From an uncultured Gemmatimonadales bacterium (GTDB lineage: Bacteria; Gemmatimonadota; Gemmatimonadetes; JACCXV01; JAHWKZ01): a DNA stretch of 64,000 bases. How positions within the stretch are numbered: position 1 is the stretch's first letter; the number at the start of each line of letters is the position of its first letter. The notes beneath the pieces were generated by a model. It was not told where the DNA came from, did not search any database, and saw only the letters and a program-made list of their open reading frames with translations. Location of the stretch: contig CAMYLR010000021.1 in NCBI GenBank assembly GCA_947259315.1, positions 19,659-83,658 of the forward strand, written 5' to 3'. The position numbers and the translations under genes were made by a program. Positions 1 to 64,000 of this stretch are shown piece after piece.

Positions 1-272
1 CCACCGTACACGAGCCCATTGACGATGAAGAACCACATGAGGAAGAAGTGCCACCGCAGACCACCCGCCAACCAGCCGCCGAGCCGCACCGCTTCAGGGA
101 AGCGAGAACCGGCGAACGGGTAGCAGCAGAATGTCCCGCCGCGTTCGGCAAAAGCGGGGTAGGCGTGGAAGATCTGCAAACCGCTGGCGATCATGCCCAG
201 CAACAGGACGGCGTTCAGCCAATGGGTAGCGCGGATGATCCGCGGATGATAGAACTTGACGCGGCGTTCCAT
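1..272 (-). CDS. cytochrome b/b6-domain membrane protein (N-terminal part; cut by window edge)
   Basis: The first 90 residues of a di-haem-type membrane cytochrome b, running off the left edge. The protein begins MERRVKFYHPRIIRATHWLN, with the RATHWLN histidine typical of thiosulfate-reductase/Ni-Fe-hydrogenase-type b cytochromes. It continues with the membrane segment NAVLLLGMIASGLQIF, a periplasmic stretch (FHAYPAFAERGG) and then LRWHFFLMWFFIVNGLVYG, with a second candidate haem histidine. Family members pass electrons between the quinone pool and a periplasmic redox partner, often a molybdopterin oxidoreductase encoded next door; here that neighbour would lie outside the window. The ATG at 272 is the only plausible start after an in-frame TGA upstream. 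The family call is good; the partner is unknown. Confidence 0.7.
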   Translation of the reverse strand, partial: MERRVKFYHPRIIRATHWLNAVLLLGMIASGLQIFHAYPAFAERGGTFCCYPFAGSRFPEAVRLGGWLAGGLRWHFFLMWFFIVNGLVYG

Positions 273-371
273 CGGATAGTCCGTGAGCTTGAGGATTGAC
301 CGTGGTCGCGGACCTCAATATGATCCCGCCGAAACACGCCCGCTAACCCGTTCGCCGAAGGGGGGTTGAGG

Positions 372-1061
372 ATGCGACTACGACGACTGATCGATCTGAC
401 TGGATCCGCTCTGCTGCTGGCCATCGTGGCTTGTGCACCCACACCCGAGGAGCCCCCGGCCACGGAGGAGCCCCCCGCATCGCTCCCCGAGCCAGTCGTC
501 ACGTACCAGGGTGGCGAGACGGAAGAGGCCCGCGTCGAGCACGGAGAGCTCATCGTCGATGTCGACGAAGCGCGATTGGCGCTCCATGCTCAGCATCACG
601 CGCACGGAGTGATCGAGACGCGCAGGGTCCCGGGTTCGTTCGAACCCGCGGCGATGACCGAGATCAGCGACTTCGCGCTATCGAAAGACGATCTGGTCGT
701 GATCAACCCCGGCCCCGGCGAGTACGTCCACGTCATGGAGGGACAGCGCCACGGGTACCTGAATCTGACGGTGGGGATTACGTACACCGCGCCCGGCGGC
801 GCCCCACCGATGCACACGCATCTGGGGGAAGAGGCCCACGTGTTGACCAGCAATCAAAAGGTCTTGTACGCCTTGGGGGACGATATCTTTGAGATGACGG
901 GACCCTACGTCGTCAACATTCCGCCGATGGTGCCGCACTCGTTCCAGAACCTGGACGATCAAGTAGCTGAGCTAGTGGTGATCTTCCCAACCAACGTGTG
1001 GGAGTACGACGTGCTCGACTACTTCCCGTTCGCGGATCTCGAATCAATGGAATCGAGGTAG
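372..1061 (+). CDS. cupin-domain lipoprotein
   Basis: A 229-residue secreted protein. The N-terminus (MRLRRLIDLTGSALLLAIVAC) is a lipoprotein signal with cysteine after LAIVA, followed by a Pro/Glu-rich linker (TPEEPPATEEPP). The C-terminal half is a single cupin barrel: HTHLGEEAHVL supplies the first motif and MVPHSFQN the second, giving the usual His/Glu metal-binding set. No substrate can be deduced. The ATG at 372 is preferred over the TTG at 366 because it directly follows a purine-rich GGGGTTGAGG Shine-Dalgarno. The mscS-like gene follows after 3 bp, so the two are probably co-transcribed. Confidence 0.75.
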   Translation: MRLRRLIDLTGSALLLAIVACAPTPEEPPATEEPPASLPEPVVTYQGGETEEARVEHGELIVDVDEARLALHAQHHAHGVIETRRVPGSFEPAAMTEISDFALSKDDLVVINPGPGEYVHVMEGQRHGYLNLTVGITYTAPGGAPPMHTHLGEEAHVLTSNQKVLYALGDDIFEMTGPYVVNIPPMVPHSFQNLDDQVAELVVIFPTNVWEYDVLDYFPFADLESMESR

Positions 1062-1064
1062 CCG

Positions 1065-1934
1065 GTGGACGTCCTGCAACAGGTCGTGGAACGGTTGCGC
1101 GCCGAGTTCGCGCCCGACGCGGTGAGCGCGCAACTGACGAGCTTCCTCGTCAACGCCTTGACAGCGCTCGTGACGTTGACGGTGTTCATTGTCGTCTGGA
1201 TGACATTGCGCGCATTCCTGCGCCGCGTCTTCGCCCGCTCTCGGCTCGACGAGACCGCCCAGGGCTTCGCGCTGACGGTGCTCCGCTACTTTGTGCTTCT
1301 GATCGGCATCGTGGCTGCCCTCGGTGCGTTCGGCGTCAACACCGCATCGCTTGTCACGAGCGTCGGCGTGCTCGGTCTGACGATCGGGTTCGCGGCTCGA
1401 GACGCGCTGTCAAACATCATCTCAGGAATCTTCATTTTCTGGGACCGACCTTTCGTGATTGGCGACTTAATCGAGGTCGGCGACCATTACGGTCGGGTTG
1501 ATCGCATCACGATGCGCTCGACGCGGGTGATCACAAACGATGGCAAGATGCTCGCCATCCCGAACAACGAGATGGTCAACTCGATCGTCGCTTCTTACAC
1601 CAATTTCCCGAACCTGCGCCTCGACATCGCCGTCACTGTGGCGGTCGATACGAACCTCGGGGAAGCGCGCAGGGTGCTGATCGATCTAGTCGCTCACGAC
1701 GACGACTTCCTGAAAGAACCACCGCCGCGGGTCGTGGTGACTGCGCTCAACGACTACAACGTGGCGCTGGAGCTCCAGGTGTGGCTCGAGCATGAGCGCA
1801 GCCACGTCACGAAGCGCTTTGCGCTGCGCGAGGCAGCGTTTGAGGCGTTGAACGCAGCCGGGATCGAAATGCCGTTCGAGACGCTGGCGCTGCAACCGAT
1901 CGAGGTTGGCAGCAAGACTAGCGAAACGAACTGA
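1065..1934 (+). CDS. small-conductance mechanosensitive channel (MscS family)
   Basis: A 289-residue inner-membrane channel that opens under membrane tension to release solutes during hypo-osmotic shock. Three N-terminal membrane helices (about residues 20-45, 68-90 and 95-125) lead into the classic MscS beta domain. The pore helix/beta junction is recognisable as GLTIGFAARDALSNIISG, followed by FWDRPFVIGDLIEVG and IPNNEMVNS. Length and domain order match the short E. coli MscS-type proteins. The start is GTG, with GAGG a few bases upstream. Its stop codon abuts the stop of the convergent carboxylase gene with no intergenic base. Confidence 0.93.
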   Translation: MDVLQQVVERLRAEFAPDAVSAQLTSFLVNALTALVTLTVFIVVWMTLRAFLRRVFARSRLDETAQGFALTVLRYFVLLIGIVAALGAFGVNTASLVTSVGVLGLTIGFAARDALSNIISGIFIFWDRPFVIGDLIEVGDHYGRVDRITMRSTRVITNDGKMLAIPNNEMVNSIVASYTNFPNLRLDIAVTVAVDTNLGEARRVLIDLVAHDDDFLKEPPPRVVVTALNDYNVALELQVWLEHERSHVTKRFALREAAFEALNAAGIEMPFETLALQPIEVGSKTSETN

Positions 1935-3569
<1,635 letters not shown>

Positions 3570-3628
3570 GGCCGTGGAGTGAAGATATCTCGGGTCCTCT
3601 AGGACGCTAGCGAACGACTCATCGAATC

Positions 3629-3683
3629 GTTCAAGGATTGTTCAACCCTCCGCAACGATCTGTTCACAACTCACCAATAGAAT
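3629..3683 (+). promoter_or_regulatory. PHO-box-like direct repeats with -10 box upstream of the TonB receptor
   Basis: GTTCA occurs at 3629, 3640 and 3662, i.e. at 0, 11 and 33 nt, an exact 11-nt phase with one degenerate unit (3651) between. The third repeat is followed 9 nt later by TAGAAT (3678-3683), a sigma70-like -10, and there is no separate -35. This layout, tandem 11-nt repeats replacing the -35, is that of PhoB/PhoP boxes; GTTCAC is close to the actinobacterial PhoP repeat. The inference is phosphate-starvation control of the receptor at 3842. The rest of 3570-3841 shows no gene, only a GC-rich leader ending in AAGGAG at 3827. Confidence 0.6.
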
Positions 3684-3841
3684 AGTGCCATACGACTCCC
3701 GGCCGGCGGGGACAACCGGTCTGGGGGCGATACGGAACCGGGCGGACGCCGTCATGTCAACCGCAGGCGACGGCGTCGCGCCCGCTTTCCACACAAAACC
3801 GACCCGCCTTACGTAACGGGTAGACGAAGGAGAAATGAAAC

Positions 3842-6643
3842 ATGAGGCACACGCGTCCGTTGCTGATCACCGCACTCGCCATAGCGGCAGCCCTGGCGCC
3901 ACTAGCGACTTCAAATGCCCAGGAAGTTCTTCAAGGCAGCGTCTTCGACGCCTCCACCGGTGAACCGCTGATCGGTGCCCAGGTAGCGATCGAAGGCACC
4001 GACAGCGGTGCGATCACCGATGTCGACGGCCGCTACCGGCTTCAGCTTCATCCGGGTTCGTATGACCTCCGGGTCGTGTACCTCGGGTATCGTGACAAGA
4101 TCGTCGAGGGCGTCACCGTTGAGCCGGCTGGAGTGACCTTCCAGGACGTCGCCCTCGAGCCCGATGTGATTCAAACCGAAGAGATCGAGGTCGTGATCTC
4201 GGCCGAGGCCGAACGTGGATCGATCATCGGCGCGCTCGCCCGGCAACGGCGGTCGACCAACGTCGTCAACGGGATATCGGCCGAAGAGATCGCCGGTGCT
4301 CCCGCATCGAACGCGGCGGATGCGATCAAGCGCGTCTCGAGCACGTCGCTGGTCGACAATCGTTACGTCTACGTGCGCGGTCTGGGCGAGCGGTACAGCG
4401 TCTCTCAGGTCGACGGCAGCACGCTGCCGACGCCGGAACCCGAAAAGCGCGTGCTCCCGCTCGACATCTTCCCGGCCAACATGGTCGAGAGCTTGTTCAC
4501 CGTGAAGTCGTACACCGCCGATCTACCAGGCGATTTCGCCGGCGGGTTGATCGACATCCAGACGAAGGACATCCCCGAATACGGCTTCTTCACGTTCAGC
4601 ACCGGCGTCGGGTACAACAGCAACCTGAGCGACATGAACCGGCTCGACTACGAGGGCAGCGACCTCGATTGGCTCGGGTTCGACAACGGTGCGCGATTGT
4701 TGCCCAAGGGGTTTCCTGACCGGATCCCGCCGAGCGCAACCGATGGTGAGCGCGCCGATCTCCACAGCCGCTTCGACGGTGATTTTGTGCTGTCCTCGGA
4801 GTCGATCGGGTTTGGCGACGTCAACAAGTCGTTCAGCATGTCGACCGGCAGCCCGGTGAACTGGTTCGGAAAAGAGGGCGGTTACCTGCTCGGTGTCAAC
4901 TACTCGATCTCGACCAACGCCCGCGAGCAAGAGGAGTTCTTCCCGACGCTCGAGGAAGGCCGCGACCAGTACGACTTCGACACGACGATCGGCACCCGTG
5001 AGGTATCGTGGGGCGCAATCGGCAGCTACAGCATCAACACGTCGCCGACGAGCCGACTCTCGTTCAAGACGATGGTCACCCACAGTGGTGACGACGAAGC
5101 GCGCTTCGTGGAGGGGCCGTTCGACCAATCGACCAGCGGCTTTGGGCAGATCACCCGCTTTCAGTTCATTGAACGGACACTGGTCAACACCAAGACGACA
5201 TACGAGCAGAAATCGGGCTGGCTCGGCGACTCCAAGTTGACGTGGGACGGCTCGTACGCGCTCGCGCAGCGCGAGGAGCCCGACACGCGGCAGACGTCTT
5301 TTGTCGCCACCGAAGAAGGCGGTGAGTTCTTCTTCAACGAAGCCGGCAACAACAGCCGCTTTTTCTCAAATTTGACCGACCACATGTTCCAAGGTGGGAT
5401 CAAGTCCGAGAGCCAATTCGATCTGTTTGGCGACCGCGCTGTGCTCGACACAGGGGTTCGGGGGGGATACCGGACGCGTGACTTCGAGGCCCGGAGATTT
5501 GCCTACGAAGGCGCTCGGTCCAGCGTGCGGTCACTCCCCCCGACCGAGCTGTTTACTAGCGACAACATCCGCACCGGGAACATCGAGTTCCTCGACGTTA
5601 CCGAGCCCAACGACGAGTACGACGCGACCGAGCTCACCGCCGCCGGATACGGAAGCTTGCGGCTCGGTCTGTCGTCGACCGTGGCGTTGACCTCGGGCCT
5701 CCGGGTCGAGTACAACGACACCGACGTCGAGTCGTTCGACCCGCGGACGGCGACCAAGATCACCGCGCTCAGCGCCGATCTCACCACCTGGGAGTTTCTA
5801 CCCTCGGTGGCGATGCAGTGGGACGCGACGCCGCAGCAGACGGTCCGCGCCGGGGTGGCGCGTACGATCGTCCGACCCCAGTTCCGTGAGCTCGCTCCGT
5901 TCCGTTATGACAACTATCTGGAGTCGACGCTCGGCAACCCGTTTCTCGAGAACGGTGAGATCTACAACATCGATGCCCGGTGGTCGTGGTACCCGACGCT
6001 CGGAGAAGTGCTCTCGTTCGGCGCATTCTACAAGATCTTCAACGACCCGATTGAGATCGTTCGCCTTCCGACCGGCGGCGCGAGCCTCGGCACACCCGAG
6101 CCGTACAACGGCCCGTCCGCCGAGACGTACGGATTCGAGATCGAGCTTCGAAACGATCTCGGTCGATGGACGCCTCTCACCGGTCTTGGTATCACCGCCA
6201 ACCTGACGATCGCTGAGTCGAACGTCGATCAGGATGAGCCGGTGGAAGTGTTCAGCGGCGGCAGCAGCAGCGATACGGCGACAATTCTCGACCCGGCCGT
6301 GTTCACCAACGCTTCGCGGCCGATGGTGAACCAGTCTGACTTCCTCATCAACGCGTCGCTGAACTACGCGACACCGGGCGGCCGCTCCGAAGTGACGTTG
6401 CTCTACAACGGCGTCGGGGAGCGACTCTCGCAGGTCGGAGTCCAGGGATTCGACGACATCTTCGAGCAGACGCGTCACGTGTTCGACTTGACGTTCGAAC
6501 AACGCATCAACGGTGCGTTCAATCTCAAGTTCGCGCTCGCCAACCTCACCGACGAGCCGTACGAGTTCAAGATCGGAGACGACACGACCGAGAAGTACAA
6601 GTCGGGCCGGGAAGGCTCCGTGAAGATCTCTTACTCGTTCTGA
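3842..6643 (+). CDS. TonB-dependent receptor with carboxypeptidase-regulatory-like domain
   Basis: A 933-residue outer-membrane receptor. It has a cleavable signal peptide (about 1-26, ending SNAQ), a CarboxypepD_reg-like domain (about 29-105, VFDASTGEPLIGAQVAIEGT through VVYLGYRDKI), a plug domain (about 135-250, with YVRGLGERYS and VDGSTLPTPEP) and a 22-strand-type beta barrel. The barrel ends in the aromatic terminal strand VKISYSF expected for BAM recognition. It imports a ligand using TonB/ExbBD energy; no TonB box is obvious to me. Start: ATG with AAGGAG at 3827-3832. The upstream PHO-box-like repeats and the downstream lipoprotein suggest a phosphate-containing ligand, but that is inference. 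Confidence 0.9.
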   Translation: MRHTRPLLITALAIAAALAPLATSNAQEVLQGSVFDASTGEPLIGAQVAIEGTDSGAITDVDGRYRLQLHPGSYDLRVVYLGYRDKIVEGVTVEPAGVTFQDVALEPDVIQTEEIEVVISAEAERGSIIGALARQRRSTNVVNGISAEEIAGAPASNAADAIKRVSSTSLVDNRYVYVRGLGERYSVSQVDGSTLPTPEPEKRVLPLDIFPANMVESLFTVKSYTADLPGDFAGGLIDIQTKDIPEYGFFTFSTGVGYNSNLSDMNRLDYEGSDLDWLGFDNGARLLPKGFPDRIPPSATDGERADLHSRFDGDFVLSSESIGFGDVNKSFSMSTGSPVNWFGKEGGYLLGVNYSISTNAREQEEFFPTLEEGRDQYDFDTTIGTREVSWGAIGSYSINTSPTSRLSFKTMVTHSGDDEARFVEGPFDQSTSGFGQITRFQFIERTLVNTKTTYEQKSGWLGDSKLTWDGSYALAQREEPDTRQTSFVATEEGGEFFFNEAGNNSRFFSNLTDHMFQGGIKSESQFDLFGDRAVLDTGVRGGYRTRDFEARRFAYEGARSSVRSLPPTELFTSDNIRTGNIEFLDVTEPNDEYDATELTAAGYGSLRLGLSSTVALTSGLRVEYNDTDVESFDPRTATKITALSADLTTWEFLPSVAMQWDATPQQTVRAGVARTIVRPQFRELAPFRYDNYLESTLGNPFLENGEIYNIDARWSWYPTLGEVLSFGAFYKIFNDPIEIVRLPTGGASLGTPEPYNGPSAETYGFEIELRNDLGRWTPLTGLGITANLTIAESNVDQDEPVEVFSGGSSSDTATILDPAVFTNASRPMVNQSDFLINASLNYATPGGRSEVTLLYNGVGERLSQVGVQGFDDIFEQTRHVFDLTFEQRINGAFNLKFALANLTDEPYEFKIGDDTTEKYKSGREGSVKISYSF

Positions 6644-6693
6644 CGGTTTGCGATCTCGATAATCACAAGCACAAAGGAGAGGGAAAAACCAGT

Positions 6694-8148
6694 ATGAAGC
6701 ATTTAGCACGTAAGCTCGTACCGTTTGTACTCGGTGGTCTCGTCGCCATCACGCTCGTAGCGTGCAACGACGACGACGATGGCCCAGTTGGAAACGGCGG
6801 AAACGGCGGCAATGGTGGTAACGGTGGCTCCAACGTCGTCGTCCTGACTGGCGACATTCGCGGGACCCGGACCCTCTCGCCCGATTCGATCTACGTCATC
6901 GAAGGCTTCCTCGAGGTGCAACCCGGCGGCACGTTGATCGTCCCGGCGGGCACCGACTTGATCAGCGATACCAACACGCGTGGCTCGATCGTCACGCTAG
7001 CGGCGGTGGGCGACGACCCGAGCGGGCGGCTCGTCGTACAGGGGACCGCCGCCGCGCCGGTGATCTTTCGGCCCGGTACGGCGGCGCAAGCTGCCGCCGG
7101 TCTAGTGCCGGCTCAAGCCGAAAGCTGTGACCGTGGTGAAGCCGGCGGGATCGTGATGCACGGCGAAGCACCGATCAACCCGCTCGGCGGAACCGCCGTA
7201 TCGGAGGGCGTAGCGCGTCCGTTCGGCGGCGACAACCCGGCTGACAACAGCGGCGACATCCAGTACCTGGTGATCCTCTGCGGTGGCGTCAAGGTGACGC
7301 CCGATAACGAGATCAACGGGCTCACGATGGCCGGTGTGGGCAGCGGGACGCGCGTCAGCTTCGTCCAGGCCCACCTTATCGCCGACGATGGCTTTGAGTG
7401 GTTCGGCGGCACCGTCAACGGTGACCACCTCGTCAGCTCTGGTAACGACGACGACGCGTTCGACTGCGACTTCGGCTGGAACGGCACGGTGCAGTTCTTC
7501 GTGGCCGTCCAGGATCCGGGTCTAGCCAACCGCGGTATGGAGTGCGACAACGACGGTAACGGCAGCGACAACGCACCGATCACCGAGCCCACGATGCTCA
7601 ACGGCACGTGGATCGGCACCGGCGTGGAGCGCGCCAACAGCGAGACCAACGACGGTCTCTACCTGCGGCGGAACTCGGCACCAAAGATCAACAACGTCAT
7701 CATCTCCAACTTCGGCAACATCGGCATCGTCGTCGACGGCAGCGCGTCGAAGAACCAGGCGATGACCGGTAACTTGATCGTCGATCACGCCCTGTTCTTC
7801 AACAATCTGCGTCTTGCGGCACCCGCCAACCTGCAGGTCGCGCAGGGTGACCCCCTGACGAACATCAGCTTCCGGTTGAGCGGTGAGTACACCTCGACCG
7901 ATGTGCCGTCTGCGTTCGGTGGAGGGACGTACATCGAAGGCGATCCGCTGTTCCCCACACCAGTGAGCAATGCATGGTCCGGGGCCTGTCCGAACCTGGT
8001 GCCCGGCGCCGGCTCGCCGGCGCTCGATGCGGCCAACGCCACGACGCCGAGCGGACCGGGCGTCGTCGACGGTTCCGCGAACTACCTCGGTGCGTTCGGC
8101 GGTGTCGACTGGATGTGCCAATGGACGCTCTGGCAGCAAGCTCAGTAA
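6694..8148 (+). CDS. beta-helix-type lipoprotein paired with TonB receptor
   Basis: A 484-residue lipoprotein. The signal is MKHLARKLVPFVLGGLVAIT, with the lipobox LVAC. A glycine/asparagine linker follows, then a long domain opening with GDIRGTRTLSPDSIYVIEGF and PAGTDLISDT. This opening resembles surface proteins of Bacteroidota and other Gram-negatives that begin with a GxI-T(x)TLT-xxxxYxLxGFxxV block and form parallel beta-helices. Several segments (VSFVQAHLIADDGFEWFGG, NNVIISNFGNIGIVVDG) look like beta-helix rungs. It sits 50 bp behind the TonB receptor with a strong AAAGGAGAGGG Shine-Dalgarno and is almost certainly co-transcribed. It is likely the surface partner of the receptor; the ligand is unknown. 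Confidence 0.7.
   Translation: MKHLARKLVPFVLGGLVAITLVACNDDDDGPVGNGGNGGNGGNGGSNVVVLTGDIRGTRTLSPDSIYVIEGFLEVQPGGTLIVPAGTDLISDTNTRGSIVTLAAVGDDPSGRLVVQGTAAAPVIFRPGTAAQAAAGLVPAQAESCDRGEAGGIVMHGEAPINPLGGTAVSEGVARPFGGDNPADNSGDIQYLVILCGGVKVTPDNEINGLTMAGVGSGTRVSFVQAHLIADDGFEWFGGTVNGDHLVSSGNDDDAFDCDFGWNGTVQFFVAVQDPGLANRGMECDNDGNGSDNAPITEPTMLNGTWIGTGVERANSETNDGLYLRRNSAPKINNVIISNFGNIGIVVDGSASKNQAMTGNLIVDHALFFNNLRLAAPANLQVAQGDPLTNISFRLSGEYTSTDVPSAFGGGTYIEGDPLFPTPVSNAWSGACPNLVPGAGSPALDAANATTPSGPGVVDGSANYLGAFGGVDWMCQWTLWQQAQ
6790..6828 (+). repeat. short GGN-rich coding repeat (Gly-Asn-Gly linker)
   Basis: Thirteen codons alternate glycine and asparagine (GGA AAC GGC pattern, four copies), encoding a flexible linker directly after the lipidated cysteine and a D5 run. 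Probably a spacer holding the beta-helix domain off the membrane. Such a near-perfect 9-bp repeat could vary in copy number by slippage. Confidence 0.7.
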
Positions 8149-8786
8149 CACGGCAAGACTGCGGGGGCTACCCGAACCGGGGGGGGCGTGCTCGACGCCG
8201 CTCCTCTCGGTTCCCCGCGGTGATAGGTGGCCTGATGTTGGCGCTTGGTTGCGGCCTGGGGAGCGACCCTGAGGCCAACCAGGCCACCGTATTGCCGGTC
8301 CCGGAGCCGATCCCCGGGATCAATTACGAGATAAAGCGCCTACCGCCCGAGCAGCTCGAGCTGACGGGCGCTGCGAAAAGCCTCAACGACCTACTCCGAA
8401 CGATCGAACGGGCGATCGGCGAGCGCGACACGACGCGCTTGTTCGACTTGATGGTCACCGAGCGTGAGTACCGGCAGATCTTGTTCCCGGCGTTCCCTGC
8501 CGCCCATCCACCGATCAATGCCGATTTCGCTTCTATCTGGGTCAACCACTTCAGCGACGCCTACCGCGGACTGCACCAAGTCGAGCGACAGTATGGTGGC
8601 AAGGATGTGCGGATCGAGAACGTGGCGTTCGAGGCCCCTGATCAGGACTTCGTAAACTTCGTGTTGCACGAGACGAGCCGCGTCGACGTCGTGATCGACG
8701 GTCAACGGCACGAGAGGATGCGGCTGTTTGGATCGGTCTTCCGGGTCGGCGATCAGTGGAAGGTGCTTTCCTACCCCGAGCTGTAG
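8121..8786 (+). CDS. hypothetical secreted protein, possible lipoprotein; start uncertain
   Basis: The reliable part is the C-terminal 185 residues, after SDPEANQATVLPVPEPIPG. It is a mixed alpha/beta domain with TIERAIGERDTTRLFDLMV and a closing FRVGDQWKVLSYPEL, reminiscent of NTF2/SnoaL-like domains that carry a solute in a cone-shaped pocket; this is a weak resemblance. Upstream lies a possible lipoprotein signal (RRRSSRFPAVIGGLMLALGC). ATG 8121 (used here) would include the arginine-rich region and overlap the previous gene by 28 bp; GTG 8220 or ATG 8235 (with AGGTGG before it) would give a shorter protein without a proper signal. It follows the receptor/lipoprotein pair on the same strand. 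Confidence 0.5.
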   Translation: MDALAASSVTRQDCGGYPNRGGRARRRSSRFPAVIGGLMLALGCGLGSDPEANQATVLPVPEPIPGINYEIKRLPPEQLELTGAAKSLNDLLRTIERAIGERDTTRLFDLMVTEREYRQILFPAFPAAHPPINADFASIWVNHFSDAYRGLHQVERQYGGKDVRIENVAFEAPDQDFVNFVLHETSRVDVVIDGQRHERMRLFGSVFRVGDQWKVLSYPEL

Positions 8787-8805
8787 CAGTCCTCTAGAAA
8801 GCTCC

Positions 8806-9708
8806 TCACTCCGCGATCTCGTATCCCGGTGCCGTTGGGACGACGGTTGCACCGGGAGCGATCTGGCGACCCTCGAAGTAGCCGGCGATCTGGTCGGAGA
8901 TTCCGTACTTGCCGCTCGCCCGCCGGCGCTCGTTCAGCAAACGCCAGATGTTCCACTCGTCGTGGCTTCCGAGACTGAAGTTGACGCCGGCGCGAATCGT
9001 GTAGTAACGAAAGAAATCGTTGCGTCGCCGGACACGCTCGGCCTTCTCGGCGTCGCCTTCTAGAGGATCTCCATGCTCGTCGTGGAACGGCGGATCGAAT
9101 GCGGCACGGAAGTCCTCGTCCATGGCGTACTTGCGCGCGAAGTACTCCTCGACACCGGCGGTCCACGTGCGCGATCCGCCCTCGGTAAAGAAACCCCGCA
9201 CGTCACTCGGGCTCATAAAGTAGAAAGCGTCCCACCGCCGACCGGTGTTATCGACGTCGTCCTCGACCATGATGCGCGTCCACATCCGCATGTAGTCACC
9301 GCCGCTGGGCGGCGATTCGGCGAACAGCTTATCGATATCGATCGAGATCCCGCGTTCTTTTGACAACGTCGCCGCGTGGCGGTTCATGAGCCCGGTCCCC
9401 TCTTTTGATTCCATCTGATAACGGCCCGGGTTCAGGACCCAGAATCGATGCCCCCAGTCCTCCATGAGGCGCCGGGCGACGTGATCGGCGATCTCGACGT
9501 TGGTCGAGAAGTGGCTCCCGACGCGACCGCTGAGCGGCGTGCTCAGGAACACCATCACGTCATCGGCGGCCTTGGCGCGGGCGATATCGTACTCGAGGAG
9601 TGCGATCTGGCGCTCGAATAAATCGTACCAGATGCCAGCCTGCCACCGATACTGCATCGGAAAGCCTTCGACCGGGAATCCCGTTTCATACCTTGCTTCG
9701 CCTGTCAT
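8806..9708 (-). CDS. hypothetical protein, possibly nucleoside deoxyribosyltransferase-like fold
   Basis: A 300-residue soluble protein that I do not recognise as a named family. The N-terminal part has VMVFLSTPLSGRVGSHFSTN, then ADHVARRLMEDWGHRFWVLNP, then DYMRMWTRIMVEDD and WDAFYFMSPSD. That order (hydrophobic strand ending in PLSG, amphipathic helix, LNP, DYMR, WDAFYFM) resembles the nucleoside 2-deoxyribosyltransferase/DUF4406 superfamily, but the protein is about twice as long and the match is by eye only. The start at ATG 9708 has GGAGG just upstream; a longer reading to 9831 is not supported. It is convergent with the preceding gene and divergent from the SLC13 permease. Confidence 0.5.
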   Translation of the reverse strand: MTGEARYETGFPVEGFPMQYRWQAGIWYDLFERQIALLEYDIARAKAADDVMVFLSTPLSGRVGSHFSTNVEIADHVARRLMEDWGHRFWVLNPGRYQMESKEGTGLMNRHAATLSKERGISIDIDKLFAESPPSGGDYMRMWTRIMVEDDVDNTGRRWDAFYFMSPSDVRGFFTEGGSRTWTAGVEEYFARKYAMDEDFRAAFDPPFHDEHGDPLEGDAEKAERVRRRNDFFRYYTIRAGVNFSLGSHDEWNIWRLLNERRRASGKYGISDQIAGYFEGRQIAPGATVVPTAPGYEIAE

Positions 9709-9856
9709 TCGCCTCCGTTCCTCGTCACTCCGCACGGTCCCTCTGCTAAGGCGACAGATTAGATCACGGCCCGCGTCGCGACCATCGACAATAAGCTGAT
9801 CCAGGACTACCCTTTTTGCGCCTCCAGGCACCGTCCTTTTCTAGCGGGGTCGCGAT

Positions 9857-11629
9857 ATGACGTGGGAGATCCTCTTCGTCTTTGCGATCATTCTGATCGC
9901 GCTAGCGCTCTTTATCACCGAGCGCTACGCGGTCGATCAGGTGGCGCTTGTAATCCCGGTAATTCTGTTGCTGGCGGGGATTCTAACACCCGGAGAGGCA
10001 CTGTCCGGGTTCAGCAACGAAGCCACCATCACCGTAGCCGCGATGCTCTGTTTGTCGCTGGGGCTCGTCAAGACGGGCGCCGTCGACACGCTCGGGCGGT
10101 GGGCCCAAAACGCACCGCTCGGCGGGCCGAGGCTGCGTCTCGTCGTCCTGTCCCTCGTCGTCGCCGGGGTATCCCCGTTTCTAAACAACACCGCGGTCGT
10201 GGTCGTCTTCCTACCGGTGTTTCTGGCGTTGGCCCAGCGCGACAACCAACCGCCATCGCTGTACCTCATGCCGCTCTCGTTCGCCGCTATTCTGGGTGGC
10301 ACGATCACCCTGCTGGGTACTTCGACCAACTTGCTCGTCTACGGTCTCATCCACTCCCGCGGTTTCGACGAGCTGTCGATGTTCTCGATCGCCCCGTTGG
10401 GTCTGATCTTCACCGTGATCGGGCTGGCGTACCTGTTCACCGCTGGCCGATCGTTGATGCCGCGCCGGGTTGGCATGACGGACCTGACCGGCAAGTACGA
10501 GGTTCGCTCGTTCGTGACCGAGCTGACCGTCCGCCAAGGCTCACCAGCGGTCGGCCAATCACTCGGCGAGCTGAAATGGGGTTCCGAGTTCGACGTCTCG
10601 GTCCTCGGGCTCCGGCGCCGCCAGCGTACCCTCTGGAGTCCGGGACCCAACCGACGGTTGATGGTCGGCGATACGCTGTTCGCCAAGGGCCATCACGAGG
10701 ATCTCCTGTGGCTGGCGATCAAACAGGGGCTGGCGATGCCGACGCCGTCGGTCGGACCGGATTTGGAATCGGAAGACGCGCATCTGGCGGAGGTTCTGGT
10801 CGCTCCCGGCGCGTCTATCGTCGGCCGAACCCTGGCTGGAGCCCGTTTCCAGCAGCGATATCACGCCACCGTGCTGGCGGTGCAGCACCTGGGCGAGACG
10901 ATCCGCACGCGGCTCCCTCACGTGCGACTGGAGGCCGGCGACCTGCTGCTCATCCATGGGACGGCGCCCGACCTGGACGCGTTGGTCGGGGAAACGGGGC
11001 TCGTCCCGCTGGGCGCCGTCCGACGACCCACCAGGCCGCGACCGCGGGCGCTCTTCGCGGTCGGTGTTCTCATCGCGGTGGTCGCCGTGGCCGGACTAAA
11101 CCTGTTGCCGATCATGACCGCTGCGCTGACCGGCGTGCTGCTCATGGTCTTCACACGCTGCGTGCGACTCGAGGAGATCTACGTTGAGCTCGACTGGATG
11201 GTGATCTTCCTGCTGGCCGGCGTAATCCCTCTCGGCGTGGCGATGGACAAGACGGGCGCGGCCCAATGGCTGGCGGACGCAGTGGCTGCGTCGGTGGGTC
11301 CGTTGGGCCCGCACTTTACGGTGGCCGCGTTCTACTTGTTGACGTCGCTGCTCACCTCGGTCATGTCGAACAACGCAACCGCGGTCGTACTGACGCCGAT
11401 CGCCCTGCTCACCGCAGCCGACCTGGGGATGAACCCATACGCGTTGGTGGTAGCGGTCATGTTTGGCGCTTCGGCGTCTTTCATGACGCCGGTCGGGTAC
11501 CAGACGAACACCCTGATCTACGCTCCCGGTGGGTACCGGTTCTTCGACTTCCTCAAAGTCGGCACACCGCTCAACTTCTTGCTGCTCGTAACGGCCACGA
11601 TACTGATTCCGTTGTTCTGGCCGTCCTAA
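9857..11629 (+). CDS. SLC13-family permease with two RCK_C (TrkA-C) domains
   Basis: A 590-residue membrane transporter. The N-terminal half has SLC13/ArsB-type helices, including FLNNTAVVVVFLPVFLAL and GGTITLLGTSTNLLVYGL. The centre (about 205-380) holds two soluble TrkA-C domains (VTELTVRQGSPAVGQSLGEL and VLVAPGASIVGRTLAGARF). The C-terminal half repeats the fold with SNNATAVVLTPIALL and MTPVGYQTNTLIYAPGGY. Proteins of this architecture (YfbS/SAC1-like) carry sulfate, dicarboxylates or other anions with sodium; the substrate here is not deducible. It starts with ATG after a short divergent intergenic region (9709-9856) in which I see no clear operator. Confidence 0.85.
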   Translation: MTWEILFVFAIILIALALFITERYAVDQVALVIPVILLLAGILTPGEALSGFSNEATITVAAMLCLSLGLVKTGAVDTLGRWAQNAPLGGPRLRLVVLSLVVAGVSPFLNNTAVVVVFLPVFLALAQRDNQPPSLYLMPLSFAAILGGTITLLGTSTNLLVYGLIHSRGFDELSMFSIAPLGLIFTVIGLAYLFTAGRSLMPRRVGMTDLTGKYEVRSFVTELTVRQGSPAVGQSLGELKWGSEFDVSVLGLRRRQRTLWSPGPNRRLMVGDTLFAKGHHEDLLWLAIKQGLAMPTPSVGPDLESEDAHLAEVLVAPGASIVGRTLAGARFQQRYHATVLAVQHLGETIRTRLPHVRLEAGDLLLIHGTAPDLDALVGETGLVPLGAVRRPTRPRPRALFAVGVLIAVVAVAGLNLLPIMTAALTGVLLMVFTRCVRLEEIYVELDWMVIFLLAGVIPLGVAMDKTGAAQWLADAVAASVGPLGPHFTVAAFYLLTSLLTSVMSNNATAVVLTPIALLTAADLGMNPYALVVAVMFGASASFMTPVGYQTNTLIYAPGGYRFFDFLKVGTPLNFLLLVTATILIPLFWPS

Positions 11630-11631
11630 GG

Positions 11632-12129
11632 TTAGTCGACCAGCTGCCGAAAAAGACTCGACTCGCGCTGAAAAAACCCTTGCGTGTGGAACGAGTCGGG
11701 TAGACCGAACAGCTCGTAGTCGAGATGGTGACAGAACTCGTGTAGCAAGGTCCGGAGAAACGTTCGGTAGGCCACCACCTTGCGGCGCGCGGCGGTGCGC
11801 ATCCACAAGTCGATCTTGGCCGGCGCACCATCGTCGGTGGCCTCGTACAAGCCGTGCAGCTCACTGTTCGGATTGGAGGGACGCACAGCCAGCACTCGCA
11901 CCGCCACGCGTGATACCGAGAGGTCGTCCGCCAGCTCGTCGGCCAACGCCTGGCAGGCATCCCTGATCGGGCCTCGCTTGCCGGCCGCCAGCCTGGTCTC
12001 GATGTCGTCTGCCAGCGGTCGCAGCGGTTCGGGCGAAGTCAACTCGACCTCGGTGATCGAGTCGCTCTTGTCGTAGATCGCCTGTTCGCGACGGGTCAGC
12101 TTTGTGTAATAACCGAAACGAGCGGTCAC
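11632..12129 (-). CDS. putative zinc-dependent metallopeptidase (HEFCHHLDYE motif)
   Basis: A 165-residue soluble protein. The C-terminal third has LLHEFCHHLDYELFG, an HExxH zinc site followed by HLD, then FHTQGFFQRESSL, which may supply a third ligand. The N-terminal half is helical with no signal peptide. The arrangement matches small conserved metallopeptidase-like proteins of unknown substrate rather than M48 or SprT proper. It is the third gene of a likely operon led by fdhD (spacing 3 bp to the gene before), but no functional link to formate metabolism is evident. Confidence 0.6.
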   Translation of the reverse strand: MTARFGYYTKLTRREQAIYDKSDSITEVELTSPEPLRPLADDIETRLAAGKRGPIRDACQALADELADDLSVSRVAVRVLAVRPSNPNSELHGLYEATDDGAPAKIDLWMRTAARRKVVAYRTFLRTLLHEFCHHLDYELFGLPDSFHTQGFFQRESSLFRQLVD

Positions 12130-12132
12130 CGA

Positions 12133-12522
12133 CTAGACGACGACGCTGCCAGACAAGATCATGGCCGACGCAAAGCCAAAGATCGGTGCGCACAACTTGT
12201 ACGGCAGCGGTGAAGCCTTGGCTCCAGTGAGCAAGCTCACCGCAGCCATTAGCAGCAGGAAGAGGGCTGACATCCTATAAACGATCATCGATCCGAACTC
12301 TGTTGGGCTTCCCCAAACGGTGGTGACCGACACAAGCGCGGCTACAAAAACCAGCGTGACGCCCTCGAGGATCCATTCCATCGTGAGAACGTAACGGTTG
12401 TCATCAGTGAGCGGTTCGAAGCCAGCCACCACTGGTCCGGTCTTCACTAGATGCATCACCCCCCAGAATGCGATCATCGCGGACCCAGCCAACAGAAGCG
12501 TGTGCGATAGCAACTGAATCAC
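12133..12522 (-). CDS. small four-helix membrane protein
   Basis: 129 residues with four predicted membrane helices: LLSHTLLLAGSAMIAFWGVMH, WILEGVTLVFVAALVSVTTVW, MSALFLLLMAAVSLLTG and LCAPIFGFASAMILSGSVVV. No charged catalytic motif is seen. It lies between fdhD (21 bp upstream) and the metallopeptidase-like gene (3 bp downstream) on the same strand. I do not recognise the family; the fold resembles small DoxX/DUF-type inner-membrane proteins. Confidence 0.6.
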   Translation of the reverse strand: MIQLLSHTLLLAGSAMIAFWGVMHLVKTGPVVAGFEPLTDDNRYVLTMEWILEGVTLVFVAALVSVTTVWGSPTEFGSMIVYRMSALFLLLMAAVSLLTGAKASPLPYKLCAPIFGFASAMILSGSVVV

Positions 12523-12543
12523 CTCCGGATTGAACGCTCGATT

Positions 12544-13392
12544 CTACTCGTTCCCAACTCGTTTCGGTCCGACATAGACATTGAACCCGTCCGGCTTGGT
12601 GAAGCCGATCAGTGTCATGTTAAACTGGCGGGCGACATCGACCGCCAAGCTGGATGGAGCGCCGACGGCGACTACCATCGGGATTCCGGCGGCCAGCGCT
12701 TTCTGCATGATCTCGAACGATGTCCGCCCACTGACCGCCAGAAAGTGACCCATCAGGGGAACGCGATCCGCCAGGAGCTGGTGGCCGATGACCTTGTCGA
12801 CGGCGTTGTGGCGGCCAACGTCCTCTTTTAGCACCACGAGCTCGCCGGTCGGATCGAACAACCCGGCGGCATGGATCCCGCCTGTCCGATCGAACACCGG
12901 TTGGGCCCGTCGCAATGCGTCTGGAATCGACCGGATCACGTCGGCGTGAACAACCGGGCCATCGGGCAATGGCCTGCAACCCCGTATCTCGATCGCCTCG
13001 AGCGACGCCTTGCCACAGACACCGCAGCTCGACGTCATATAGAAGTTGCGGTTCAGCAATGTGGCGTCAAAGGCAGCCGGGTCGCGTAGCCGCACGGTCA
13101 CGATATTGTACTCCTGGGGCTCCTCGTCCTGGCAGTAGCTCAGGTCGACGACCGCATCGCGCCCATCGATCAGCCTTTCGGTGAACAGAAAGCCAGCCGT
13201 CAGCTCGAAGTCGTCGCCGGGGGTCCGCATCGTGACCGACACACTCTTTTCCACCGTGCGGTCACCTTCGAGCACCTCCAGCCGGATCTCCATCGGCTCC
13301 TCGACGGTGACGACGTCACGGGCGGATTCTGAAGAACCGTCGCGGTGGCGCGCCAGGTCGACCGGCGAAGTGTTGCGCTTGGGAGAGATCAT
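12544..13392 (-). CDS. fdhD: formate dehydrogenase accessory sulfurtransferase FdhD
   Basis: 282 residues, full length. FdhD passes sulfur from a cysteine desulfurase to the molybdenum/bis-MGD cofactor, which formate dehydrogenase needs for activity. The catalytic cysteines are in SSCGVCGK (Cys123, Cys126). Other family landmarks are FELTAGFLFTERLI, FDRTGGIHAAGLF, VKEDVGRHNAVDK and SGRTSFEIMQKAL. It is transcribed divergently from the formate dehydrogenase operon 64 bp away, a direct functional neighbour. Confidence 0.96.
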   Translation of the reverse strand: MISPKRNTSPVDLARHRDGSSESARDVVTVEEPMEIRLEVLEGDRTVEKSVSVTMRTPGDDFELTAGFLFTERLIDGRDAVVDLSYCQDEEPQEYNIVTVRLRDPAAFDATLLNRNFYMTSSCGVCGKASLEAIEIRGCRPLPDGPVVHADVIRSIPDALRRAQPVFDRTGGIHAAGLFDPTGELVVLKEDVGRHNAVDKVIGHQLLADRVPLMGHFLAVSGRTSFEIMQKALAAGIPMVVAVGAPSSLAVDVARQFNMTLIGFTKPDGFNVYVGPKRVGNE

Positions 13393-13456
13393 TTCTGTTC
13401 GACCATAGTAACATTGCAGGGATGCACAGACACGGGTACTCTAGGCTCCAAGACCG

Positions 13457-15127
13457 GTGAATACCCCGACGAACCAGGAACTTTTCGATGCGTGGCGGCA
13501 CGAGCCGGCACCCCTGCTCCCGCTGCTGCACGCGTTTCACGATCGTGACGGCTACCTGTCGGAAGGTGCCATGCGCGCGATCGCCAAAGAGCTGCGCTTG
13601 CCGCTCGCCGACCTCTTCGGAACCGTCACGTTCTACCACCACCTGTCACGCGAACCAGGGGGTCACCAGGCGCCGCGCGTTTGCACCGGCCCGGTTTGTC
13701 AGCTCAAGGGCGCAGCCCAAGTTCTGGCGAGTCTCGACGGCGCGACTTCGATGCCGTGCCCCGGCCGCTGCGACGATCCGGTCCCGGTGCTTGTCGGCGA
13801 CAAGGTGTTCACCGGGGCCGAACTCGATCGCGCCCGCTCACCGCTCCCACCGCCGCCACCGGATGGCATCGACGAGTGCGTCTTCGCCGCGATCCGCGCA
13901 ACGGCCCGCGACAGCATCGAGGGCTACCGCGCCAGCGGAGGCTACCGAGCGCTACCGACCGCGATCGAAAAGATGCGCCCTGGGGAACTGCTGGATCTCG
14001 TCGACGCCAGCCAGTTGGCCGGTCGCGGTGGGGCCGGGTTCCCGACGGGTCGCAAGTGGCGCGCGGTAGCCGATGCAGAGGGCACCCCAAAGACGATCGT
14101 CTGCAACGCCGACGAAGGTGAGCCGGGCTGTTTCAAGGACCGCGTGCTCATGGATCACGACCCGCATGCGGTCATCGAATCGATGGCGCTGGCCGCCTAC
14201 GCCACCGGCGCATCGCGGGGTTTTATCTATCTGCGATACGAGTACCCCGAGACATATCGGCTGCTCGCGCGTGCCATCGCCGAGGCCGAAGCCGCAGATA
14301 TGATCGGCAACGCCGTCTGCGGCACCGGATTCTCCTTCCACCTGTACCTGCGACGCGGCGCGGGGGCGTACATCTGTGGCGAGGAAACGTCGTTGCTTAA
14401 CAGCTTGGAGGGGAAGCACCCGTTTCCCAGGAACCGACCGCCTTTTCCAGTCACCCACGGGTACGAGAATCTGCCGACCGTCGTCAACAACGTCGAAACC
14501 TTGGTTTCGGTTCCACCGATCGTGGTTCACGGCGCGGATTGGTACCGCGACCTGGGACTCAGCGACCACCCTGGCACCAAGGTCATAAGCCTATCGGGTG
14601 ACATCAAGCGGCCCGGTAACTACGAGGTCCCGATAGGATTGCCGCTTATGAGCCTGCTCCAAGATTGGGCCGGCGGACCCGGCGAAGGACGAAGCGTCCA
14701 AGCGGTGACGATGGCTGGTTTGTCGGGAGGCTTCTTGGCCGGCGAAGATCTCGATGTAGCGCTCGACGAGCCCAGCATTCGAGCCAAGGGATCGTTTCTC
14801 GGCGCCGGCGGCATCATGGTGTTCGACGACACCCGCGACATGATCGACGTCGCTCACAGTGCGATGGAGTTCTTCGCCCACGAATCGTGCGGCAAGTGCT
14901 TCCCGTGTCGGATCGGCACGCGGCGCCTCACAGAGCGGCTGAATGGGGCCGGTCCAGATGACGTAACCCAATGGGTGGACGAGGTTTCTGACATCGGCGA
15001 GACGATGAAGCAGACGAGTGCTTGCGGGCTCGGGATGGCCGCTCCGCTGATTACCGAAAGCCTGATGAAGTACTTTCCGGAGCGAGTTACAGAACACGTC
15101 GGCAACCGAAGGGGCGCGAACCGATGA
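13457..15127 (+). CDS. NAD-linked formate dehydrogenase beta/gamma fusion (NuoE-NuoF type)
   Basis: 556 residues fusing two diaphorase subunits that are separate in FdsG/FdsB. Residues 1-125 are a NuoE-like thioredoxin-fold [2Fe-2S] domain with Cys76, Cys81, Cys101 and Cys105 (CTGPVC and CPGRC). The rest is NuoF-like. It has the FMN/NADH site (GRGGAGFPTGRKW, NADEGEPGCFKDR, GAGAYICGEETSLLNSLEG), an SLBB region and the [4Fe-4S] motif ESCGKCFPCRIGT with the fourth cysteine in TSACGLG. It accepts electrons from FdhA and reduces NAD+. GTG start. The stop overlaps the fdhA start (ATGA), indicating translational coupling. Confidence 0.92.
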   Translation: MNTPTNQELFDAWRHEPAPLLPLLHAFHDRDGYLSEGAMRAIAKELRLPLADLFGTVTFYHHLSREPGGHQAPRVCTGPVCQLKGAAQVLASLDGATSMPCPGRCDDPVPVLVGDKVFTGAELDRARSPLPPPPPDGIDECVFAAIRATARDSIEGYRASGGYRALPTAIEKMRPGELLDLVDASQLAGRGGAGFPTGRKWRAVADAEGTPKTIVCNADEGEPGCFKDRVLMDHDPHAVIESMALAAYATGASRGFIYLRYEYPETYRLLARAIAEAEAADMIGNAVCGTGFSFHLYLRRGAGAYICGEETSLLNSLEGKHPFPRNRPPFPVTHGYENLPTVVNNVETLVSVPPIVVHGADWYRDLGLSDHPGTKVISLSGDIKRPGNYEVPIGLPLMSLLQDWAGGPGEGRSVQAVTMAGLSGGFLAGEDLDVALDEPSIRAKGSFLGAGGIMVFDDTRDMIDVAHSAMEFFAHESCGKCFPCRIGTRRLTERLNGAGPDDVTQWVDEVSDIGETMKQTSACGLGMAAPLITESLMKYFPERVTEHVGNRRGANR

Positions 15128-17868
15128 TCCGTAGAGCGACTGAAGAACCGGTAACCCAACAGCCGACCCCACCGGCGATCCACACGCTCACGCTCGACGG
15201 TGAAGAGGTCTCGTTTACCGCCGGCGAGACGCTCATCGACATCACCTACCGCCACCACAAGGACGTTCCAAACCTCTGCTACGACCCGCGGCTCGAGCCC
15301 TTTGGCGCTTGTCGGTTGTGCATCGTCGAGTTGGAAGGTGCCAACAACCCGGTTGCGTCATGCACGACCCTGGCCGAGCCGAACATGGTTGTAACGACCC
15401 GGACAGCGAGACTCGAGACGCATCGTCGTGTTTTGATGGAGATGGTCGCATCAGAGAATCGCGACATCGACGTCGACCCCCTGAGCGGTTACGCCTCCCA
15501 ACAGATGCGCGAGCTCGTCGATCAGTACGACGCCCGAACCGGCCGTTTCCAGGGTGAACAGTCGGGTACGAGCCGCGAGGACGACGACAACCCGTTCATC
15601 AAGCGCGATTACGACAATTGCATTTCGTGCTACCGCTGTGTGCGCGTCTGCGCCGAGCAGGAAGGCGACTACGCGATAAGCGTTATGAATCGTGGCTTTG
15701 ACACCCAGATAACGACCGAGTTCGAGGGATTGCTCGTCGACTCGGCGTGCACCTTCTGCGGTCAATGCATCCAAACGTGCCCCACGGGCGCGCTGGCAGA
15801 CCTCAAAGCGCTAGCCAACAAAGATGTGCCTGGGGAGACGGTCACTACACGCACGATCTGTCCCTACTGCGGCGTCGGATGCACGGTCGATGTGATGACT
15901 CGCGGCGAGCAAATCGTCGGTGTTCTGCCCGCGATGGACGGGCCCGCCAACGAAGGCGCGCTGTGCGTCAAGGGACAGTTCGCGTTCGACTTCGTTCATC
16001 ATCCCGATCGGCTGGCGACCCCGCTCGTCCGGGGCGACGACGGCGAGCTGCACGAAGCGAGCTGGGACGAAGCGCTCGATCGCGCGGCCACCGGATTCCG
16101 AAAGGTGCTCGACGAGCACGGCCGGCACAGCGTGTATGGTGTCGCGTCGGGCCGCGCACCCACCGAAGCCTGTTACATGCTGCAACGGTTTATTCGGGCT
16201 GGCTTCGGGACCAACCAGATCGATAACTGTAGCCGAGCTTGACACGCTCCCACGGTCGCCGGTCTGGCGGCCACGATCGGACGGGGAGCGATGTCGAACC
16301 CACTCGTGGACATGGACAAGCCCGATGTGATCTTCTGCATCGGCACGAACATGACCGAGTGCCATCCGGTTGCGGCGACCCGTATCAAGCGGGCGATCGC
16401 CCGGGGGGCCAAGCTGATCGTGGCCGACCCGCGCCGGATTCCGCTTGCCGATCTAGCTGATCTGTACCTGCCGCTTCGGGTTGGATCGGACGCGGCACTG
16501 CTATTGGCGATGGCCCACGTGATCGAGCGTGAGGGACTCGTCGACGCGGCGTTCATCGACGAGCGCACCGTCGACGGTGAGTTGTTCCTCGAGCACGTCC
16601 GCAAGTTCCCACCCGAGTGGGCCGAGCGGATCAGCGGCGTGCGCGCCGAGGATATCGAACGCGCGGCGTTGTGGTACGGCACTGCCGAGCGCGGGGCGAT
16701 CTACTACACGCTCGGTATCACCGAGCACATCTGTGGCGTCGAGAATGTGCAGTGCCTGTGCAACCTGGCGCTCATGACCGGCAACATCGGCCGCGAGGGA
16801 ACCGGTATCAACCCGATGCGCGGCCAGAACAACATTCAGGGTGCTGGCGACTCGGGCGCGTTACCCAACAACTACGTTGGGTTCCAAGCCGTCGATGACC
16901 CGGCACACCAGAAGAAATTCACAAAGGCCTACGGCCGCGAGACCGATCTCGAAAAGGGCCCGACGAAAGTGACCGCGCTCGAGATGTGCGGCGATCGGAT
17001 CAAGGCGATGGTGATCGCCGGCGAGAACACCGTCGTGTCTGACCCCGATCGGGACCACTGCGAGCATGCGCTCAAGAGCCTCGACCACCTGGTGGTCATC
17101 GACATCTTCTTGACCGAGACCGCACAGTTGGCCGACGTCGTGCTGCCGGCCACAGCGTGGGGCGAAACCGATGGCACCTGTACCAACACCGAGCGCCGCG
17201 TGCAACGGTTACGCGCCGCCGTTCCACCGCCGGGCGACGCCAAGCCCGACTGGTGGATCGTGTCACAATTGGCCCAGCGGATCGGCTTCAAAGGATTCGA
17301 GTTCGAATCCGCTAAAGAGGTATTCAACGAGCTGTGCGAGCTGTCTGCGACCTACCACGGGCTCGATTGGGACCGCATCGAGCACAGCGAGTATCAATGG
17401 CCGGTGCCCCACGCCGGACATCCGGGAACGCCACGACTCCACGAAGGAGAGTTCGTCAACGGACGTGGGATCTTCAAGCTGATCGAGTACCGCGACCCGG
17501 CGGAGACGATCAACGACGACTATCCGGTGTGGCTGACGACCGGGCGTCGGTTGGCATCGTACCACACTCGGACCCAGACCGGCCGCTCGGCCGGTATCGA
17601 CTATCTGCTCCCCGAGGAAACGCTCGAGGTTAACCCCAGCGACGTCGACGCTTGGGGATTGGCCGATGGCGAATGGGCCGAGGTGTCGAGTCCCCGTGGG
17701 TCGGTGCGCATCAAGGTCCGAGCAACGGACCGTTCGCCACGGGGCACGGTGTTCGCCAGCTTCAGCTTCGCCGATGTCCCGGTCAACGTGTTGACCGGAT
17801 CGGGCTACGACCCGATCACCGAAACTGCCGAGTTAAAGGTGTGTCCCGTCAGGGTCGAACCCGCGTAG
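15124..17868 (+). CDS. fdhA: selenocysteine-containing formate dehydrogenase alpha subunit (UGA at 16240 = Sec373)
   Basis: 914 residues when the in-frame TGA at 16240-16242 is read as selenocysteine. Reading frame and homology continue without a break: NCSRA, Sec, then HAPTVAGL, where other formate dehydrogenases have Cys or Sec-His. Domains: a NuoG-like [2Fe-2S] ferredoxin (Cys in CYDP, FGACRLC, ASCTT); a region where the usual His-Cys3 [4Fe-4S] cluster has lost its cysteines; two [4Fe-4S] ferredoxin motifs (CISCYRCVRVC and CTFCGQCIQTCP); and the molybdopterin domain with CPYCGVGC and LCVKG. It then runs through GNIGREGTGINPMRGQNNIQ to the MGD-binding C-terminus. It oxidises formate to CO2, sending electrons to the upstream FMN subunit. 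An annotation pipeline would split it at 16242 and restart at 16291. Confidence 0.95.
16240..16271 (+). promoter_or_regulatory. bacterial SECIS element (UGA plus hairpin)
   Basis: TGA at 16240-16242 is followed by a hairpin with 6-bp stem GTCGCC (16255-16260) and GGCGGC (16266-16271), including one G-U pair, closing a GGTCT loop (16261-16265). The loop lies 18 nt after the UGA. A GGU apical loop at this distance is the feature SelB recognises in E. coli fdhF mRNA, and the TGACAC context is the same. The element lies inside the coding sequence, as in other bacteria. Confidence 0.9.
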
Positions 17869-18865
17869 TGATGCCCTGATCGGTTCTGACCGCCGTGACG
17901 ACGTCTCTCACGGCTTTTGTGACAGCCTCCGGCGCATCGAACTGAATGAAGTGACCGCTGTTCTCGATCACGCGGTGATCGCTGTCGATCGAGAGAGTCG
18001 CGAGATCCTCCTGCAACTCGATCCACAGGGGCCGGAACCGCGCGCGGAGAGCCGGCGTCACGCCAGGGGGGAAGACGTCCGGATCGCGGCCGGCGGTGAG
18101 CACGACGAGCGGCAACGAGTCGAGTGCACCCGCCTCCGTTGCCTGCGACATGCTCGCGTCCTGCGCATCGGACTCCGCCAGAAGCGCGGGAACCGACCGC
18201 GGCATGTACGCATTGACGATCGAGGCGACGTCGGGCGGAAGTTGTCGCAAGGGAACGCCGCCCCTCACTCTCAAAACACCGGTCTGGGCCAGCAGCGGCC
18301 CCATGAGCCGAGTTCGCGCCGGAACTCTCGCTCGCTGCACTAGCTCGAGTGGGAACCGCTGCCACTGGCCCGGGTGTGACGCGTCCACGAAGACCAACCC
18401 CACGACCTCGTCCGGAAACCGATCGACGAACACTCGCATGTACACGCCACCGATCGAGTGACCGACCAACACGTAGGGTGGCCGGACAGCAGCGGCTGAT
18501 AGAAGCGCGTGCAGGTCGGTTGCGATCTGTTCCCCATCACGCGGCGTGTTTCCGCGATCGCTCCACATGAGTCCCGCACGATCGTACGAGCAAACTCGGG
18601 TGAACTCGGCGATCGATGGTTGCACCTCGGTCCACGCCATCGACGCAGCGGGACCGGTCCCGGCCTCCAAGATGACGGTTGGGCTACCCTGGCCCGAGCA
18701 GTGGAGATGGAGTCGCACCCCGTCGATGTCGATAAGTCGCCCCGGCGCCGGTAGTGAGCGCGCGACTTCGCGACGTGCCCATTGTTCGTATGCCGTCCCG
18801 AGCGCCAAGAACAACGCGACACCGGTAACGACCGCAAACAAGATGCGTTTCGTCCATCGACGCAT
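17849..18865 (-). CDS. membrane-anchored alpha/beta hydrolase
   Basis: 338 residues with an N-terminal membrane anchor (RILFAVVTGVALFLALGTAY) and an alpha/beta-hydrolase domain. The oxyanion region is ILEAGTGPAA, the nucleophile elbow GHSIGG, and the catalytic histidine is in ENSGHFIQFDAP; VGLVFVDASHPG is also conserved. The family includes esterases and haloalkane-dehalogenase-like enzymes; the substrate is unknown. ATG 18865 (MRRWTKR) is chosen because it lies 10 bp after the preceding gene. The 3' end overlaps the convergent fdhA by 20 bp. Confidence 0.8.
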   Translation of the reverse strand: MRRWTKRILFAVVTGVALFLALGTAYEQWARREVARSLPAPGRLIDIDGVRLHLHCSGQGSPTVILEAGTGPAASMAWTEVQPSIAEFTRVCSYDRAGLMWSDRGNTPRDGEQIATDLHALLSAAAVRPPYVLVGHSIGGVYMRVFVDRFPDEVVGLVFVDASHPGQWQRFPLELVQRARVPARTRLMGPLLAQTGVLRVRGGVPLRQLPPDVASIVNAYMPRSVPALLAESDAQDASMSQATEAGALDSLPLVVLTAGRDPDVFPPGVTPALRARFRPLWIELQEDLATLSIDSDHRVIENSGHFIQFDAPEAVTKAVRDVVTAVRTDQGITTRVRP

Positions 18866-18875
18866 CGTCTGCGTC

Positions 18876-19277
18876 TCAGGGTGGGTCCACGGCCGGTTCG
18901 AGCGTCGGACGAGCGTCACCGGTCAGTGGCAGTCGCGTGCCGTCCGACATCACGAATACAGCGCGTTCAACATTCCATCGCTGATCGGCGAACTCGATGT
19001 CGGCGTAGAACCGGCCGCTGTCCCGAGCCCCGACGACCGAAGCCACCAGCGCTCGCGTCGATGGCCCGGCCGCCTCGATGCGTTCCGGATCGAGGTGTCG
19101 GACACCCCCCAGCAAACCGACAACGGTGTTGTCACCGGTCACGAAAGCGCGTGCTGCGGTGACCGGCGTTGCGACCTCACGCGTGTCGAGAGCGCGACGG
19201 CTGTAAGCTTGGAACAACCCGGCAGTTAATGCGGCAAACGCCGCAAACAAGAGCACGATCCGACTACCCGAGCGCAC
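18876..19277 (-). CDS. hypothetical membrane-anchored protein
   Basis: 133 residues: an N-terminal signal anchor (IVLLFAAFAALTAGLFQAY) and a small exported domain ending FYADIEFADQRWNVERAVFV. The domain has the feel of Coa1/Tim21-like periplasmic modules (short helix with GLLGGV, then a strand-rich end), but the resemblance is too weak to name it. Its start overlaps the end of the HD-domain gene by 14 bp and it is followed at 10 bp by the hydrolase, so all three form an operon. Confidence 0.6.
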   Translation of the reverse strand: MRSGSRIVLLFAAFAALTAGLFQAYSRRALDTREVATPVTAARAFVTGDNTVVGLLGGVRHLDPERIEAAGPSTRALVASVVGARDSGRFYADIEFADQRWNVERAVFVMSDGTRLPLTGDARPTLEPAVDPP

Positions 19278-19815
19278 GTTTTAGCTCGTTCGTCACGGTT
19301 CTTAACCGTTCGGTGAACCACGTCTCGCCAGCATCTTCGAGAACCGGGATGAGTTCGCGCGGGGTTTCGTCCACGTACTTGCGTTGAAAACGCTCGTATC
19401 CGTCGCTCAACGCCTCGCGCATGTTGTGGAGCCGATCCGCCGCCTTGACGAGTCGCACTGCTCGGGGACCGTTTCGGATTCCGGCCCAGTACACGTCCGC
19501 GCTGCGCTCAATGCCAAGTGCGACGATCCTCAGCGACAAGAGGGTCACCCCCTCTTGGACCTCCACTCCATAGCGCTCGAGCAGGATCGTTGGATGGATA
19601 TCGCAATCCTCGAGAACGTCGTGGAGCAGGGCGATGGCGAGCGTCGCGTCCTCGACCGGTTCGGGGAACTCGTCCTCGAGGATCCTCCGAACTCCGCGCG
19701 GGTGAGTGATATACGGGACTCCTGAGGTGCGCTGCTGGCCGCGGTGAGCGGCCTCGGCAAAGGCGTCGACCTCGGCTAAATCGATCTCTGGCCCAGAGCC
19801 ATTCCCCTCTGACAT
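19264..19815 (-). CDS. HD-domain (p)ppGpp hydrolase-like protein (MESH1/SpoT-H type)
   Basis: 183 residues comprising only an HD4 metal-dependent phosphohydrolase domain like the hydrolase half of SpoT/RelA. Landmarks are AAHRGQQRTSGVPYITHP, LLHDVLEDC (the HD pair) and VKAADRLHNMR. No synthetase, TGS or ACT domain is present, as in small alarmone hydrolases. It probably degrades (p)ppGpp or a related pyrophosphorylated nucleotide. First gene of a three-gene minus-strand operon, divergent from the csp leader. Confidence 0.8.
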   Translation of the reverse strand: MSEGNGSGPEIDLAEVDAFAEAAHRGQQRTSGVPYITHPRGVRRILEDEFPEPVEDATLAIALLHDVLEDCDIHPTILLERYGVEVQEGVTLLSLRIVALGIERSADVYWAGIRNGPRAVRLVKAADRLHNMREALSDGYERFQRKYVDETPRELIPVLEDAGETWFTERLRTVTNELKRALG

Positions 19816-19838
19816 GCCCCGAAGCTACAAGAAAGTAC

Positions 19839-19969
19839 TTGACAACCGCCTCTGTACGTGAGACACTATTCGCGCTCTAAGGGATCTATGCAACAGGGAT
19901 CGACTGCACGGAAAAGACAGAATTCGTCAGACGCCGGTCTCGAGAACACCAGAGGCGCGGCGTTTTTTT
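19839..19969 (+). ncRNA. candidate small RNA or transcribed leader with promoter and terminator-like hairpin
   Basis: A consensus -35 TTGACA (19839-19844) is followed after 17 nt by a weak -10, GACACT (19862-19867). About 95 nt further, ACGCCG (19931-19936) and CGGCGT (19958-19963) can pair ahead of a T7 run (19963-19969), an intrinsic-terminator shape. No open reading frame of note lies between. The transcript would be about 95-100 nt, ending upstream of the cold-shock gene; it could be a free small RNA or an attenuated csp leader. No known RNA family is recognised. Confidence 0.35.
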
Positions 19970-20104
19970 GTGCGACGATGACCCAACGGACCCTTGGAAA
20001 ACGGCACGAGGCAACAAGCTCGAGTCGAGTAGTGTTAACCCTGCAGTAGCAACAAGGAGCAACAACGCGAAATGCAAAGCGAAACGCAAGGAGTACAAAG
20101 CACA

Positions 20105-20320
20105 ATGAGTGAAAGACTCACAGGTACCGTGAAGTGGTTCAACGACGCCAAGGGTTTTGGGTTCATCCAACAGGAGAACGGCCCAGACGTTTTCGTTCAC
20201 TTCTCTGCCATCCAGGCTGACGGCTTCAAGAGCCTCGCCGAGAATGATCGGGTCGAGTTCGAGGTCACCGACGGGCCAAAGGGTCCGCAGGCCACGAACG
20301 TAACAAAGGCAGAAGCGTAA
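20105..20320 (+). CDS. cold-shock domain protein (CspA family)
   Basis: 71 residues, a single OB-fold nucleic-acid chaperone. RNP1 is KGFGFIQ and RNP2 is VFVHFSAI, with the family opening [13 protein letters not shown]. These proteins bind single-stranded RNA/DNA and relieve secondary structure. ATG 20105 has AAGGAG at 20088-20093. A second in-frame ATG at 20072, with its own AAGGAG (20054-20059), would add 11 residues ([11 protein letters not shown]). No convincing terminator follows the stop before the next promoter. Confidence 0.92.
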
Positions 20321-20349
20321 GCCGTTCTTTTCCTTACAAACATTTACGT

Positions 20350-20379
20350 TTGACAGACGTCTCATAAACGTCGTATAAG
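20350..20379 (+). promoter_or_regulatory. strong sigma70-type promoter of the candidate ncRNA
   Basis: TTGACA (20350-20355), an 18-nt spacer, then TATAAG (20374-20379), placing the start of transcription near 20386. It lies 30 bp after the cold-shock gene stop and directs transcription into the structured region that follows. Confidence 0.7.
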
Positions 20380-20386
20380 GAATAAA

Positions 20387-20577
20387 GAACATCGGCGGTG
20401 GCGGGCTTCAGGGCCGCCCGAACCGGCAAACCCAGATCAAGCGTCCCGGCCAGGACGCGAATCGGACAGCACCGTTGTGCTGAGCCGCTGAAAGGGACAA
20501 GAGCCGGAGGTTTCGCCAACGTCGTTAGCTGACCGGTCAGTTGTGCGCCCCGCTTTCGAGCGGGGCGCACTTTTTTT
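20387..20577 (+). ncRNA. candidate structured non-coding RNA, about 190 nt
   Basis: A stand-alone transcription unit with its own promoter and a perfect terminator, and no credible reading frame. The ends pair: 20391-20403 with 20514-20526 (11 of 13 positions, one G-U). Inside, AACCGGC pairs with GCCGG-AGGTT, and two hairpins follow: GCGTCC/GGACGC around CGGCCA, and CAGCAC/GTGCTG around CGTT. This forms a closed multi-branch fold. The size recalls 6S RNA, but 6S is a single long rod, and no tRNA, SRP, tmRNA, RNase P or familiar riboswitch core is visible. It might instead be a leader of the symporter at 20625, but the terminator would stop it. Confidence 0.55.
20543..20577 (+). terminator. 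perfect intrinsic terminator (UUCG loop)
   Basis: A 12-bp perfect stem, GTGCGCCCCGCT (20543-20554) with AGCGGGGCGCAC (20559-20570), closed by a TTCG tetraloop and followed by seven T (20571-20577). It ends the candidate ncRNA before the symporter gene. Confidence 0.92.
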
Positions 20578-20624
20578 GCCCTCCGGTTTGACTGCAGCCG
20601 CACAATCCCCACCTTAGAAGCAAG

Positions 20625-22103
20625 ATGCGCAACGACGACCAACCGGTTGCGGCGTTCGAGCCGAGCCTTGACCGGCGTGGCCGCCTAGGGCTCGCTCTGG
20701 GACCGATCATCTTTGCCACGCTCATCTTGTCGCCCGCCCCAACCGGCCTAAGCGACGCTGGATGGCGAACGGCAGCAGTGGCCGCCCTCATGGCGACCTG
20801 GTGGATCACCGAGGCGATCCCGCTACCGGCGACAGGGCTCCTGCCGCTGGCACTGTTGCCGCTGCTAGGAACGACATCGATTCGCGATGCAGCGGCTCCG
20901 TTCGCTCATCCGGTCATCTTCCTGTTCATGGGAGGGTTCTTCCTGGCTTTGGCGATGGAACGGTGGGCGCTCCACCGCCGAATCGCGCTGCACATCATTC
21001 ACGCGATCGGCACCCGACCCCGACGTATCATCGCTGGCTTCATGGCTAGCGCGGCGTTCCTCAGTATGTGGATTAGCAACACCGCAACGACGTTGCTTCT
21101 CCTGCCGATCGGACTGTCGGTACTGGCACTGAGTCGTGAAACTCCCGGCGGTGGGGAAAACGACTCGCCTGGGTCCGACTTCGAACCCGCGTTGCTGTTG
21201 GCGATCGCGTTTGCTGCCAGCGTCGGCGGCATTGGAACGTTGATCGGCACCCCGCCCAACGCTCTAACGGCGGCGTTCATCGAAGAGGCGTATGGGATTC
21301 GGATCGGTTTTGCGCGTTGGCTGCTGGTGGGGTTGCCGATGGTGGCGGTCGGGCTGCCGCTGACATACGCGATCGTCACGCGACTGGCGTTTCGCATTGG
21401 ACGCGGTGAGCTGCCCGGCGGGGCCCAGTTGGTCGAACGGGAAATCGCTCGTTTGGGGCCGATTTCAAGCGGTGAAAGCCGCGTGGCGATCGTATTTGTG
21501 CTCGCCGCCGTCGCCTGGGTCACGCGCCCGCTTATCGAGCGATGGGTACCCGGAATCACCGATGCCGGTATCGCCGTCATCGTTGGATTGCTGTTGTTCA
21601 TGATCCCCGGTGACCTAAAACGAGGCGAGTTTCTGCTCAGTTGGAAGTGGGCCCGACGGTTGCCGTGGGGCGTGTTGTTGTTGTTCGGAGGTGGACTCAG
21701 CTTGGCGTCCGCGATCGATCGTAGCGGTTTGGCAGCCTGGCTGGCCGACAGCTTTGCCACGCTTGGTGGATGGCCGTTGGCGGCGATCCTGATCTTGGTA
21801 ATCGTCAGCGCGATCTTGTTCAGCGAGCTTGCCAGTAACACCGCGACGGCGGCAGCGTTTCTTCCAGTGGTCGGCGCACTGGCGATTGCGATCGGCGTCG
21901 AACCGCTGCACCTCGTTATTCCAGCCGGATTGGCTGCCAGCGGCGGTTACATGTTGCCGGTCGCTACCCCGCCCAACGCGATCGTTTACAGCACCGGTCG
22001 CGTCACCGTGCCGCAGCTCGTTCGTGCTGGGGCGCTTCTCGACCTGGTCTTCCTAGCGGTCGTCATGGGAATCGGCTATTTGATCGTCCCGCGGCTGTTC
22101 TAG
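20625..22103 (+). CDS. DASS-family sodium/dicarboxylate (or sulfate) symporter, SLC13 type
   Basis: 492 residues, a polytopic inner-membrane carrier with the internal repeat of the divalent anion:sodium symporter family. It has two substrate-clamp motifs (ISNTATTLL and ASNTATAAAF), each followed by a PPNA hairpin (GTPPNALTA and ATPPNAIVY). Tips of two helical hairpins and the WWITEAIPL signature near residue 60 agree. Likely substrates are C4-dicarboxylates or sulfate; the sequence alone does not decide. The Shine-Dalgarno is weak. It is downstream of a terminator and so needs its own promoter, which I could not identify. Confidence 0.9.
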   Translation: MRNDDQPVAAFEPSLDRRGRLGLALGPIIFATLILSPAPTGLSDAGWRTAAVAALMATWWITEAIPLPATGLLPLALLPLLGTTSIRDAAAPFAHPVIFLFMGGFFLALAMERWALHRRIALHIIHAIGTRPRRIIAGFMASAAFLSMWISNTATTLLLLPIGLSVLALSRETPGGGENDSPGSDFEPALLLAIAFAASVGGIGTLIGTPPNALTAAFIEEAYGIRIGFARWLLVGLPMVAVGLPLTYAIVTRLAFRIGRGELPGGAQLVEREIARLGPISSGESRVAIVFVLAAVAWVTRPLIERWVPGITDAGIAVIVGLLLFMIPGDLKRGEFLLSWKWARRLPWGVLLLFGGGLSLASAIDRSGLAAWLADSFATLGGWPLAAILILVIVSAILFSELASNTATAAAFLPVVGALAIAIGVEPLHLVIPAGLAASGGYMLPVATPPNAIVYSTGRVTVPQLVRAGALLDLVFLAVVMGIGYLIVPRLF

Positions 22104-22120
22104 CACCTGCTCTCCCCCGG

Positions 22121-22188
22121 GTAGGCAAAGTCCCCACAAACCATTCGGGCGACTCCCGACAGACACGCCACCACATCGTTTCTACAAT
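22121..22188 (+). promoter_or_regulatory. DosR-like promoter A (palindrome, CCCGACAGAC, TACAAT)
   Basis: GTAGGCA-AAG-TCCCCAC (22121-22137), then 17 nt, then CCCGACAGAC (22155-22164), then 18 nt, then TACAAT (22183-22188). The same three elements in the same order occur upstream of the nos operon, the response regulator and the uptake hydrogenase. It drives the DUF4136-CBS-Usp-DUF5335-ZIP operon. Nothing else is seen in 22104-22205. Confidence 0.75.
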
Positions 22189-22205
22189 GTGATGGGAGAG
22201 TGTCG

Positions 22206-22772
22206 ATGCAATTCAACTCTGTTCATATCCTTTTCTTGATCGTGATCCTTGCGGGTTGCAGCTCGATGCGCGTAGCGACGTTCGGTGATCCATCGATGTC
22301 GTTCGCCGGTTTTCAGACCTATGCGTGGAGCAACGGCCAAGCAACCGGCGGCGATGAGACGAGCAACGGCGAAGTGGTCGATCGCCGAATCCGTGAAGTG
22401 GTCGATCGTAAGATGGCGACAAAAGGGTACCGATTGGTCGCTTCGGATCACTCCGACTTGTTGATCCACTATCACGCCGCAATGGACGAGAATCTGGATG
22501 TCGCTGCCGAGTACGAACGGTACCGGCTGGGCACAGATCCCTACGGGCGAGAGACGTCCCGCGCGCAGGTCTTCAAGAAAGGCACCTTGGTCCTCGACGT
22601 GGAACAGCCCACGAGTCGACGTCTGATCTGGCGCGGCTGGGCGACCGACGCGATAAACGACGTACCGCGCACGGAGGAGATGCAGTCCAAGATAGATACC
22701 GCGGTCGACAAGATTCTCGACCGGTTCCCCGACTGTCCACGGACCGAGTTGGCCCGGGAGCGGGAGGAGTGA
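22206..22772 (+). CDS. DUF4136-family lipoprotein
   Basis: 188 residues with lipoprotein signal and lipobox LAGC (VHILFLIVILAGCSSM). The DUF4136 landmarks are FAGFQTYAWS, an I(R)xxVDxxMxxKGY block (IREVVDRKMATKGYRL) and the LLIHYHAAMD strand. It ends with TAVDKILDRFP, the usual amphipathic helix. Function unknown; members are outer-membrane-associated lipoproteins. ATG 22206 is preferred, with GGGAGAG 7-10 nt upstream. First gene of the operon behind DosR-like promoter A. Confidence 0.85.
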   Translation: MQFNSVHILFLIVILAGCSSMRVATFGDPSMSFAGFQTYAWSNGQATGGDETSNGEVVDRRIREVVDRKMATKGYRLVASDHSDLLIHYHAAMDENLDVAAEYERYRLGTDPYGRETSRAQVFKKGTLVLDVEQPTSRRLIWRGWATDAINDVPRTEEMQSKIDTAVDKILDRFPDCPRTELAREREE

Positions 22773-22777
22773 GTCAA

Positions 22778-23254
22778 ATGTCCGTACCAGTAGCCCAAGC
22801 CCATGTCAAAGACGTGATGAACGCACCGGCGGTGACCGTGCGTGGGAGAACAAGTCTCAGGGAGACTGCCCGTCTGATGCTCGATAAGGGGATCGGGTGC
22901 GTGCTCGTTGTCGATGCAGACGGCGAGCTCGAAGGCATCATCGCCGCGCGCGACTTTTGTGCCCGGGAGGTGCGGGTACCGTTCTCGACGCTCGAGTTGC
23001 CCCAGGTCTTCGGCCATTGGCTCGGCAGTGAGGGCGCCGAGCAGGCGTATGCCGAGGCGGGCTCCCTGCCCGCCAGGGACATCATGCGCAGTCCGGTTTA
23101 TTCGGTCGATGAGGACGACTCGATCGATCGCGTCCTCGAACTGATGCTCAAGCACGACATCGGGCATGTTCCGGTGCTGCGGGGCGGCCGACCGGTGGGG
23201 GTCGTTTCCGGGCGTGATCTTCTGAAACTCATGCTCGACCATATGCACGATTAG
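22778..23254 (+). CDS. two-CBS-domain protein (hypoxic-response-protein-like)
   Basis: 158 residues consisting of one CBS pair (Bateman module): VKDVMNAPAVTVRGRTSLRE for the first CBS and ARDIMRSPVYSVDEDDSID for the second, each closing with the GIIAARDF / GVVSGRDLL strand that binds adenine nucleotides. It has no attached enzyme, so it acts as a nucleotide-sensing or stress protein; mycobacterial Hrp1 in the DosR regulon is a comparable stand-alone example. ATG 22778 sits 8 nt after AGGAG; a GTG at 22769 overlapping the previous stop is the alternative. Confidence 0.9.
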   Translation: MSVPVAQAHVKDVMNAPAVTVRGRTSLRETARLMLDKGIGCVLVVDADGELEGIIAARDFCAREVRVPFSTLELPQVFGHWLGSEGAEQAYAEAGSLPARDIMRSPVYSVDEDDSIDRVLELMLKHDIGHVPVLRGGRPVGVVSGRDLLKLMLDHMHD

Positions 23255-23268
23255 GGAGGAGGCAATCC

Positions 23269-24195
23269 ATGCTCAACATCAAGAAAGTCCTGATGCCGAC
23301 GGATCTGTCGGTATGCGCTGAGCACGGAATGCGACAGGCGGTGCTGTGGTGCGAGCGATACGATGCCGAGCTTCACATCTTCCACGTCGTCGCGGATACC
23401 GAGCCAGGCTCTGTCAAAGAGAAGAAGGACCGGGCCAGGACCGCGCTGGCAGATCACATCGAGCGGTACGAACCGTTCGGCTTCAAGACCAAGCTCGAGC
23501 TCCGGTTCGGGGGTCCAGCCGCGAAGCAGATCGCCGAGTACGTAACCGAGGAGTCGATCGACCTCGTCGTCATGGGCACGCATTGCCGGACCGGGCTATC
23601 GGGGATCTTCATGGGAAGCGTGGCCGAGAACGTGGTCCGGGACGCGCCGTGTCCGGTGCTCGTCGTCCCGATGCACGAACGCGAACTGGGCGAAACACCA
23701 CCGTCCCGAATTCTCGTGCCGGTGGATTTCTCGGACTGGTCCCACAACGCCGTTGGCTACGCCAAGACGATCGCCGAAGCACACGGCGCGAAGATCTTGC
23801 TTCTGCACGTTATCGAGGACGTCGTGCTGCCGGACTTCTACCTCGCCGCCGGTAGTGCGTTGTTCCTGCAAGAGCCAGAGATACGACGCAAGTCCGAAGA
23901 GCGTCTGAAGACGCTGTTTAGCAGCGCAAGCGGACCCGATGTCCCGATGGAAGCCTACGTCATCAATGGCCGCGCCGCGCTCGACATCGCAGGATTCGCG
24001 GAAGAGAAAGACGTCGACTTCATCGTGCTCCCGACGAGTGGGCTCAGCGGGATCAACCGATTGCTCATCGGCAGCGTCGCCGAGAAAGTCGTCCGTCGGG
24101 CTGTCTGCCCGGTGTTGACGCTCAAGCCATTTGGACACCAGCTGATCGACACCGCGGCAACTCAGACAAAAACCCCGGCGGAGGTTTCATCATGA
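23269..24195 (+). CDS. tandem universal stress protein
   Basis: 308 residues with two UspA domains (about 1-145 and 150-300). Both keep the ATP-binding loop, in the first as MGTHCRTGLSGIFMGSVAE followed by NVVRDAPCPVLVV, in the second as LPTSGLSGINRLLIGSVAE followed by KVVRRAVCPVL. The second domain lacks the first glycine-histidine pair (PTSG in place of GTHG), so nucleotide binding may be restricted to the first. Tandem Usps are core members of dormancy and hypoxia regulons. Start: ATG 23269 with GGGAGGAGG upstream; the end overlaps the next gene (ATGA). Confidence 0.92.
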   Translation: MLNIKKVLMPTDLSVCAEHGMRQAVLWCERYDAELHIFHVVADTEPGSVKEKKDRARTALADHIERYEPFGFKTKLELRFGGPAAKQIAEYVTEESIDLVVMGTHCRTGLSGIFMGSVAENVVRDAPCPVLVVPMHERELGETPPSRILVPVDFSDWSHNAVGYAKTIAEAHGAKILLLHVIEDVVLPDFYLAAGSALFLQEPEIRRKSEERLKTLFSSASGPDVPMEAYVINGRAALDIAGFAEEKDVDFIVLPTSGLSGINRLLIGSVAEKVVRRAVCPVLTLKPFGHQLIDTAATQTKTPAEVSS

Positions 24196-24539
24196 CAGGC
24201 AGCGTAACGACAACGCTCGCTCGGCCACAGTGGGCCCGAGAATTAGAGCGGTTTAGCGAACGCAACGCTGGACGGACGACGATCCTGGAAGTCGATGAAG
24301 CCGACCTCGGGGCTCAAGAGGTTCTCCGCTTACAGCTGGCCGGGGTGTCGTACGATCATGCCAACGATGAAATCGAGATCATGTTTGGGGGCTTTGTCGA
24401 TCCCGGACAACACATGACCCACGTCATCCGCGGCGTGAGCGAGATCGATCGGTTGACTTCGAGCGACAGCCACGATGCGGCGCTTCGGGTAGTCACCGCG
24501 GCGGGACAGACCCTACTGCGGTTCCCAACTCAAGAATAG
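24192..24539 (+). CDS. DUF5335-family protein
   Basis: 115 residues. It opens with the family pattern (ARPQWARELERFSERNAGRT) and has GAQEVLRLQLAGVSYDHAND, IMFGG and the closing THVIRGVSEIDRL. Function unknown; members are small soluble proteins commonly encoded with stress genes. The start overlaps the Usp stop by four bases (ATGA), so it is translated with it. Confidence 0.8.
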   Translation: MTGSVTTTLARPQWARELERFSERNAGRTTILEVDEADLGAQEVLRLQLAGVSYDHANDEIEIMFGGFVDPGQHMTHVIRGVSEIDRLTSSDSHDAALRVVTAAGQTLLRFPTQE

Positions 24540-24570
24540 CCAAGCGAGCGGCCGTATATTTGGACGCCAA

Positions 24571-25314
24571 GTGTCGATCAGCGTCCTAACGGTATTCCTC
24601 TACGCACTCGCGACCGCGCTCGCGACCGGTCTCGGAGCGCTCCCGTTCGCGCTCGTACGCCAGCCCACGAGAAGCTGGCTCGGGATTTCCAACGCCATCG
24701 CCGCTGGACTGATGTTGGCAGCCAGCGCCGGTCTCTTTCGAGAGGGATTCGCCTACGGCGTGTCGCAGGTGTTGGTGGGCGCCGCTCTCGGCGTCGGGTT
24801 TATCGTGTTGACCGGCCGCTGGCTCAAGAACGATCACGGACTGAGGATCGGCAAGCTAAAGGGCGTAGACGCCCGCAAAGCGCTTCTGATCATCGGCGTC
24901 ATGACCCTCCACTCGGCGACCGAAGGCATCGGCGTAGGGGTGTCGTTCGGGGGCGGCATGGCACTGGGCATTTTCATCACCGTGGCGATCGCGGTGCACA
25001 ACATCCCCGAGGGGTTGGCGATCAGTCTGGTCCTGGTCCCGCGCGGGGAGTCGGTCTCACGGGCGGCGGCCTGGAGCGTGTTCTCGAGTCTTCCACAGCC
25101 GATCCTGGCGGTACCCGCGTTTCTGTTCGTTGCCGCGTTTGAGCCCTTCTTGCCCTACGGGCTCGGGTTTGCCGGTGGGGCGATGATCTGGATGGTCTTA
25201 GCGGAGCTCATTCCCGACGCACTCGAGGATGCGCCGATCATCTCTGTGGTCATTACCGTGCTGACGTCGATCCTGGCGATGCTCGCTTTTCAAGCCGTGC
25301 TGCGTGGGTCATAA
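24571..25314 (+). CDS. ZIP-family metal transporter
   Basis: 247 residues with eight membrane helices. Helix IV has HSATEG and helix V has HNIPEG, the binuclear metal site of ZIP transporters, and ELIPDALED continues the fold. It moves Zn2+ or related divalent metals into the cytoplasm. GTG start, 31 bp after the DUF5335 gene and so probably in the same operon. Its last 6 bases overlap the convergent nosY-like gene. Confidence 0.88.
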   Translation: MSISVLTVFLYALATALATGLGALPFALVRQPTRSWLGISNAIAAGLMLAASAGLFREGFAYGVSQVLVGAALGVGFIVLTGRWLKNDHGLRIGKLKGVDARKALLIIGVMTLHSATEGIGVGVSFGGGMALGIFITVAIAVHNIPEGLAISLVLVPRGESVSRAAAWSVFSSLPQPILAVPAFLFVAAFEPFLPYGLGFAGGAMIWMVLAELIPDALEDAPIISVVITVLTSILAMLAFQAVLRGS

Positions 25315-26121
25315 AGCTCGGGCTGAGAAAAGCTTCTTCCCGGCTAGGAGGCCTCCCACACACCAACCGACCATCGAGGCTCCAGCCAGCGCCACCACCC
25401 CGGCCTGGCCGAATCGGCCGAGCAAGGCCTGGCCAACCGCGCCGAGCGAAGTCGCATCTGGATCCATGATCGTGATCCCCGCCAGTCGATACGCCTCGAT
25501 CGGGTTGATGACCGCCCACACCTGGAGCAACGTCGGTTGCAGTCCCCATTGCACGAACGAGCTCATGATGCCCAGCGTGCCCAACCCCAGGAGAATCAGC
25601 CACACCGTCAGGCCGATACTCGTCGCGCGCGTCCGCGATCCCGTAAATGACGAGACGAGCAGGCCGATCGATACGAACGCGGCGGCGAGCAGCAACGACA
25701 GCGCCAACAAACCGAAGATCAACACGCCCGGGACACCTCGCGCCAGGGCGACCACGCCCGTGATCCCGAGTCCGATCAGCACCGAGATCAACACCGCGGT
25801 CGCGACACCCAGCCACTTGCTCGCAAACACTTGTGACGCGGTGACCGGCTGAGCCAAGATGTAGTCCAACGTTCCCGTCTCGCGCTCGCCGGAGATCGCT
25901 ACCACGGCCGGAATGATCGCCATCAGCGGGACAAAAACCAGCGCAAGGTGCATCAGGCCGGCCAGCGAGCGGGCGAAGCCCCGGTACCCCAGGACCATCA
26001 CGTCGGACTGACCGAACAACATGAGCAACAGCCCGGCGCTCGCGAACGCCACCGCGTTGACGACGAACCAGTAACGACGAATTGCGTCTCGGATCTCTCG
26101 GCGTACGAGCGGCCCGATCAT
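25309..26121 (-). CDS. nosY: ABC-2 permease NosY
   Basis: 270 residues, six membrane helices. With NosF it forms the ABC transporter needed to assemble the CuZ centre of nitrous oxide reductase, probably by exporting a sulfur species or acting with NosD. The typical ABC-2 opening (LVRREIRDAIRRYWFVVNAV), SGERETGTLDYILAQPVT and a conserved YRLAGITIM near the end match NosY. It is the last gene of the nos operon; its start overlaps nosF (ATGA). Confidence 0.88.
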   Translation of the reverse strand: MIGPLVRREIRDAIRRYWFVVNAVAFASAGLLLMLFGQSDVMVLGYRGFARSLAGLMHLALVFVPLMAIIPAVVAISGERETGTLDYILAQPVTASQVFASKWLGVATAVLISVLIGLGITGVVALARGVPGVLIFGLLALSLLLAAAFVSIGLLVSSFTGSRTRATSIGLTVWLILLGLGTLGIMSSFVQWGLQPTLLQVWAVINPIEAYRLAGITIMDPDATSLGAVGQALLGRFGQAGVVALAGASMVGWCVGGLLAGKKLFSARAL

Positions 26122-26858
26122 CGGTCGCCCGCGGGTTGATCGGCGGCCGTCAAGAAACGCTTGACGACCTGCTCCAACTCCCGCCCGCCGATGGTGCCGC
26201 GCGCGTCGGTGCCGTTGGAGTCATCCAGCGGGCCGTCAAAGACGATCCCCCCCCGATGCAGAATGATCAATCGGTCGGCGATCGACTCTGCCTCCTCCAA
26301 GCGATGCGTAGCCAGCACCATGCCGCGATCTCCATTGACGTCTGCCAAGTGCTCGATGAACTCGCGTCTGGAGCCCGGGTCGAGACCCGCCGTCGGTTCA
26401 TCCAGCAACAGCACCGCGGAGTCTGCCGCCAGCGCCAGGGCCAGATACGCCTTCTGCAGCATCCCGCCCGAGAGCTGTCGCATCGGCTTGTCCGCATAGA
26501 CGTCCAGGGCGAGCCCAAGATCCGATAGCCGCGACGCGACGCTGGCCGGATCGACATCACGGATGGCACCAAAAAGATCCAGGAATGCGCTCAGGGACAG
26601 ATCGAAGACCGGAGGCATCTGAGGGACGTACGCCAAGCGCTGCCGGACTGCGCGGCCGCTCGACTTGACGTCCAGACCGTCGATCGTGAGTCGGCCCTCG
26701 AAGCCGACCAATCCCAGCATGCACTTGAGAAGGGTCGTTTTCCCGGCGCCGTTGGAGCCCAACACGGCGACGCGCTCCCCGTCGCCGATCTCGAGATCGA
26801 TCGCCTCCAGAATTGTGTGTTTTCCGTACCGCTTGGTGAGCTGATTGGCCTGGATCAT
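26118..26858 (-). CDS. nosF: ABC transporter ATP-binding protein NosF
   Basis: 246 residues. Walker A is GSNGAGKTT, the signature LSGGMLQK, Walker B VLLLDEPTAGLD and the switch histidine ATH. MIQANQLTKRYG is the usual NosF opening. It energises NosY during maturation of the NosZ copper centre. The start overlaps nosD and the end overlaps nosY, each by four bases. Confidence 0.92.
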   Translation of the reverse strand: MIQANQLTKRYGKHTILEAIDLEIGDGERVAVLGSNGAGKTTLLKCMLGLVGFEGRLTIDGLDVKSSGRAVRQRLAYVPQMPPVFDLSLSAFLDLFGAIRDVDPASVASRLSDLGLALDVYADKPMRQLSGGMLQKAYLALALAADSAVLLLDEPTAGLDPGSRREFIEHLADVNGDRGMVLATHRLEEAESIADRLIILHRGGIVFDGPLDDSNGTDARGTIGGRELEQVVKRFLTAADQPAGDR

Positions 26859-28249
26859 CGGTCACGACCTCGATCCACGACGACCCCCCATATCAGCAGC
26901 ATCGCGCCGAGCGTCATCGCCGCTACCACCACGCTCCAGCGGCCACCAACGGCATCCTCCCTGCCGATTCCAACGGGTTGTTGTGCCATAGTCGCTCTCC
27001 ACGGATCGAGTGCCGACGCGTTCAGCCTCGGCGCACTATCCACGACCATCGGGATCGGTCGGAGCAGCGGAAAGAATCGCATCGCCCGATCGAGCATCGA
27101 CAGTGCCGGGCTTCCAGAAAAGAACCGCAGATCCGGGTGTCGACTCAGCAGTTCGTCCGAGAAACGCACGTGGGAGAACGGAGTGTCTCCTATGCCATCG
27201 CCGTCTTCGTCAAACCCGACGTACTCACTCCAGTAGTTCTGCGCCCATTGGTTCTGTGCGACCTGTTCCCGAGCTCCACCGGCGACGCCCACCGGACGAC
27301 CATTGGCAGAGAACGCGTTATCGACAAAGCGATTATTGGCGACCGCGGGTAGCAATCGAACGGCCATCCCGTTGTACGCGAACGCATTGTCCCGGAACTC
27401 GTTGGGCATGTTCGCGCTACGCGGCGAGTTGTCGAGGTGAACGCCGACCGCGTTCTTCAGTATCAGGTTGTCGCTCACCGAAACGCGATCGGCATCTTTG
27501 AGCCCAAGCCCCATACCGGTCGCTCCTCGGGCCCCAGCAAACACGTTTCCGCTCAGTTGTAGATGCGTCGAGTACATCAGAAACGCCCCCACCTGGTTAC
27601 CGGCCAACCAGTTGTCCTCGACCATGCTGTAGTTGCTGTACATATAGTGGAGACCATAGCGCCCGTCGAAAACCCGGTTGCCGCGCATCGACAAGCTGTC
27701 AGAAAAGTACACCACCAAGTCGCGGGCTTGTCGAACGTCGTTGTCGAGAACTTGAGTTCCGGCGCTGTACCAAAGACGGATACCATCTCCCCGCCGGGCC
27801 AGAGCGAGTGGCTTGCCGACAACGCGGTTACCGGCGACCAGTGACCCTGGAGCTTGTTTGACGTAGACGCCGTACAACACGTCATCCAGCTGGTTGTCGA
27901 CGATTCGGGACGGCCCGGCGCGCACCATGAGGCCCGAATCCTCACCGTCGACGTCGTCGCCCGAGCTCCGGATGACAAAACCTGAGATCGAGATCGGCGC
28001 CAGCGCCTCGATCACGTGGCCGTGGCCGCCGCCATCGATGATCGGCCACGCTTCGCCGATCAGGACGACCGGGCGATCGATGACGAGCCGCTCTCGGTAA
28101 TTGCCGGGGGCGACGGTGATCGTGTCGCCGGAACTGGCAACCGCGAGAGCCTCGTTGATCGTGGAAAAGGGAGCTTGGGGTCCGACGCGCAACTCTTGGC
28201 TGGCCGGTAGAAGAGTCGGCCATAGGAGCAACAACAGCAGCGTCCGCAT
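26855..28249 (-). CDS. nosD: periplasmic copper-centre assembly protein NosD
   Basis: 464 residues: a signal peptide (MRTLLLLLLWPTLLPAS) followed by a parallel beta-helix of CASH repeats (DNQLDDVLYGVYVKQAPGS, MRGNRVFDGRYGLHYMYSN, GNVFAGARGATGMGLGLK). It ends in QNYWSEYVGFDEDGDGIGD, a strongly conserved NosD block, and has a C-terminal membrane anchor (VVAAMTLGAMLLIWGVVV). It works with NosFY to assemble CuZ. ATG 28249 is preferred to TTG 28264 because GAGGA lies 8 nt before it. Confidence 0.92.
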   Translation of the reverse strand: MRTLLLLLLWPTLLPASQELRVGPQAPFSTINEALAVASSGDTITVAPGNYRERLVIDRPVVLIGEAWPIIDGGGHGHVIEALAPISISGFVIRSSGDDVDGEDSGLMVRAGPSRIVDNQLDDVLYGVYVKQAPGSLVAGNRVVGKPLALARRGDGIRLWYSAGTQVLDNDVRQARDLVVYFSDSLSMRGNRVFDGRYGLHYMYSNYSMVEDNWLAGNQVGAFLMYSTHLQLSGNVFAGARGATGMGLGLKDADRVSVSDNLILKNAVGVHLDNSPRSANMPNEFRDNAFAYNGMAVRLLPAVANNRFVDNAFSANGRPVGVAGGAREQVAQNQWAQNYWSEYVGFDEDGDGIGDTPFSHVRFSDELLSRHPDLRFFSGSPALSMLDRAMRFFPLLRPIPMVVDSAPRLNASALDPWRATMAQQPVGIGREDAVGGRWSVVVAAMTLGAMLLIWGVVVDRGRDR

Positions 28250-28260
28250 GGAAGCGATCC

Positions 28261-28863
28261 TCAACTCGCCGCGCGTCGCCGCCGTACTAGCTCGTAGATC
28301 AATATGATCGGTCCCAGCGCTCCGGCGAGCAGCATGATCATCCCACCGGCAGCCGGGTAACTGGTGACCTCAAACTGCCCGATGCTCGTGACACCGAGGA
28401 ACTTTGGCGTGAACGGATCGATCGTGAGCGGTGCCCCGGAGGCGAGTCCCTGACCAAACCGTGTCAGCCAGGTCTGAAAATCGAACATCATCACCGCGCC
28501 AAACACCGAGAAGTCGATGTAACCGATGGCAGCGATCGGCATCCGCCCGACCAGCGCGGCCAGAACCGCGAAACCTAGAAACCGGAGAATGAAGAACGGG
28601 ATAAAGATGAACTCGCGAAACTCGTCCGGCTCGATCTCCGCCATCCCGATGTAGTGATTCAGGATGTTGATCTCCTGAAGGTCACCGGCCAGTTCGTGCG
28701 AGTAGATCTTGAGCTCCAAGCCCTGCGGGTACTGCGGAGCATTGAGCCCGATGTTCCATACCGGCAGAAAGAGACACGGAATCAGCGCCAGCGCCACCAC
28801 CAACAGAGCCACGCGGCTGGCCCGTGAGATGTCGCCCCGGAAAAACTCCGTTATGTCTGTCAA
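28261..28863 (-). CDS. NosB-like integral membrane protein of the clade II nos cluster
   Basis: 200 residues with four membrane helices: LLVVALALIPCLFLPVW, FIPFFILRFLGFAVLAALVG, a third around GYIDFSVFGAVMMFD, and GGMIMLLAGALGPIILIYELV. The first loop has NAPQYPQGLELKIYS and NILNHYIGM, a pattern I associate with the membrane protein between nosZ and nosD in clade II clusters (nosB). Its role is unknown. Both ends overlap neighbours by four bases, so it is translationally coupled to the CBS gene and close to nosD. Confidence 0.65.
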   Translation of the reverse strand: MTDITEFFRGDISRASRVALLVVALALIPCLFLPVWNIGLNAPQYPQGLELKIYSHELAGDLQEINILNHYIGMAEIEPDEFREFIFIPFFILRFLGFAVLAALVGRMPIAAIGYIDFSVFGAVMMFDFQTWLTRFGQGLASGAPLTIDPFTPKFLGVTSIGQFEVTSYPAAGGMIMLLAGALGPIILIYELVRRRRAAS

Positions 28864-29285
28864 ATCACGCCTGCGACCTCGGCGCGAACGAGCGCAGAGG
28901 CCGTTCCGAGAACCCTCCCCAAGTGGATAAGGATGTCATCCAGCGAAACCACTCCGATGAGCTCGTCATCATCATCAACGATCGGGATGCGCCGAACACC
29001 GTGCGCCTCCATGCGCTCCAGACATTGCTCGACGTCAACGTTGGCCGACAAACAAAGCGGCATGCGCGTCATGACCGACGATACGGGCGCCTCCAACGAA
29101 CCGTGCCCGTCAGTGCCCACCCGCAAAACGATGTCGCGATCCGTCAGAATCCCGATCACCTTGTTGTCTTCGACGACAACCACTGAGCCGACGTCCCGGT
29201 CTTTCATGATTTGAGCTGCGTCAGCCACCGTATCGTTTTGACAGACAGTAGCCGCGGAACGTGTAATCAGGTTCTCGATAAGCAT
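28860..29285 (-). CDS. two-CBS-domain protein embedded in the nos operon
   Basis: 141 residues, one Bateman pair: ITRSAATVCQNDTVADAAQI with IGILTDRDIVLRV, and VMTRMPLCLSANVDVEQCL with IGVVSLDDILIHLG. No other domain is attached. It lies between nosZ (16 bp upstream) and the NosB-like gene (4-bp overlap), with GGAGGG before its ATG. A CBS protein is not a normal Nos component; its position suggests nucleotide- or redox-linked control of N2O respiration, or recruitment as a general hypoxia protein. Confidence 0.88.
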   Translation of the reverse strand: MLIENLITRSAATVCQNDTVADAAQIMKDRDVGSVVVVEDNKVIGILTDRDIVLRVGTDGHGSLEAPVSSVMTRMPLCLSANVDVEQCLERMEAHGVRRIPIVDDDDELIGVVSLDDILIHLGRVLGTASALVRAEVAGVI

Positions 29286-29301
29286 CTCAAACCCTCCTTT
29301 G

Positions 29302-31248
29302 CTACTTCACCAACAGGTACCCCGCCATCTCGAGGTGAAGCGCGGAGCAAAACTCGGTGCAGTAGAACGGGAAGACACCTGCCCGATCAGCGACAAATCG
29401 AACGGTCTGCGTCTCCCCCGGTTCGAGGCTCAGATTCACGTTGTGCTTATCGATCGCGAATCCGTGCGTCGCATCCTGAGCTAGCTCGATGTTGGTGATG
29501 TGCAGCACCACCTCGTCACCCCTGTTCACGGTGATGTGCTCGGGGGTGAAATGACTCCGGATGGCGGTCATGAAGACGTGCACCTCGTTACCACGGCGCT
29601 CGATCCGCTCATCTCCGGCCAACGGCGCTGATTCCGCCTTGGCCATCGTGTGCGGATCCCAACCGACCTCCGGATACGTGGTCCAGACGTTGAGCTTGTC
29701 GGCCTTGATGATCTGCGCGTAATGCGGCTCACCTATGCCGATCGGTGAGTCGTAGAGCAGCGCCATCTCCGGCCCGCTGATATCGACGAGCTGGAAGTTC
29801 TGTGGGTGGAGCGGTCCAACCGGGTGGAAGCGGTCGATGGCCCACTTGTTGAGCGACACGAGATAGCCCCCGTCGGGCGACTTCGTATCGCCTTCCGCGG
29901 TAGCGATGTGTCCAACGTTGTAGTGAACCTCCTGTTTCTCGAGCAGCTCGAGCGTCTCGTAGTTCCACTTGGCAACCGCCGATTCGAGGAACAAGCTGGT
30001 GAACGCCATTCCGTCGGGGGCGTACTGCGTGTGGAGCGGTCCAAGCCCCAGCTCCAGTTGGCCTTCGATAACGGCGTCAAAGTCGAGGATCGGGACCCCG
30101 TATTCGTCCTCGCCCGAGAACTGGCTGTTGGCGATGGCGGCTTGGATCTTCTCCCACGAGTAGACGGTGGCGTGCGGATCCAGCTTGCCGCTGACGACCA
30201 TCTTCGTGCCGTCTGGTGTTACGTCGATCCCATGCGGGCTCTTGGGCTCAGGCACGAAGTACAGCAACCCTTCGGACACGGCGGTCGCCATCGGGATCAC
30301 CCGACGCCCCTGGATCGTAACCGTCTTGCCCGGCTGAGCGGCTACATCCGCTGCCTGCTCCCAGTTGATGATGGCGAGGTAGTCCATGTCGTTCTGTGAT
30401 ACCCCGGCTTCGAACGGCGGATTGCCGGACTCGATCCCACCCGTCGCCATCTCGGTGTTGAACGAGTTGAGGAACATCCACCCGGCCGACGGACCCTTGC
30501 CTGCATCAGACAGATCCTGCCAATACGGAGGCAGTTCGATCGAGAACGACTGATCGAGGTCGATCCGGCCGCGCTCGCGATCGAACTTGAACAGCGTCAC
30601 CGCACCACGGTACTTGTCCTTGTACTCGTCCAAGCTTGCGTAGCTCCCGTCGAGCGGCGCCGCGTACTGTGACGCTTCGATCACGTACTCGGTGTTCGGT
30701 GTGACAAATGCACCACCGTGGTTGGAACCCATCAATGGGTCGGTCACGATCTGCTTGGTTTCCATGTCGCGCAGGTCGATCACCGCGATCCGAGGGTTGG
30801 CCTTATCGTTGATGAACAGGAACTGCCCGTCGTAGTCGCCATCCGTCTCGGACAACGCGGGGTGATGCGTGTCGCCCCATGTGATCTCGTGACCCGACAT
30901 CTCGCCCGAGGCCATGAGCTCTTTGTGTTCCTCGGCGCCGTACCCATATCCCTGCCAGGGCTCGGGTGTGAAGACCCCGATGACCTTCAGAAGTCGCATC
31001 GACGGTATCCCGATGACCAAGACCTGACCCGAGTGTCCGCCCGAGGAGAACATGAGATACTCGTCCATACGGCCAGTCGGGACGTACGTCTTGGCGGCAG
31101 CCAACACATCGGCTTCGCTCAACTCGCGAGCCTCGGCGACACCGCCCACAGACGTCGTGTCAACGCCAGCACGACACGCGCTGAGGCCTACAAAAGCCAC
31201 CGCCGCGAGAACCAGTGCGAGGTGAGAACGACTACCGATCCGCTTCAT
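29302..31248 (-). CDS. nosZ: nitrous oxide reductase NosZ, clade II, lipoprotein-type signal
   Basis: 648 residues; reduces N2O to N2 in the periplasm. The N-terminus has a Sec lipoprotein signal (LALVLAAVAFVGLSAC), not the twin-arginine signal of clade I. The seven CuZ histidines can be assigned to DTHH (two), GSNHGG, SPHGID, GPLHTQ, NVGHIA and GEPHYA. The C-terminal cupredoxin holds CuA as CTEFCSALHLEM. ATG 31248 has AAAGGAG upstream and overlaps the cytochrome c stop (ATGA). No nosR or nosL is in this cluster, as is usual for nosR in clade II. Confidence 0.95.
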   Translation of the reverse strand: MKRIGSRSHLALVLAAVAFVGLSACRAGVDTTSVGGVAEARELSEADVLAAAKTYVPTGRMDEYLMFSSGGHSGQVLVIGIPSMRLLKVIGVFTPEPWQGYGYGAEEHKELMASGEMSGHEITWGDTHHPALSETDGDYDGQFLFINDKANPRIAVIDLRDMETKQIVTDPLMGSNHGGAFVTPNTEYVIEASQYAAPLDGSYASLDEYKDKYRGAVTLFKFDRERGRIDLDQSFSIELPPYWQDLSDAGKGPSAGWMFLNSFNTEMATGGIESGNPPFEAGVSQNDMDYLAIINWEQAADVAAQPGKTVTIQGRRVIPMATAVSEGLLYFVPEPKSPHGIDVTPDGTKMVVSGKLDPHATVYSWEKIQAAIANSQFSGEDEYGVPILDFDAVIEGQLELGLGPLHTQYAPDGMAFTSLFLESAVAKWNYETLELLEKQEVHYNVGHIATAEGDTKSPDGGYLVSLNKWAIDRFHPVGPLHPQNFQLVDISGPEMALLYDSPIGIGEPHYAQIIKADKLNVWTTYPEVGWDPHTMAKAESAPLAGDERIERRGNEVHVFMTAIRSHFTPEHITVNRGDEVVLHITNIELAQDATHGFAIDKHNVNLSLEPGETQTVRFVADRAGVFPFYCTEFCSALHLEMAGYLLVK

Positions 31249-31730
31249 TGACTGGCTCCTTTCACGCCTTTGGACGATTCCAACCGGACGTGTTCCCACA
31301 TCGGCACGACCTCGTCCTGGGCGACATTCATGTTCGTCATCGGGGTTGCGTACTCGGCGAATAGCCGCCGAGCCTCGGGGTCATTCTGGATCATTGAGTC
31401 GGGGTACATGACCATGTGATAGAACCACTCGAATTCTCGTCGATCGGTGACCCCCGCCAGGTCAGGTCCAACCAGTCGGCCACCGCCGATCGTGTGGCAC
31501 GCCACACAGCCACGCTCTTTGAACAGTTGCGCCCCTCTGGATGCCAACTGTTCATCGATCGGTCCCTGCGGCGCACGGACGGGTAAACCCGCGGTCTCCG
31601 CCACCGCGGCCGAGTCCCCTGCCGATGGGCCGGGTTGCTCTTCGGTTTCAGCCGTGCCGCACGCCGCGAGGGATAAGGACCCGATGATCAGTAGCACCAG
31701 GCCGCCAAATGCAATTGTCTGTTTTCGCAT
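31245..31730 (-). CDS. monohaem cytochrome c lipoprotein of the nos operon
   Basis: 161 residues: a lipoprotein signal (lipobox LAAC in IIGSLSLAAC), a linker, and one class I cytochrome c domain with haem motif CVACH and likely axial methionine in EYATPMTNMN. First gene of the nos operon and overlapping nosZ, it is the probable electron donor to the CuA site. ATG 31730 lies only 10 nt downstream of the predicted -10 box, so the mRNA would be nearly leaderless. Confidence 0.88.
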   Translation of the reverse strand: MRKQTIAFGGLVLLIIGSLSLAACGTAETEEQPGPSAGDSAAVAETAGLPVRAPQGPIDEQLASRGAQLFKERGCVACHTIGGGRLVGPDLAGVTDRREFEWFYHMVMYPDSMIQNDPEARRLFAEYATPMTNMNVAQDEVVPMWEHVRLESSKGVKGASQ

Positions 31731-31740
31731 GCCGGTTGGT

Positions 31741-31832
31741 ATCGTAGCGAGGTCGCTTGTGAACGTCTGTCGGGAGGGCCCTAGAGTAGGGTGTGGAGAA
31801 ACACAAGCCGCGCTTGCGGGGAGTTTCCCCAC
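31741..31832 (-). promoter_or_regulatory. DosR-like promoter B of the nos operon
   Basis: Read on the minus strand: a near-perfect palindrome GTGGGGA-AAC-TCCCCGC (31832-31816), a weaker copy around 31809-31793, then CCCGACAGAC (31774-31765), 18 nt, and TACGAT (31746-31741). The weaker copy keeps the 18-nt spacing to CCCGACAGAC seen at the other three promoters; the strong copy is an additional distal site. TACGAT is 10 nt before the cytochrome c ATG. Confidence 0.75.
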
Positions 31833-31838
31833 AGACCC

Positions 31839-32486
31839 TCAGTGGACCTTCAACAAGCCCGTCCGGAGCGCGAAACGCACGAGCTCAGAGCGATGTGCGA
31901 TCTCCAGTTTCCGCATCACTCGTGACCGATAGGTGTCGACCGTCTTTGGGGAAACCCCCAACCGACCGCCGATCTCGACAGCGGTAAACCCTTCCGCCGT
32001 CAAGGTAAGGACCTCCCGCTCGCGGCGGCTCAGTCGTTTGAGCTCGCTGGCCGCCGGTTGTTCAGCCCGGCGCACGTATCGGTCTACGATGTATGTACTT
32101 GCTTCAGGCGGCATGTAGGCACCTCCCTGCGCCACCACCCGCAGTCCCTCGACCAGCTCCCGATCGGCCCTGGTCTTGGTGAGGTAGCCGCTCGCACCGG
32201 CTTCGATCACGGGACCGAGGTGCTCTTGTTCAGAGTGCATCGTGAGGACGATCACTTTGCTGCCGATGTCCAGCGCGCGAATCCTCCGCGTCGCTTCCAA
32301 ACCACCGATTCCGGGCATCGACAGATCCATGACGACCACGTTCGGCTTCCGATCCCGAACGAGGTCGATCGCTTGCTCCCCACAGGAGGCCTCGCCAACC
32401 ACGTTGATGTCGGCCTCAGCATCCAGCAGCGAACGAAGCCCCGCCCGTAGGACGGCGTGATCGTCCACGAGAAGAACGCTGATCAT
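31839..32486 (-). CDS. NarL/DevR-type response regulator
   Basis: 215 residues. The receiver domain has the acidic pair Asp8-Asp9, phosphoacceptor Asp54 in VVVMDLSMPG and the Lys in GYLTKTRAD. A LuxR-type helix-turn-helix follows (LSRREREVLTLTAEGFTAVE, then GVSPKTVDTYRSRVMRKLE). It is the only intact regulator of the kinase cluster and lies next to the nos operon. It has its own copy of the shared promoter (C), implying autoregulation. ATG 32486 (MISVLLVDDHA) starts the receiver fold exactly; the -10 lies 7 nt upstream, so it too may be leaderless. Confidence 0.92.
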   Translation of the reverse strand: MISVLLVDDHAVLRAGLRSLLDAEADINVVGEASCGEQAIDLVRDRKPNVVVMDLSMPGIGGLEATRRIRALDIGSKVIVLTMHSEQEHLGPVIEAGASGYLTKTRADRELVEGLRVVAQGGAYMPPEASTYIVDRYVRRAEQPAASELKRLSRREREVLTLTAEGFTAVEIGGRLGVSPKTVDTYRSRVMRKLEIAHRSELVRFALRTGLLKVH

Positions 32487-32493
32487 ATACCCG

Positions 32494-32561
32494 ATGCTAC
32501 TGGGACTTAGCCCGCTTGTCTGTCGGGCGGGGGCGTAACTCCGAGTGGGGAAAGTCCGCAC
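32494..32561 (-). promoter_or_regulatory. DosR-like promoter C of the response regulator gene
   Basis: Minus strand: GTGCGGA-CTT-TCCCCAC (32561-32545), 17 nt, CCCGACAGAC (32527-32518), 18 nt, TAGCAT (32499-32494). The regulator ATG is at 32486. Order and spacing are the same as at promoters A and D. Confidence 0.75.
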
Positions 32562-32579
32562 ATACCGGTGGGAAGAGGG

Positions 32580-33198
32580 CTAGAGGTTCTTCAGCAGCCC
32601 CACGTTGAGCGCGAAACGGACCAATTCTGACCGATGGGAGAGCTCTAGCTTCTCCATGATCCGGGACCGGTACGTGTCCACCGTCTTGGGCGAGATGAAC
32701 AGCTTCTCGCCGATCTCACGCGAGCTGTACCCCTCGGCGGTCAGCGCCAGGACCTCCTGTTCGCGCAGCGTCAGTCGTTCCAGGGCCCCCGGCTCCCCCT
32801 CGGATGCCATCTTGTACTCACGCAGCAGACGACTGGTGGCGCTGGGCGGGAGAAACACCTCACCCCGTGACACGACCCGAATCGCCTTCACCAGCTCCTG
32901 GTCGGCGCTGGTCTTGGTCAGGTAGCCGTTCGCGCCGGCCTCGAGTACCGGCACCAGGTGATTCTCTTCGGCATGCATCGTCAACACGAGGACCTTGGTG
33001 TCGAGCTCGAGGGCGGCGATCCGACGCGTCGCTTCGAGGCCACCCGAACCGGGCATCGACAGATCCATCACGACGACCGGTCGACGCATGACCAATGACC
33101 TCCATATCCGATTCCCCCGACAGCAGCGACTCCAGGCCCGCCCGGAGAATCGCGTGGTCGTCGGCGAGAAGGACCTTAATCCGGTCGGTCACCGTCAC
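32580..33198 (-). pseudogene. second NarL/DevR-type response regulator, frameshifted in the receiver domain
   Basis: Two frames together give a regulator similar to the one downstream. From GTG 33198 the reading is MTVTDRIKVLLADDHAILRA through DMEVIGHAS. The homology then jumps to another frame at RRPVVVMDLSMPGSGG and continues to the LuxR helix-turn-helix (LTLREQEVLALTAEGYSSRE, SPKTVDTYRSRIMEKLE). About a dozen residues between the two parts are missing, so this is an out-of-frame deletion near 33085-33110 rather than a one-base slip. ATG 33089 in the second frame has GGAGGT 8 nt upstream and could still make a truncated protein with the phosphoacceptor Asp and the DNA-binding domain. A sequencing or assembly error is possible. 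Confidence 0.8.
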
Positions 33199-34243
33199 CT
33201 CCCGATCCGATCGATGGTATCATTACCCTCACTCTCGTGCCTCCGCCCGGATGACTGTCGATCGACAGCTCGCCGCCTGCATTTCTGGCACGCTCCCGCA
33301 TACCGACGATCCCGAGCCCCCGGAGACCGACCTGGGTCGGATCAAACCCCCTCCCATCATCCTCGACCATCGCCGAGATTCCCGCCGGGCCGGTCCGAAT
33401 ACGGACGATAACGTCCGCAGCCTCTGCATGTCGCATCGCGTTGGCCAGGGCTTCCTGCACCACCCTGTACAGGGCCAACTCGGTGTCACGATTCAAGCGT
33501 GGCGCGCCTGGGCCGCGCTCGACCTCCACCTTCATCCTCATCTCTCCTGAGTCACGCAACGAACGTACGTGCGCCTGAATCGCTGCGACGACGCCCACTT
33601 CGTCCAACGCTGGCGGGCGCAAGCCGCGCGCGATGCGTCGCACCGCCTCTGCGCATTCCTGGATCTCGCCGCGCATCCCCTCCATCAGACTCTCTCGCTC
33701 GTCCTCGTCCGGAGATTGGCGCGCGAGACGCAGGTGAACCATCAGCGCCGCCAACCGTTGCGCCATGTCGTCGTGCAGCTCGAGCGCGATCCGCTCGCGC
33801 TCCTCCTCGGCTGCTCTCAGCGCCGACACCCCCCACTCTCGCAACCGATTCCGCTCGGTCACGTCGCGCACCGCAGCGATGACGAGCGTTTCCCCGTCGA
33901 CACGGACCGGACTCAAGGAGACGTCGACCGGAAAGGTCGCACCGCTCTTGTGGCGGCCGGCGAGATCCAATCCCACACCCATCGGCCGCGCGCTCGGCGC
34001 AGACGAGAACTTGGCGCGATCGTGACGGTGTTGGCTTCCCACCTCCAGAGGAACCAGGATCTCGACGTCGCCACCGATCAGCTCCTCGGGGTCGTACCCG
34101 AACAGCTCCTCGACCCGCGCGTTGAGAGCCCGGATCCGGCCCTCCTGGTCCACCACGATCATCCCGTCTGGCGCGGCATCGAACACCGCTCTCAGCGCCT
34201 CGGCTGCGAGGCTCTCGCTCTTGGGGCTTCGTGCGGTCTTCAC
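33176..34243 (-). CDS. PAS sensor histidine kinase, NarL-partner type (HisKA_3)
   Basis: 355 residues, soluble. A PAS domain (15-130) ends in the canonical VIAAVRDVTER. HisKA_3 follows, with the phosphorylated His157 in ELHDDMAQR, then an HATPase_c domain (NAMRHAEAADV, EDDGRGFDP, GLRGLGIVGMRERA). The PAS contains QHRHDRAKF, which aligns by eye with the haem-ligand region of FixL (RHDSY); the distal arginine is not conserved, so haem binding is possible but unproven. GTG 34243 is preferred to longer starts because AGGAG lies 10 nt upstream. The gene overlaps the frameshifted regulator by 23 bp. Confidence 0.88.
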   Translation of the reverse strand: MKTARSPKSESLAAEALRAVFDAAPDGMIVVDQEGRIRALNARVEELFGYDPEELIGGDVEILVPLEVGSQHRHDRAKFSSAPSARPMGVGLDLAGRHKSGATFPVDVSLSPVRVDGETLVIAAVRDVTERNRLREWGVSALRAAEEERERIALELHDDMAQRLAALMVHLRLARQSPDEDERESLMEGMRGEIQECAEAVRRIARGLRPPALDEVGVVAAIQAHVRSLRDSGEMRMKVEVERGPGAPRLNRDTELALYRVVQEALANAMRHAEAADVIVRIRTGPAGISAMVEDDGRGFDPTQVGLRGLGIVGMRERARNAGGELSIDSHPGGGTRVRVMIPSIGSGGDGDRPD

Positions 34244-34443
34244 GACGAGGCGACTCCTACGAGAATAGATATACTCGACGCCATGGATCCTCGATCGAGC
34301 TGGGTTAACGACAAAAACGTCGCGCTTCTGACCGATCTTTTCCAGTTCCCCAATGGCGTTCACCTTTTTTGGGGTCGGAATCGACTCGTCGGCGGTGAAT
34401 CAGACCGGGGCCAAGCGACTTGAACGAGCGCAACGACCATCAC

Positions 34444-35858
<1,415 letters not shown>

Positions 35859-35862
<4 letters not shown>

Positions 35863-36692
35863 GCGGTCGCACCATCGGGTGGCTGGCGGTCGTGTTGCTC
35901 TGCGGTTGCGGAAACCGCGATACGACACCGGTACCGCCACCCGGCATGATCGTCATCGATGGTGGAGCGTACCGAGTGGGGAGCGACGAGGCTGAGCGCG
36001 AGCTCGGCTACCAGCTCTCGCCCCCCGTGGTACGGGAGCAGCGGTGGTATGACGCCTGGGAGTCCCCGCCGCGCGAGGTACGTCTGGATCGGTTCGCGAT
36101 CGATCGAGCGCCCGTCACGCAGGCTGAGTACGGTGCGTTCGTGGCCGCCACCGGTCGCGACGCGCCTGGTATCGATTCGTTGGCCTATCTAAGACAGGGC
36201 TTTCTGGTCCACCCGTTTGATGAAGTCCGCCCTTACTTGTGGCAGGACGGCGAGCCACCGCGACGACTCGCGGATCACCCGGTCGTGCTCGTCGATCGTC
36301 TCGATGGTGAAGCGTTTTGCGCGTGGCGTGGCAAGCGCACCGGTCACCGCGTGCGGCTGCCAACCGACACAGAGTGGGAGGCCGCTTGTCGCGGGACCGC
36401 CTCGCGCGTGTTCCCGTGGGGAGACCAGTGGGCCGACGGACGGATCCAGGCCGACACGACCGGCACTGCCGCTGTCGGCGATCACCCCGAAGGCGCGACA
36501 CCAATCGGCGTGCTCGATCTGGCGGGCAACGTGTTCGAGTGGACGGACGCGTCGATGCCCAACGGCGACCCGGTGCTCAAAGGATGTGCCTGGGATGACG
36601 CGCCGGGAACGTGTCGGTGTGCCTTTCGCCACGGACGGCCAGTCGGGTCGAAGCACATCCTGATCGGATTTCGGTGCGCGGCGGATCTCTGA
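35859..36692 (+). CDS. SUMF1/FGE-domain lipoprotein
   Basis: 277 residues: a short lipoprotein signal (TIGWLAVVLLCGCGN) and a formylglycine-generating-enzyme-like domain (PPGMIVIDGGAYRVGSDEAE, RAPVTQAEYGAFV, RLPTDTEWEAACRG, GNVFEWTDAS, IGFRCA). Two cysteines occur in the catalytic area (TCRCAFRHGRP), as in copper-dependent FGEs, but many bacterial SUMF1 proteins are not sulfatase activators. No sulfatase is nearby. GTG start overlaps the decarboxylase stop (GTGA), so the two are translationally coupled. Confidence 0.85.
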
Positions 36693-36708
36693 TCGCGCTG
36701 GCGTCGGT

Positions 36709-36990
36709 CTACTCGACCTCCACCCCGTGCCAGAACGCCACGTGATCCTTTATGTGGCTAGCCTTTGACTTCGGGTCGGGGTAGTACCAGGCGGCATCGG
36801 CGTTCAGCTCACCGTTCACCATGACGTGGTAGTAGCTCGCCTCGCCCTTCCAGGGGCATGACGTCTGGGTTTGGCTCTCCTGCAGGTAATCGCGATTGAC
36901 CGAGCCAGGTGGGAAATAGTGGTTACCCTCGACCATGACCGTGTCTTCGCTCTCGGCGATGACTGCGCCGTTCCAAATCGCTTTTGGCAT
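36709..36990 (-). CDS. DUF427-family protein
   Basis: 93 residues, a complete single-domain member: KAIWNGAVIAESEDTVMVEG, NHYFPPGSV, CPWKGEASYYHV and the terminal AFWHGVEVE are all conserved. A small beta-rich protein of unknown function. A good Shine-Dalgarno (AGGAGG) precedes its ATG. The 36991-37107 stretch upstream shows no recognisable operator. Confidence 0.92.
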   Translation of the reverse strand: MPKAIWNGAVIAESEDTVMVEGNHYFPPGSVNRDYLQESQTQTSCPWKGEASYYHVMVNGELNADAAWYYPDPKSKASHIKDHVAFWHGVEVE

Positions 36991-37107
36991 GACCCGTCCT
37001 CCTTATGTCGTTGTTGCCGATGTCGTGACCTGTCTTATCGGGTACGAATCTCGGGCCGGCTCCATTCCGCTCCCCGCGCCGACGCTAGGGACCCACCGGC
37101 TCAGACG

Positions 37108-37845
37108 CTAGGTCAGAAAGAACTTGATGCCAGCGATCAGCAGGACGACCGCCAGGAGCCGTCGGATCGTCGGGCCCCGGAACCGGTCGCTGCCGAGCCG
37201 CGATCCGATCGTGCCGCCTACCGCCGCGACCACCGCCAGCGGCAATAAGCCGGCCGGGAGACCACCGGCTACGATCGCGCGCGCGGTAAGACCGGCGATC
37301 GAGTTGACAAGGATGAACGCGGCTGATGCTGCCGCGGTTTCCTTGGCCCCCGCCCAGCCCACGGCTAACAGTAGCGGGCTCAGGAAGATCCCACCTCCCA
37401 CACCGGTCAACCCGGCCAGCAGCCCCAGCGCCCCACCCACCGGTAGAGCCAGCCCTACGACCGGTGGTTTGACTCCCGGCTCCGGCGCGCTGGCCGCGGT
37501 TCGCACCAGCTGGTAGGCGGCCACGACCAACACCGCGCCGACGAGCCATCGATAGACAGGGTCATCGAGCGCCAGCGCTCCGCCGACCGCCGCCGCCGGG
37601 ATCGACGCCACTGCGAACGGGAGGAAAAGACGCCACGAGAAGTAGCCCGCGCGCGCAAAATGAAAGACCGCGAGCAACGAGACGACGATGTTGAGCGCCA
37701 GTGCGGTCGGCCGCATCACCAGTGGGGCCACGCCAAACAGCGCCATCACGGCGAGGTACCCCGATGCACCGCCGTGCCCAACCGTCGAGTACAAGATCGC
37801 GACCGCGAGGATGGCGAGCGCCAACCCCCAACTGTCGGGCGTCAT
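37108..37845 (-). CDS. TSUP (TauE/SafE) family anion exporter
   Basis: 245 residues, eight membrane helices with the two-fold repeat of TauE/SafE proteins: GHGGASGYLAVMAL in the first half and GGALGLLAGLTGVGGGIFLSP in the second. The family moves sulfite, sulfoacetate or other organosulfur anions. The start overlaps the yceI stop by four bases, placing it last in the pntAA-pntAB-pntB-yceI-tsup series. Confidence 0.88.
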   Translation of the reverse strand: MTPDSWGLALAILAVAILYSTVGHGGASGYLAVMALFGVAPLVMRPTALALNIVVSLLAVFHFARAGYFSWRLFLPFAVASIPAAAVGGALALDDPVYRWLVGAVLVVAAYQLVRTAASAPEPGVKPPVVGLALPVGGALGLLAGLTGVGGGIFLSPLLLAVGWAGAKETAAASAAFILVNSIAGLTARAIVAGGLPAGLLPLAVVAAVGGTIGSRLGSDRFRGPTIRRLLAVVLLIAGIKFFLT

Positions 37846-38489
37846 TCAGCGTCGGCGACGCGAATCGCGAACGCCTCGAATTCGAAGGTGATCTCGTCGG
37901 CGACCTTGATGGTGCCGCCGGCAGCGCTGTAGGGCTTGATGCCAAAATCGGTCTGCTTGGCCGAGAAGGTCCCGGTCGCTGTGAGCGTATCACCGCGCTG
38001 CGCGATGGTGACGTCGACCGCGACAGGGCGTGTCCGTTCCGCGATCGTCAAGTCGCCAACGACTTGGACTCCGTCGTCGATCGCCGAAACGATCCGTGAA
38101 CCGAACGCGATCGTCGGATACCGGTCCGGTGGCAACACCGATTCGCGCATCGCCCGTTCGACCTTGGGCGCGTCTTTTTCGTCAGCCCCTTCGGGCACCA
38201 CGATCAGTCCGGCGGTCTGAAGAACCACCTCGATGCTCGACCCAAAAGCGTTGTCGGGATCGTAGACGATCGTCCCGTCGAACTCCGTCGCCCGTATCCG
38301 ATGCTTGTGCCCGAACGCGCCAAAGAGCCCGGCCTTGCCGGTAATCACGTCGAAGCGGCTCTCGGGCGCGATCCGGTACGCGCCGGGCGACGTCACCGAT
38401 TCCAGGGTGGAATGTCGGGTTGTGGTTGGTTCGAGGTTTCCTGAGATCGCGAGCGGTGTCGCCAACAACAGCAGTGCGGCACGCATCAA
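37842..38489 (-). CDS. YceI-family periplasmic protein
   Basis: 215 residues with a signal peptide (MMRAALLLLATPLAISG) and a YceI lipocalin-like barrel: YRIAPESRFDVITGKAG, the GHKHRIRATEF turn, GDLTIAERTRPVAVDVT and KQTDFGIKPYSA. The family binds isoprenoid or amphipathic ligands in the periplasm. It is 10 bp downstream of pntB and coupled to the TSUP gene. Confidence 0.88.
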   Translation of the reverse strand: MMRAALLLLATPLAISGNLEPTTTRHSTLESVTSPGAYRIAPESRFDVITGKAGLFGAFGHKHRIRATEFDGTIVYDPDNAFGSSIEVVLQTAGLIVVPEGADEKDAPKVERAMRESVLPPDRYPTIAFGSRIVSAIDDGVQVVGDLTIAERTRPVAVDVTIAQRGDTLTATGTFSAKQTDFGIKPYSAAGGTIKVADEITFEFEAFAIRVADAE

Positions 38490-38498
38490 GCGACGACC

Positions 38499-39902
38499 CT
38501 AGGCGACCGCGGCGCCTTTCAGCTCCTTGACCATCGCGTCGACGATCTCGCGCGCGTCGCCAAACACCATCATCGTGTTCTCGCGGTAGAAGAGCGGGTT
38601 GTCGATACCCGAGAAGCCTGGGTTCAAGCTTCGCTTGACGACCATCACCGTGCGCGACTTGTACGCATCCAGGATCGGCATCCCGTAGATCGGAGAGCTG
38701 GGCAGATCGAGCGCGTCGGTGTTGACGATATCGTTCGCGCCAAGGACGAGCGTCACGTCGGTCTCTGGGAAGTCGCTGTTGATGGAGTCCATTTCGAGGA
38801 CTTGGTCGTAGGGGATGTTGGCCTCCGCCAGCAGCACGTTCATGTGGCCCGGCATGCGACCCGCCACCGGATGGATCGCAAACCGCACCCGCACGCCCTC
38901 CGCTTCGAGGCGCTCGGTCAGCTCGCGCACCGGATGCTGGGCCTGAGCGACCGCCAGCCCGTAGCCCGGGATAATGATGATCTCGCGAGAGCCGCGCATG
39001 AGCTCGGCAGCGACCTCGACGTCACCGATGTTGACACCCCTCGCGGCAGCCTGCGCTTGGATATTGGCCGCATCGCCGGCCTCCAAGTCACCCTCGCCAA
39101 ACCCGCCCATCAGGACCGACGAGATCGATCGGTTCATGCCGCGCCCCATGATGATCGACAGGATGAAACCGCTGGCTCCGACCAGCGAGCCGGTGATGAT
39201 CAACAGATCGTTGCCGATGATGAAACCTGTCGCCACCGACGCCCATCCCGAGTAGCTGTTGAGGATCGAGATCACGACCGGCATATCGGCTCCACCGATG
39301 GCGATGATCCACAAGATGCCAAACAGCCCGGCCACGACGACTGTCAGGTAAAGCGGCATCGCTTCGTGGGTCACGACGAACCACGCTCCGAGGGCGAGCG
39401 CGGCGATCCCCATCAGCATATTGAGCGCGTGACGACCCGGCCAAGTGATCGGCGCACCCGACACCCGACCGTTGAGCTTCAAGAAGGCGATCACCGAGCC
39501 GGTCCACGTGACCATACCGATGACCACACCGAGGAAGATCTCGATCGAGCCGATCGTACCTGTGTGCCCACCCTTGTGGAAGGCGCCCAAGCTGACCAGC
39601 GCGGCCGCCAACCCGACAAACGAGTTGAACAGCCCGACCGTCTCGGGCATCGCCGTCATCGGGACTTTCTTGGCGACGATTCCGCCGACGATGCCACCGA
39701 TCGCGGCGAAAAGCGCGATCCTCCCGTACGCTTGAACTTCTGGCTGGACAAGCGTAATCCCGACCGCGATAAACATGCCTATGATGCCGAGCAGATTCCC
39801 TTTGCGCGCGGTTGCCGGTGACGACAACCCCTTGAGGGCCAAGATGAAGAGGATCGAGGCCACCAAATAGGCAACGGTCGTAATGGCTGGGAGCGACGTC
39901 AT
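38499..39902 (-). CDS. pntB: NAD(P) transhydrogenase beta subunit PntB
   Basis: 467 residues: nine or so membrane helices carrying the proton channel, then the NADP-binding domain III ([69 protein letters not shown]). With the alpha subunits it couples proton entry to hydride transfer from NADH to NADP+. ATG 39902 overlaps the pntAB stop (ATGA); a longer reading frame upstream is not used. Confidence 0.95.
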
Positions 39903-40177
39903 CGCTTGCGGAACATCCCCAGCATGCGCTGGGTGACCCAAAACCCGCCGACGACGTTGATCGCTGCGAAGGCGATCGCGACCATTCCCAGTTTGCCCGG
40001 GAGATCGAGCAGCGCTTCACCACCAGCGATCATCGCGCCTACGAGGATTATGCCCGAGATCGCGTTCGAAACCGACATCAAGGGCGTGTGTAGCGCGGGC
40101 GTGACCTTCCAAATCACTTGCCAACCGACAAAACAGGCCAAGACGAACACCGTCAGGTGGCTTAGAAACTCCTCCAT
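39899..40177 (-). CDS. pntAB: NAD(P) transhydrogenase alpha subunit, membrane part (PntA2)
   Basis: 92 residues with three membrane helices ([52 protein letters not shown]). This is the short membrane piece of the alpha subunit in organisms where alpha is split in two, as in Rhodospirillum. Its start overlaps the stop of the large soluble piece by one base (TAATG), its end overlaps pntB by four. Confidence 0.93.
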
Positions 40178-41337
40178 TACGCCTCCGCTCCGGCCGCGCT
40201 CTCGACCGGGGTTTCGGGTTCAGCCGCGCCGGTCGGCGACGAGCGTCGATCCGTGCCAGCATGAACGACGGCCACCGCGCCAACGATCTCGTCGGTGAGG
40301 TCGATCGTTAGACCTTCTTCGTCCCAAGCTTGGAGCAAGAGATTCATCATCGTCCGCGCGTAGAGCGCGCTCGATTGGTCCGCCATCCTCGAAGGCAGGT
40401 CGGTGTAGCCCAGGATCTTCACGCCATGCGCCTCGACCGCTTCATCGGCGCGGGTCAAAGCGCAGTTGCCGCCGCGTTCGGCTGCCAGATCGACGATGAC
40501 CGACCCGGGTCGCATCGATTGAATCATCTCCTCGGTGATGAGCACCGGGGCATCTTGTCCGGGGATAACGGCAGTGGTAATGATGACATCGACGTCGGCC
40601 ACGTGACTCGCCAGCAATTCGCGTTCGCGCTCGAGAAACGCATCCGACTGCGTACCCGCATATCCACCCGCGGTCTCCTCGATCGCTTCGAGATCGAGCT
40701 CGATGAACTTCGCACCCAGCGATTCCACCTGCTCGCGTACCGGCGGTCGGGGATCGAACGCGCGTACCACCGCACCTAACCGATGCGCAGTAGCGATCGC
40801 CGACAACCCCGCCACGCCAGCGCCGATAACGAGAACGTGCGCCGGCGTCACCGTGCCGGCCGCCGTCATCAGAAGTGGGAAGTAGCGGCCAAAATCGTTG
40901 GCCGCTTCGAGCACCGCTTTGTAACCGGCGATGTTGGCCATCGCCGATAGCGCGTCCATTTTTTGCGCTCGCGCGATTCGTGGGATCGCCTCCATGGCGA
41001 GCGCCGTGACCTTCTGATTGACCAGCGCCTGCACGATCTCTGGAGTTGCTTCAGCAGTGAGCAATGAAACCACGATCGCGCCCGACCGCATCCGCCCGAT
41101 CTCCTCGAGCGTCGGCGGGCGGACCTTCAGCACGACATCCGCATCCCACGCCGTGTTGTCGTTGACGACCGTAGCACCCGCATCGACGTACGCCTCATCG
41201 GGTACCGCTGCAGCCAGACCCGCGCCCGACTCGATGACAAACTGGGCGCCGCGTTCGGACAGCTTGCGAATCGTCTCGGGCACTGCGGCTACACGGCGCT
41301 CGCCAGCCTGCGTCTCTTTAGGAACTCCGAACTTCAT
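40177..41337 (-). CDS. pntAA: NAD(P) transhydrogenase alpha subunit, NAD-binding part (PntA1)
   Basis: 386 residues, starting [20 protein letters not shown], the standard PntA/alanine-dehydrogenase opening. The NAD-binding domain has [20 protein letters not shown] with the acidic [11 protein letters not shown] strand end; [15 protein letters not shown] is also conserved. The C-terminus ends in a short acidic/Ala-rich tail before the separate membrane piece. ATG 41337 has AGGAGG upstream. First gene of the pnt operon. Confidence 0.94.
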
Positions 41338-41430
41338 GTGCCTCCTGGAAGAAAACCCGACACCAAGATACCGACCTCGCTGCGCGGTGACACCCTGTTT
41401 TCGACATCTCGTGACGAGTATCGTTGGGGG

Positions 41431-41892
41431 ATGAATCGAGGACGAATCGAAGCCATCCATATCGTGGCCGCTGCGGGGGAATCCCCGACGGCCGTCGATA
41501 GCGTGAAGGCGGTCGCCGGCCAGGGTCTCGAAGCGGATCGCTACGCAACGGGGGATGGCATCAAGCCCGGAAAAGCAGGCGGCAAGCGCGCCGCCACGTT
41601 GATCGAGGCCGAGGCGCTCGAAGCGCTCGCGCGTCACTACGACGTCCAGATCGGGCCCGGGGAGTCGCGCCGCAACATCACCACACGCGGGGTCGCGCTG
41701 AACCACCTGGTCGGGCAGACCTTTCGCGTGGGTGAGGCCGTGTTGCGCGGCGTCGAGCTCTGCGAGCCCTGCAACTATCTGGAGAGCCTAACCCGACCCG
41801 GTGTTCGCGCAGGTCTCGTCCACCGCGGTGGTCTGCGCGCTGAGATCCTGGAGAGCGGCACTATAAAGGTCGGCGACGCGATCAGTGAATAA
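41431..41892 (+). CDS. MOSC-domain protein
   Basis: 153 residues forming one MOSC beta-barrel: GQGLEADRYATGDG, RAATLIEAEALEAL, ESRRNITTRGVALNHLVGQ and the conserved cysteine in ELCEPCNYLE. MOSC domains bind sulfurated molybdenum cofactor or handle pterin-bound sulfur; stand-alone forms act in Moco-dependent detoxification. ATG 41431 follows TTGGGGG, and there is no need for the longer in-frame extension. It overlaps the next gene by 8 bp. Confidence 0.88.
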   Translation: MNRGRIEAIHIVAAAGESPTAVDSVKAVAGQGLEADRYATGDGIKPGKAGGKRAATLIEAEALEALARHYDVQIGPGESRRNITTRGVALNHLVGQTFRVGEAVLRGVELCEPCNYLESLTRPGVRAGLVHRGGLRAEILESGTIKVGDAISE

Positions 41893-44134
41893 CTGGGACT
41901 GGACTACGATTCGAGATTCGCGATTGGTGCAGGTCCTGGTCGTGTATTTGGCTGGTGGCTGGGCGGTACTCGAGGCGGTCGGGTTGCTGGTCGATGCCTT
42001 CGACGGGCCAAAATGGGTGGTCCGGGGCGCGTTCGTGGTTCTCGTCATCGGGCTCATCGTCACCCTGCTCGCCGTTTGGGCGCATTCACAGCGCGCTGTT
42101 CAAGAGGATCAAACCCGTCGAAGGAATCGAGCGCTGCTAGCCGGCGTCCTGACGATCTCGCTGCTGTTGATCGCGGCCGGACTATTTTTCATCGTGCGCG
42201 ACCGGGGTCGCAGTCTTGGTCCACCCTTAGCGGTCGCCGAAAGCGCTGGACCCGGCATCGCGATTCTACCCTTTCACGTCAACGACCCTGAACTGAATCG
42301 CTGGCGCGAGGGGATGGTCGACCTGCTGTCGACAAACCTCGACGGCGCCGGCGGGCTACGGGCGATCGACAGCCGGACGGTGTTGGCGCGGTGGCGTCAG
42401 CTGGTAGCGGCCGACGAAACGGCCGATCTGCCGACCACCCTGCAGATCGCTCAGTCGAGCGGTGCTCGGTACGCTCTGGTCGGCAGTGTCGTCTCGAGTG
42501 GCGACAACATGCGCGTAGTGGCCGATGTGTACGATCTCGAGAGCGGGACGAACCTGGGTCAGGAGCGGGTTGAGGGCGTGCCGGACTCGATATTCGGACT
42601 CGTCGACCAGCTGTCGATCCAAGCGCTGGGCTTGGTCCTCGAAGAAGGCGATGACGAACTCCCAAATGTCGACCTAGCGGGCATCACGACGCAATCGGTG
42701 ACAGCACTCAAGTCGTACCTCGAGGGCGAGACGCTGCTGCGGTCGTCGAGCTTCCGCGAGGCGATTCCGGCGTACGAGGAAGCGATCGAAGCCGACTCAA
42801 CGTTCGCGCTGGCGTACTATCGGCTGAGCAATGCTCTCGGCTGGCTGGAAACGCTGGAGAGCGGGAGAGCACAGGAAACGCTAGACGAAGCGACCCGGTA
42901 CGCCGACCGTCTGCCGGAACGCGACCGCAATCTGCTCGAGGTCAGCCAGGCGTACTACGACGACGATCGGTACGACTCAAGCGAGCTCGCGTTGGCCGCC
43001 ACGCAGCGGTATCCGGACGACCCCGAGGCGTGGTTTCTCCTCGGCGAGGTTTACTTCCACAGACCGGCCCAGACGATCGCCACGCGCGAGGACCAAGACG
43101 GTGCGTTCACCCGCGCGACCGAGCTCGATCCATTCTATACACCGGCCTATATCCACCCCCTCGATAACGCGTTCAAGTACGCCGACAGCACGGCAGCGAC
43201 ACAACTAATCGAGCAGTACGAACAGTACGCCGCCGGCACTGAGTACGACGTCGCCTACGAGACCGCGTATAAGCTCCTGTTTGGCGACTCACTCAGCCGG
43301 GCCGAACCGTCCATCCTGGACACGCTTTCCACCTTCGTTCTGGCCCGAATAGGCAACCTGCTCCAGCACCCGCGGGGCGCCCGGCTGCGCACTGAGGCGA
43401 TGCTACGACTCGTCGATCGACCGGAGTCGCAGGACCTGTATGCGAACTTCCTGCCGCTCATCATGATCAATGAGGGACGGCTCGGAGATGGGCTCCGCGC
43501 CCTGGCGGAGAGACCCGCCAACGATGAGTACTTCAACTTCCTGTTGGCTCTCTATTACGGCGGTATGAGAGAAGATCTCGCCGCACTGACGGCGGCCTCC
43601 GAGCTCGGACCGGCGGACAGCCTCCCGAGCACCAAGTGGGCGGTCGCCGCGTTGATGGCGATTGAAGAAGGGCGCGAGCAAGAGGCCGACTCCATACGAG
43701 TGTTGGCCGAGGAATTTGTTGATCGTTTCTACGCTGAGGGCGATTCGGCCCAGGCGCACGGGATCGAGATCGGCATTAAGACCCTCGACGGCCGCCGCGC
43801 CATGCTGGCCGGCCGCGACGACGAGGCGTTCCGATTGTTGGATGAAGTGTTCCGCGAAGGTCCACCGGCGTTTGTTTTCGGGTGGATCATGGAGCTGCTC
43901 GACCGCATGGGGCGGCCGGAAGAGGCGATCCGTTACGGGTTGGTTTTCGGACCGAACCCCTGGATGGGGATCCCGTTGGGAAAGCTGTACGAGAAGACCG
44001 GCGATCGAGACGGAGCGCTAGAGGCTTATGGCTGGGTCACCCTAGCGTGGGAAGACGCCGACCCGCTGCTCCAACCCATAATCGCCGAAGCCCGCCAGGC
44101 GATCGCTCGACTGCAAGGACTCCAGCGCGGCTGA
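41885..44134 (+). CDS. membrane protein with TolB-like domain and TPR repeats
   Basis: 749 residues. Three N-terminal membrane helices (LVQVLVVYLAGGWAVLEAV, FVVLVIGLIVTLLAVWAH, LLAGVLTISLLLIAAGLFFIV) precede a TolB/FlgO-like domain (GIAILPFHVNDPELNRWREG, RYALVGSVVSSGDNMRVVAD). A long run of TPR-type helical repeats follows (AIPAYEEAIEADSTFALAYY and onward). This layout is common in Gemmatimonadota and relatives, often behind a Ser/Thr kinase domain that is absent here. Probably a protein-interaction or sensing platform; the partner is unknown. GTG start overlapping the MOSC gene. Confidence 0.75.
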   Translation: MNNWDWTTIRDSRLVQVLVVYLAGGWAVLEAVGLLVDAFDGPKWVVRGAFVVLVIGLIVTLLAVWAHSQRAVQEDQTRRRNRALLAGVLTISLLLIAAGLFFIVRDRGRSLGPPLAVAESAGPGIAILPFHVNDPELNRWREGMVDLLSTNLDGAGGLRAIDSRTVLARWRQLVAADETADLPTTLQIAQSSGARYALVGSVVSSGDNMRVVADVYDLESGTNLGQERVEGVPDSIFGLVDQLSIQALGLVLEEGDDELPNVDLAGITTQSVTALKSYLEGETLLRSSSFREAIPAYEEAIEADSTFALAYYRLSNALGWLETLESGRAQETLDEATRYADRLPERDRNLLEVSQAYYDDDRYDSSELALAATQRYPDDPEAWFLLGEVYFHRPAQTIATREDQDGAFTRATELDPFYTPAYIHPLDNAFKYADSTAATQLIEQYEQYAAGTEYDVAYETAYKLLFGDSLSRAEPSILDTLSTFVLARIGNLLQHPRGARLRTEAMLRLVDRPESQDLYANFLPLIMINEGRLGDGLRALAERPANDEYFNFLLALYYGGMREDLAALTAASELGPADSLPSTKWAVAALMAIEEGREQEADSIRVLAEEFVDRFYAEGDSAQAHGIEIGIKTLDGRRAMLAGRDDEAFRLLDEVFREGPPAFVFGWIMELLDRMGRPEEAIRYGLVFGPNPWMGIPLGKLYEKTGDRDGALEAYGWVTLAWEDADPLLQPIIAEARQAIARLQGLQRG

Positions 44135-44191
44135 TCCTGTCGTTAGCGAAACCCTTCATCGATCGGGTCGTAGGATTGGAAGGGTGCCGCC

Positions 44192-45085
44192 ATGGAACGT
44201 AGGAAGCGAACACGACGCAAGCTCCTAGCTTATTTGGCATTCGTGTTTGGCCTTACGTGGTTCTTCGCTGGACTGCTCATCCTTTCTGGCGAGACAGCGC
44301 GAGCGAACCCCGGTCACGTACTCGGCATCATGTGGTCGCCGGGGATCGCGGCGATTCTCACCTGTCTTCTCTTCCAGAGAAACCTGCGCGGCCTGGGCTG
44401 GAAGCTCGGGAAGCCGAGGTATCTGCTGCTCAGCTACGCGCTGCCGTTGTTTGTCGGCTTCGTGACGTACTCTGTTATCTGGATCTCCGGTGTCGGGAAG
44501 TTCGAGGTCATCACGCCGTTTGGCAGCAACACGAGTCGCATGATAGGGCTCCACAACCCTCCGCTCGAAGTTGCGTTCCCGGTGATGCTGACGGTCGGGC
44601 TACTTCTGCGGATGGTGTTCGCACTTGGCGAAGAGATCGGTTGGAGAGGGTTTCTCGTGCCCCATCTCGCCGAGATCATGTCCCCTCGAAGCGCCGCCCT
44701 GCTCAGCGGCGCGATCTGGGCCGCCTACCACCTGCCCGGCCTGCTTTTTCTCGACTACTACAGCGGTGGCCGCTTGAAGTCGGTCGTCTTTTTCTCGATC
44801 ATGGCGATCGGCGCGTCGGTGATCATGGCGTGGCTTCGAATGGCGTCCGGCAGCTTATGGACGGGGGCGACGTTTCACGCCAGCCACAACCTCGCGATAC
44901 AGGGAATCTTCGATCATTTCACAGTGGATACGGGGAATACGACGTTCTTCGCTGGCGAGTTTGGAATCGGTCTCGCGCTCGCTTACTCAGCCGCGGCCAT
45001 CTGGTTCTGGAAGCAGATGGGCGATCTCCAGACCTCCGTACGGCCTACTCCATCTCGAGCAACACCTTCAGCACGCCCGGCCTAG
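44192..45085 (+). CDS. CPBP-family intramembrane metalloprotease (CAAX-like)
   Basis: 297 residues, polytopic. Motif 1 is EEIGWRGFL (Glu-Glu-x3-Arg), motif 2 is around WAAYHLPGLL and motif 3 HASHNLAIQ, the Glu/His set of the ABI/Rce1-type intramembrane proteases. The substrate is unknown; bacterial members often process bacteriocin or signalling peptides. The last 41 bp overlap the convergent alcohol dehydrogenase gene, so the unusual Ser/Pro/Arg-rich tail may be dispensable. Confidence 0.85.
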   Translation: MERRKRTRRKLLAYLAFVFGLTWFFAGLLILSGETARANPGHVLGIMWSPGIAAILTCLLFQRNLRGLGWKLGKPRYLLLSYALPLFVGFVTYSVIWISGVGKFEVITPFGSNTSRMIGLHNPPLEVAFPVMLTVGLLLRMVFALGEEIGWRGFLVPHLAEIMSPRSAALLSGAIWAAYHLPGLLFLDYYSGGRLKSVVFFSIMAIGASVIMAWLRMASGSLWTGATFHASHNLAIQGIFDHFTVDTGNTTFFAGEFGIGLALAYSAAAIWFWKQMGDLQTSVRPTPSRATPSARPA

Positions 45086-45995
45086 CGGCGTGCTCGAACG
45101 CGTCGATCCCGTCTTCGAGCGCGTACCGGGCATGAATGAGCGGTGTGACGTCGATCGTCCCATTCGCCAATAACTCGAGCGCGGGCGCGAACGGGCCACA
45201 ACGCGAGCCCACCAACGTGATCTCGTCGACGACCAGCGCCGAGGCATCAAATGTCAGGTCGCCGGCGTAGGTGCTCTTGAGGACCAGCGTACCGCGCGGC
45301 CGGAGCGCCCGCCGCGCGGTCTCAAAACCATCGGCGTTGCCCGTGCACTCGACGGCGATGTCGAACAGACCGGGCTCGACCGAGTCCGGGTCGCCGATCG
45401 CGATCCCGTGTGCCTTTAGCAAGTCGAGCTTCTCGGCGTGCCGACCGAGGACGGTCAAATCACACCCCGTCAGCGCCAACGTCCGCGCGATTAGCTGACC
45501 AAGCTTGCCGTCACCGACGACGAGCACGCGATCGGTCGCGGAGACATCGATCTGTTGCTGGATCTCGAGCGCTGCCGCCAGCGGCTCGGTGAACGTGGCC
45601 TGATCATCAGACACCTTCTCCGGAACCGCGTGCAGATTCTCGATCGGCAGCGTCAGGTACTCGGCAAACGCGCCATTGCGGCCGACGATTCCGAGTACCG
45701 TCCGATTCTCACAGTGGCTTCTGCGGTCTCCGCGACACGCCGGACACTCACCGCAGACAGCGTTGATCTCGCCGACGACGCGCCGGCCCATCAACTCGTC
45801 CGGCCCAGTTTCGACCACCCCAACAAACTCGTGCCCGAGCACGCCGGCGTACGGATAGTAGCCGCGGACGAGCTCTAAGTCGGTGTTGCAGATCCCCGCG
45901 CGTTGGACTCTAACGAGCGCTTCGCCGGTCACCGGCTCGGGGACAGGTACGTCGCGCACCGATAGGGCGCCCTCCTCGAGCCAGATCGCCTTCAC
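45045..45995 (-). CDS. zinc-dependent alcohol dehydrogenase-like oxidoreductase (MDR family)
   Basis: 316 residues, shorter than typical 340-380-residue ADHs. Catalytic zinc: Cys in AGICNTDLELVRG and the GHEFVGVV His-Glu pair. Structural zinc: CGECPACRGDRRSHC (four cysteines). The cofactor-binding fold is VLVVGDGKLGQLIARTL followed by LGRHAEK, where a non-acidic residue at the strand end is compatible with NADP. The substrate is not inferable. It overlaps the decarboxylase gene by 4 bp in the sppA-decarboxylase-adh operon. Confidence 0.88.
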   Translation of the reverse strand: MKAIWLEEGALSVRDVPVPEPVTGEALVRVQRAGICNTDLELVRGYYPYAGVLGHEFVGVVETGPDELMGRRVVGEINAVCGECPACRGDRRSHCENRTVLGIVGRNGAFAEYLTLPIENLHAVPEKVSDDQATFTEPLAAALEIQQQIDVSATDRVLVVGDGKLGQLIARTLALTGCDLTVLGRHAEKLDLLKAHGIAIGDPDSVEPGLFDIAVECTGNADGFETARRALRPRGTLVLKSTYAGDLTFDASALVVDEITLVGSRCGPFAPALELLANGTIDVTPLIHARYALEDGIDAFEHAARPGVLKVLLEME

Positions 45996-47431
45996 GGCTC
46001 GCGCCCCGCGCCTGTCTGTACCAACTCAGCAGCTAGCGTCTCCAATCTGGCGATCGACGCATCGATATCTTCGATCGTCGTGCGTGGATTGATCGGACAG
46101 AAGCGAAGCACGATCCGACCGTCGAGGGTCGTCGAGCTGACCATCGTGAAACCGTCATCGATGCTGGCTTTGACGAGGGCGCCGCTGATCCGGTCGATCT
46201 CTGAATCGGGCAACCCCGCTGGCGCGTACCGAAACGCCACTACGCCCAATTGTGCCGGCGTCACGACCTCCCAAACCGAAGACTCCCGAAGCACCGCCTC
46301 GGCATGCTCCGCGAAGTCGAGACCTTTGTCGACCGCCTCCCGAAACGCGGCCAGACCGTATACTTGGATCGACAACCACAGCTTGAGCGCCCGAAAGCTG
46401 CGCGTCAGCTGGACCCCGTAATCGGCGAAGTTGATCTCCTCCTTCTCGCCCTCGACATCCCGCAGATAGTCGGCACGAACAGTGAATGTCCGTGCTAGAG
46501 CGCGTGGCTCCTGCACCAGCACACAACCGATCTCGTACGGCTGAAACAGCCACTTATGCGGGTCGAGCGCGAGCGAGTCAGCGCGTCCCAGACCGGCCAG
46601 CAACGCGCGCCCGCGATCGGTGAGAACGGCAGCACCTCCGTAAGCGGCGTCGACGTGCAACCACAGATGCTGGTCAGCGCAAAAGTCGGCCAACCGCCCA
46701 AGCGGGTCGACCGCACCGGTGTTGGTCGTGCCGCCGTTCGCGATAACGCAAAACGGTTTCCGGCCGGCCGCGCGATCGGCAGCGATCGCTTCACCGAGTG
46801 TCGCCAAATCCAAGCGATAATCTCCGTCCGACGGCAGCCGCCGGAACTGATCGGGTGAAAAGCCGAGGACCTTGAGCGCCCGATCGATCGCGGTATGGGT
46901 TTGATCAGAGCCGTAGGCGACGGCGCCGCGCAGATCGTCGTCGAGCCGTTCGTGCCGTGCCACCGCCAGCGCGGTCAAGCTCGCCATCGAGCCGCCGCTC
47001 ACGAACAACCCTCCGGCCGACGATCCCATGCCACACAGCTCCCGTAACCAGTCGATCGTAACCAACTCGAGTGTCGCCGGACCCGATGATTCGATCCACG
47101 TGCCGGAGAAGACGTTGTGGCCAGCAGCGAGGGCATCGCCGAGTACGCCCACGAAGTTGCTCGGGCTCGGAACGAACGCGAAGAACCGCGGATGGTGAAC
47201 CCGACCCATGTGGAAGAGGACGTCGCGATCGAGCCGCTCGAGCACGGCCTCGGGATCGCGACCCTCTTCCGGGGGCGGCTCTCGCAGCAAATTCTCGAGC
47301 GTCGCTCGATCGGTCGTGCGACCGGCGTGTTGATCTCTCAGCGTGGTGGTGTGTTCGACCAGCAGATCGACAACCCGATACCCGAGCGAGCGCATCGCCT
47401 CGGGCGAGAGCTCGAGCGAGCCGTCCCCCAA
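45992..47431 (-). CDS. second PLP-dependent aromatic-L-amino-acid decarboxylase-like protein
   Basis: 479 residues from TTG 47431. The PLP lysine is in LDPHKWLFQPYEIGCVLV, with other group II landmarks SPEAMRSLGYRVVDLLVEH, GTTNTGAVDP, LHVDAAYGGAA and RSFRALKLWLS. It is related to but clearly distinct from the protein at 34444 (the lysine loop and the terminal domain differ). The start is uncertain: TTG 47431 lies 9 bp after the sppA stop and restores the family N-terminus; ATG 47395 would lose it. A much longer upstream frame is not coding because it runs antisense-like through sppA. Confidence 0.82.
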   Translation of the reverse strand: MGDGSLELSPEAMRSLGYRVVDLLVEHTTTLRDQHAGRTTDRATLENLLREPPPEEGRDPEAVLERLDRDVLFHMGRVHHPRFFAFVPSPSNFVGVLGDALAAGHNVFSGTWIESSGPATLELVTIDWLRELCGMGSSAGGLFVSGGSMASLTALAVARHERLDDDLRGAVAYGSDQTHTAIDRALKVLGFSPDQFRRLPSDGDYRLDLATLGEAIAADRAAGRKPFCVIANGGTTNTGAVDPLGRLADFCADQHLWLHVDAAYGGAAVLTDRGRALLAGLGRADSLALDPHKWLFQPYEIGCVLVQEPRALARTFTVRADYLRDVEGEKEEINFADYGVQLTRSFRALKLWLSIQVYGLAAFREAVDKGLDFAEHAEAVLRESSVWEVVTPAQLGVVAFRYAPAGLPDSEIDRISGALVKASIDDGFTMVSSTTLDGRIVLRFCPINPRTTIEDIDASIARLETLAAELVQTGAGREP

Positions 47432-47439
47432 GACTCGAG

Positions 47440-49245
47440 CTAGCGGGTTTCGGGGACGTACGGCATGACCGCTAGTGGTCGGCGCGGGCCTTCTCGCAAC
47501 ACGGCTCCCACGCCGGTCAGCGCGCCGCCTAGCTCGTCCCGCGCCCATTGCGCCGCCATCGGCTCCAGGCTCGACACCGCGCGGCCACGACTGACGTCGC
47601 GTAACAAGAGGAGTTGCCGCACCCGATCGAGGAAACGTTGCTTGGCCGGGTAGATGTGGAGTCTCACTGTCGCATCGGGCTCGATTCCAGCCGCCTCCTT
47701 GGCCGCCACGAGCGCCGTCTCGAGACCACCGACGCGGTCGACGAGGCCTCGCTCCTCGGCTTGGGTACCGGTCCACACTCGACCCTGGGCCACGGCATCG
47801 ACCTCCGGCACCGACAGCTCTCGACCGTTGGCGACCAGTTGCACAAAGCTGCGATAGACGTCTTCGATCAACGAGCGAAATGTCTGCCGCTCGGCTTCGG
47901 TCAAGCTTCGCGTCGAGGTCGGAAACTCGGCGCCGGGGTTGGTGCGCACCGTCTCCCACCCGATGCCGAGCTTTTCCCACGTTTGCTCGGCGTTGAACAA
48001 CACTCCGAAGACGCCGATCGATCCGGTGATCGTCGATGGCTCGGCGACGATTTCGTCCGCGCCGGCCGAGATCAGATAGCCACCCGAGCCCGCCACGTCG
48101 CTCATCGACACGATGATCGGGACCCGCTCGTTCAGATCCTCGATCGCGGCCCAGATCTCCTCCGATGCCAGCGCGTCACCGCCGGGGCTATCGACCCGTA
48201 TCACGACCGCATCGAGGTCGTTGTCGCGGGACACATCGCGCAGCATTTCGATCGTCGACTCAGCGCCCATCGTGCGGCCAAACACCGGGTCGAACTCACT
48301 CTCACCACCGGTGATCGCGCCGACCGCGTACACAAGCCCGATCGTCCCGGCGACGCGCCCCCGCGGACCCGGCAGCGTCACCATGTACTCGTCGAGACCG
48401 ACGAAGTGCTTCTCGACCCGTGTGTTCCCGTCCACCGAATTAACGCCCGTTGCGCGAGCCAGTGCCATCTTCCGCACGTCGGCCTCGTATCGCTCCCCAT
48501 CGATCAACCCGAGTGCGCTCAAGTCGCGCGCCAGGTACACGCCTCCGTCCATCGCGTCGACGAAGCGCTGACGGTCAACCCCACGTGTCTCTACGACGGT
48601 GTCGACGAAACGGTCGTAACGCTCGGCGAGAATCGACTCCGCGACCTCACGGTGTTCATCGCTCATCGACTCGCGGCGGAACATGTCAGCCGCGGTCTTG
48701 TACGCACCGATCGCCTCGACCTGGGGATCGAGTCCGAGCTTTCCGAGCATCGGTCGAATAAACGGGGCTTGGAACCGGAACCCGTTGAGCGCCATTCCGG
48801 CGTCGGGAAGCAAGTAGATCGAATCCGCAGCCAACGCCACGTAGTACCCGAGCTCATCGGTGGCGGTCGTGAACGCGTACACGAACTTGCCCGACTCGCG
48901 AAAGCGAGCCAGACGAGATCGGATCTCCTCGGCCTTGGCCCAACCGTATCCGGGTGCACCGACGCGCAAAAAGACACCCGCGATGCGTTCGTCGGCGGCG
49001 GCCCGGTCGAGCGCCAGAACCAGATCGATCAGCTCGACCTTGGCACCCTCGAACTCGGCCCGGAAGAGGTCCGGCGGCGCGCGCTCGACGACCAACCCGT
49101 CGAGCTCGATCGCCAGGATCCCGGGGCGCTTGAAGTCGGCGTCGACTTGGGTCGTCATGAGCGGCCGCAGGAAGAGAATCCCGACGACGACCACGATCGA
49201 TATCGCCGCGAGGATCGACAGCGCGATGACGATAACGCGTCTCAT
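47440..49245 (-). CDS. sppA: signal peptide peptidase SppA, 67-kDa type
   Basis: 601 residues. An N-terminal membrane anchor (VIVIALSILAAISIVVVVGIL) leads into two tandem ClpP-like S49 domains. The general base lysine is in the first half (GAYKTAADMF) and the nucleophile serine in the second (MSDVAGSGGYLISAGAD), the long-form arrangement of E. coli SppA. It degrades signal peptides released in the membrane. First gene of a minus-strand operon with the decarboxylase and ADH. Confidence 0.93.
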   Translation of the reverse strand: MRRVIVIALSILAAISIVVVVGILFLRPLMTTQVDADFKRPGILAIELDGLVVERAPPDLFRAEFEGAKVELIDLVLALDRAAADERIAGVFLRVGAPGYGWAKAEEIRSRLARFRESGKFVYAFTTATDELGYYVALAADSIYLLPDAGMALNGFRFQAPFIRPMLGKLGLDPQVEAIGAYKTAADMFRRESMSDEHREVAESILAERYDRFVDTVVETRGVDRQRFVDAMDGGVYLARDLSALGLIDGERYEADVRKMALARATGVNSVDGNTRVEKHFVGLDEYMVTLPGPRGRVAGTIGLVYAVGAITGGESEFDPVFGRTMGAESTIEMLRDVSRDNDLDAVVIRVDSPGGDALASEEIWAAIEDLNERVPIIVSMSDVAGSGGYLISAGADEIVAEPSTITGSIGVFGVLFNAEQTWEKLGIGWETVRTNPGAEFPTSTRSLTEAERQTFRSLIEDVYRSFVQLVANGRELSVPEVDAVAQGRVWTGTQAEERGLVDRVGGLETALVAAKEAAGIEPDATVRLHIYPAKQRFLDRVRQLLLLRDVSRGRAVSSLEPMAAQWARDELGGALTGVGAVLREGPRRPLAVMPYVPETR

Positions 49246-49315
49246 GGCGATCTAGAGTCGGCCCCCGCGGGCCAATCGTCAAGGCGGGCTCTCCCGCGGG
49301 CGCTAGATTCGACGT

Positions 49316-50137
49316 GTGATCGACTGGTTCGCCGACCTCGACCCCATTCGACAGGCTCTGCTGGCTGGCGGGGTGACGTGGCTCGTTACCGCGCTCGGCG
49401 CAGCGCTCGTTTTCCTGACCACGACGATGCCGCAACGCTTGCTCGACGCGATGCTTGGCTTTGCCGCGGGGGTCATGATCGCGGCCAGCTTCTGGTCGCT
49501 GCTCATGCCGTCGATCGAGATGGCGACCGCCGGCGGTGGACCCGGTTGGGGGCCCGCTTTGATCGGGTTCCTGGCCGGCGGGGCGTTCCTGCGCGTCGCG
49601 GACCAGTATCTGCCCCATCTCCATCCCGGCATGCGGCCCGACCAAGCCGAGGGCGCACCCACCGCCTGGCATCGGGCGACGCTTCTGGTAATGGCGATCA
49701 CGTTGCACAACATCCCCGAAGGGCTGGCTGTCGGCGTCGCGTTTGGTGCCGCGGCCTCGGGTCTCGAGTTCGCCGGCGCCGCCACACTCGGGGCTGCGGT
49801 CGCGTTGGCGATCGGCATCGCGATACAGAACTTCCCTGAGGGGATCGCCGTATCGATGCCCCTGCGCCGCGAGGGGGTATCGGCACCAAAATCTTTCTGG
49901 TACGGACAGCTATCGGCGATCGTCGAGCCCGCAGCGGCCGTTCTCGGTGCGGCTGCGGTGTTGTTTATCGGTGCACTTTTGCCATACGCCCTCGCTTTCG
50001 CAGCCGGCGCGATGATCTACGTCGTGGTAGAGGAGTTGATCCCGGAATCACAGTTGAGCGGCCACCCGGATATCGCGACGACGGCGACGATGATCGGCTT
50101 TTCTGTCATGATGGTCTTGGATGTGGCGCTAGGATGA
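49316..50137 (+). CDS. ZIP-family metal transporter, GufA type
   Basis: 273 residues with eight helices; helix IV has [15 protein letters not shown] and helix [14 protein letters not shown], the metal site with Asn replacing the second His, as in GufA/ZupT-type proteins. [20 protein letters not shown] is the typical helix II. It is distinct from the ZIP at 24571. GTG start. The stop overlaps the start of the amidohydrolase gene (ATGA). Confidence 0.88.
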
Positions 50138-51861
50138 ACGTTTCGAGAAACAAACCGACTCACCACGTCACACTCGCGATCGCCGCGGTGTGCGCCATGA
50201 CTTGCTTCGCGCTCGCACCCGCCAGCGCGCAGGAAGCGACACCGACCTACGACATTCTGATCCTAGGCGGACACGTGATCGACGGCACTGGCGCGTCCCG
50301 ATACCGAGCCGACGTCGCGATCCTAGACGACCGCATCGCGGCGATCGGCGATCTGGATGGCAGCGCCGCGCGTGACACGATCGACGCCACCCGGCTCATC
50401 GTCGCCCCGGGTTTCATCGACATGCTCGGTCACAGCGAGTTTCGACTGCTGGCCGACGGCCGCGCGATCTCCAAGATCTATCAGGGCGTCACCAGCGAGA
50501 TCACCGGCGAAGTGACGAGCGTGGTGCCGGCCAGCGAGCGGCCGCGTGCCCAACGCGAGCGCGAGTACGCGCCGTGGGGGATCACCTACACGTGGGACGA
50601 TCTCGATGGCTACTTCGCAGAGCTCGAGCGCCGCGGAACGGCGATCAACGTCGGGACGTGGGTCGGGTTGTCATCGCTGCGGCTGCACGGTGTCGGTCCC
50701 GAGGAACGGGCCGCCGAGCCAGCCGAAATGAAAGCCATGAAGGACGCGCTGGCGGCCGCGATGGAGCAAGGTGCATTTGGTCTTTCGAGCGGGCTTTCGT
50801 ACGCGCCAGGCAGATTCGCATCGACCGATGAGATCACCGAGCTGAGTCGCGTCGCAGCTGAGTATGGGGGCTTTTACGCCACCCACATGCGAAGCGAGGG
50901 TGCCCAGCTGCTGGGGGCGATCGATGAAGCGATCACGATCGGCGAGCAGAGCGGTGCGCCCGTCTTGATTCACCACTTGAAAGCCAGCGGGCGCGCGAAC
51001 TGGGGCAAGATGGCAACCGCCGTGGCAAAGATTCAAGCCGCCCGCGATCGCGGCGTCGATGTGATGGCAAACGTCTATCCGTACACCGCATCCAGCACCG
51101 GGCTCGCCAACATTCTGCCGGACTGGGCCGAGGCGGGTACCGCAACGGAAACGCTCGAACGGTTGAGAAACCCCGCATTCCGGGACAGCGTGGAAACGTT
51201 TCTGAGCGGTACGACTCCAAGCGGCGAACCCGAGCTCGCGACCAGCGCCGGGGGTCCGGGAGGCGTGCTGATCTCGGACATCGCCAACGAGTCGCTGGCC
51301 CACTACGAAGGGATGCGGCTCGATGCGGTTGCCGAACAACGCGCTCAATCCCCGGTCGAAGCGTTAATGGATCTTTTGCTCGAAGACGAGCTTCGAACCG
51401 GGGCGATCTACTTCACGATGGACGAGGCAGATCTCATCGAGGCGCTCCGGCAGCCATGGACGATGATCGGCGGCGACGCCGGCGTTCGCGCGCTCGACGG
51501 CCCGCTATCGGACGACACACCGCACCCGCGCGCGTTCGGCTCGTTCCCGCGGGTGCTGTGCCGCTACTCGCGGGAGCAAGGGTTGCTGTCGCTCGAGCAG
51601 GCGGTGCAGAAGATGACCGGCTTGGCGGCCGCGCGCGCCGGGCTCGATGATCGCGGCACGCTGGCGCGTGACCACTTTGCGGACATCGCGATATTCGATG
51701 GTGATACCGTGTGCGATCGAGCCACGTTCGAGAACCCGAAACAGCTGGCGGTCGGCGTCCATCACGTAATCGTGAACGGCACTCCGGTGTTGCGGAACGG
51801 CGAACCGACTGGCGCCCGGCCTGGGCGCGGATTGCGCAGAAGCACGACGAGCAGACCATAA
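50134..51861 (+). CDS. secreted D-aminoacylase / N-acyl-D-amino-acid deacylase-like amidohydrolase
   Basis: 575 residues with a signal peptide (ending ASAQ near residue 30). The metal-dependent amidohydrolase domain starts [22 protein letters not shown]; the usual HxH metal motif is altered to [12 protein letters not shown]. The rest follows N-acyl-D-amino-acid deacylases: [30 protein letters not shown] and GGDAGVRAL. It cleaves N-acyl groups from D-amino acids or related peptides in the periplasm. Translationally coupled to the ZIP gene. Confidence 0.87.
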
Positions 51862-51884
51862 CCGTGACGAGCGATCTCTCGTGA

Positions 51885-52151
51885 GGGACCTCGACCGGTC
51901 AGTACTGCCTGAACGGGATCACCCGCGCCCAGGTCATCGACATCTGCCGCAAAAACGAGATCCCCATCTACGAGAAGGACTTCACCCTGCTCGAGGTCTA
52001 CGATGCGGACGAGTCTTTCGTCACTGGCACGTTCGGCGGGTTGACGCCGGTTCGCTCGGTGGATGGCCGCACAATCGGGCCCGGAGCGCTCGGTGAGATG
52101 ACGCGATGGCTGATAGACCTTTACGAAGCGCGAGTCGAGAGCGAACACTAA
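51885..52151 (+). pseudogene. C-terminal remnant of a class IV (branched-chain/D-amino-acid) aminotransferase
   Basis: An 88-codon reading frame with no start codon near its beginning and an in-frame TGA directly upstream (51882). It translates to the terminal third of a class IV aminotransferase: YCLNGITRAQVIDICRKNEI, then EVYDADESFVTGTFGGLTPV, then VDGRTIGPGALGEM and a short helix to TAA 52151. The N-terminal domain with the PLP lysine is missing. It fills the gap between the D-aminoacylase and GNAT genes and is too short for routine gene calling. Confidence 0.75.
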
Positions 52152-52170
52152 CCGTACGAGCGATGGTGGA

Positions 52171-52608
52171 GTGACGAGTAACAACGCCAAAGAGACCGAG
52201 ATCGAGTACGCGATCGAACCCGATCTCTCCGTCGACGAGTTCATCGGTGTGCTCGAAAGTTCGACGCTGGCCGAGAGGCGGCCCGTCGGTGACCGGGCGT
52301 GCATCGCCGGCATGCTCGAGCACGCCGATCTGATCGTGACAGCGCGGGCTGGTGACGCTCTCGTCGGCGTCGCCCGGTCGGTGACCGATTTCAACTACTG
52401 CTGCTACCTATCGGATTTGGCAGTAGACGAGCGCTACCAGAAGCGCGGCATCGGGAAGCGACTGATCGACGAGACCCAAGACCGGCTCGGTTCGAAGTGC
52501 AACCTGATCCTGCTCTCGGCGCCGGCGGCGATCGAGTACTACCCGAGAATCGGCTTCGAGAAACACCCGCAGGCCTGGATCTTGGAGCCCGGAAAACACA
52601 CTGGGTGA
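52171..52608 (+). CDS. GNAT-family N-acetyltransferase
   Basis: 145 residues, one GNAT domain. The acetyl-CoA loop is YQKRGIGKRLIDE (the R/Q-x2-G-x-G/A motif), preceded by the strand CCYLSDLAVDE and followed by EYYPRIGFEKHPQAW. Substrate unknown. GTG start with GGTGGA just before. It ends 13 bp before the convergent nickel permease stop. Confidence 0.85.
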   Translation: MTSNNAKETEIEYAIEPDLSVDEFIGVLESSTLAERRPVGDRACIAGMLEHADLIVTARAGDALVGVARSVTDFNYCCYLSDLAVDERYQKRGIGKRLIDETQDRLGSKCNLILLSAPAAIEYYPRIGFEKHPQAWILEPGKHTG

Positions 52609-52621
52609 ATCCACTCGGCGG

Positions 52622-53299
52622 CTAGAGCAGCCACCAGACGCCGACGAGGAGGGCCACGGTCGAGGTCGCGGCGAGGAACCGGCCATGGTACTTGAGCCCG
52701 CCCTCGACGAGCCGAGCCGAAACACGGCCCGCTAAAGATGACACCGTCGTCATGACGCCGATCGTCGCGACCGCGTACGCGCCGATGTAGGCGCCGCGCG
52801 CCGCTATAGTCGGCAGCGCGACGGCGGGGAGCACGGCCACCAGGTGCGCTCCGCCGGCGATCCCGTGAAGCGTGCCGACCGCGAGCGGTGCGTGCGTGTG
52901 GGTGTGGGCGTGGCTCTCGGCGTGGTCGTGGTCGGTGGTCCGACCGGAGACATGGACGTGGAAGTGCCGGTGCTCATCGTCGGAGTGGGCGTGCGGGTGC
53001 GCGTGGATCCGGATGCGGACCGACCGGTGGAGACCCCACAGCCCGATCGCGATCAACGTCAGCCCTACCACCTGCTCGGCAAACTCGGACAACGCCTCGA
53101 GCGGCAAGAGGTCACGGATGACGATCGCGGCTACCGCGACGATCGTGATCCCGAACGAGTGGCCCACTCCCCAGAGCACACCGGGGACCCAAGAGCGCTC
53201 GCGATCTTCGACAGCGAACGGGAGGATCGCCGCCAGGTGGTCGGGGCCCGCAAGAACGTGCACGCTTCCCGCGACAAAACCCGCAAGCGCGGCCAACAC
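52622..53299 (-). CDS. nickel permease-like protein (UreH/NicO type) with His-rich loop
   Basis: 225 residues with six or so helices. The first helix has HVLAGPDHLAAILPFA, close to the H-x4-DH nickel-binding motif of NiCoT/UreH permeases; GVLWGVGHSFGI and GTLHGIAGGAHLVAVLPA complete the family pattern. The central cytoplasmic loop is histidine-rich (about 14 His in 40 residues), suited to metal sensing or storage. It is 11 bp downstream of hypE as the last gene of the hydrogenase operon, so nickel supply for the [NiFe] site is the obvious role. Confidence 0.8.
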   Translation of the reverse strand: MLAALAGFVAGSVHVLAGPDHLAAILPFAVEDRERSWVPGVLWGVGHSFGITIVAVAAIVIRDLLPLEALSEFAEQVVGLTLIAIGLWGLHRSVRIRIHAHPHAHSDDEHRHFHVHVSGRTTDHDHAESHAHTHTHAPLAVGTLHGIAGGAHLVAVLPAVALPTIAARGAYIGAYAVATIGVMTTVSSLAGRVSARLVEGGLKYHGRFLAATSTVALLVGVWWLL

Positions 53300-53310
53300 T
53301 GCCTGGTCCC

Positions 53311-54390
53311 TCAGCAGATGCGCGGGAGTTGGTCGCCGGGCAGCATGTCGACGACTCGGGTGCCACCGACGCCGGTGCGCAGGACGACCATACCGGGATG
53401 CTCAGCGACGACGTTTCCGATCCGGACCGCGTTCTCGCCCAGTGGGTGTGACTTGAGCGTCGTGAGCGCACGATCGCCATCCTCTTCCGCAACGATCGCG
53501 ACCATGATCCCCTCGTTGGCGACGTAGAGCGGGTCGAGCCCCAACATCTCGCACGCGGCCGCGACCGGCTCGGGCACCGGGATCGCGTGATCCTCGAGCT
53601 CGATGCCGACACCCGCGGCCGACGAGATCTCGTTGAGCGCGCTCGCGACCCCGCCTCGCGTCGGATCGCGCATCACGTGGACCGCACTGCCAACCGTCTC
53701 GCGGAGCGCGCGGACGAGCGGGGTCAGCGCCGCGCTGTCGCTCTCGATCTCGACCTCGAACTCGAGTCCCTCCCGAACCGCCATCACGGCGATTCCGTGG
53801 CGACCGATCGGTCCGCTCACGATCACGTGATCGCCCGGTTTTGCGTGCTCCGGTGACGGCCGGAAGGTGTCCTCCAGCCGGCCGACACCGGTCGTGTTGA
53901 TAAACATCCGGTCGGCCTTGCCTCGCTCGACGACCTTCGTGTCGCCGGTGACGAGCGTTACACCGGCCGCGCTGGCCGCGGTGTCCATCGATGCGACGAC
54001 GCGGTCCAGCACGTCGAACGAGAGCCCCTCCTCGAGAATAAACCCGACCGACAGGTACTGGGGCTCGGCACCCATCATCGCGACGTCGTTGATCGTGCCG
54101 TGGATGGCGAGTGAACCGATATCACCGCCAGGAAATTCGAGCGGGCTGACGACAAACGTATCGGTTGAGATCGCGACGTCGCCGTCGTTCAACTCGACCA
54201 CGGCGGCGTCACCCAGTCGTGCCAGCTCGTCGTTCGTAAAGCGCGACAGAAAGCGGTCGCGAAGGAGCGCCGCACTCATCTTGCCGCCCGACCCATGACC
54301 CAGCTGGACCCGGTCGTCAGTGGGCGCCGGCGTCGGGCAGACTATTCCCTCGGTCATCGCAGGAGCGTCGGGTTGGCTGTCGCTTGCCAT
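53311..54390 (-). CDS. hypE: hydrogenase maturation factor HypE
   Basis: 359 residues, an AIR-synthase-like ATPase that dehydrates the carbamoyl group from HypF to the cyanide ligand of the [NiFe] site. It opens with VQLGHGSGGKMSAALLRD and ends in the essential C-terminal cysteine (GDQLPRIC-stop). RDPTRGGVASALNEI is conserved. ATG 54390 is 2 bp after the hypD stop; the upstream extension in this frame is not coding. Confidence 0.95.
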   Translation of the reverse strand: MASDSQPDAPAMTEGIVCPTPAPTDDRVQLGHGSGGKMSAALLRDRFLSRFTNDELARLGDAAVVELNDGDVAISTDTFVVSPLEFPGGDIGSLAIHGTINDVAMMGAEPQYLSVGFILEEGLSFDVLDRVVASMDTAASAAGVTLVTGDTKVVERGKADRMFINTTGVGRLEDTFRPSPEHAKPGDHVIVSGPIGRHGIAVMAVREGLEFEVEIESDSAALTPLVRALRETVGSAVHVMRDPTRGGVASALNEISSAAGVGIELEDHAIPVPEPVAAACEMLGLDPLYVANEGIMVAIVAEEDGDRALTTLKSHPLGENAVRIGNVVAEHPGMVVLRTGVGGTRVVDMLPGDQLPRIC

Positions 54391-54392
54391 CG

Positions 54393-55505
54393 TCAAGCTT
54401 CTCGATCGGCGGTGGCTGGATCGTAGCGGCCGTAGTTGTAGTACGCCGCGCACGCTCCTTCGGAGGAGACCATCGGCGCGCCGAGCGGGTTCTCGGGCGT
54501 GCACCGAACGCCGAACTCGGGGCAGTCATGTGGCTTCAGACGCCCGCGCAAAACGTCGCCCGCCCGGCACTCCGGCGGCTCGATCGCGGTGATTCCGCCG
54601 AGACCGAACTTGAGCTCGGCATCAAAATCGGCGAACTCCGGTTTGAGCCCCAGCCCGCTCATCGGGATCATACCGATCCCGCGCCACTGCCGATCGACGA
54701 GCTGGAACACGCGACCGATCACGTCCTGCGCGGGACGGTTGCCCTCGTGCCTGACCGATCGGACGTACTGGTTTTCGACTTCGTGCCGCCCCTCCTCGAG
54801 CTGTCGCACCGCCATCAAGATCCCCTCCAGGATATCGACCGGCTCGAAACCGGTGACGACGATCGGCACCGCGTACTTGGCAGCCAGCGGCTCGTACTCT
54901 TCCCAACCCATGACGGTGCACACGTGGCCTGCCGCCAGAAACGCTTGAACGCGGTTGTCGGGCGACTCGAGCAGCGCCACGATCGCCGGCGGCACCGTCA
55001 CGTGCGAGACGAGGACAGAGAAGTTCTCGACGCCAAGCTCCTTCGCGCGCCACACCGCCATCGCGTTGGCGGGGGCGGTGGTTTCGAATCCAACCGCGAA
55101 AAAGACGACCTCTTTATTAGGGGTCCGCCGTGCCAGCTCGAGCGCGTCGAGGGGCGAATAGACGACTTTGACCGTACCGCCCCGCGCGCGGACCTGGAGC
55201 AAGTCGCACTCGCTCCCCGGCACGCGCAGCATGTCTCCGAACGAGGCGAATATGACATCCGGACGGCTGGCGAGGTGGAGAGCGCGGTCGATCTGCTCGA
55301 GCGGTGTCACGCAAACCGGGCAGCCAGGACCGTGGATCATCTCGACCGAGCTCGACAGAACTTCGTCCAACCCTTGACGCACGATCGTGTGCGTCTGGCC
55401 GCCGCACACCTCCATCAGCGTCCAGCGGCGAGTGGCGGTCTGGGCGATCTCATCGACCAATGCGCGTGCGACTTTCGGGTCGCGGTACTCGCTCAGATAT
55501 CTCAC
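54393..55505 (-). CDS. hypD: hydrogenase maturation factor HypD
   Basis: 370 residues. A [4Fe-4S] scaffold on which the Fe(CN)2CO unit is built with HypC. Conserved motifs: [36 protein letters not shown] and, near the C-terminus, [20 protein letters not shown] and [12 protein letters not shown]. The GTG start at 55505 follows GGGAGAGG and overlaps the hypC stop (GTGA). Confidence 0.96.
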
Positions 55506-55765
55506 GGCACCTCTCCCGAGCCCCACTGTAGCTCTTCGAGCTCGCTCATCTGTTGCAGGATCTCGAACGCTTTCTTCGCCTCCTCCTCGTCGACCTTCGA
55601 GATCGCGAACCCGACATGGATGACGGCGTAGTCGCCGATATCGACCTGGTCGGCGATGTACTCGAGACACACTTCGCGTCGCACGCCGCCAAAATCGACA
55701 ACCCCCATCGTGATGCCGGACGCATTATCGATCTCGACGATCTTTCCAGGAATCCCGAGGCACAT
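55502..55765 (-). CDS. hypC: hydrogenase maturation chaperone HypC
   Basis: 87 residues, beginning [13 protein letters not shown] with the essential Cys2 after Met removal. [17 protein letters not shown] and [20 protein letters not shown] are family blocks. It carries the Fe(CN)2CO group from HypD to the large subunit. Overlaps hypD, 2 bp from hypF. Confidence 0.96.
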
Positions 55766-55767
55766 CG

Positions 55768-58074
55768 CTACGCTCCTCGCTCACGCCGTAAGAGTTCCGC
55801 CGCGACCGCCGCCTGCCCGTAGCTTATCGCCCCATCGTTAGGGCTCAGCTGGCAGGGCACCAACACCCGCCGCCCGACCGACTCGAGCCGCTCCCGCACC
55901 GACGAAAGCAACCGATCGTTCTGGAAGCACCCGCCGCTGAGCGCTACCGCATCGCATCCGTGACTCTCGCACACGTGGGATGCGAGGTCCGCGCTGGCCG
56001 CAGCCACGCTCTCGTGGAAGCGCGCCGCCAGCGTTCGGACATCGTCCCCGGCCGCCCTGCGCTCTCCCAGCGCGACCAGGAGCGGCAGCGGATCGAGCTC
56101 CAACAAACCGCCTTCGGTGTCGCGGGCTGGAAACACCAACGGCTCGACGCGCTCGCTACCCGCCAGCGCCTCGAGCTCCATCGCCGCCTGTCCCTCGTAG
56201 TGCGCCACGCGACGAACACCCAGCACCGCAGCCGCCGCGTCAAAGAGTCTACCCAACGACGACGCGAGCGGCGCGTTGAGCGATCGCTCGATCTGCTTTT
56301 GGGCCGTCTTCCGCTCTCGCTCCGGCACGTCTTCGAACGCGCGTGCGAACGCTTCCGCCGCAGTCGGCTCCAGCCAGAGGTACCCGAGGGCGACCCGCCA
56401 CGGCCGCCGAATCGCCAGATCGCCGCCTGGGAGCGGTGCGTACCGCAACCGTCCGACCCGTTGGTAGCCGGCCAAGTCGGCGACCAAGACCTCGGCGCCC
56501 CACACGTTTCCGTCGTCGCCGTACCCGGTTCCGTCGAACGACAACCCGACGACCGGCTCCGTCACGCCGTGCTCGGCCGCGACCGCGGCGACGTGCGCGT
56601 GGTGGTGTTGGACCGCGATCACTCGCTCGAACCCGAATTCTTCGGCGACCTGCGTCGACATGTAACCGGGGTGGAGATCGCGAACCGCGATCTCGGGCTC
56701 CACCCTGAAGAGCTTTCGGTACCGCTCGAGCGTCAGCTCGAAGTGATCGAGCGTCTCCAGGTTCTCCATATCGCCGATGTGCTGGCTCACGTAAACGTTG
56801 CGATCACTGGCCAGGGCGAACGTATTCTTGAGGTGTGGTCCGACTGCGACGATCGGCACCGGCGCATCGAACGGCAGCAAGACCGGCAGCGGCGCGTACC
56901 CGCGCGCGCGGCGTAGGAAGACGGGCGTCTCGTCGACGACCCGTACGACGGAGTCGTCGTAGCGCGAAACGATCTCGCGATCGTGCAGAAGAAATGCGTC
57001 GGCGATGCCGGCCAACCGCTGACGCGCCTCGTCATTGCCGGTCGCGATCGGCTCTTCGCTGACGTTTCCACTCGTCATGACGAGGGGGCGGCGCACGCCG
57101 TCCAGCACGAGGTGGTGGAGCGGAGTGTAGGCGGTCATAACACCGATAGTATCGAGCCCGGGCGAAACCGATGGCGCGATTGGCGAGTTGCCGCGCTCAT
57201 GCAAGAGCACGATCGGGCGCTCGCTCGATCCGAGCAAACGCTCCTCCTCGGGTCCAACAGCTCCGAGCGCCCGGGCGTCGTCGATCGTCCGCACCATCAG
57301 CGCCAACGGCTTCGCCTCGCGCGCCTTGCGTCGCCGGAGGCGCTGGACCGCCTCGTCGTCGGTCGCGTCGACCGCCAAGTGGAAGCCGCCGAGGCCGCGG
57401 AGCGCCACGATCCGACCGCTTCTAAGCGCGTCAGCGGTGGCCTCGATCGCATCTTCCCCATCCAACCGGTCGCCCTCGGCGGTCTCGAACCAGATCCGCG
57501 GTCCGCAGTCGGGACAGCTGTTTGTCTCCGAGTGGTAGCGGCGATCGTTTGGGGTGCTGTACTCGCGGAGACACTCCTCGCACTGCTGGAAGGCGCGCAT
57601 GCTCGTCCGCTCCCGGTCGTACGGCATCTCCTCGATGACCGTATACCGTGGTCCGCAGTCGGTGCACGTGATGAACGGGTACCGATAGCGGCGATCGGCG
57701 GTGTCGAAGAACTCCGCCGCGCACGCATCGCACATCGCGACGTCGGGAGAGATCGGCAGGCTGCCGCGCGGCTCGGTGTCACTCGCCTTGACCTCGAACT
57801 CGGTGACGTGGCTGGGATCGATCGCGTGTTCCTCAAGCGAGTCGATCCGCGCTAGCGGCGGCGCCTCGGTGACGAGGGCATCTCGGAAAGCGGCGATCTC
57901 ACCGGCGGGTCCCTCGACCTCGATCCGCACCTCGCCGGCCTCGTTTCGCACCCAGCCGCCGAGGCCATGGCGCATCGCCAGCCGATGCACAAACGGGCGA
58001 AACCCGACCCCCTGCACCACACCGACGAGGTGCAGCTGGACCGCCTTTTGCCCGTCCCGGGTGTTGGTGCTCAC
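55768..58074 (-). CDS. hypF: carbamoyltransferase HypF
   Basis: 768 residues, full-length. The N-terminal acylphosphatase-like domain (HLVGVVQGVGFRPFVHRLA) precedes two zinc fingers (CDACAAEFF with CTDCG, CEECLREYS with CPDCG), a YrdC-like domain (ALRGLGGFHLAVDATD, ARQRLAG) and a Kae1-like C-terminal half (QHHHAHVAAVAAEHG, GLSFDGTGYGDDG, LSGGCFQN). It makes the thiocarbamate precursor of cyanide from carbamoyl phosphate. The start codon (GTG) overlaps the hypB stop. Confidence 0.96.
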   Translation of the reverse strand: MSTNTRDGQKAVQLHLVGVVQGVGFRPFVHRLAMRHGLGGWVRNEAGEVRIEVEGPAGEIAAFRDALVTEAPPLARIDSLEEHAIDPSHVTEFEVKASDTEPRGSLPISPDVAMCDACAAEFFDTADRRYRYPFITCTDCGPRYTVIEEMPYDRERTSMRAFQQCEECLREYSTPNDRRYHSETNSCPDCGPRIWFETAEGDRLDGEDAIEATADALRSGRIVALRGLGGFHLAVDATDDEAVQRLRRRKAREAKPLALMVRTIDDARALGAVGPEEERLLGSSERPIVLLHERGNSPIAPSVSPGLDTIGVMTAYTPLHHLVLDGVRRPLVMTSGNVSEEPIATGNDEARQRLAGIADAFLLHDREIVSRYDDSVVRVVDETPVFLRRARGYAPLPVLLPFDAPVPIVAVGPHLKNTFALASDRNVYVSQHIGDMENLETLDHFELTLERYRKLFRVEPEIAVRDLHPGYMSTQVAEEFGFERVIAVQHHHAHVAAVAAEHGVTEPVVGLSFDGTGYGDDGNVWGAEVLVADLAGYQRVGRLRYAPLPGGDLAIRRPWRVALGYLWLEPTAAEAFARAFEDVPERERKTAQKQIERSLNAPLASSLGRLFDAAAAVLGVRRVAHYEGQAAMELEALAGSERVEPLVFPARDTEGGLLELDPLPLLVALGERRAAGDDVRTLAARFHESVAAASADLASHVCESHGCDAVALSGGCFQNDRLLSSVRERLESVGRRVLVPCQLSPNDGAISYGQAAVAAELLRRERGA

Positions 58075-58730
58075 CCCTTAACCGTAGAACGAAGGAAGTC
58101 GCACCACTCGTCGACCCCCTCGCCCGTCAACGCCGAGGTGTGAAAGAAGCGGATCTCCGGGTTCACCTCCTTGGCCATCGCGATCGCGCGATCGACATCG
58201 AACGTCACGTGTGGTAGGAGGTCGATCTTGTTGAGCACTGCATAACGAGAGCGGCGGAACATCTGCGGGTACTTGGCTGGCTTGTCCTCACCCTCGGTCA
58301 CCGAGAAGATCACGACCTTCGCCGCTTCGCCCAGGTCAAAGCCCGCCGGACACACGAGGTTCCCGACGTTTTCGATCAGTATGAGATCGGTCAGGGCGAG
58401 GTCGATTCGAGCCAGCGCCGCTTCAACCTGTCGAGCGTCGAGGTGGCAGCCGCCACCGGTCACGACCGCCTGCACGAGTTTCTCGGTGTGGTTCGCCAAC
58501 CGCTCAGCGTCGTTCTCGGTCTGAACGTCACCGGCGATGACCGCGATTTCGAGCTCGCCACCGAGCCTCTCCAGCGTGCGCTCGAGCAACAACGTCTTAC
58601 CGGATCCGGGCGACGACACGAGGTTGTACGCGACCACCCCGTCAGCAGCGAGACGATCGCGAATCCCGGCCGCGATCGCCTCGTTCCGCTTGAGAACTCG
58701 CTCCTCGATCTCGACCCGCCGAACCGTCAT
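58071..58730 (-). CDS. hypB: hydrogenase nickel incorporation GTPase HypB
   Basis: 219 residues. SIMIBI-class GTPase with P-loop VSSPGSGKT, DVQTENDAERL, the switch region GGGCHLDARQV, LILIENVGNLVCPAGFDLG and guanine-specificity NKIDLL. The N-terminal CxxCGC and His-rich nickel-storage segments of some homologues are absent, so Ni delivery depends on HypA and the permease. ATG 58730 overlaps the hypA stop (ATGA). Confidence 0.95.
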   Translation of the reverse strand: MTVRRVEIEERVLKRNEAIAAGIRDRLAADGVVAYNLVSSPGSGKTLLLERTLERLGGELEIAVIAGDVQTENDAERLANHTEKLVQAVVTGGGCHLDARQVEAALARIDLALTDLILIENVGNLVCPAGFDLGEAAKVVIFSVTEGEDKPAKYPQMFRRSRYAVLNKIDLLPHVTFDVDRAIAMAKEVNPEIRFFHTSALTGEGVDEWCDFLRSTVKG

Positions 58731-58972
58731 TCGTCCAGCTCCAGATACGTCATTCGCAAGACATCCCCCGGCAACTGCTCGACGATCGGCTTGGCTCGCC
58801 CAAACGGTGGGTTCGACAGGAGCGCCTCCAGGCAAAACTCGAGGTTGTCGACCTCGACCCCGGCGTCGCAGCCGACATCCAAGCCGACCTCGATGACGTT
58901 CGCCAGCCGGTCTCGCCCGACATGCGCTTCCGCCATCCGGCACACTTCCACCGCGATGCTCATCTCATGCAT
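58727..58972 (-). CDS. hypA: HypA-like nickel chaperone lacking the zinc ribbon
   Basis: 81 residues against about 113 in canonical HypA. The N-terminal nickel-binding start MHEMSIAVEV is intact and LEFCLEAL matches the core helix. The C-terminal strand is also present (LPGDVLRMTYLELDE). The whole zinc ribbon with its two CxxC pairs is missing between PIVEQL and PGDVL: a clean internal deletion without frameshift. It probably still hands nickel to HypB, but zinc-structured docking is lost. Overlaps the protease gene (8 bp) and hypB (4 bp). Confidence 0.82.
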   Translation of the reverse strand: MHEMSIAVEVCRMAEAHVGRDRLANVIEVGLDVGCDAGVEVDNLEFCLEALLSNPPFGRAKPIVEQLPGDVLRMTYLELDE

Positions 58973-59471
58973 CGTGCACGACCTCGCGACTCTCGTGTCC
59001 CCACGACTCGATCCGTTCGACGACCCGTTGCAGAAGCTCTGGGAGCGCTTGCGTGACGACCGGGCTCAACTCGACAGACATCTCTACGCGGCCGGGCTGG
59101 AGGCCGATCGCCACCGTGTCATCCGGCAATTTGCCACGAAGCTCGGCCAGCGCGAGAACCTCGCGCAGATCGATCTGGTGAGGAGAGATCTTGGTGCTGA
59201 AGAACCGGGGCAGCTCGTCACGCTCGAGCACGACGACGCTACCCGGGTCCGCGCCGACATCGATCGCGTCAAGCAGGATGACGCGTTTGGCAACCTCGAT
59301 GAACGGCAGCAGGTTCATCCCCCACGTGCCACCGTCCAGCATTTCCACATGGGGCTCGAAGGTCCACCCCTCGCGCAGCGATTCGAGCGCCGCCACACCG
59401 ATCCCATCGTCCCCCATCAGGGGGCTACCGACCCCGATTACGACCGTTTCGTCCGCGGCCCCGTCATACAT
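58965..59471 (-). CDS. hydrogenase maturation endopeptidase (HyaD/HupD family)
   Basis: 168 residues. It cleaves the C-terminal tail of the large subunit after nickel insertion. Landmarks: VVIGVGSPLMGDDGIGVAAL (first Asp/Glu nickel-sensing site), EMLDGGTWGMNLLPFIE and ILLDAIDVGADPGSV, then SPHQIDLREVLALAEL with the third ligand His. Start ATG 59471 overlaps the cytochrome b gene by 8 bp, end overlaps hypA by 8 bp. Confidence 0.92.
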   Translation of the reverse strand: MYDGAADETVVIGVGSPLMGDDGIGVAALESLREGWTFEPHVEMLDGGTWGMNLLPFIEVAKRVILLDAIDVGADPGSVVVLERDELPRFFSTKISPHQIDLREVLALAELRGKLPDDTVAIGLQPGRVEMSVELSPVVTQALPELLQRVVERIESWGHESREVVHDA

Positions 59472-60207
59472 CCTCGAACGGTACGTCCTCACGTACGAAC
59501 CGCCCACCGCTGACGATCGAGGACACGCGCGCCTCCCGGTGCACGAGATCGGCCCTCAAGCTCATGTAGACGTGGACCGGGATGAAAATCATAAAGAACC
59601 ACGTGTTCACGTGGTGGATGAACCGCACCAGCTGGAGCCCGCCCATCATCGGCGCGACCCACCCGAACATCGTCGCAAAGAACCCCCCGGGGTTCGCGAG
59701 ACCGTACAGCGTAAACCCAGTGACGACCTGAATGACGACGACTAGGTACACGAACGTGAACAAGAACTGCTGCAACGGGTTGTGCCCCAAGTAATGGGGC
59801 GCCTCGAGCGGGCGGACGAAAGCGTACTTGAGCAAGATCTGGTACGCGTGCACCCAGTCCTGCCGATGGACCGGGAACAGCGCTCTCCACCGCTCGTACC
59901 GGTTCCCGACGAAGAGCCAGTAGACCCGCACGATGCCCGTCGCGACCAGGAGCCCCGCCGCCGCGAAGTGGATCATCCGCGCCCACCCCATTAAGTAGTG
60001 GGCGCTCGGCTCTCCGGCGGTCATGAAGTACGGCTTGCCGATGTAGAGGCCGCTTGCCGCCAGAAGCACAATGCAGCCGGCCGCCCACCAGTGCATCGCC
60101 CGGATCGGCCAGTGCCACACGTACACCCACCGGTACCCAGGTTTGACCCCCAGTTGGGGCTGTGATGTAGTTCGCTCGAATACGCGCAGACGACTCCCGG
60201 GTGTCAT
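59464..60207 (-). CDS. Ni/Fe-hydrogenase b-type cytochrome subunit
   Basis: 247 residues with four helices and haem histidines in VWHWPIRAMHWWAAGCI, MIHFAAAGLLVATG and FIHHVNTWFFMIFIPVHVY. It anchors the periplasmic hydrogenase dimer and passes electrons to quinone (HyaC/HupC role). ATG 60207 overlaps the large-subunit stop (ATGA). The order small-large-cytochrome-protease is the usual group 1 layout. Confidence 0.93.
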   Translation of the reverse strand: MTPGSRLRVFERTTSQPQLGVKPGYRWVYVWHWPIRAMHWWAAGCIVLLAASGLYIGKPYFMTAGEPSAHYLMGWARMIHFAAAGLLVATGIVRVYWLFVGNRYERWRALFPVHRQDWVHAYQILLKYAFVRPLEAPHYLGHNPLQQFLFTFVYLVVVIQVVTGFTLYGLANPGGFFATMFGWVAPMMGGLQLVRFIHHVNTWFFMIFIPVHVYMSLRADLVHREARVSSIVSGGRFVREDVPFEDV

Positions 60208-61919
60208 TGGACCTTCACCTCCGTCACCAGATCGCCCTTGGCATCCAGCACGTGGACCCCACACGCCATGCAGGGATCAAACGAGTGGATCGTCCGCAGG
60301 ATCTCGATCGGTCGTTCCGGGTCGACCAGCGGGTGGTTGTCCACGAGCGCCGCTTCGTAGGGCCCCATCTGACCCTGCGGGTCTCGCGGCGAGCAGTTCC
60401 ACGTGCTCGGCACGACACACTGATAGCGGCTGATCTTCCCGTCCTGGATCTGGATCCAGTGACCGAGCGCACCGCGCGCTGCGTCGAGGTACCCGTACCC
60501 CTGCGCGGTCGAAGGCCACGTCTCCGGATCCCACTTGTCGGTGTTGAACGTCGCCACGTCGCCGGTGCGGATCCGCCCGACAAGCTCGTCGTACCACTCC
60601 TCGAGCTTCATCGCCAAGAGCCGCGTCTCGACCCCGCGTGCCGCCGTCCGTCCGAGCGTGGAGAACAGCGCCCCGGCACCGACATTTAGCCGTCCGAGCG
60701 CTTCGGTGATCACTTCGCGCGCATCGTCGTGACCCGAAGCGAATGCGACCAGCATCCGCGACAGCGGTCCGACCTCCATCGGCATCTCGTCGTAGCGTGG
60801 CGACTTCATCCACGAGTACTTGTCGTGATCCTGGAGGTACTCCCAAGGCGGCGCGGGGCCGGTGTACTTCGCTTTCGTCTCGCCCTCCCACGGGTGGAGA
60901 CCCGCGTCGTCGCCGACCGAGTACTCGTACCACGAGCTCGTCACGTACTCCGCGACCTTCTCGTGATCGTACGGCAATACTTCGTTGAGGTTCTTGTCGA
61001 CGATGATCCCGCGCGGGAAGTAGAGCGAGTCGTAGTCCTTGGCGTCTCCGGCCGGAAACTCGCCCACCGCGAGGTAGTTACCGGTACCGCCGCCGATCGC
61101 CGCCCAATCTTTGTAGAACGACGCGACCGCCAGCAGATCCGGCCAGTACACCTGCTCGACGAACCGCCGCGCGCGGCGGATCATGTCGTGAATGTCGGTC
61201 AACCGCTCGGCGTTGATCGTCGCCGTGTCCGACAAGTTGATCGCTGACGCCATGCCGCCCACGAGGAAGTTCGGGTGCGGGTTCTTGCCGCCGAAGATCG
61301 TGTGCAAGCGGATCACGTCGCGCTGCCAGTCGAGCGCTTCGAGGTAGTGAGCTACCGCCATCAGGTTCGCCTCCGGCGGCAGGTTGTACGCCGGATGACC
61401 CCAGTAGCCGTTGGTAAAGATCCCCAGTTGACCGGAGGAAACGAACTTCGCCAGGCGATCCTTGATCTCCTGGAAGTACGTGTCCGAGTTGTTGGGCCAC
61501 GGCGAAAGCTGTTTCGCGAGCGCCGATGTCGCCGCGGGATCGGCGTCGAGCGCACTTACGACATCCACCCAATCGAGCGCGTGCAGGTGGTAGAAGTGGA
61601 TGACGTGGTCCTGCACCGTTTGCATGCCGTGGATCAGGTTGCGGATGATCGTCCCGTTGCGCGGCACCTCGATGTCGAGCGCGTCCTCCACCGCCCGGCA
61701 CGAGGCGATCGCGTGCACGACCGTGCAAACGCCGCAGATCCGCTGGGTGAACGCCCATGCGTCGCGCGGGTCGCGGCCCTGCATGATCAGCTCGATCCCC
61801 CGAAACTGTGTCGAGGACGCCCACGCGTCGGCGATCCGGCCGTCCTCGGCCTGGACCTCGATGCGAAGGTGGCCTTCGATCCGGGTGATCGGATCGACAA
61901 CTACTTTAGTTCTGGCCAT
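60204..61919 (-). CDS. group 1 [NiFe] hydrogenase large subunit
   Basis: 571 residues carrying the catalytic Ni-Fe site. L1 motif RICGVCTVVHAIAS and L2 motif SFDPCMACGVHVL provide the four nickel-ligating cysteines (all Cys, no Sec). A 14-residue tail after the L2 histidine (VLDAKGDLVTEVKVQ) is the peptide removed by the adjacent protease. H2 uptake is the expected direction for group 1 enzymes. ATG 61919 overlaps the small-subunit gene by 14 bp. Confidence 0.96.
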   Translation of the reverse strand: MARTKVVVDPITRIEGHLRIEVQAEDGRIADAWASSTQFRGIELIMQGRDPRDAWAFTQRICGVCTVVHAIASCRAVEDALDIEVPRNGTIIRNLIHGMQTVQDHVIHFYHLHALDWVDVVSALDADPAATSALAKQLSPWPNNSDTYFQEIKDRLAKFVSSGQLGIFTNGYWGHPAYNLPPEANLMAVAHYLEALDWQRDVIRLHTIFGGKNPHPNFLVGGMASAINLSDTATINAERLTDIHDMIRRARRFVEQVYWPDLLAVASFYKDWAAIGGGTGNYLAVGEFPAGDAKDYDSLYFPRGIIVDKNLNEVLPYDHEKVAEYVTSSWYEYSVGDDAGLHPWEGETKAKYTGPAPPWEYLQDHDKYSWMKSPRYDEMPMEVGPLSRMLVAFASGHDDAREVITEALGRLNVGAGALFSTLGRTAARGVETRLLAMKLEEWYDELVGRIRTGDVATFNTDKWDPETWPSTAQGYGYLDAARGALGHWIQIQDGKISRYQCVVPSTWNCSPRDPQGQMGPYEAALVDNHPLVDPERPIEILRTIHSFDPCMACGVHVLDAKGDLVTEVKVQ

Positions 61920-63084
61920 CGTCGCCCTCCTCGTTCGGCAGTTCATCTTCCTCACCCGGCGGTATCACGTCGATCCGCGAGTACTCCCCGCGATGTCGCA
62001 TTCTCGCCCGGTGAACCCCAGTCGCTACCGCGTGCGCCGCAACGCCCGCCGTCGCGCCGGCCGCGAGCGCGAAGCCGATCGTATCGGCCGTGCTTTCGAC
62101 GCCGAAGCCGGCGACTTCTGGCAATCTGTCATAGAACGGTGTGTACCGATCCCAGAAATCCCTCTCGGTGCACCCGATACACGGGTGACCCGCACCGATC
62201 GGCCAGTTCGTGCGCGTATTCCACTGGAAGATCGGGCACGGCGAGAAGCACGCTGGTCCCTTGCACCCCACCTTGTAGAGGCACCAACCCCGACGCGCCG
62301 AGTCGTCGTCAAACTCTTCGACGAACTGACCGGCGTCGAAGTGTGCCCGGCGGGGGCACTGATCGTGGATCCGCGCACCGTATGCAAACAGCGGACGGCC
62401 GTCCGCGTCCAGATCGGGCACGCGACCGAACGTCAAGTAGTGAACCAGGGTCGCGGTCACGACGTCCGCGATCGGTGGGCAACCGGCGATGTTGACGACC
62501 GGCTTGTCAAAGACGATCTGCGAGACGCCAACCGCCCCGGTCGGATTCGGATTCGACGCCTGGATGTTGCCCCAATGGGCGCAGGCACCGATCGCGATCA
62601 CTGCGGCCGCTCCTTCGGCCGCCTCCTCGAGGACCTCCTTCGCGGTGCGGCCCCCGATCGTCGTGTAGATCCCATCCTCGTTGAGCGGGACGGACCCGGT
62701 CACGAGCAGCAGGTACTGCCCGTCGTTCTCCTCCATCGCCTGGTGGAGCGCTGATTCAGCGGCGCTACCAGCGGCCGCCATCAACGTGTGGTTGTAGTCG
62801 AGGGAAATCAGGTCGAGCACGAGGTCGCCGATGGTGGGCTCCGCGGTGCGGATCACACTCTCGACGCAGCCGGTGCACTCTTGAAGCTGAAGCCAGATCA
62901 CGCTCGGTCGTCGTGTCTGCTCCAGCGCCTTGACGATCTGTGGCGTGAGCGTCGAGCCCAGCCCCAGTATGACCGCCATCTCGCCGCAAAAGGCGAGGAA
63001 ATCGCGCCGACTGACCCCGCTGCCCGCTAGGTGCTCGCCGAGAGACTGATCCTCGGTCCACGGAAGCGAGGACGGGAAAATCAT
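61906..63084 (-). CDS. group 1 [NiFe] hydrogenase small subunit (Tat-exported)
   Basis: 392 residues. Twin-arginine signal SRRDFLAFCGEMAVILGLG. Proximal [4Fe-4S] ligands in QECTGCVES, GACAHWG and GCPP; distal and medial clusters in HDQCPRRAHF, GWCLYKVGCKGPAC, FSPCPIFQWN and HPCIGC. The extra proximal cysteines of O2-tolerant group 1d (ECTCC) are absent (ECTGC). A C-terminal helix (IGFALAAGATAGVAAHAVA) anchors it to the membrane. ATG 63084 has GGAGGT upstream. First gene of the operon, behind promoter D. Confidence 0.95.
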   Translation of the reverse strand: MIFPSSLPWTEDQSLGEHLAGSGVSRRDFLAFCGEMAVILGLGSTLTPQIVKALEQTRRPSVIWLQLQECTGCVESVIRTAEPTIGDLVLDLISLDYNHTLMAAAGSAAESALHQAMEENDGQYLLLVTGSVPLNEDGIYTTIGGRTAKEVLEEAAEGAAAVIAIGACAHWGNIQASNPNPTGAVGVSQIVFDKPVVNIAGCPPIADVVTATLVHYLTFGRVPDLDADGRPLFAYGARIHDQCPRRAHFDAGQFVEEFDDDSARRGWCLYKVGCKGPACFSPCPIFQWNTRTNWPIGAGHPCIGCTERDFWDRYTPFYDRLPEVAGFGVESTADTIGFALAAGATAGVAAHAVATGVHRARMRHRGEYSRIDVIPPGEEDELPNEEGDDGQN

Positions 63085-63159
63085 GGCGTTACCTCCGGTG
63101 AGGGTCGTCCGGGGCATCGCCGTGCCCCGAGGACACATCTATGCGAGGATATTTCATCT

Positions 63160-63229
63160 ATCGTAGGGCGTTCCCCGACCCCTCGTCTGTCGGGAATAAC
63201 CAGTATAGGCGTGGGGGGAATTTCCTCCT
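63160..63229 (-). promoter_or_regulatory. DosR-like promoter D of the uptake hydrogenase operon
   Basis: Minus strand: AGGAGGA-AAT-TCCCCCC (63229-63213), 18 nt, CCCGACAGAC (63194-63185), 19 nt, TACGAT (63165-63160). Transcription would start near 63153, leaving a leader of about 70 nt with the small-subunit Shine-Dalgarno. The rest of 63085-63437 contains only this promoter and the Rex-like one on the other strand. Confidence 0.75.
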
Positions 63230-63321
63230 GATATCTACGTAAGCAGATCCCGTGCGGAGCGGGCGAAATCGCGGACAATCGATTGGACCTTTTCCGGGCA
63301 GGAAAATCGTCGATTTCGCTC

Positions 63322-63349
63322 TATAATTTATTTGTGAAATATTTCACAA
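63322..63349 (+). promoter_or_regulatory. promoter with perfect Rex-type operator for the second hydrogenase
   Basis: TATAAT (63322-63327) is followed by the 18-bp perfect palindrome TTGTGAAATATTTCACAA (63332-63349), which covers the expected start of transcription (about 63334). The sequence equals the Rex consensus TTGTGAA-N4-TTCACAA; it also satisfies the CRP/FNR pattern TGTGA-N6-TCACA, but its place downstream of the -10 fits repression. No good -35 is visible. Confidence 0.75.
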
Positions 63350-63437
63350 GCCCACTTTAGCTACGCTGTCCTGGGGCCTCATCGGGCCCTCTCGCCACCA
63401 GATCGAGTCCGGTGAATGCCCAGCAGGGAGGCCGGAC

Positions 63438-64000
63438 ATGACCAGAATCGTCATAGACCCGATAACTCGAATCGAGGGCCACCTCAAGATCGAGGTCGTG
63501 ACAGACGGTGGCGAGGTGAAGGACGCCCGGTGCTCGGGCCTGCTGTTCCGCGGGCTGGAGTTGATTCTGCGGGGTCGCGATCCGCGCGACGCTTCCCGGA
63601 TCACCCAGCGAATCTGCGGCGTCTGCCCGACCGCTCACGCCGTCGCCTCGGCACAAGCCCTCGACCAAGCCTTCAACATCGCCGCGGACGTACCCGACAA
63701 CGGACGGGTGATGCGCAACTTGATCCTCGGCAGCAACTACGTACAGTCACACATCCTCCATTTCTACCACCTGGCGGCGCTCGACTACGTCGATATCGCC
63801 GCGGTGGCCGGGTACTCAGGCTCAGATGAGCGATTGCGCAAGGTCGCTCGCTTCATCTCCCGAGGTCAGCTGGCGCCGTTCTTCCCCCGCTACGAAGGCG
63901 ACTACCGGTTGGGCCGGTCTTTAGATCGGGCTGCGGTGTCGCACTACGTCGAGGCGCTCGACCAGCGGCGAGAGGCGCAAGAGATGCTGTCGATCTTCGG
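63438..64000 (+). CDS. second [NiFe] hydrogenase large subunit (N-terminal part; cut by window edge)
   Basis: The first 187 residues or so, running off the right edge. It starts MTRIVIDPITRIEGHLKIEV, with L1 motif RICGVCPTAHAVAS and SNYVQSHILHFYHLAALDYV. The CPTAH-type L1 and LFRGLELILRGRDPRDA recall the periplasmic group 1a/[NiFeSe] branch more than the enzyme at 60204. The L2 motif that would tell Cys from Sec is outside the window. No small-subunit gene precedes it on this strand. ATG 63438 has AGGGAGG 6 nt before. Confidence 0.9.
   Translation, partial: MTRIVIDPITRIEGHLKIEVVTDGGEVKDARCSGLLFRGLELILRGRDPRDASRITQRICGVCPTAHAVASAQALDQAFNIAADVPDNGRVMRNLILGSNYVQSHILHFYHLAALDYVDIAAVAGYSGSDERLRKVARFISRGQLAPFFPRYEGDYRLGRSLDRAAVSHYVEALDQRREAQEMLSIF

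What the first reader, a model, noticed from the sequence alone, without database searches (positions are those of the whole stretch)
22121..63229. Four promoters share a DosR-like operator/promoter architecture: an unrecognised low-oxygen regulon
Promoters A (22121-22188), B (31741-31832), C (32494-32561) and D (63160-63229) carry, in the direction of transcription: a palindrome near GTGGGGA-N3-TCCCCAC; CCCGACAGAC, identical at all four sites; and a TACGAT-like -10 (TACAAT, TACGAT, TAGCAT, TACGAT). Spacing from CCCGACAGAC to the -10 is 18, 18, 18 and 19 nt; from palindrome to CCCGACAGAC 17 nt (A, C) or 18 nt (D, and the weaker copy at B). The targets are a CBS/universal-stress operon, nitrous oxide reductase, a NarL-type regulator and an uptake [NiFe] hydrogenase. 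Mycobacterial DosR also controls Usp and CBS proteins through a GGGAC-type palindrome (established knowledge). That the regulator at 31839 binds these sites is inference.
Basis: partly seen in the sequence, partly recalled or inferred. Interest (0 to 1): 0.92.

Follow-up and report, generated by a model that had tools for sequence, protein, structure and literature searches.

The report
Gemmatimonadota low-oxygen promoter code and regulator
In a group of little-studied soil and sediment bacteria, genes for consuming nitrous oxide, burning hydrogen, taking up ferrous iron and surviving stress share one very specific promoter pattern, found almost only in species that also carry one particular sensor-regulator pair, so this looks like an undescribed low-oxygen control system.

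Summary
A scoring matrix trained only on other genomes picks exactly sites A, D, C and B as the four best places in the 64 kb window (41, 39, 36, 27 bits; next best 7; best of 20 random 64-kb sequences 13). The host is a Gemmatimonadota MAG. The module is TCCCCAC-N17/18-CCCGACAGAC-N18/19-TANNNT. With up to 3 mismatches it gives 174 hits against 5 control hits in the 16 genomes carrying both the NarL-type regulator and the neighbouring PAS kinase, 15 against 5 in 6 genomes with the regulator alone, and 43 against 20 in 79 others. Targets recur across genera: NosZ with cytochrome c, [NiFe] hydrogenase, FeoB, Usp/CBS/DUF5335, the regulator itself. The kinase PAS is closest to haem PAS of FixL, its proximal histidine invariant. 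I conclude that this is a real, undescribed two-component regulon, probably sensing O2 or another haem ligand, acting through a distal site plus a second site overlapping the -35. It works like DosR but is not DosR: operator, sensor domain and RR subfamily differ. DNA binding and signal are inferred. Correction: the ancestral regulator copy (RR2) is broken here; the 31839 gene is its diverged paralogue.

The parts
22121..22137 (+). Site A distal operator GTAGGCA-AAG-TCCCCAC (upstream half imperfect)
   Evidence: sequence; exact TCCCCAC-N17-10mer-N18-TANNAT; matrix score 41.3
22155..22164 (+). Site A proximal element CCCGACAGAC, overlapping the -35 position
22183..22188 (+). Site A -10, TACAAT, 18 nt after the 10-mer
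22200..25314 (+). Operon A: DUF4136 lipoprotein (ATG probably 22206), CBS pair, tandem Usp, DUF5335, ZIP transporter
   Evidence: Pfam
31816..31832 (-). Site B far-upstream palindrome GTGGGGA-AAC-TCCCCGC, just after the stop codon of the regulator gene
   Evidence: sequence; 23 nt from the next half-site
31793..31799 (-). Site B weak distal half-site TCTCCAC, 18 nt from the 10-mer
31765..31774 (-). Site B proximal element CCCGACAGAC
   Evidence: 27.2 bits
31741..31746 (-). Site B -10, TACGAT; cytochrome c start codon at 31730
25309..31730 (-). Operon B: cytochrome c (31245-31730), Sec-dependent (clade II) NosZ (29302-31299), CBS protein (28860-29285), unassigned (28261-28863), NosD (26855-28264), ABC ATPase and permease
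   Evidence: Pfam; NCBIfam TIGR04246 873.8 bits
32545..32561 (-). Site C distal operator GTGCGGA-CTT-TCCCCAC
   Evidence: 36.1 bits
32518..32527 (-). Site C proximal element CCCGACAGAC
32494..32499 (-). Site C -10, TAGCAT; ATG of the regulator follows after 7 nt (leaderless or nearly so)
31839..32486 (-). RR1 (P0001), NarL/LuxR-type response regulator, downstream of site C; recognition helix SPKTVDTYRSRVM
   Evidence: Pfam
32580..33201 (-). RR2, orthologue of the relatives' regulator (64-77% identical over its C-terminal part) but with a frame-breaking loss of roughly 40 nt in the receiver domain
33176..34363 (-). Histidine kinase P0002: FixL-type PAS + HisKA_3 + HATPase_c; proximal haem-ligand His conserved. 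True start probably downstream of 34363
   Evidence: Pfam; PDB; orthologue alignment
63213..63229 (-). Site D distal operator AGGAGGA-AAT-TCCCCCC (degenerate)
   Evidence: 38.7 bits
63185..63194 (-). Site D proximal element CCCGACAGAC
63160..63165 (-). Site D -10, TACGAT, 19 nt after the 10-mer
53311..63138 (-). Operon D: [NiFe] hydrogenase small (61906-63138) and large (60204-61955) subunits, cytochrome b, HycI protease, cobW/HypB-type protein, HypF, HypD, AIRS-domain (HypE-like) protein
   Evidence: Pfam; NCBIfam

Best explanation
A-D are promoters of one regulon controlled by a two-component system encoded next to site C. The kinase (33176-34363), through a FixL-type haem PAS, senses falling O2 (or another haem ligand or redox state) and phosphorylates a NarL-family regulator (RR1, 31839-32486; ancestrally also RR2). 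The phosphorylated regulator binds as dimers to tandem sites about 23-24 nt apart: a distal site GTGGGGA-N3-TCCCCAC centred near -66, and a proximal site CCCGACAGAC near -43 overlapping the -35. From there it recruits RNA polymerase to a TA(G/C)NNT -10 placed exactly 18 (19) nt downstream. It switches on N2O reductase with its cytochrome c, H2 uptake, FeoB, cytochromes and Usp/CBS stress proteins, and amplifies itself through site C. Shown here by computation: the promoter module, its conservation, its targets, its co-occurrence with the regulator, and the haem-PAS homology. Inferred: phosphotransfer, DNA binding, activation rather than repression, and oxygen as the signal.
For: A matrix built from 50 sites of other genomes returns A, D, C and B as the only strong hits in the window (27-41 bits against a null maximum of 13). 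Of 99 hits (<=2 mismatches) to the first two boxes, 57 have a TANNNT 16-21 nt downstream, all at exactly 18 (47) or 19 (10) nt; background rate 0.8%. Exact motif in 14 of 22 genomes with a close regulator and 0 of 79 others (p = 6e-12). The full module gives 174 hits vs 5 control in the 16 genomes with PAS kinase and regulator, against 15 vs 5 and 43 vs 20 elsewhere. The 22 genomes share the recognition helix TYR[SA]R[IV]M; the next-closest regulators have TYKQR or GYIAR. Kinase and regulator are adjacent in most relatives that have both. Haem PAS: best PDB matches are FixL (E = 8e-17) then DosP (E = 3e-10); the proximal His is present in all PAS-bearing orthologues. Targets recur: hydrogenase (G000, G027, G030, G060), FeoB (G000, G001, G027; near-identical promoter sequence in G051 and G090), cytochrome c-NosZ (G000, G063, G085, G100), Usp, hemerythrin, TonB, CBS, DUF5335.
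Against: No experiment. The co-occurring HAMP-type kinase and RR2 could be the real partners. The FixL distal arginine (R220) is replaced by Leu/Met/Ile, so the preferred haem ligand is uncertain. Some targets (peptidases, efflux protein, K+ transporter, fasciclin) are not obviously anaerobic. In two f5 genomes the exact site precedes a lipoprotein-like gene of unknown role. No site lies within the 12.6 kb held around the orthologous pair of isolate Ww583 (L037). Genomes are related and unevenly sampled, so p-values overstate independence.
Confidence: 0.72

Rival explanations
1. CCCGACAGAC-N18-TANNNT is the promoter of an alternative sigma factor; the NarL-type regulator binds only the upstream box or none.
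For: The spacing between the 10-mer and the -10 is rigid (18/19), as expected for -35/-10 recognition; one target in G004 is itself a sigma-70-type factor.
Against: That sigma factor has no close orthologue across the motif-positive genomes; most other genomes return only generic RpoD/RpoS-like hits and three motif-positive ones (G030, G073, G090) none at the cut-off. The 10-mer is a variant of the operator half-site (TCCCCACA/TCCCGACA). The 10-mer with a -10 is almost absent from genomes lacking the regulator (5 hits in 79 genomes, one of them in congener G001).
Confidence: 0.12
2. The regulon is real and run by this two-component family, but the signal is not low oxygen: NO, CO, redox/quinone state or sulfide.
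For: The haem pocket lacks the FixL arginine. An NreBC pair in Bacillus licheniformis belongs to a sulfide/sulfane-sulfur-responsive cluster (PMC9918477, abstract only). Hemerythrin, NosZ and cytochrome targets would also fit NO.
Against: Hydrogenase, FeoB and Usp targets fit low oxygen best; FixL with a replaced Arg220 still aligns as haem PAS (1y28 is the top hit).
Confidence: 0.25
3. Another transcription factor (CRP/FNR or unidentified) binds the boxes and the regulator is merely one of its targets.
For: The regulator promoter (site C) carries the module; binding was not tested.
Against: Motif presence follows the regulator across several families and even its recognition-helix sequence. 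The site is unlike CRP/FNR half-sites (established knowledge). Tandem GC-rich dyads suit NarL-family dimers.
Confidence: 0.12
4. Chance or repeat-derived similarity of four GC-rich promoters.
For: The 10-mer alone with one mismatch is at chance frequency in the window.
Against: Independent matrix, controls near zero in other genomes, exact spacing to the -10, spacers between boxes not conserved among sites.
Confidence: 0.01

Closest known systems
DosR/DevR-DosS/DosT dormancy regulon of mycobacteria
   Same: NarL-subfamily regulator with a haem-sensor kinase; tandem closely packed sites with the start-proximal one overlapping the -35 (PMC3029386); autoregulation; Usp/CBS-type targets (the last from general knowledge)
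   Different: Operator GTGGGGA-N3-TCCCCAC with rigid CCCGACAGAC box instead of GGGACT-type Dev box (none in window); FixL-type PAS instead of two GAF domains; targets are NosZ, uptake hydrogenase, FeoB; regulator closer to VraR/NarL than DevR in PDB search
NreBC oxygen-sensing system of staphylococci
   Same: PAS kinase plus NarL-family regulator binding a GC-rich palindromic region upstream of anaerobic respiration genes (PMC8139620)
   Different: NreB uses an O2-labile [4Fe-4S] cluster; here a FixL/DosP-type PAS with conserved haem-ligand His; different targets
FixL-FixJ of rhizobia
   Same: The PAS domain: best PDB match E = 8e-17, proximal His aligned
   Different: FixL Arg220 replaced by Leu/Met/Ile; kinase core is HisKA_3 (DesK/NarX type); NCBIfam FixL 72 bits against a cut-off of 850; FixJ model 89 bits against 255
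NarL at the E. coli ogt promoter
   Same: NarL-family activator at two sites, -44.5 and -77.5, also functional from -67.5 (PMC7419079); predicted centres here about -43 and -66
   Different: Nitrate signal, NarX sensor, different site sequence

Membership tests
DosR (DevR) regulon | NarL-subfamily two-domain response regulator | tested here: met
   Response_reg + GerE in P0001
DosR (DevR) regulon | Regulator orthologous to DosR | tested here: inconclusive
   DevR is only the 7th-ranked PDB sequence (96.8 bits) after VraR/LiaR, NarL, DesR and others, which argues against; no tree was built
DosR (DevR) regulon | Dev box GGGACTTNNAGTCCC-type operator | tested here: not met
   0 matches to the 20-mer with 3 mismatches, none at the sites for the 14-mer with 2
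DosR (DevR) regulon | DosS/DosT sensor: two GAF domains, haem in GAF-A | tested here: not met
   P0002 has one PAS, no GAF; GAF architecture from PMC4082495
DosR (DevR) regulon | Tandem sites, proximal one overlapping the -35 | tested here: met
   Sequence level only: 10-mer 18/19 nt from the -10, second box 23-24 nt upstream; rule from PMC3029386
DosR (DevR) regulon | Induction by hypoxia, binding of phosphorylated regulator | not testable with these tools
   needs experiment
FixL-type haem PAS sensors | PAS sequence of the FixL group | tested here: met
   best seven PDB sequences are FixL, then DosP follows
FixL-type haem PAS sensors | Proximal haem-ligand histidine | tested here: met
   aligned with FixL His200; present in every PAS-bearing orthologue
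FixL-type haem PAS sensors | Distal arginine (FixL R220) | tested here: not met
   Leu/Met/Ile in all but one orthologue
FixL-type haem PAS sensors | Haem and O2 binding | not testable with these tools
   needs purified protein
NreBC | Cysteine-ligated [4Fe-4S] PAS | tested here: not met
   no Cys in the P0002 PAS region
Named NCBIfam response-regulator equivalogs | Score above the curated cut-off | tested here: not met
   best 192.6 bits (UvrY/SirA/GacA) against 280

The most novel reading that the evidence does not exclude
A previously undescribed global oxygen regulon of Gemmatimonadota: a FixL-type haem PAS on a NarX/DesK-type kinase, paired with a NarL-family regulator that reads its own three-part promoter code (distal dyad, CCCGACAGAC at -35, -10 at fixed distance). 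It would put N2O consumption, H2 oxidation, Fe(II) uptake and dormancy-type stress proteins under one switch that is neither FNR nor DosR.
Probability: 0.55. Interest if true: 0.75.

Novelty: new variant of a known kind. Interest (0 to 1): 0.64.

Why it matters
Gemmatimonadota are soil N2O consumers with clade II NosZ, but nothing in the open literature searched here says what decides when they express it. The pattern gives a concrete sequence rule that predicts which genes in these mostly uncultured genomes belong to the same response, ties N2O respiration to H2 oxidation and ferrous iron uptake under one regulator, and offers a second, separately built example of the tandem-site NarL-family promoter logic known from DosR.

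Tried and rejected
Chance similarity: rejected by the matrix trained without own-genome sites and by the reversed-pattern controls. DosR box in the window: absent. Variant operators around the more distant regulators of family f7 (TYKQR helix): only one convincing related site, shared by two genomes of one genus, left open. Named isolate Ww583: orthologous kinase and regulator present, no site within the 12.6 kb held. Gene calls in relatives were made by simple ORF rules, so single targets can be wrong; the first attempt to judge whether sites lie inside coding sequence was too crude and is not used. Structure prediction and fold search were not used: sequence already gave the FixL match.
Full report
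OBSERVATION. CCCGACAGAC occurs exactly four times in the window, at 22155 (+), 31774 (-), 32527 (-) and 63194 (-). The -10-like hexamers follow at 18, 18, 18 and 19 nt. The 10-mer by itself with one mismatch is no more frequent than in shuffles; the information is in the combination. In the 2.4 Mb genome the 10-mer plus a TANNNT at 17-20 nt occurs 6 times, 4 of them in this window, with 1 for the reversed control. The exact form TCCCCAC-N17-CCCGACAGAC-N18-TANNAT occurs twice, with 0 expected.

INDEPENDENT TEST. I collected hits of TCCCCAC-N17/18-CCCGACAGAC (up to 2 mismatches) from relatives and looked downstream. Of 99 distinct sites (four of them the window's own), 57 have TANNNT within 16-21 nt, and every one is at exactly 18 (47) or 19 (10) nt; the same test at random positions gives 0.8%. 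A matrix trained on 50 of these, leaving out every site of this genome, ranks A (41.3), D (38.7), C (36.1) and B (27.2) as the four best places in the window; the fifth scores 7.3 and the best of 20 random 64-kb sequences 13.2. Some training sites are probably orthologous promoters, but the matrix uses only the boxes, not the spacers, which differ.

ANATOMY. Over the 57 sites the downstream half-site TCCCCAC and the 10-mer are strongly conserved (mostly 81-100% per position), the upstream half GTGGGGA is weak (46-68% G at its G positions), and the -10 is CTA(G/C)NNT. The 10-mer resembles the half-site (TCCCCACA / TCCCGACA) and lies 23-24 nt below it. B carries three such elements, the furthest being a good palindrome at 31816-31832, stepping 23 and 24 nt. 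If transcription starts 6-7 nt after the -10, the centres fall near -66 and -43, the second overlapping the -35. That is the arrangement described for DevR targets (close packing, proximal site overlapping the -35; PMC3029386) and close to NarL at ogt (-44.5 with -77.5 or -67.5; PMC7419079). At C the start codon follows the -10 after 7 nt, so the regulator mRNA is probably leaderless.

WHO CARRIES IT. The host is a Gemmatimonadota MAG (best named relative Gemmatimonadetes bacterium Ww583). In 101 genomes of the class, the exact TCCCCAC-N17/18-CCCGACAG gives 28 hits and 0 control hits, all in 14 genomes. All 14 belong to the 22 genomes with the closest regulator orthologues (52-100% identity); 0 of 79 others have one (Fisher p = 6e-12). 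The cut at 22 was set by score after seeing the data, but it coincides with a sequence break: all 22 have the recognition helix S.K[TS]VDTYR[SA]R[IV]M, while the next ones have TYKQR or GYIAR. With the full module and up to 3 mismatches there are 174 hits against 5 control hits in the 16 genomes that also have the PAS kinase, 15 against 5 in 6 genomes with the regulator but no PAS-bearing kinase match, and 43 against 20 in the 79 others, 5 of them in the incomplete congener G001. Overlapping matches of one site at N18 and N19 are counted separately there. Motif-positive and -negative genera occur within the same families, which argues against simple relatedness, though the p-values ignore phylogeny.

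TARGETS. Own genome: A (lipoprotein-CBS-Usp-DUF5335-ZIP), B (cytochrome c-NosZ-CBS-NosD-ABC), C (regulator), D ([NiFe] hydrogenase and maturation), FeoB (G000:C28), aminopeptidase P (C4), S15 peptidase (C1), cytochrome c-TPR gene (C31), multihaem cytochrome (C20), and weaker sites before a DPP-IV-type peptidase (C11) and a methyltransferase (C23). The FeoB, C31 and C1 sites recur in congener G001 with changed spacers. Relatives: hydrogenase small subunit in G027, G030 and G060; FeoB in G027, with near-identical promoter sequence in G051 and G090; cytochrome c followed by NosZ in G063, G085 and G100; Usp-type proteins in G002, G004 and G049; DUF5335 and CBS in G004; hemerythrin in G002/G004; TonB in G027/G030; flavodoxin in G060; a haem-synthesis-like radical SAM protein in G085; HAMP-type kinases next to the regulator in G002 and G004, with further sites at that position in G073, G085 and G088. 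Not all are anaerobic genes: efflux protein, K+ transporter, fasciclin and peptidases also appear.

REGULATOR AND SENSOR. P0001 is a NarL/LuxR-type regulator; closest PDB sequences are LiaR/VraR, NarL and DesR before DevR, and it reaches no NCBIfam equivalog cut-off. The kinase P0002 is PAS + HisKA_3 + HATPase_c. Its PAS matches the FixL haem PAS best (E = 8e-17), then DosP. The histidine aligned with the FixL haem ligand is invariant in all PAS-bearing orthologues, within VP-x6-H and RPMGxG, while the FixL Arg220 position is Leu, Met or Ile (Arg in one). A haem sensor is therefore likely, its preferred ligand open. Kinase and regulator are neighbours in most relatives, often beside a divergent HAMP-type kinase. 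In the window there are two regulators below the kinase. RR2 (32580-33201) is 64-77% identical to orthologues over its C-terminal part but has lost about 40 nt in the receiver domain with a frame break; RR1 (31839-32486, 57-64%) is intact and is the gene with site C. Either the ancestral copy died after duplication, or the assembly is wrong there; both share the recognition helix.

MECHANISM. Most likely: haem-PAS kinase inactive with O2 bound, active when O2 falls; phosphorylated regulator binds distal and proximal sites cooperatively and recruits RNA polymerase to a promoter whose -35 is replaced by the proximal site; positive autoregulation through C. Shown: module, spacing, conservation, targets, co-occurrence, haem-PAS homology. 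Inferred: binding, phosphotransfer, direction of control, signal.

COMPARISON. It works like DosR but fails DosR membership: operator absent, GAF sensor absent, and the regulator ranks DevR below other NarL-family members. It is not NreBC (no cysteines in the PAS) and not FixLJ (kinase core and regulator differ). Searches of open papers returned no description of such a regulon in Gemmatimonadota; subscription papers were not covered.

Noticed in passing
window 32580-33201 (-): RR2, the copy most like the orthologous regulators, has a frame-breaking loss of about 40 nt between HASTG and VVVMDL of the receiver domain; its DNA-binding part is intact.
   Followed up: partly
G000:C24:146200-146259 and 150078-150137 (loci L125, L104): Two module-like sites 3.9 kb apart with identical spacer ACAAACAAACGAGTACA and a weaker second box CCCACAGAC, before two different secreted-protein genes; looks like a duplicated promoter.
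   Followed up: no
L332 (G044:C7:127041-127099) and L333 (G050:C5:188479-188537): In family f7, near a regulator with helix TYKQR, a related element TTCCCGCAGGGAATTTCC...CCCGACAGAT-N19-TAGCTT is present: possibly a co-evolved operator variant.
   Followed up: no
L245 9019-9690, L246 9539-10174, L266 6203-6889, L307 2608-3207 and similar: A second, PAS-less HAMP-type kinase with a similar kinase core lies beside the kinase-regulator pair in many relatives, its promoter often carrying the module; possible second input.
   Followed up: partly
window 28860-29285 (-): A CBS-domain protein gene sits inside the nos cluster directly after nosZ, in addition to the CBS gene of operon A.
   Followed up: no
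G000:C4:138235, C1:23200, C11:3785: Three module sites of this genome precede peptidase genes (aminopeptidase P, S15, DPP-IV type), an unexpected target class for a low-oxygen regulon.
   Followed up: partly
L245 13680-14390 (+): In G004 the module precedes a sigma-70-type factor gene without close orthologues in most motif-positive genomes, suggesting a lineage-specific cascade.
   Followed up: yes
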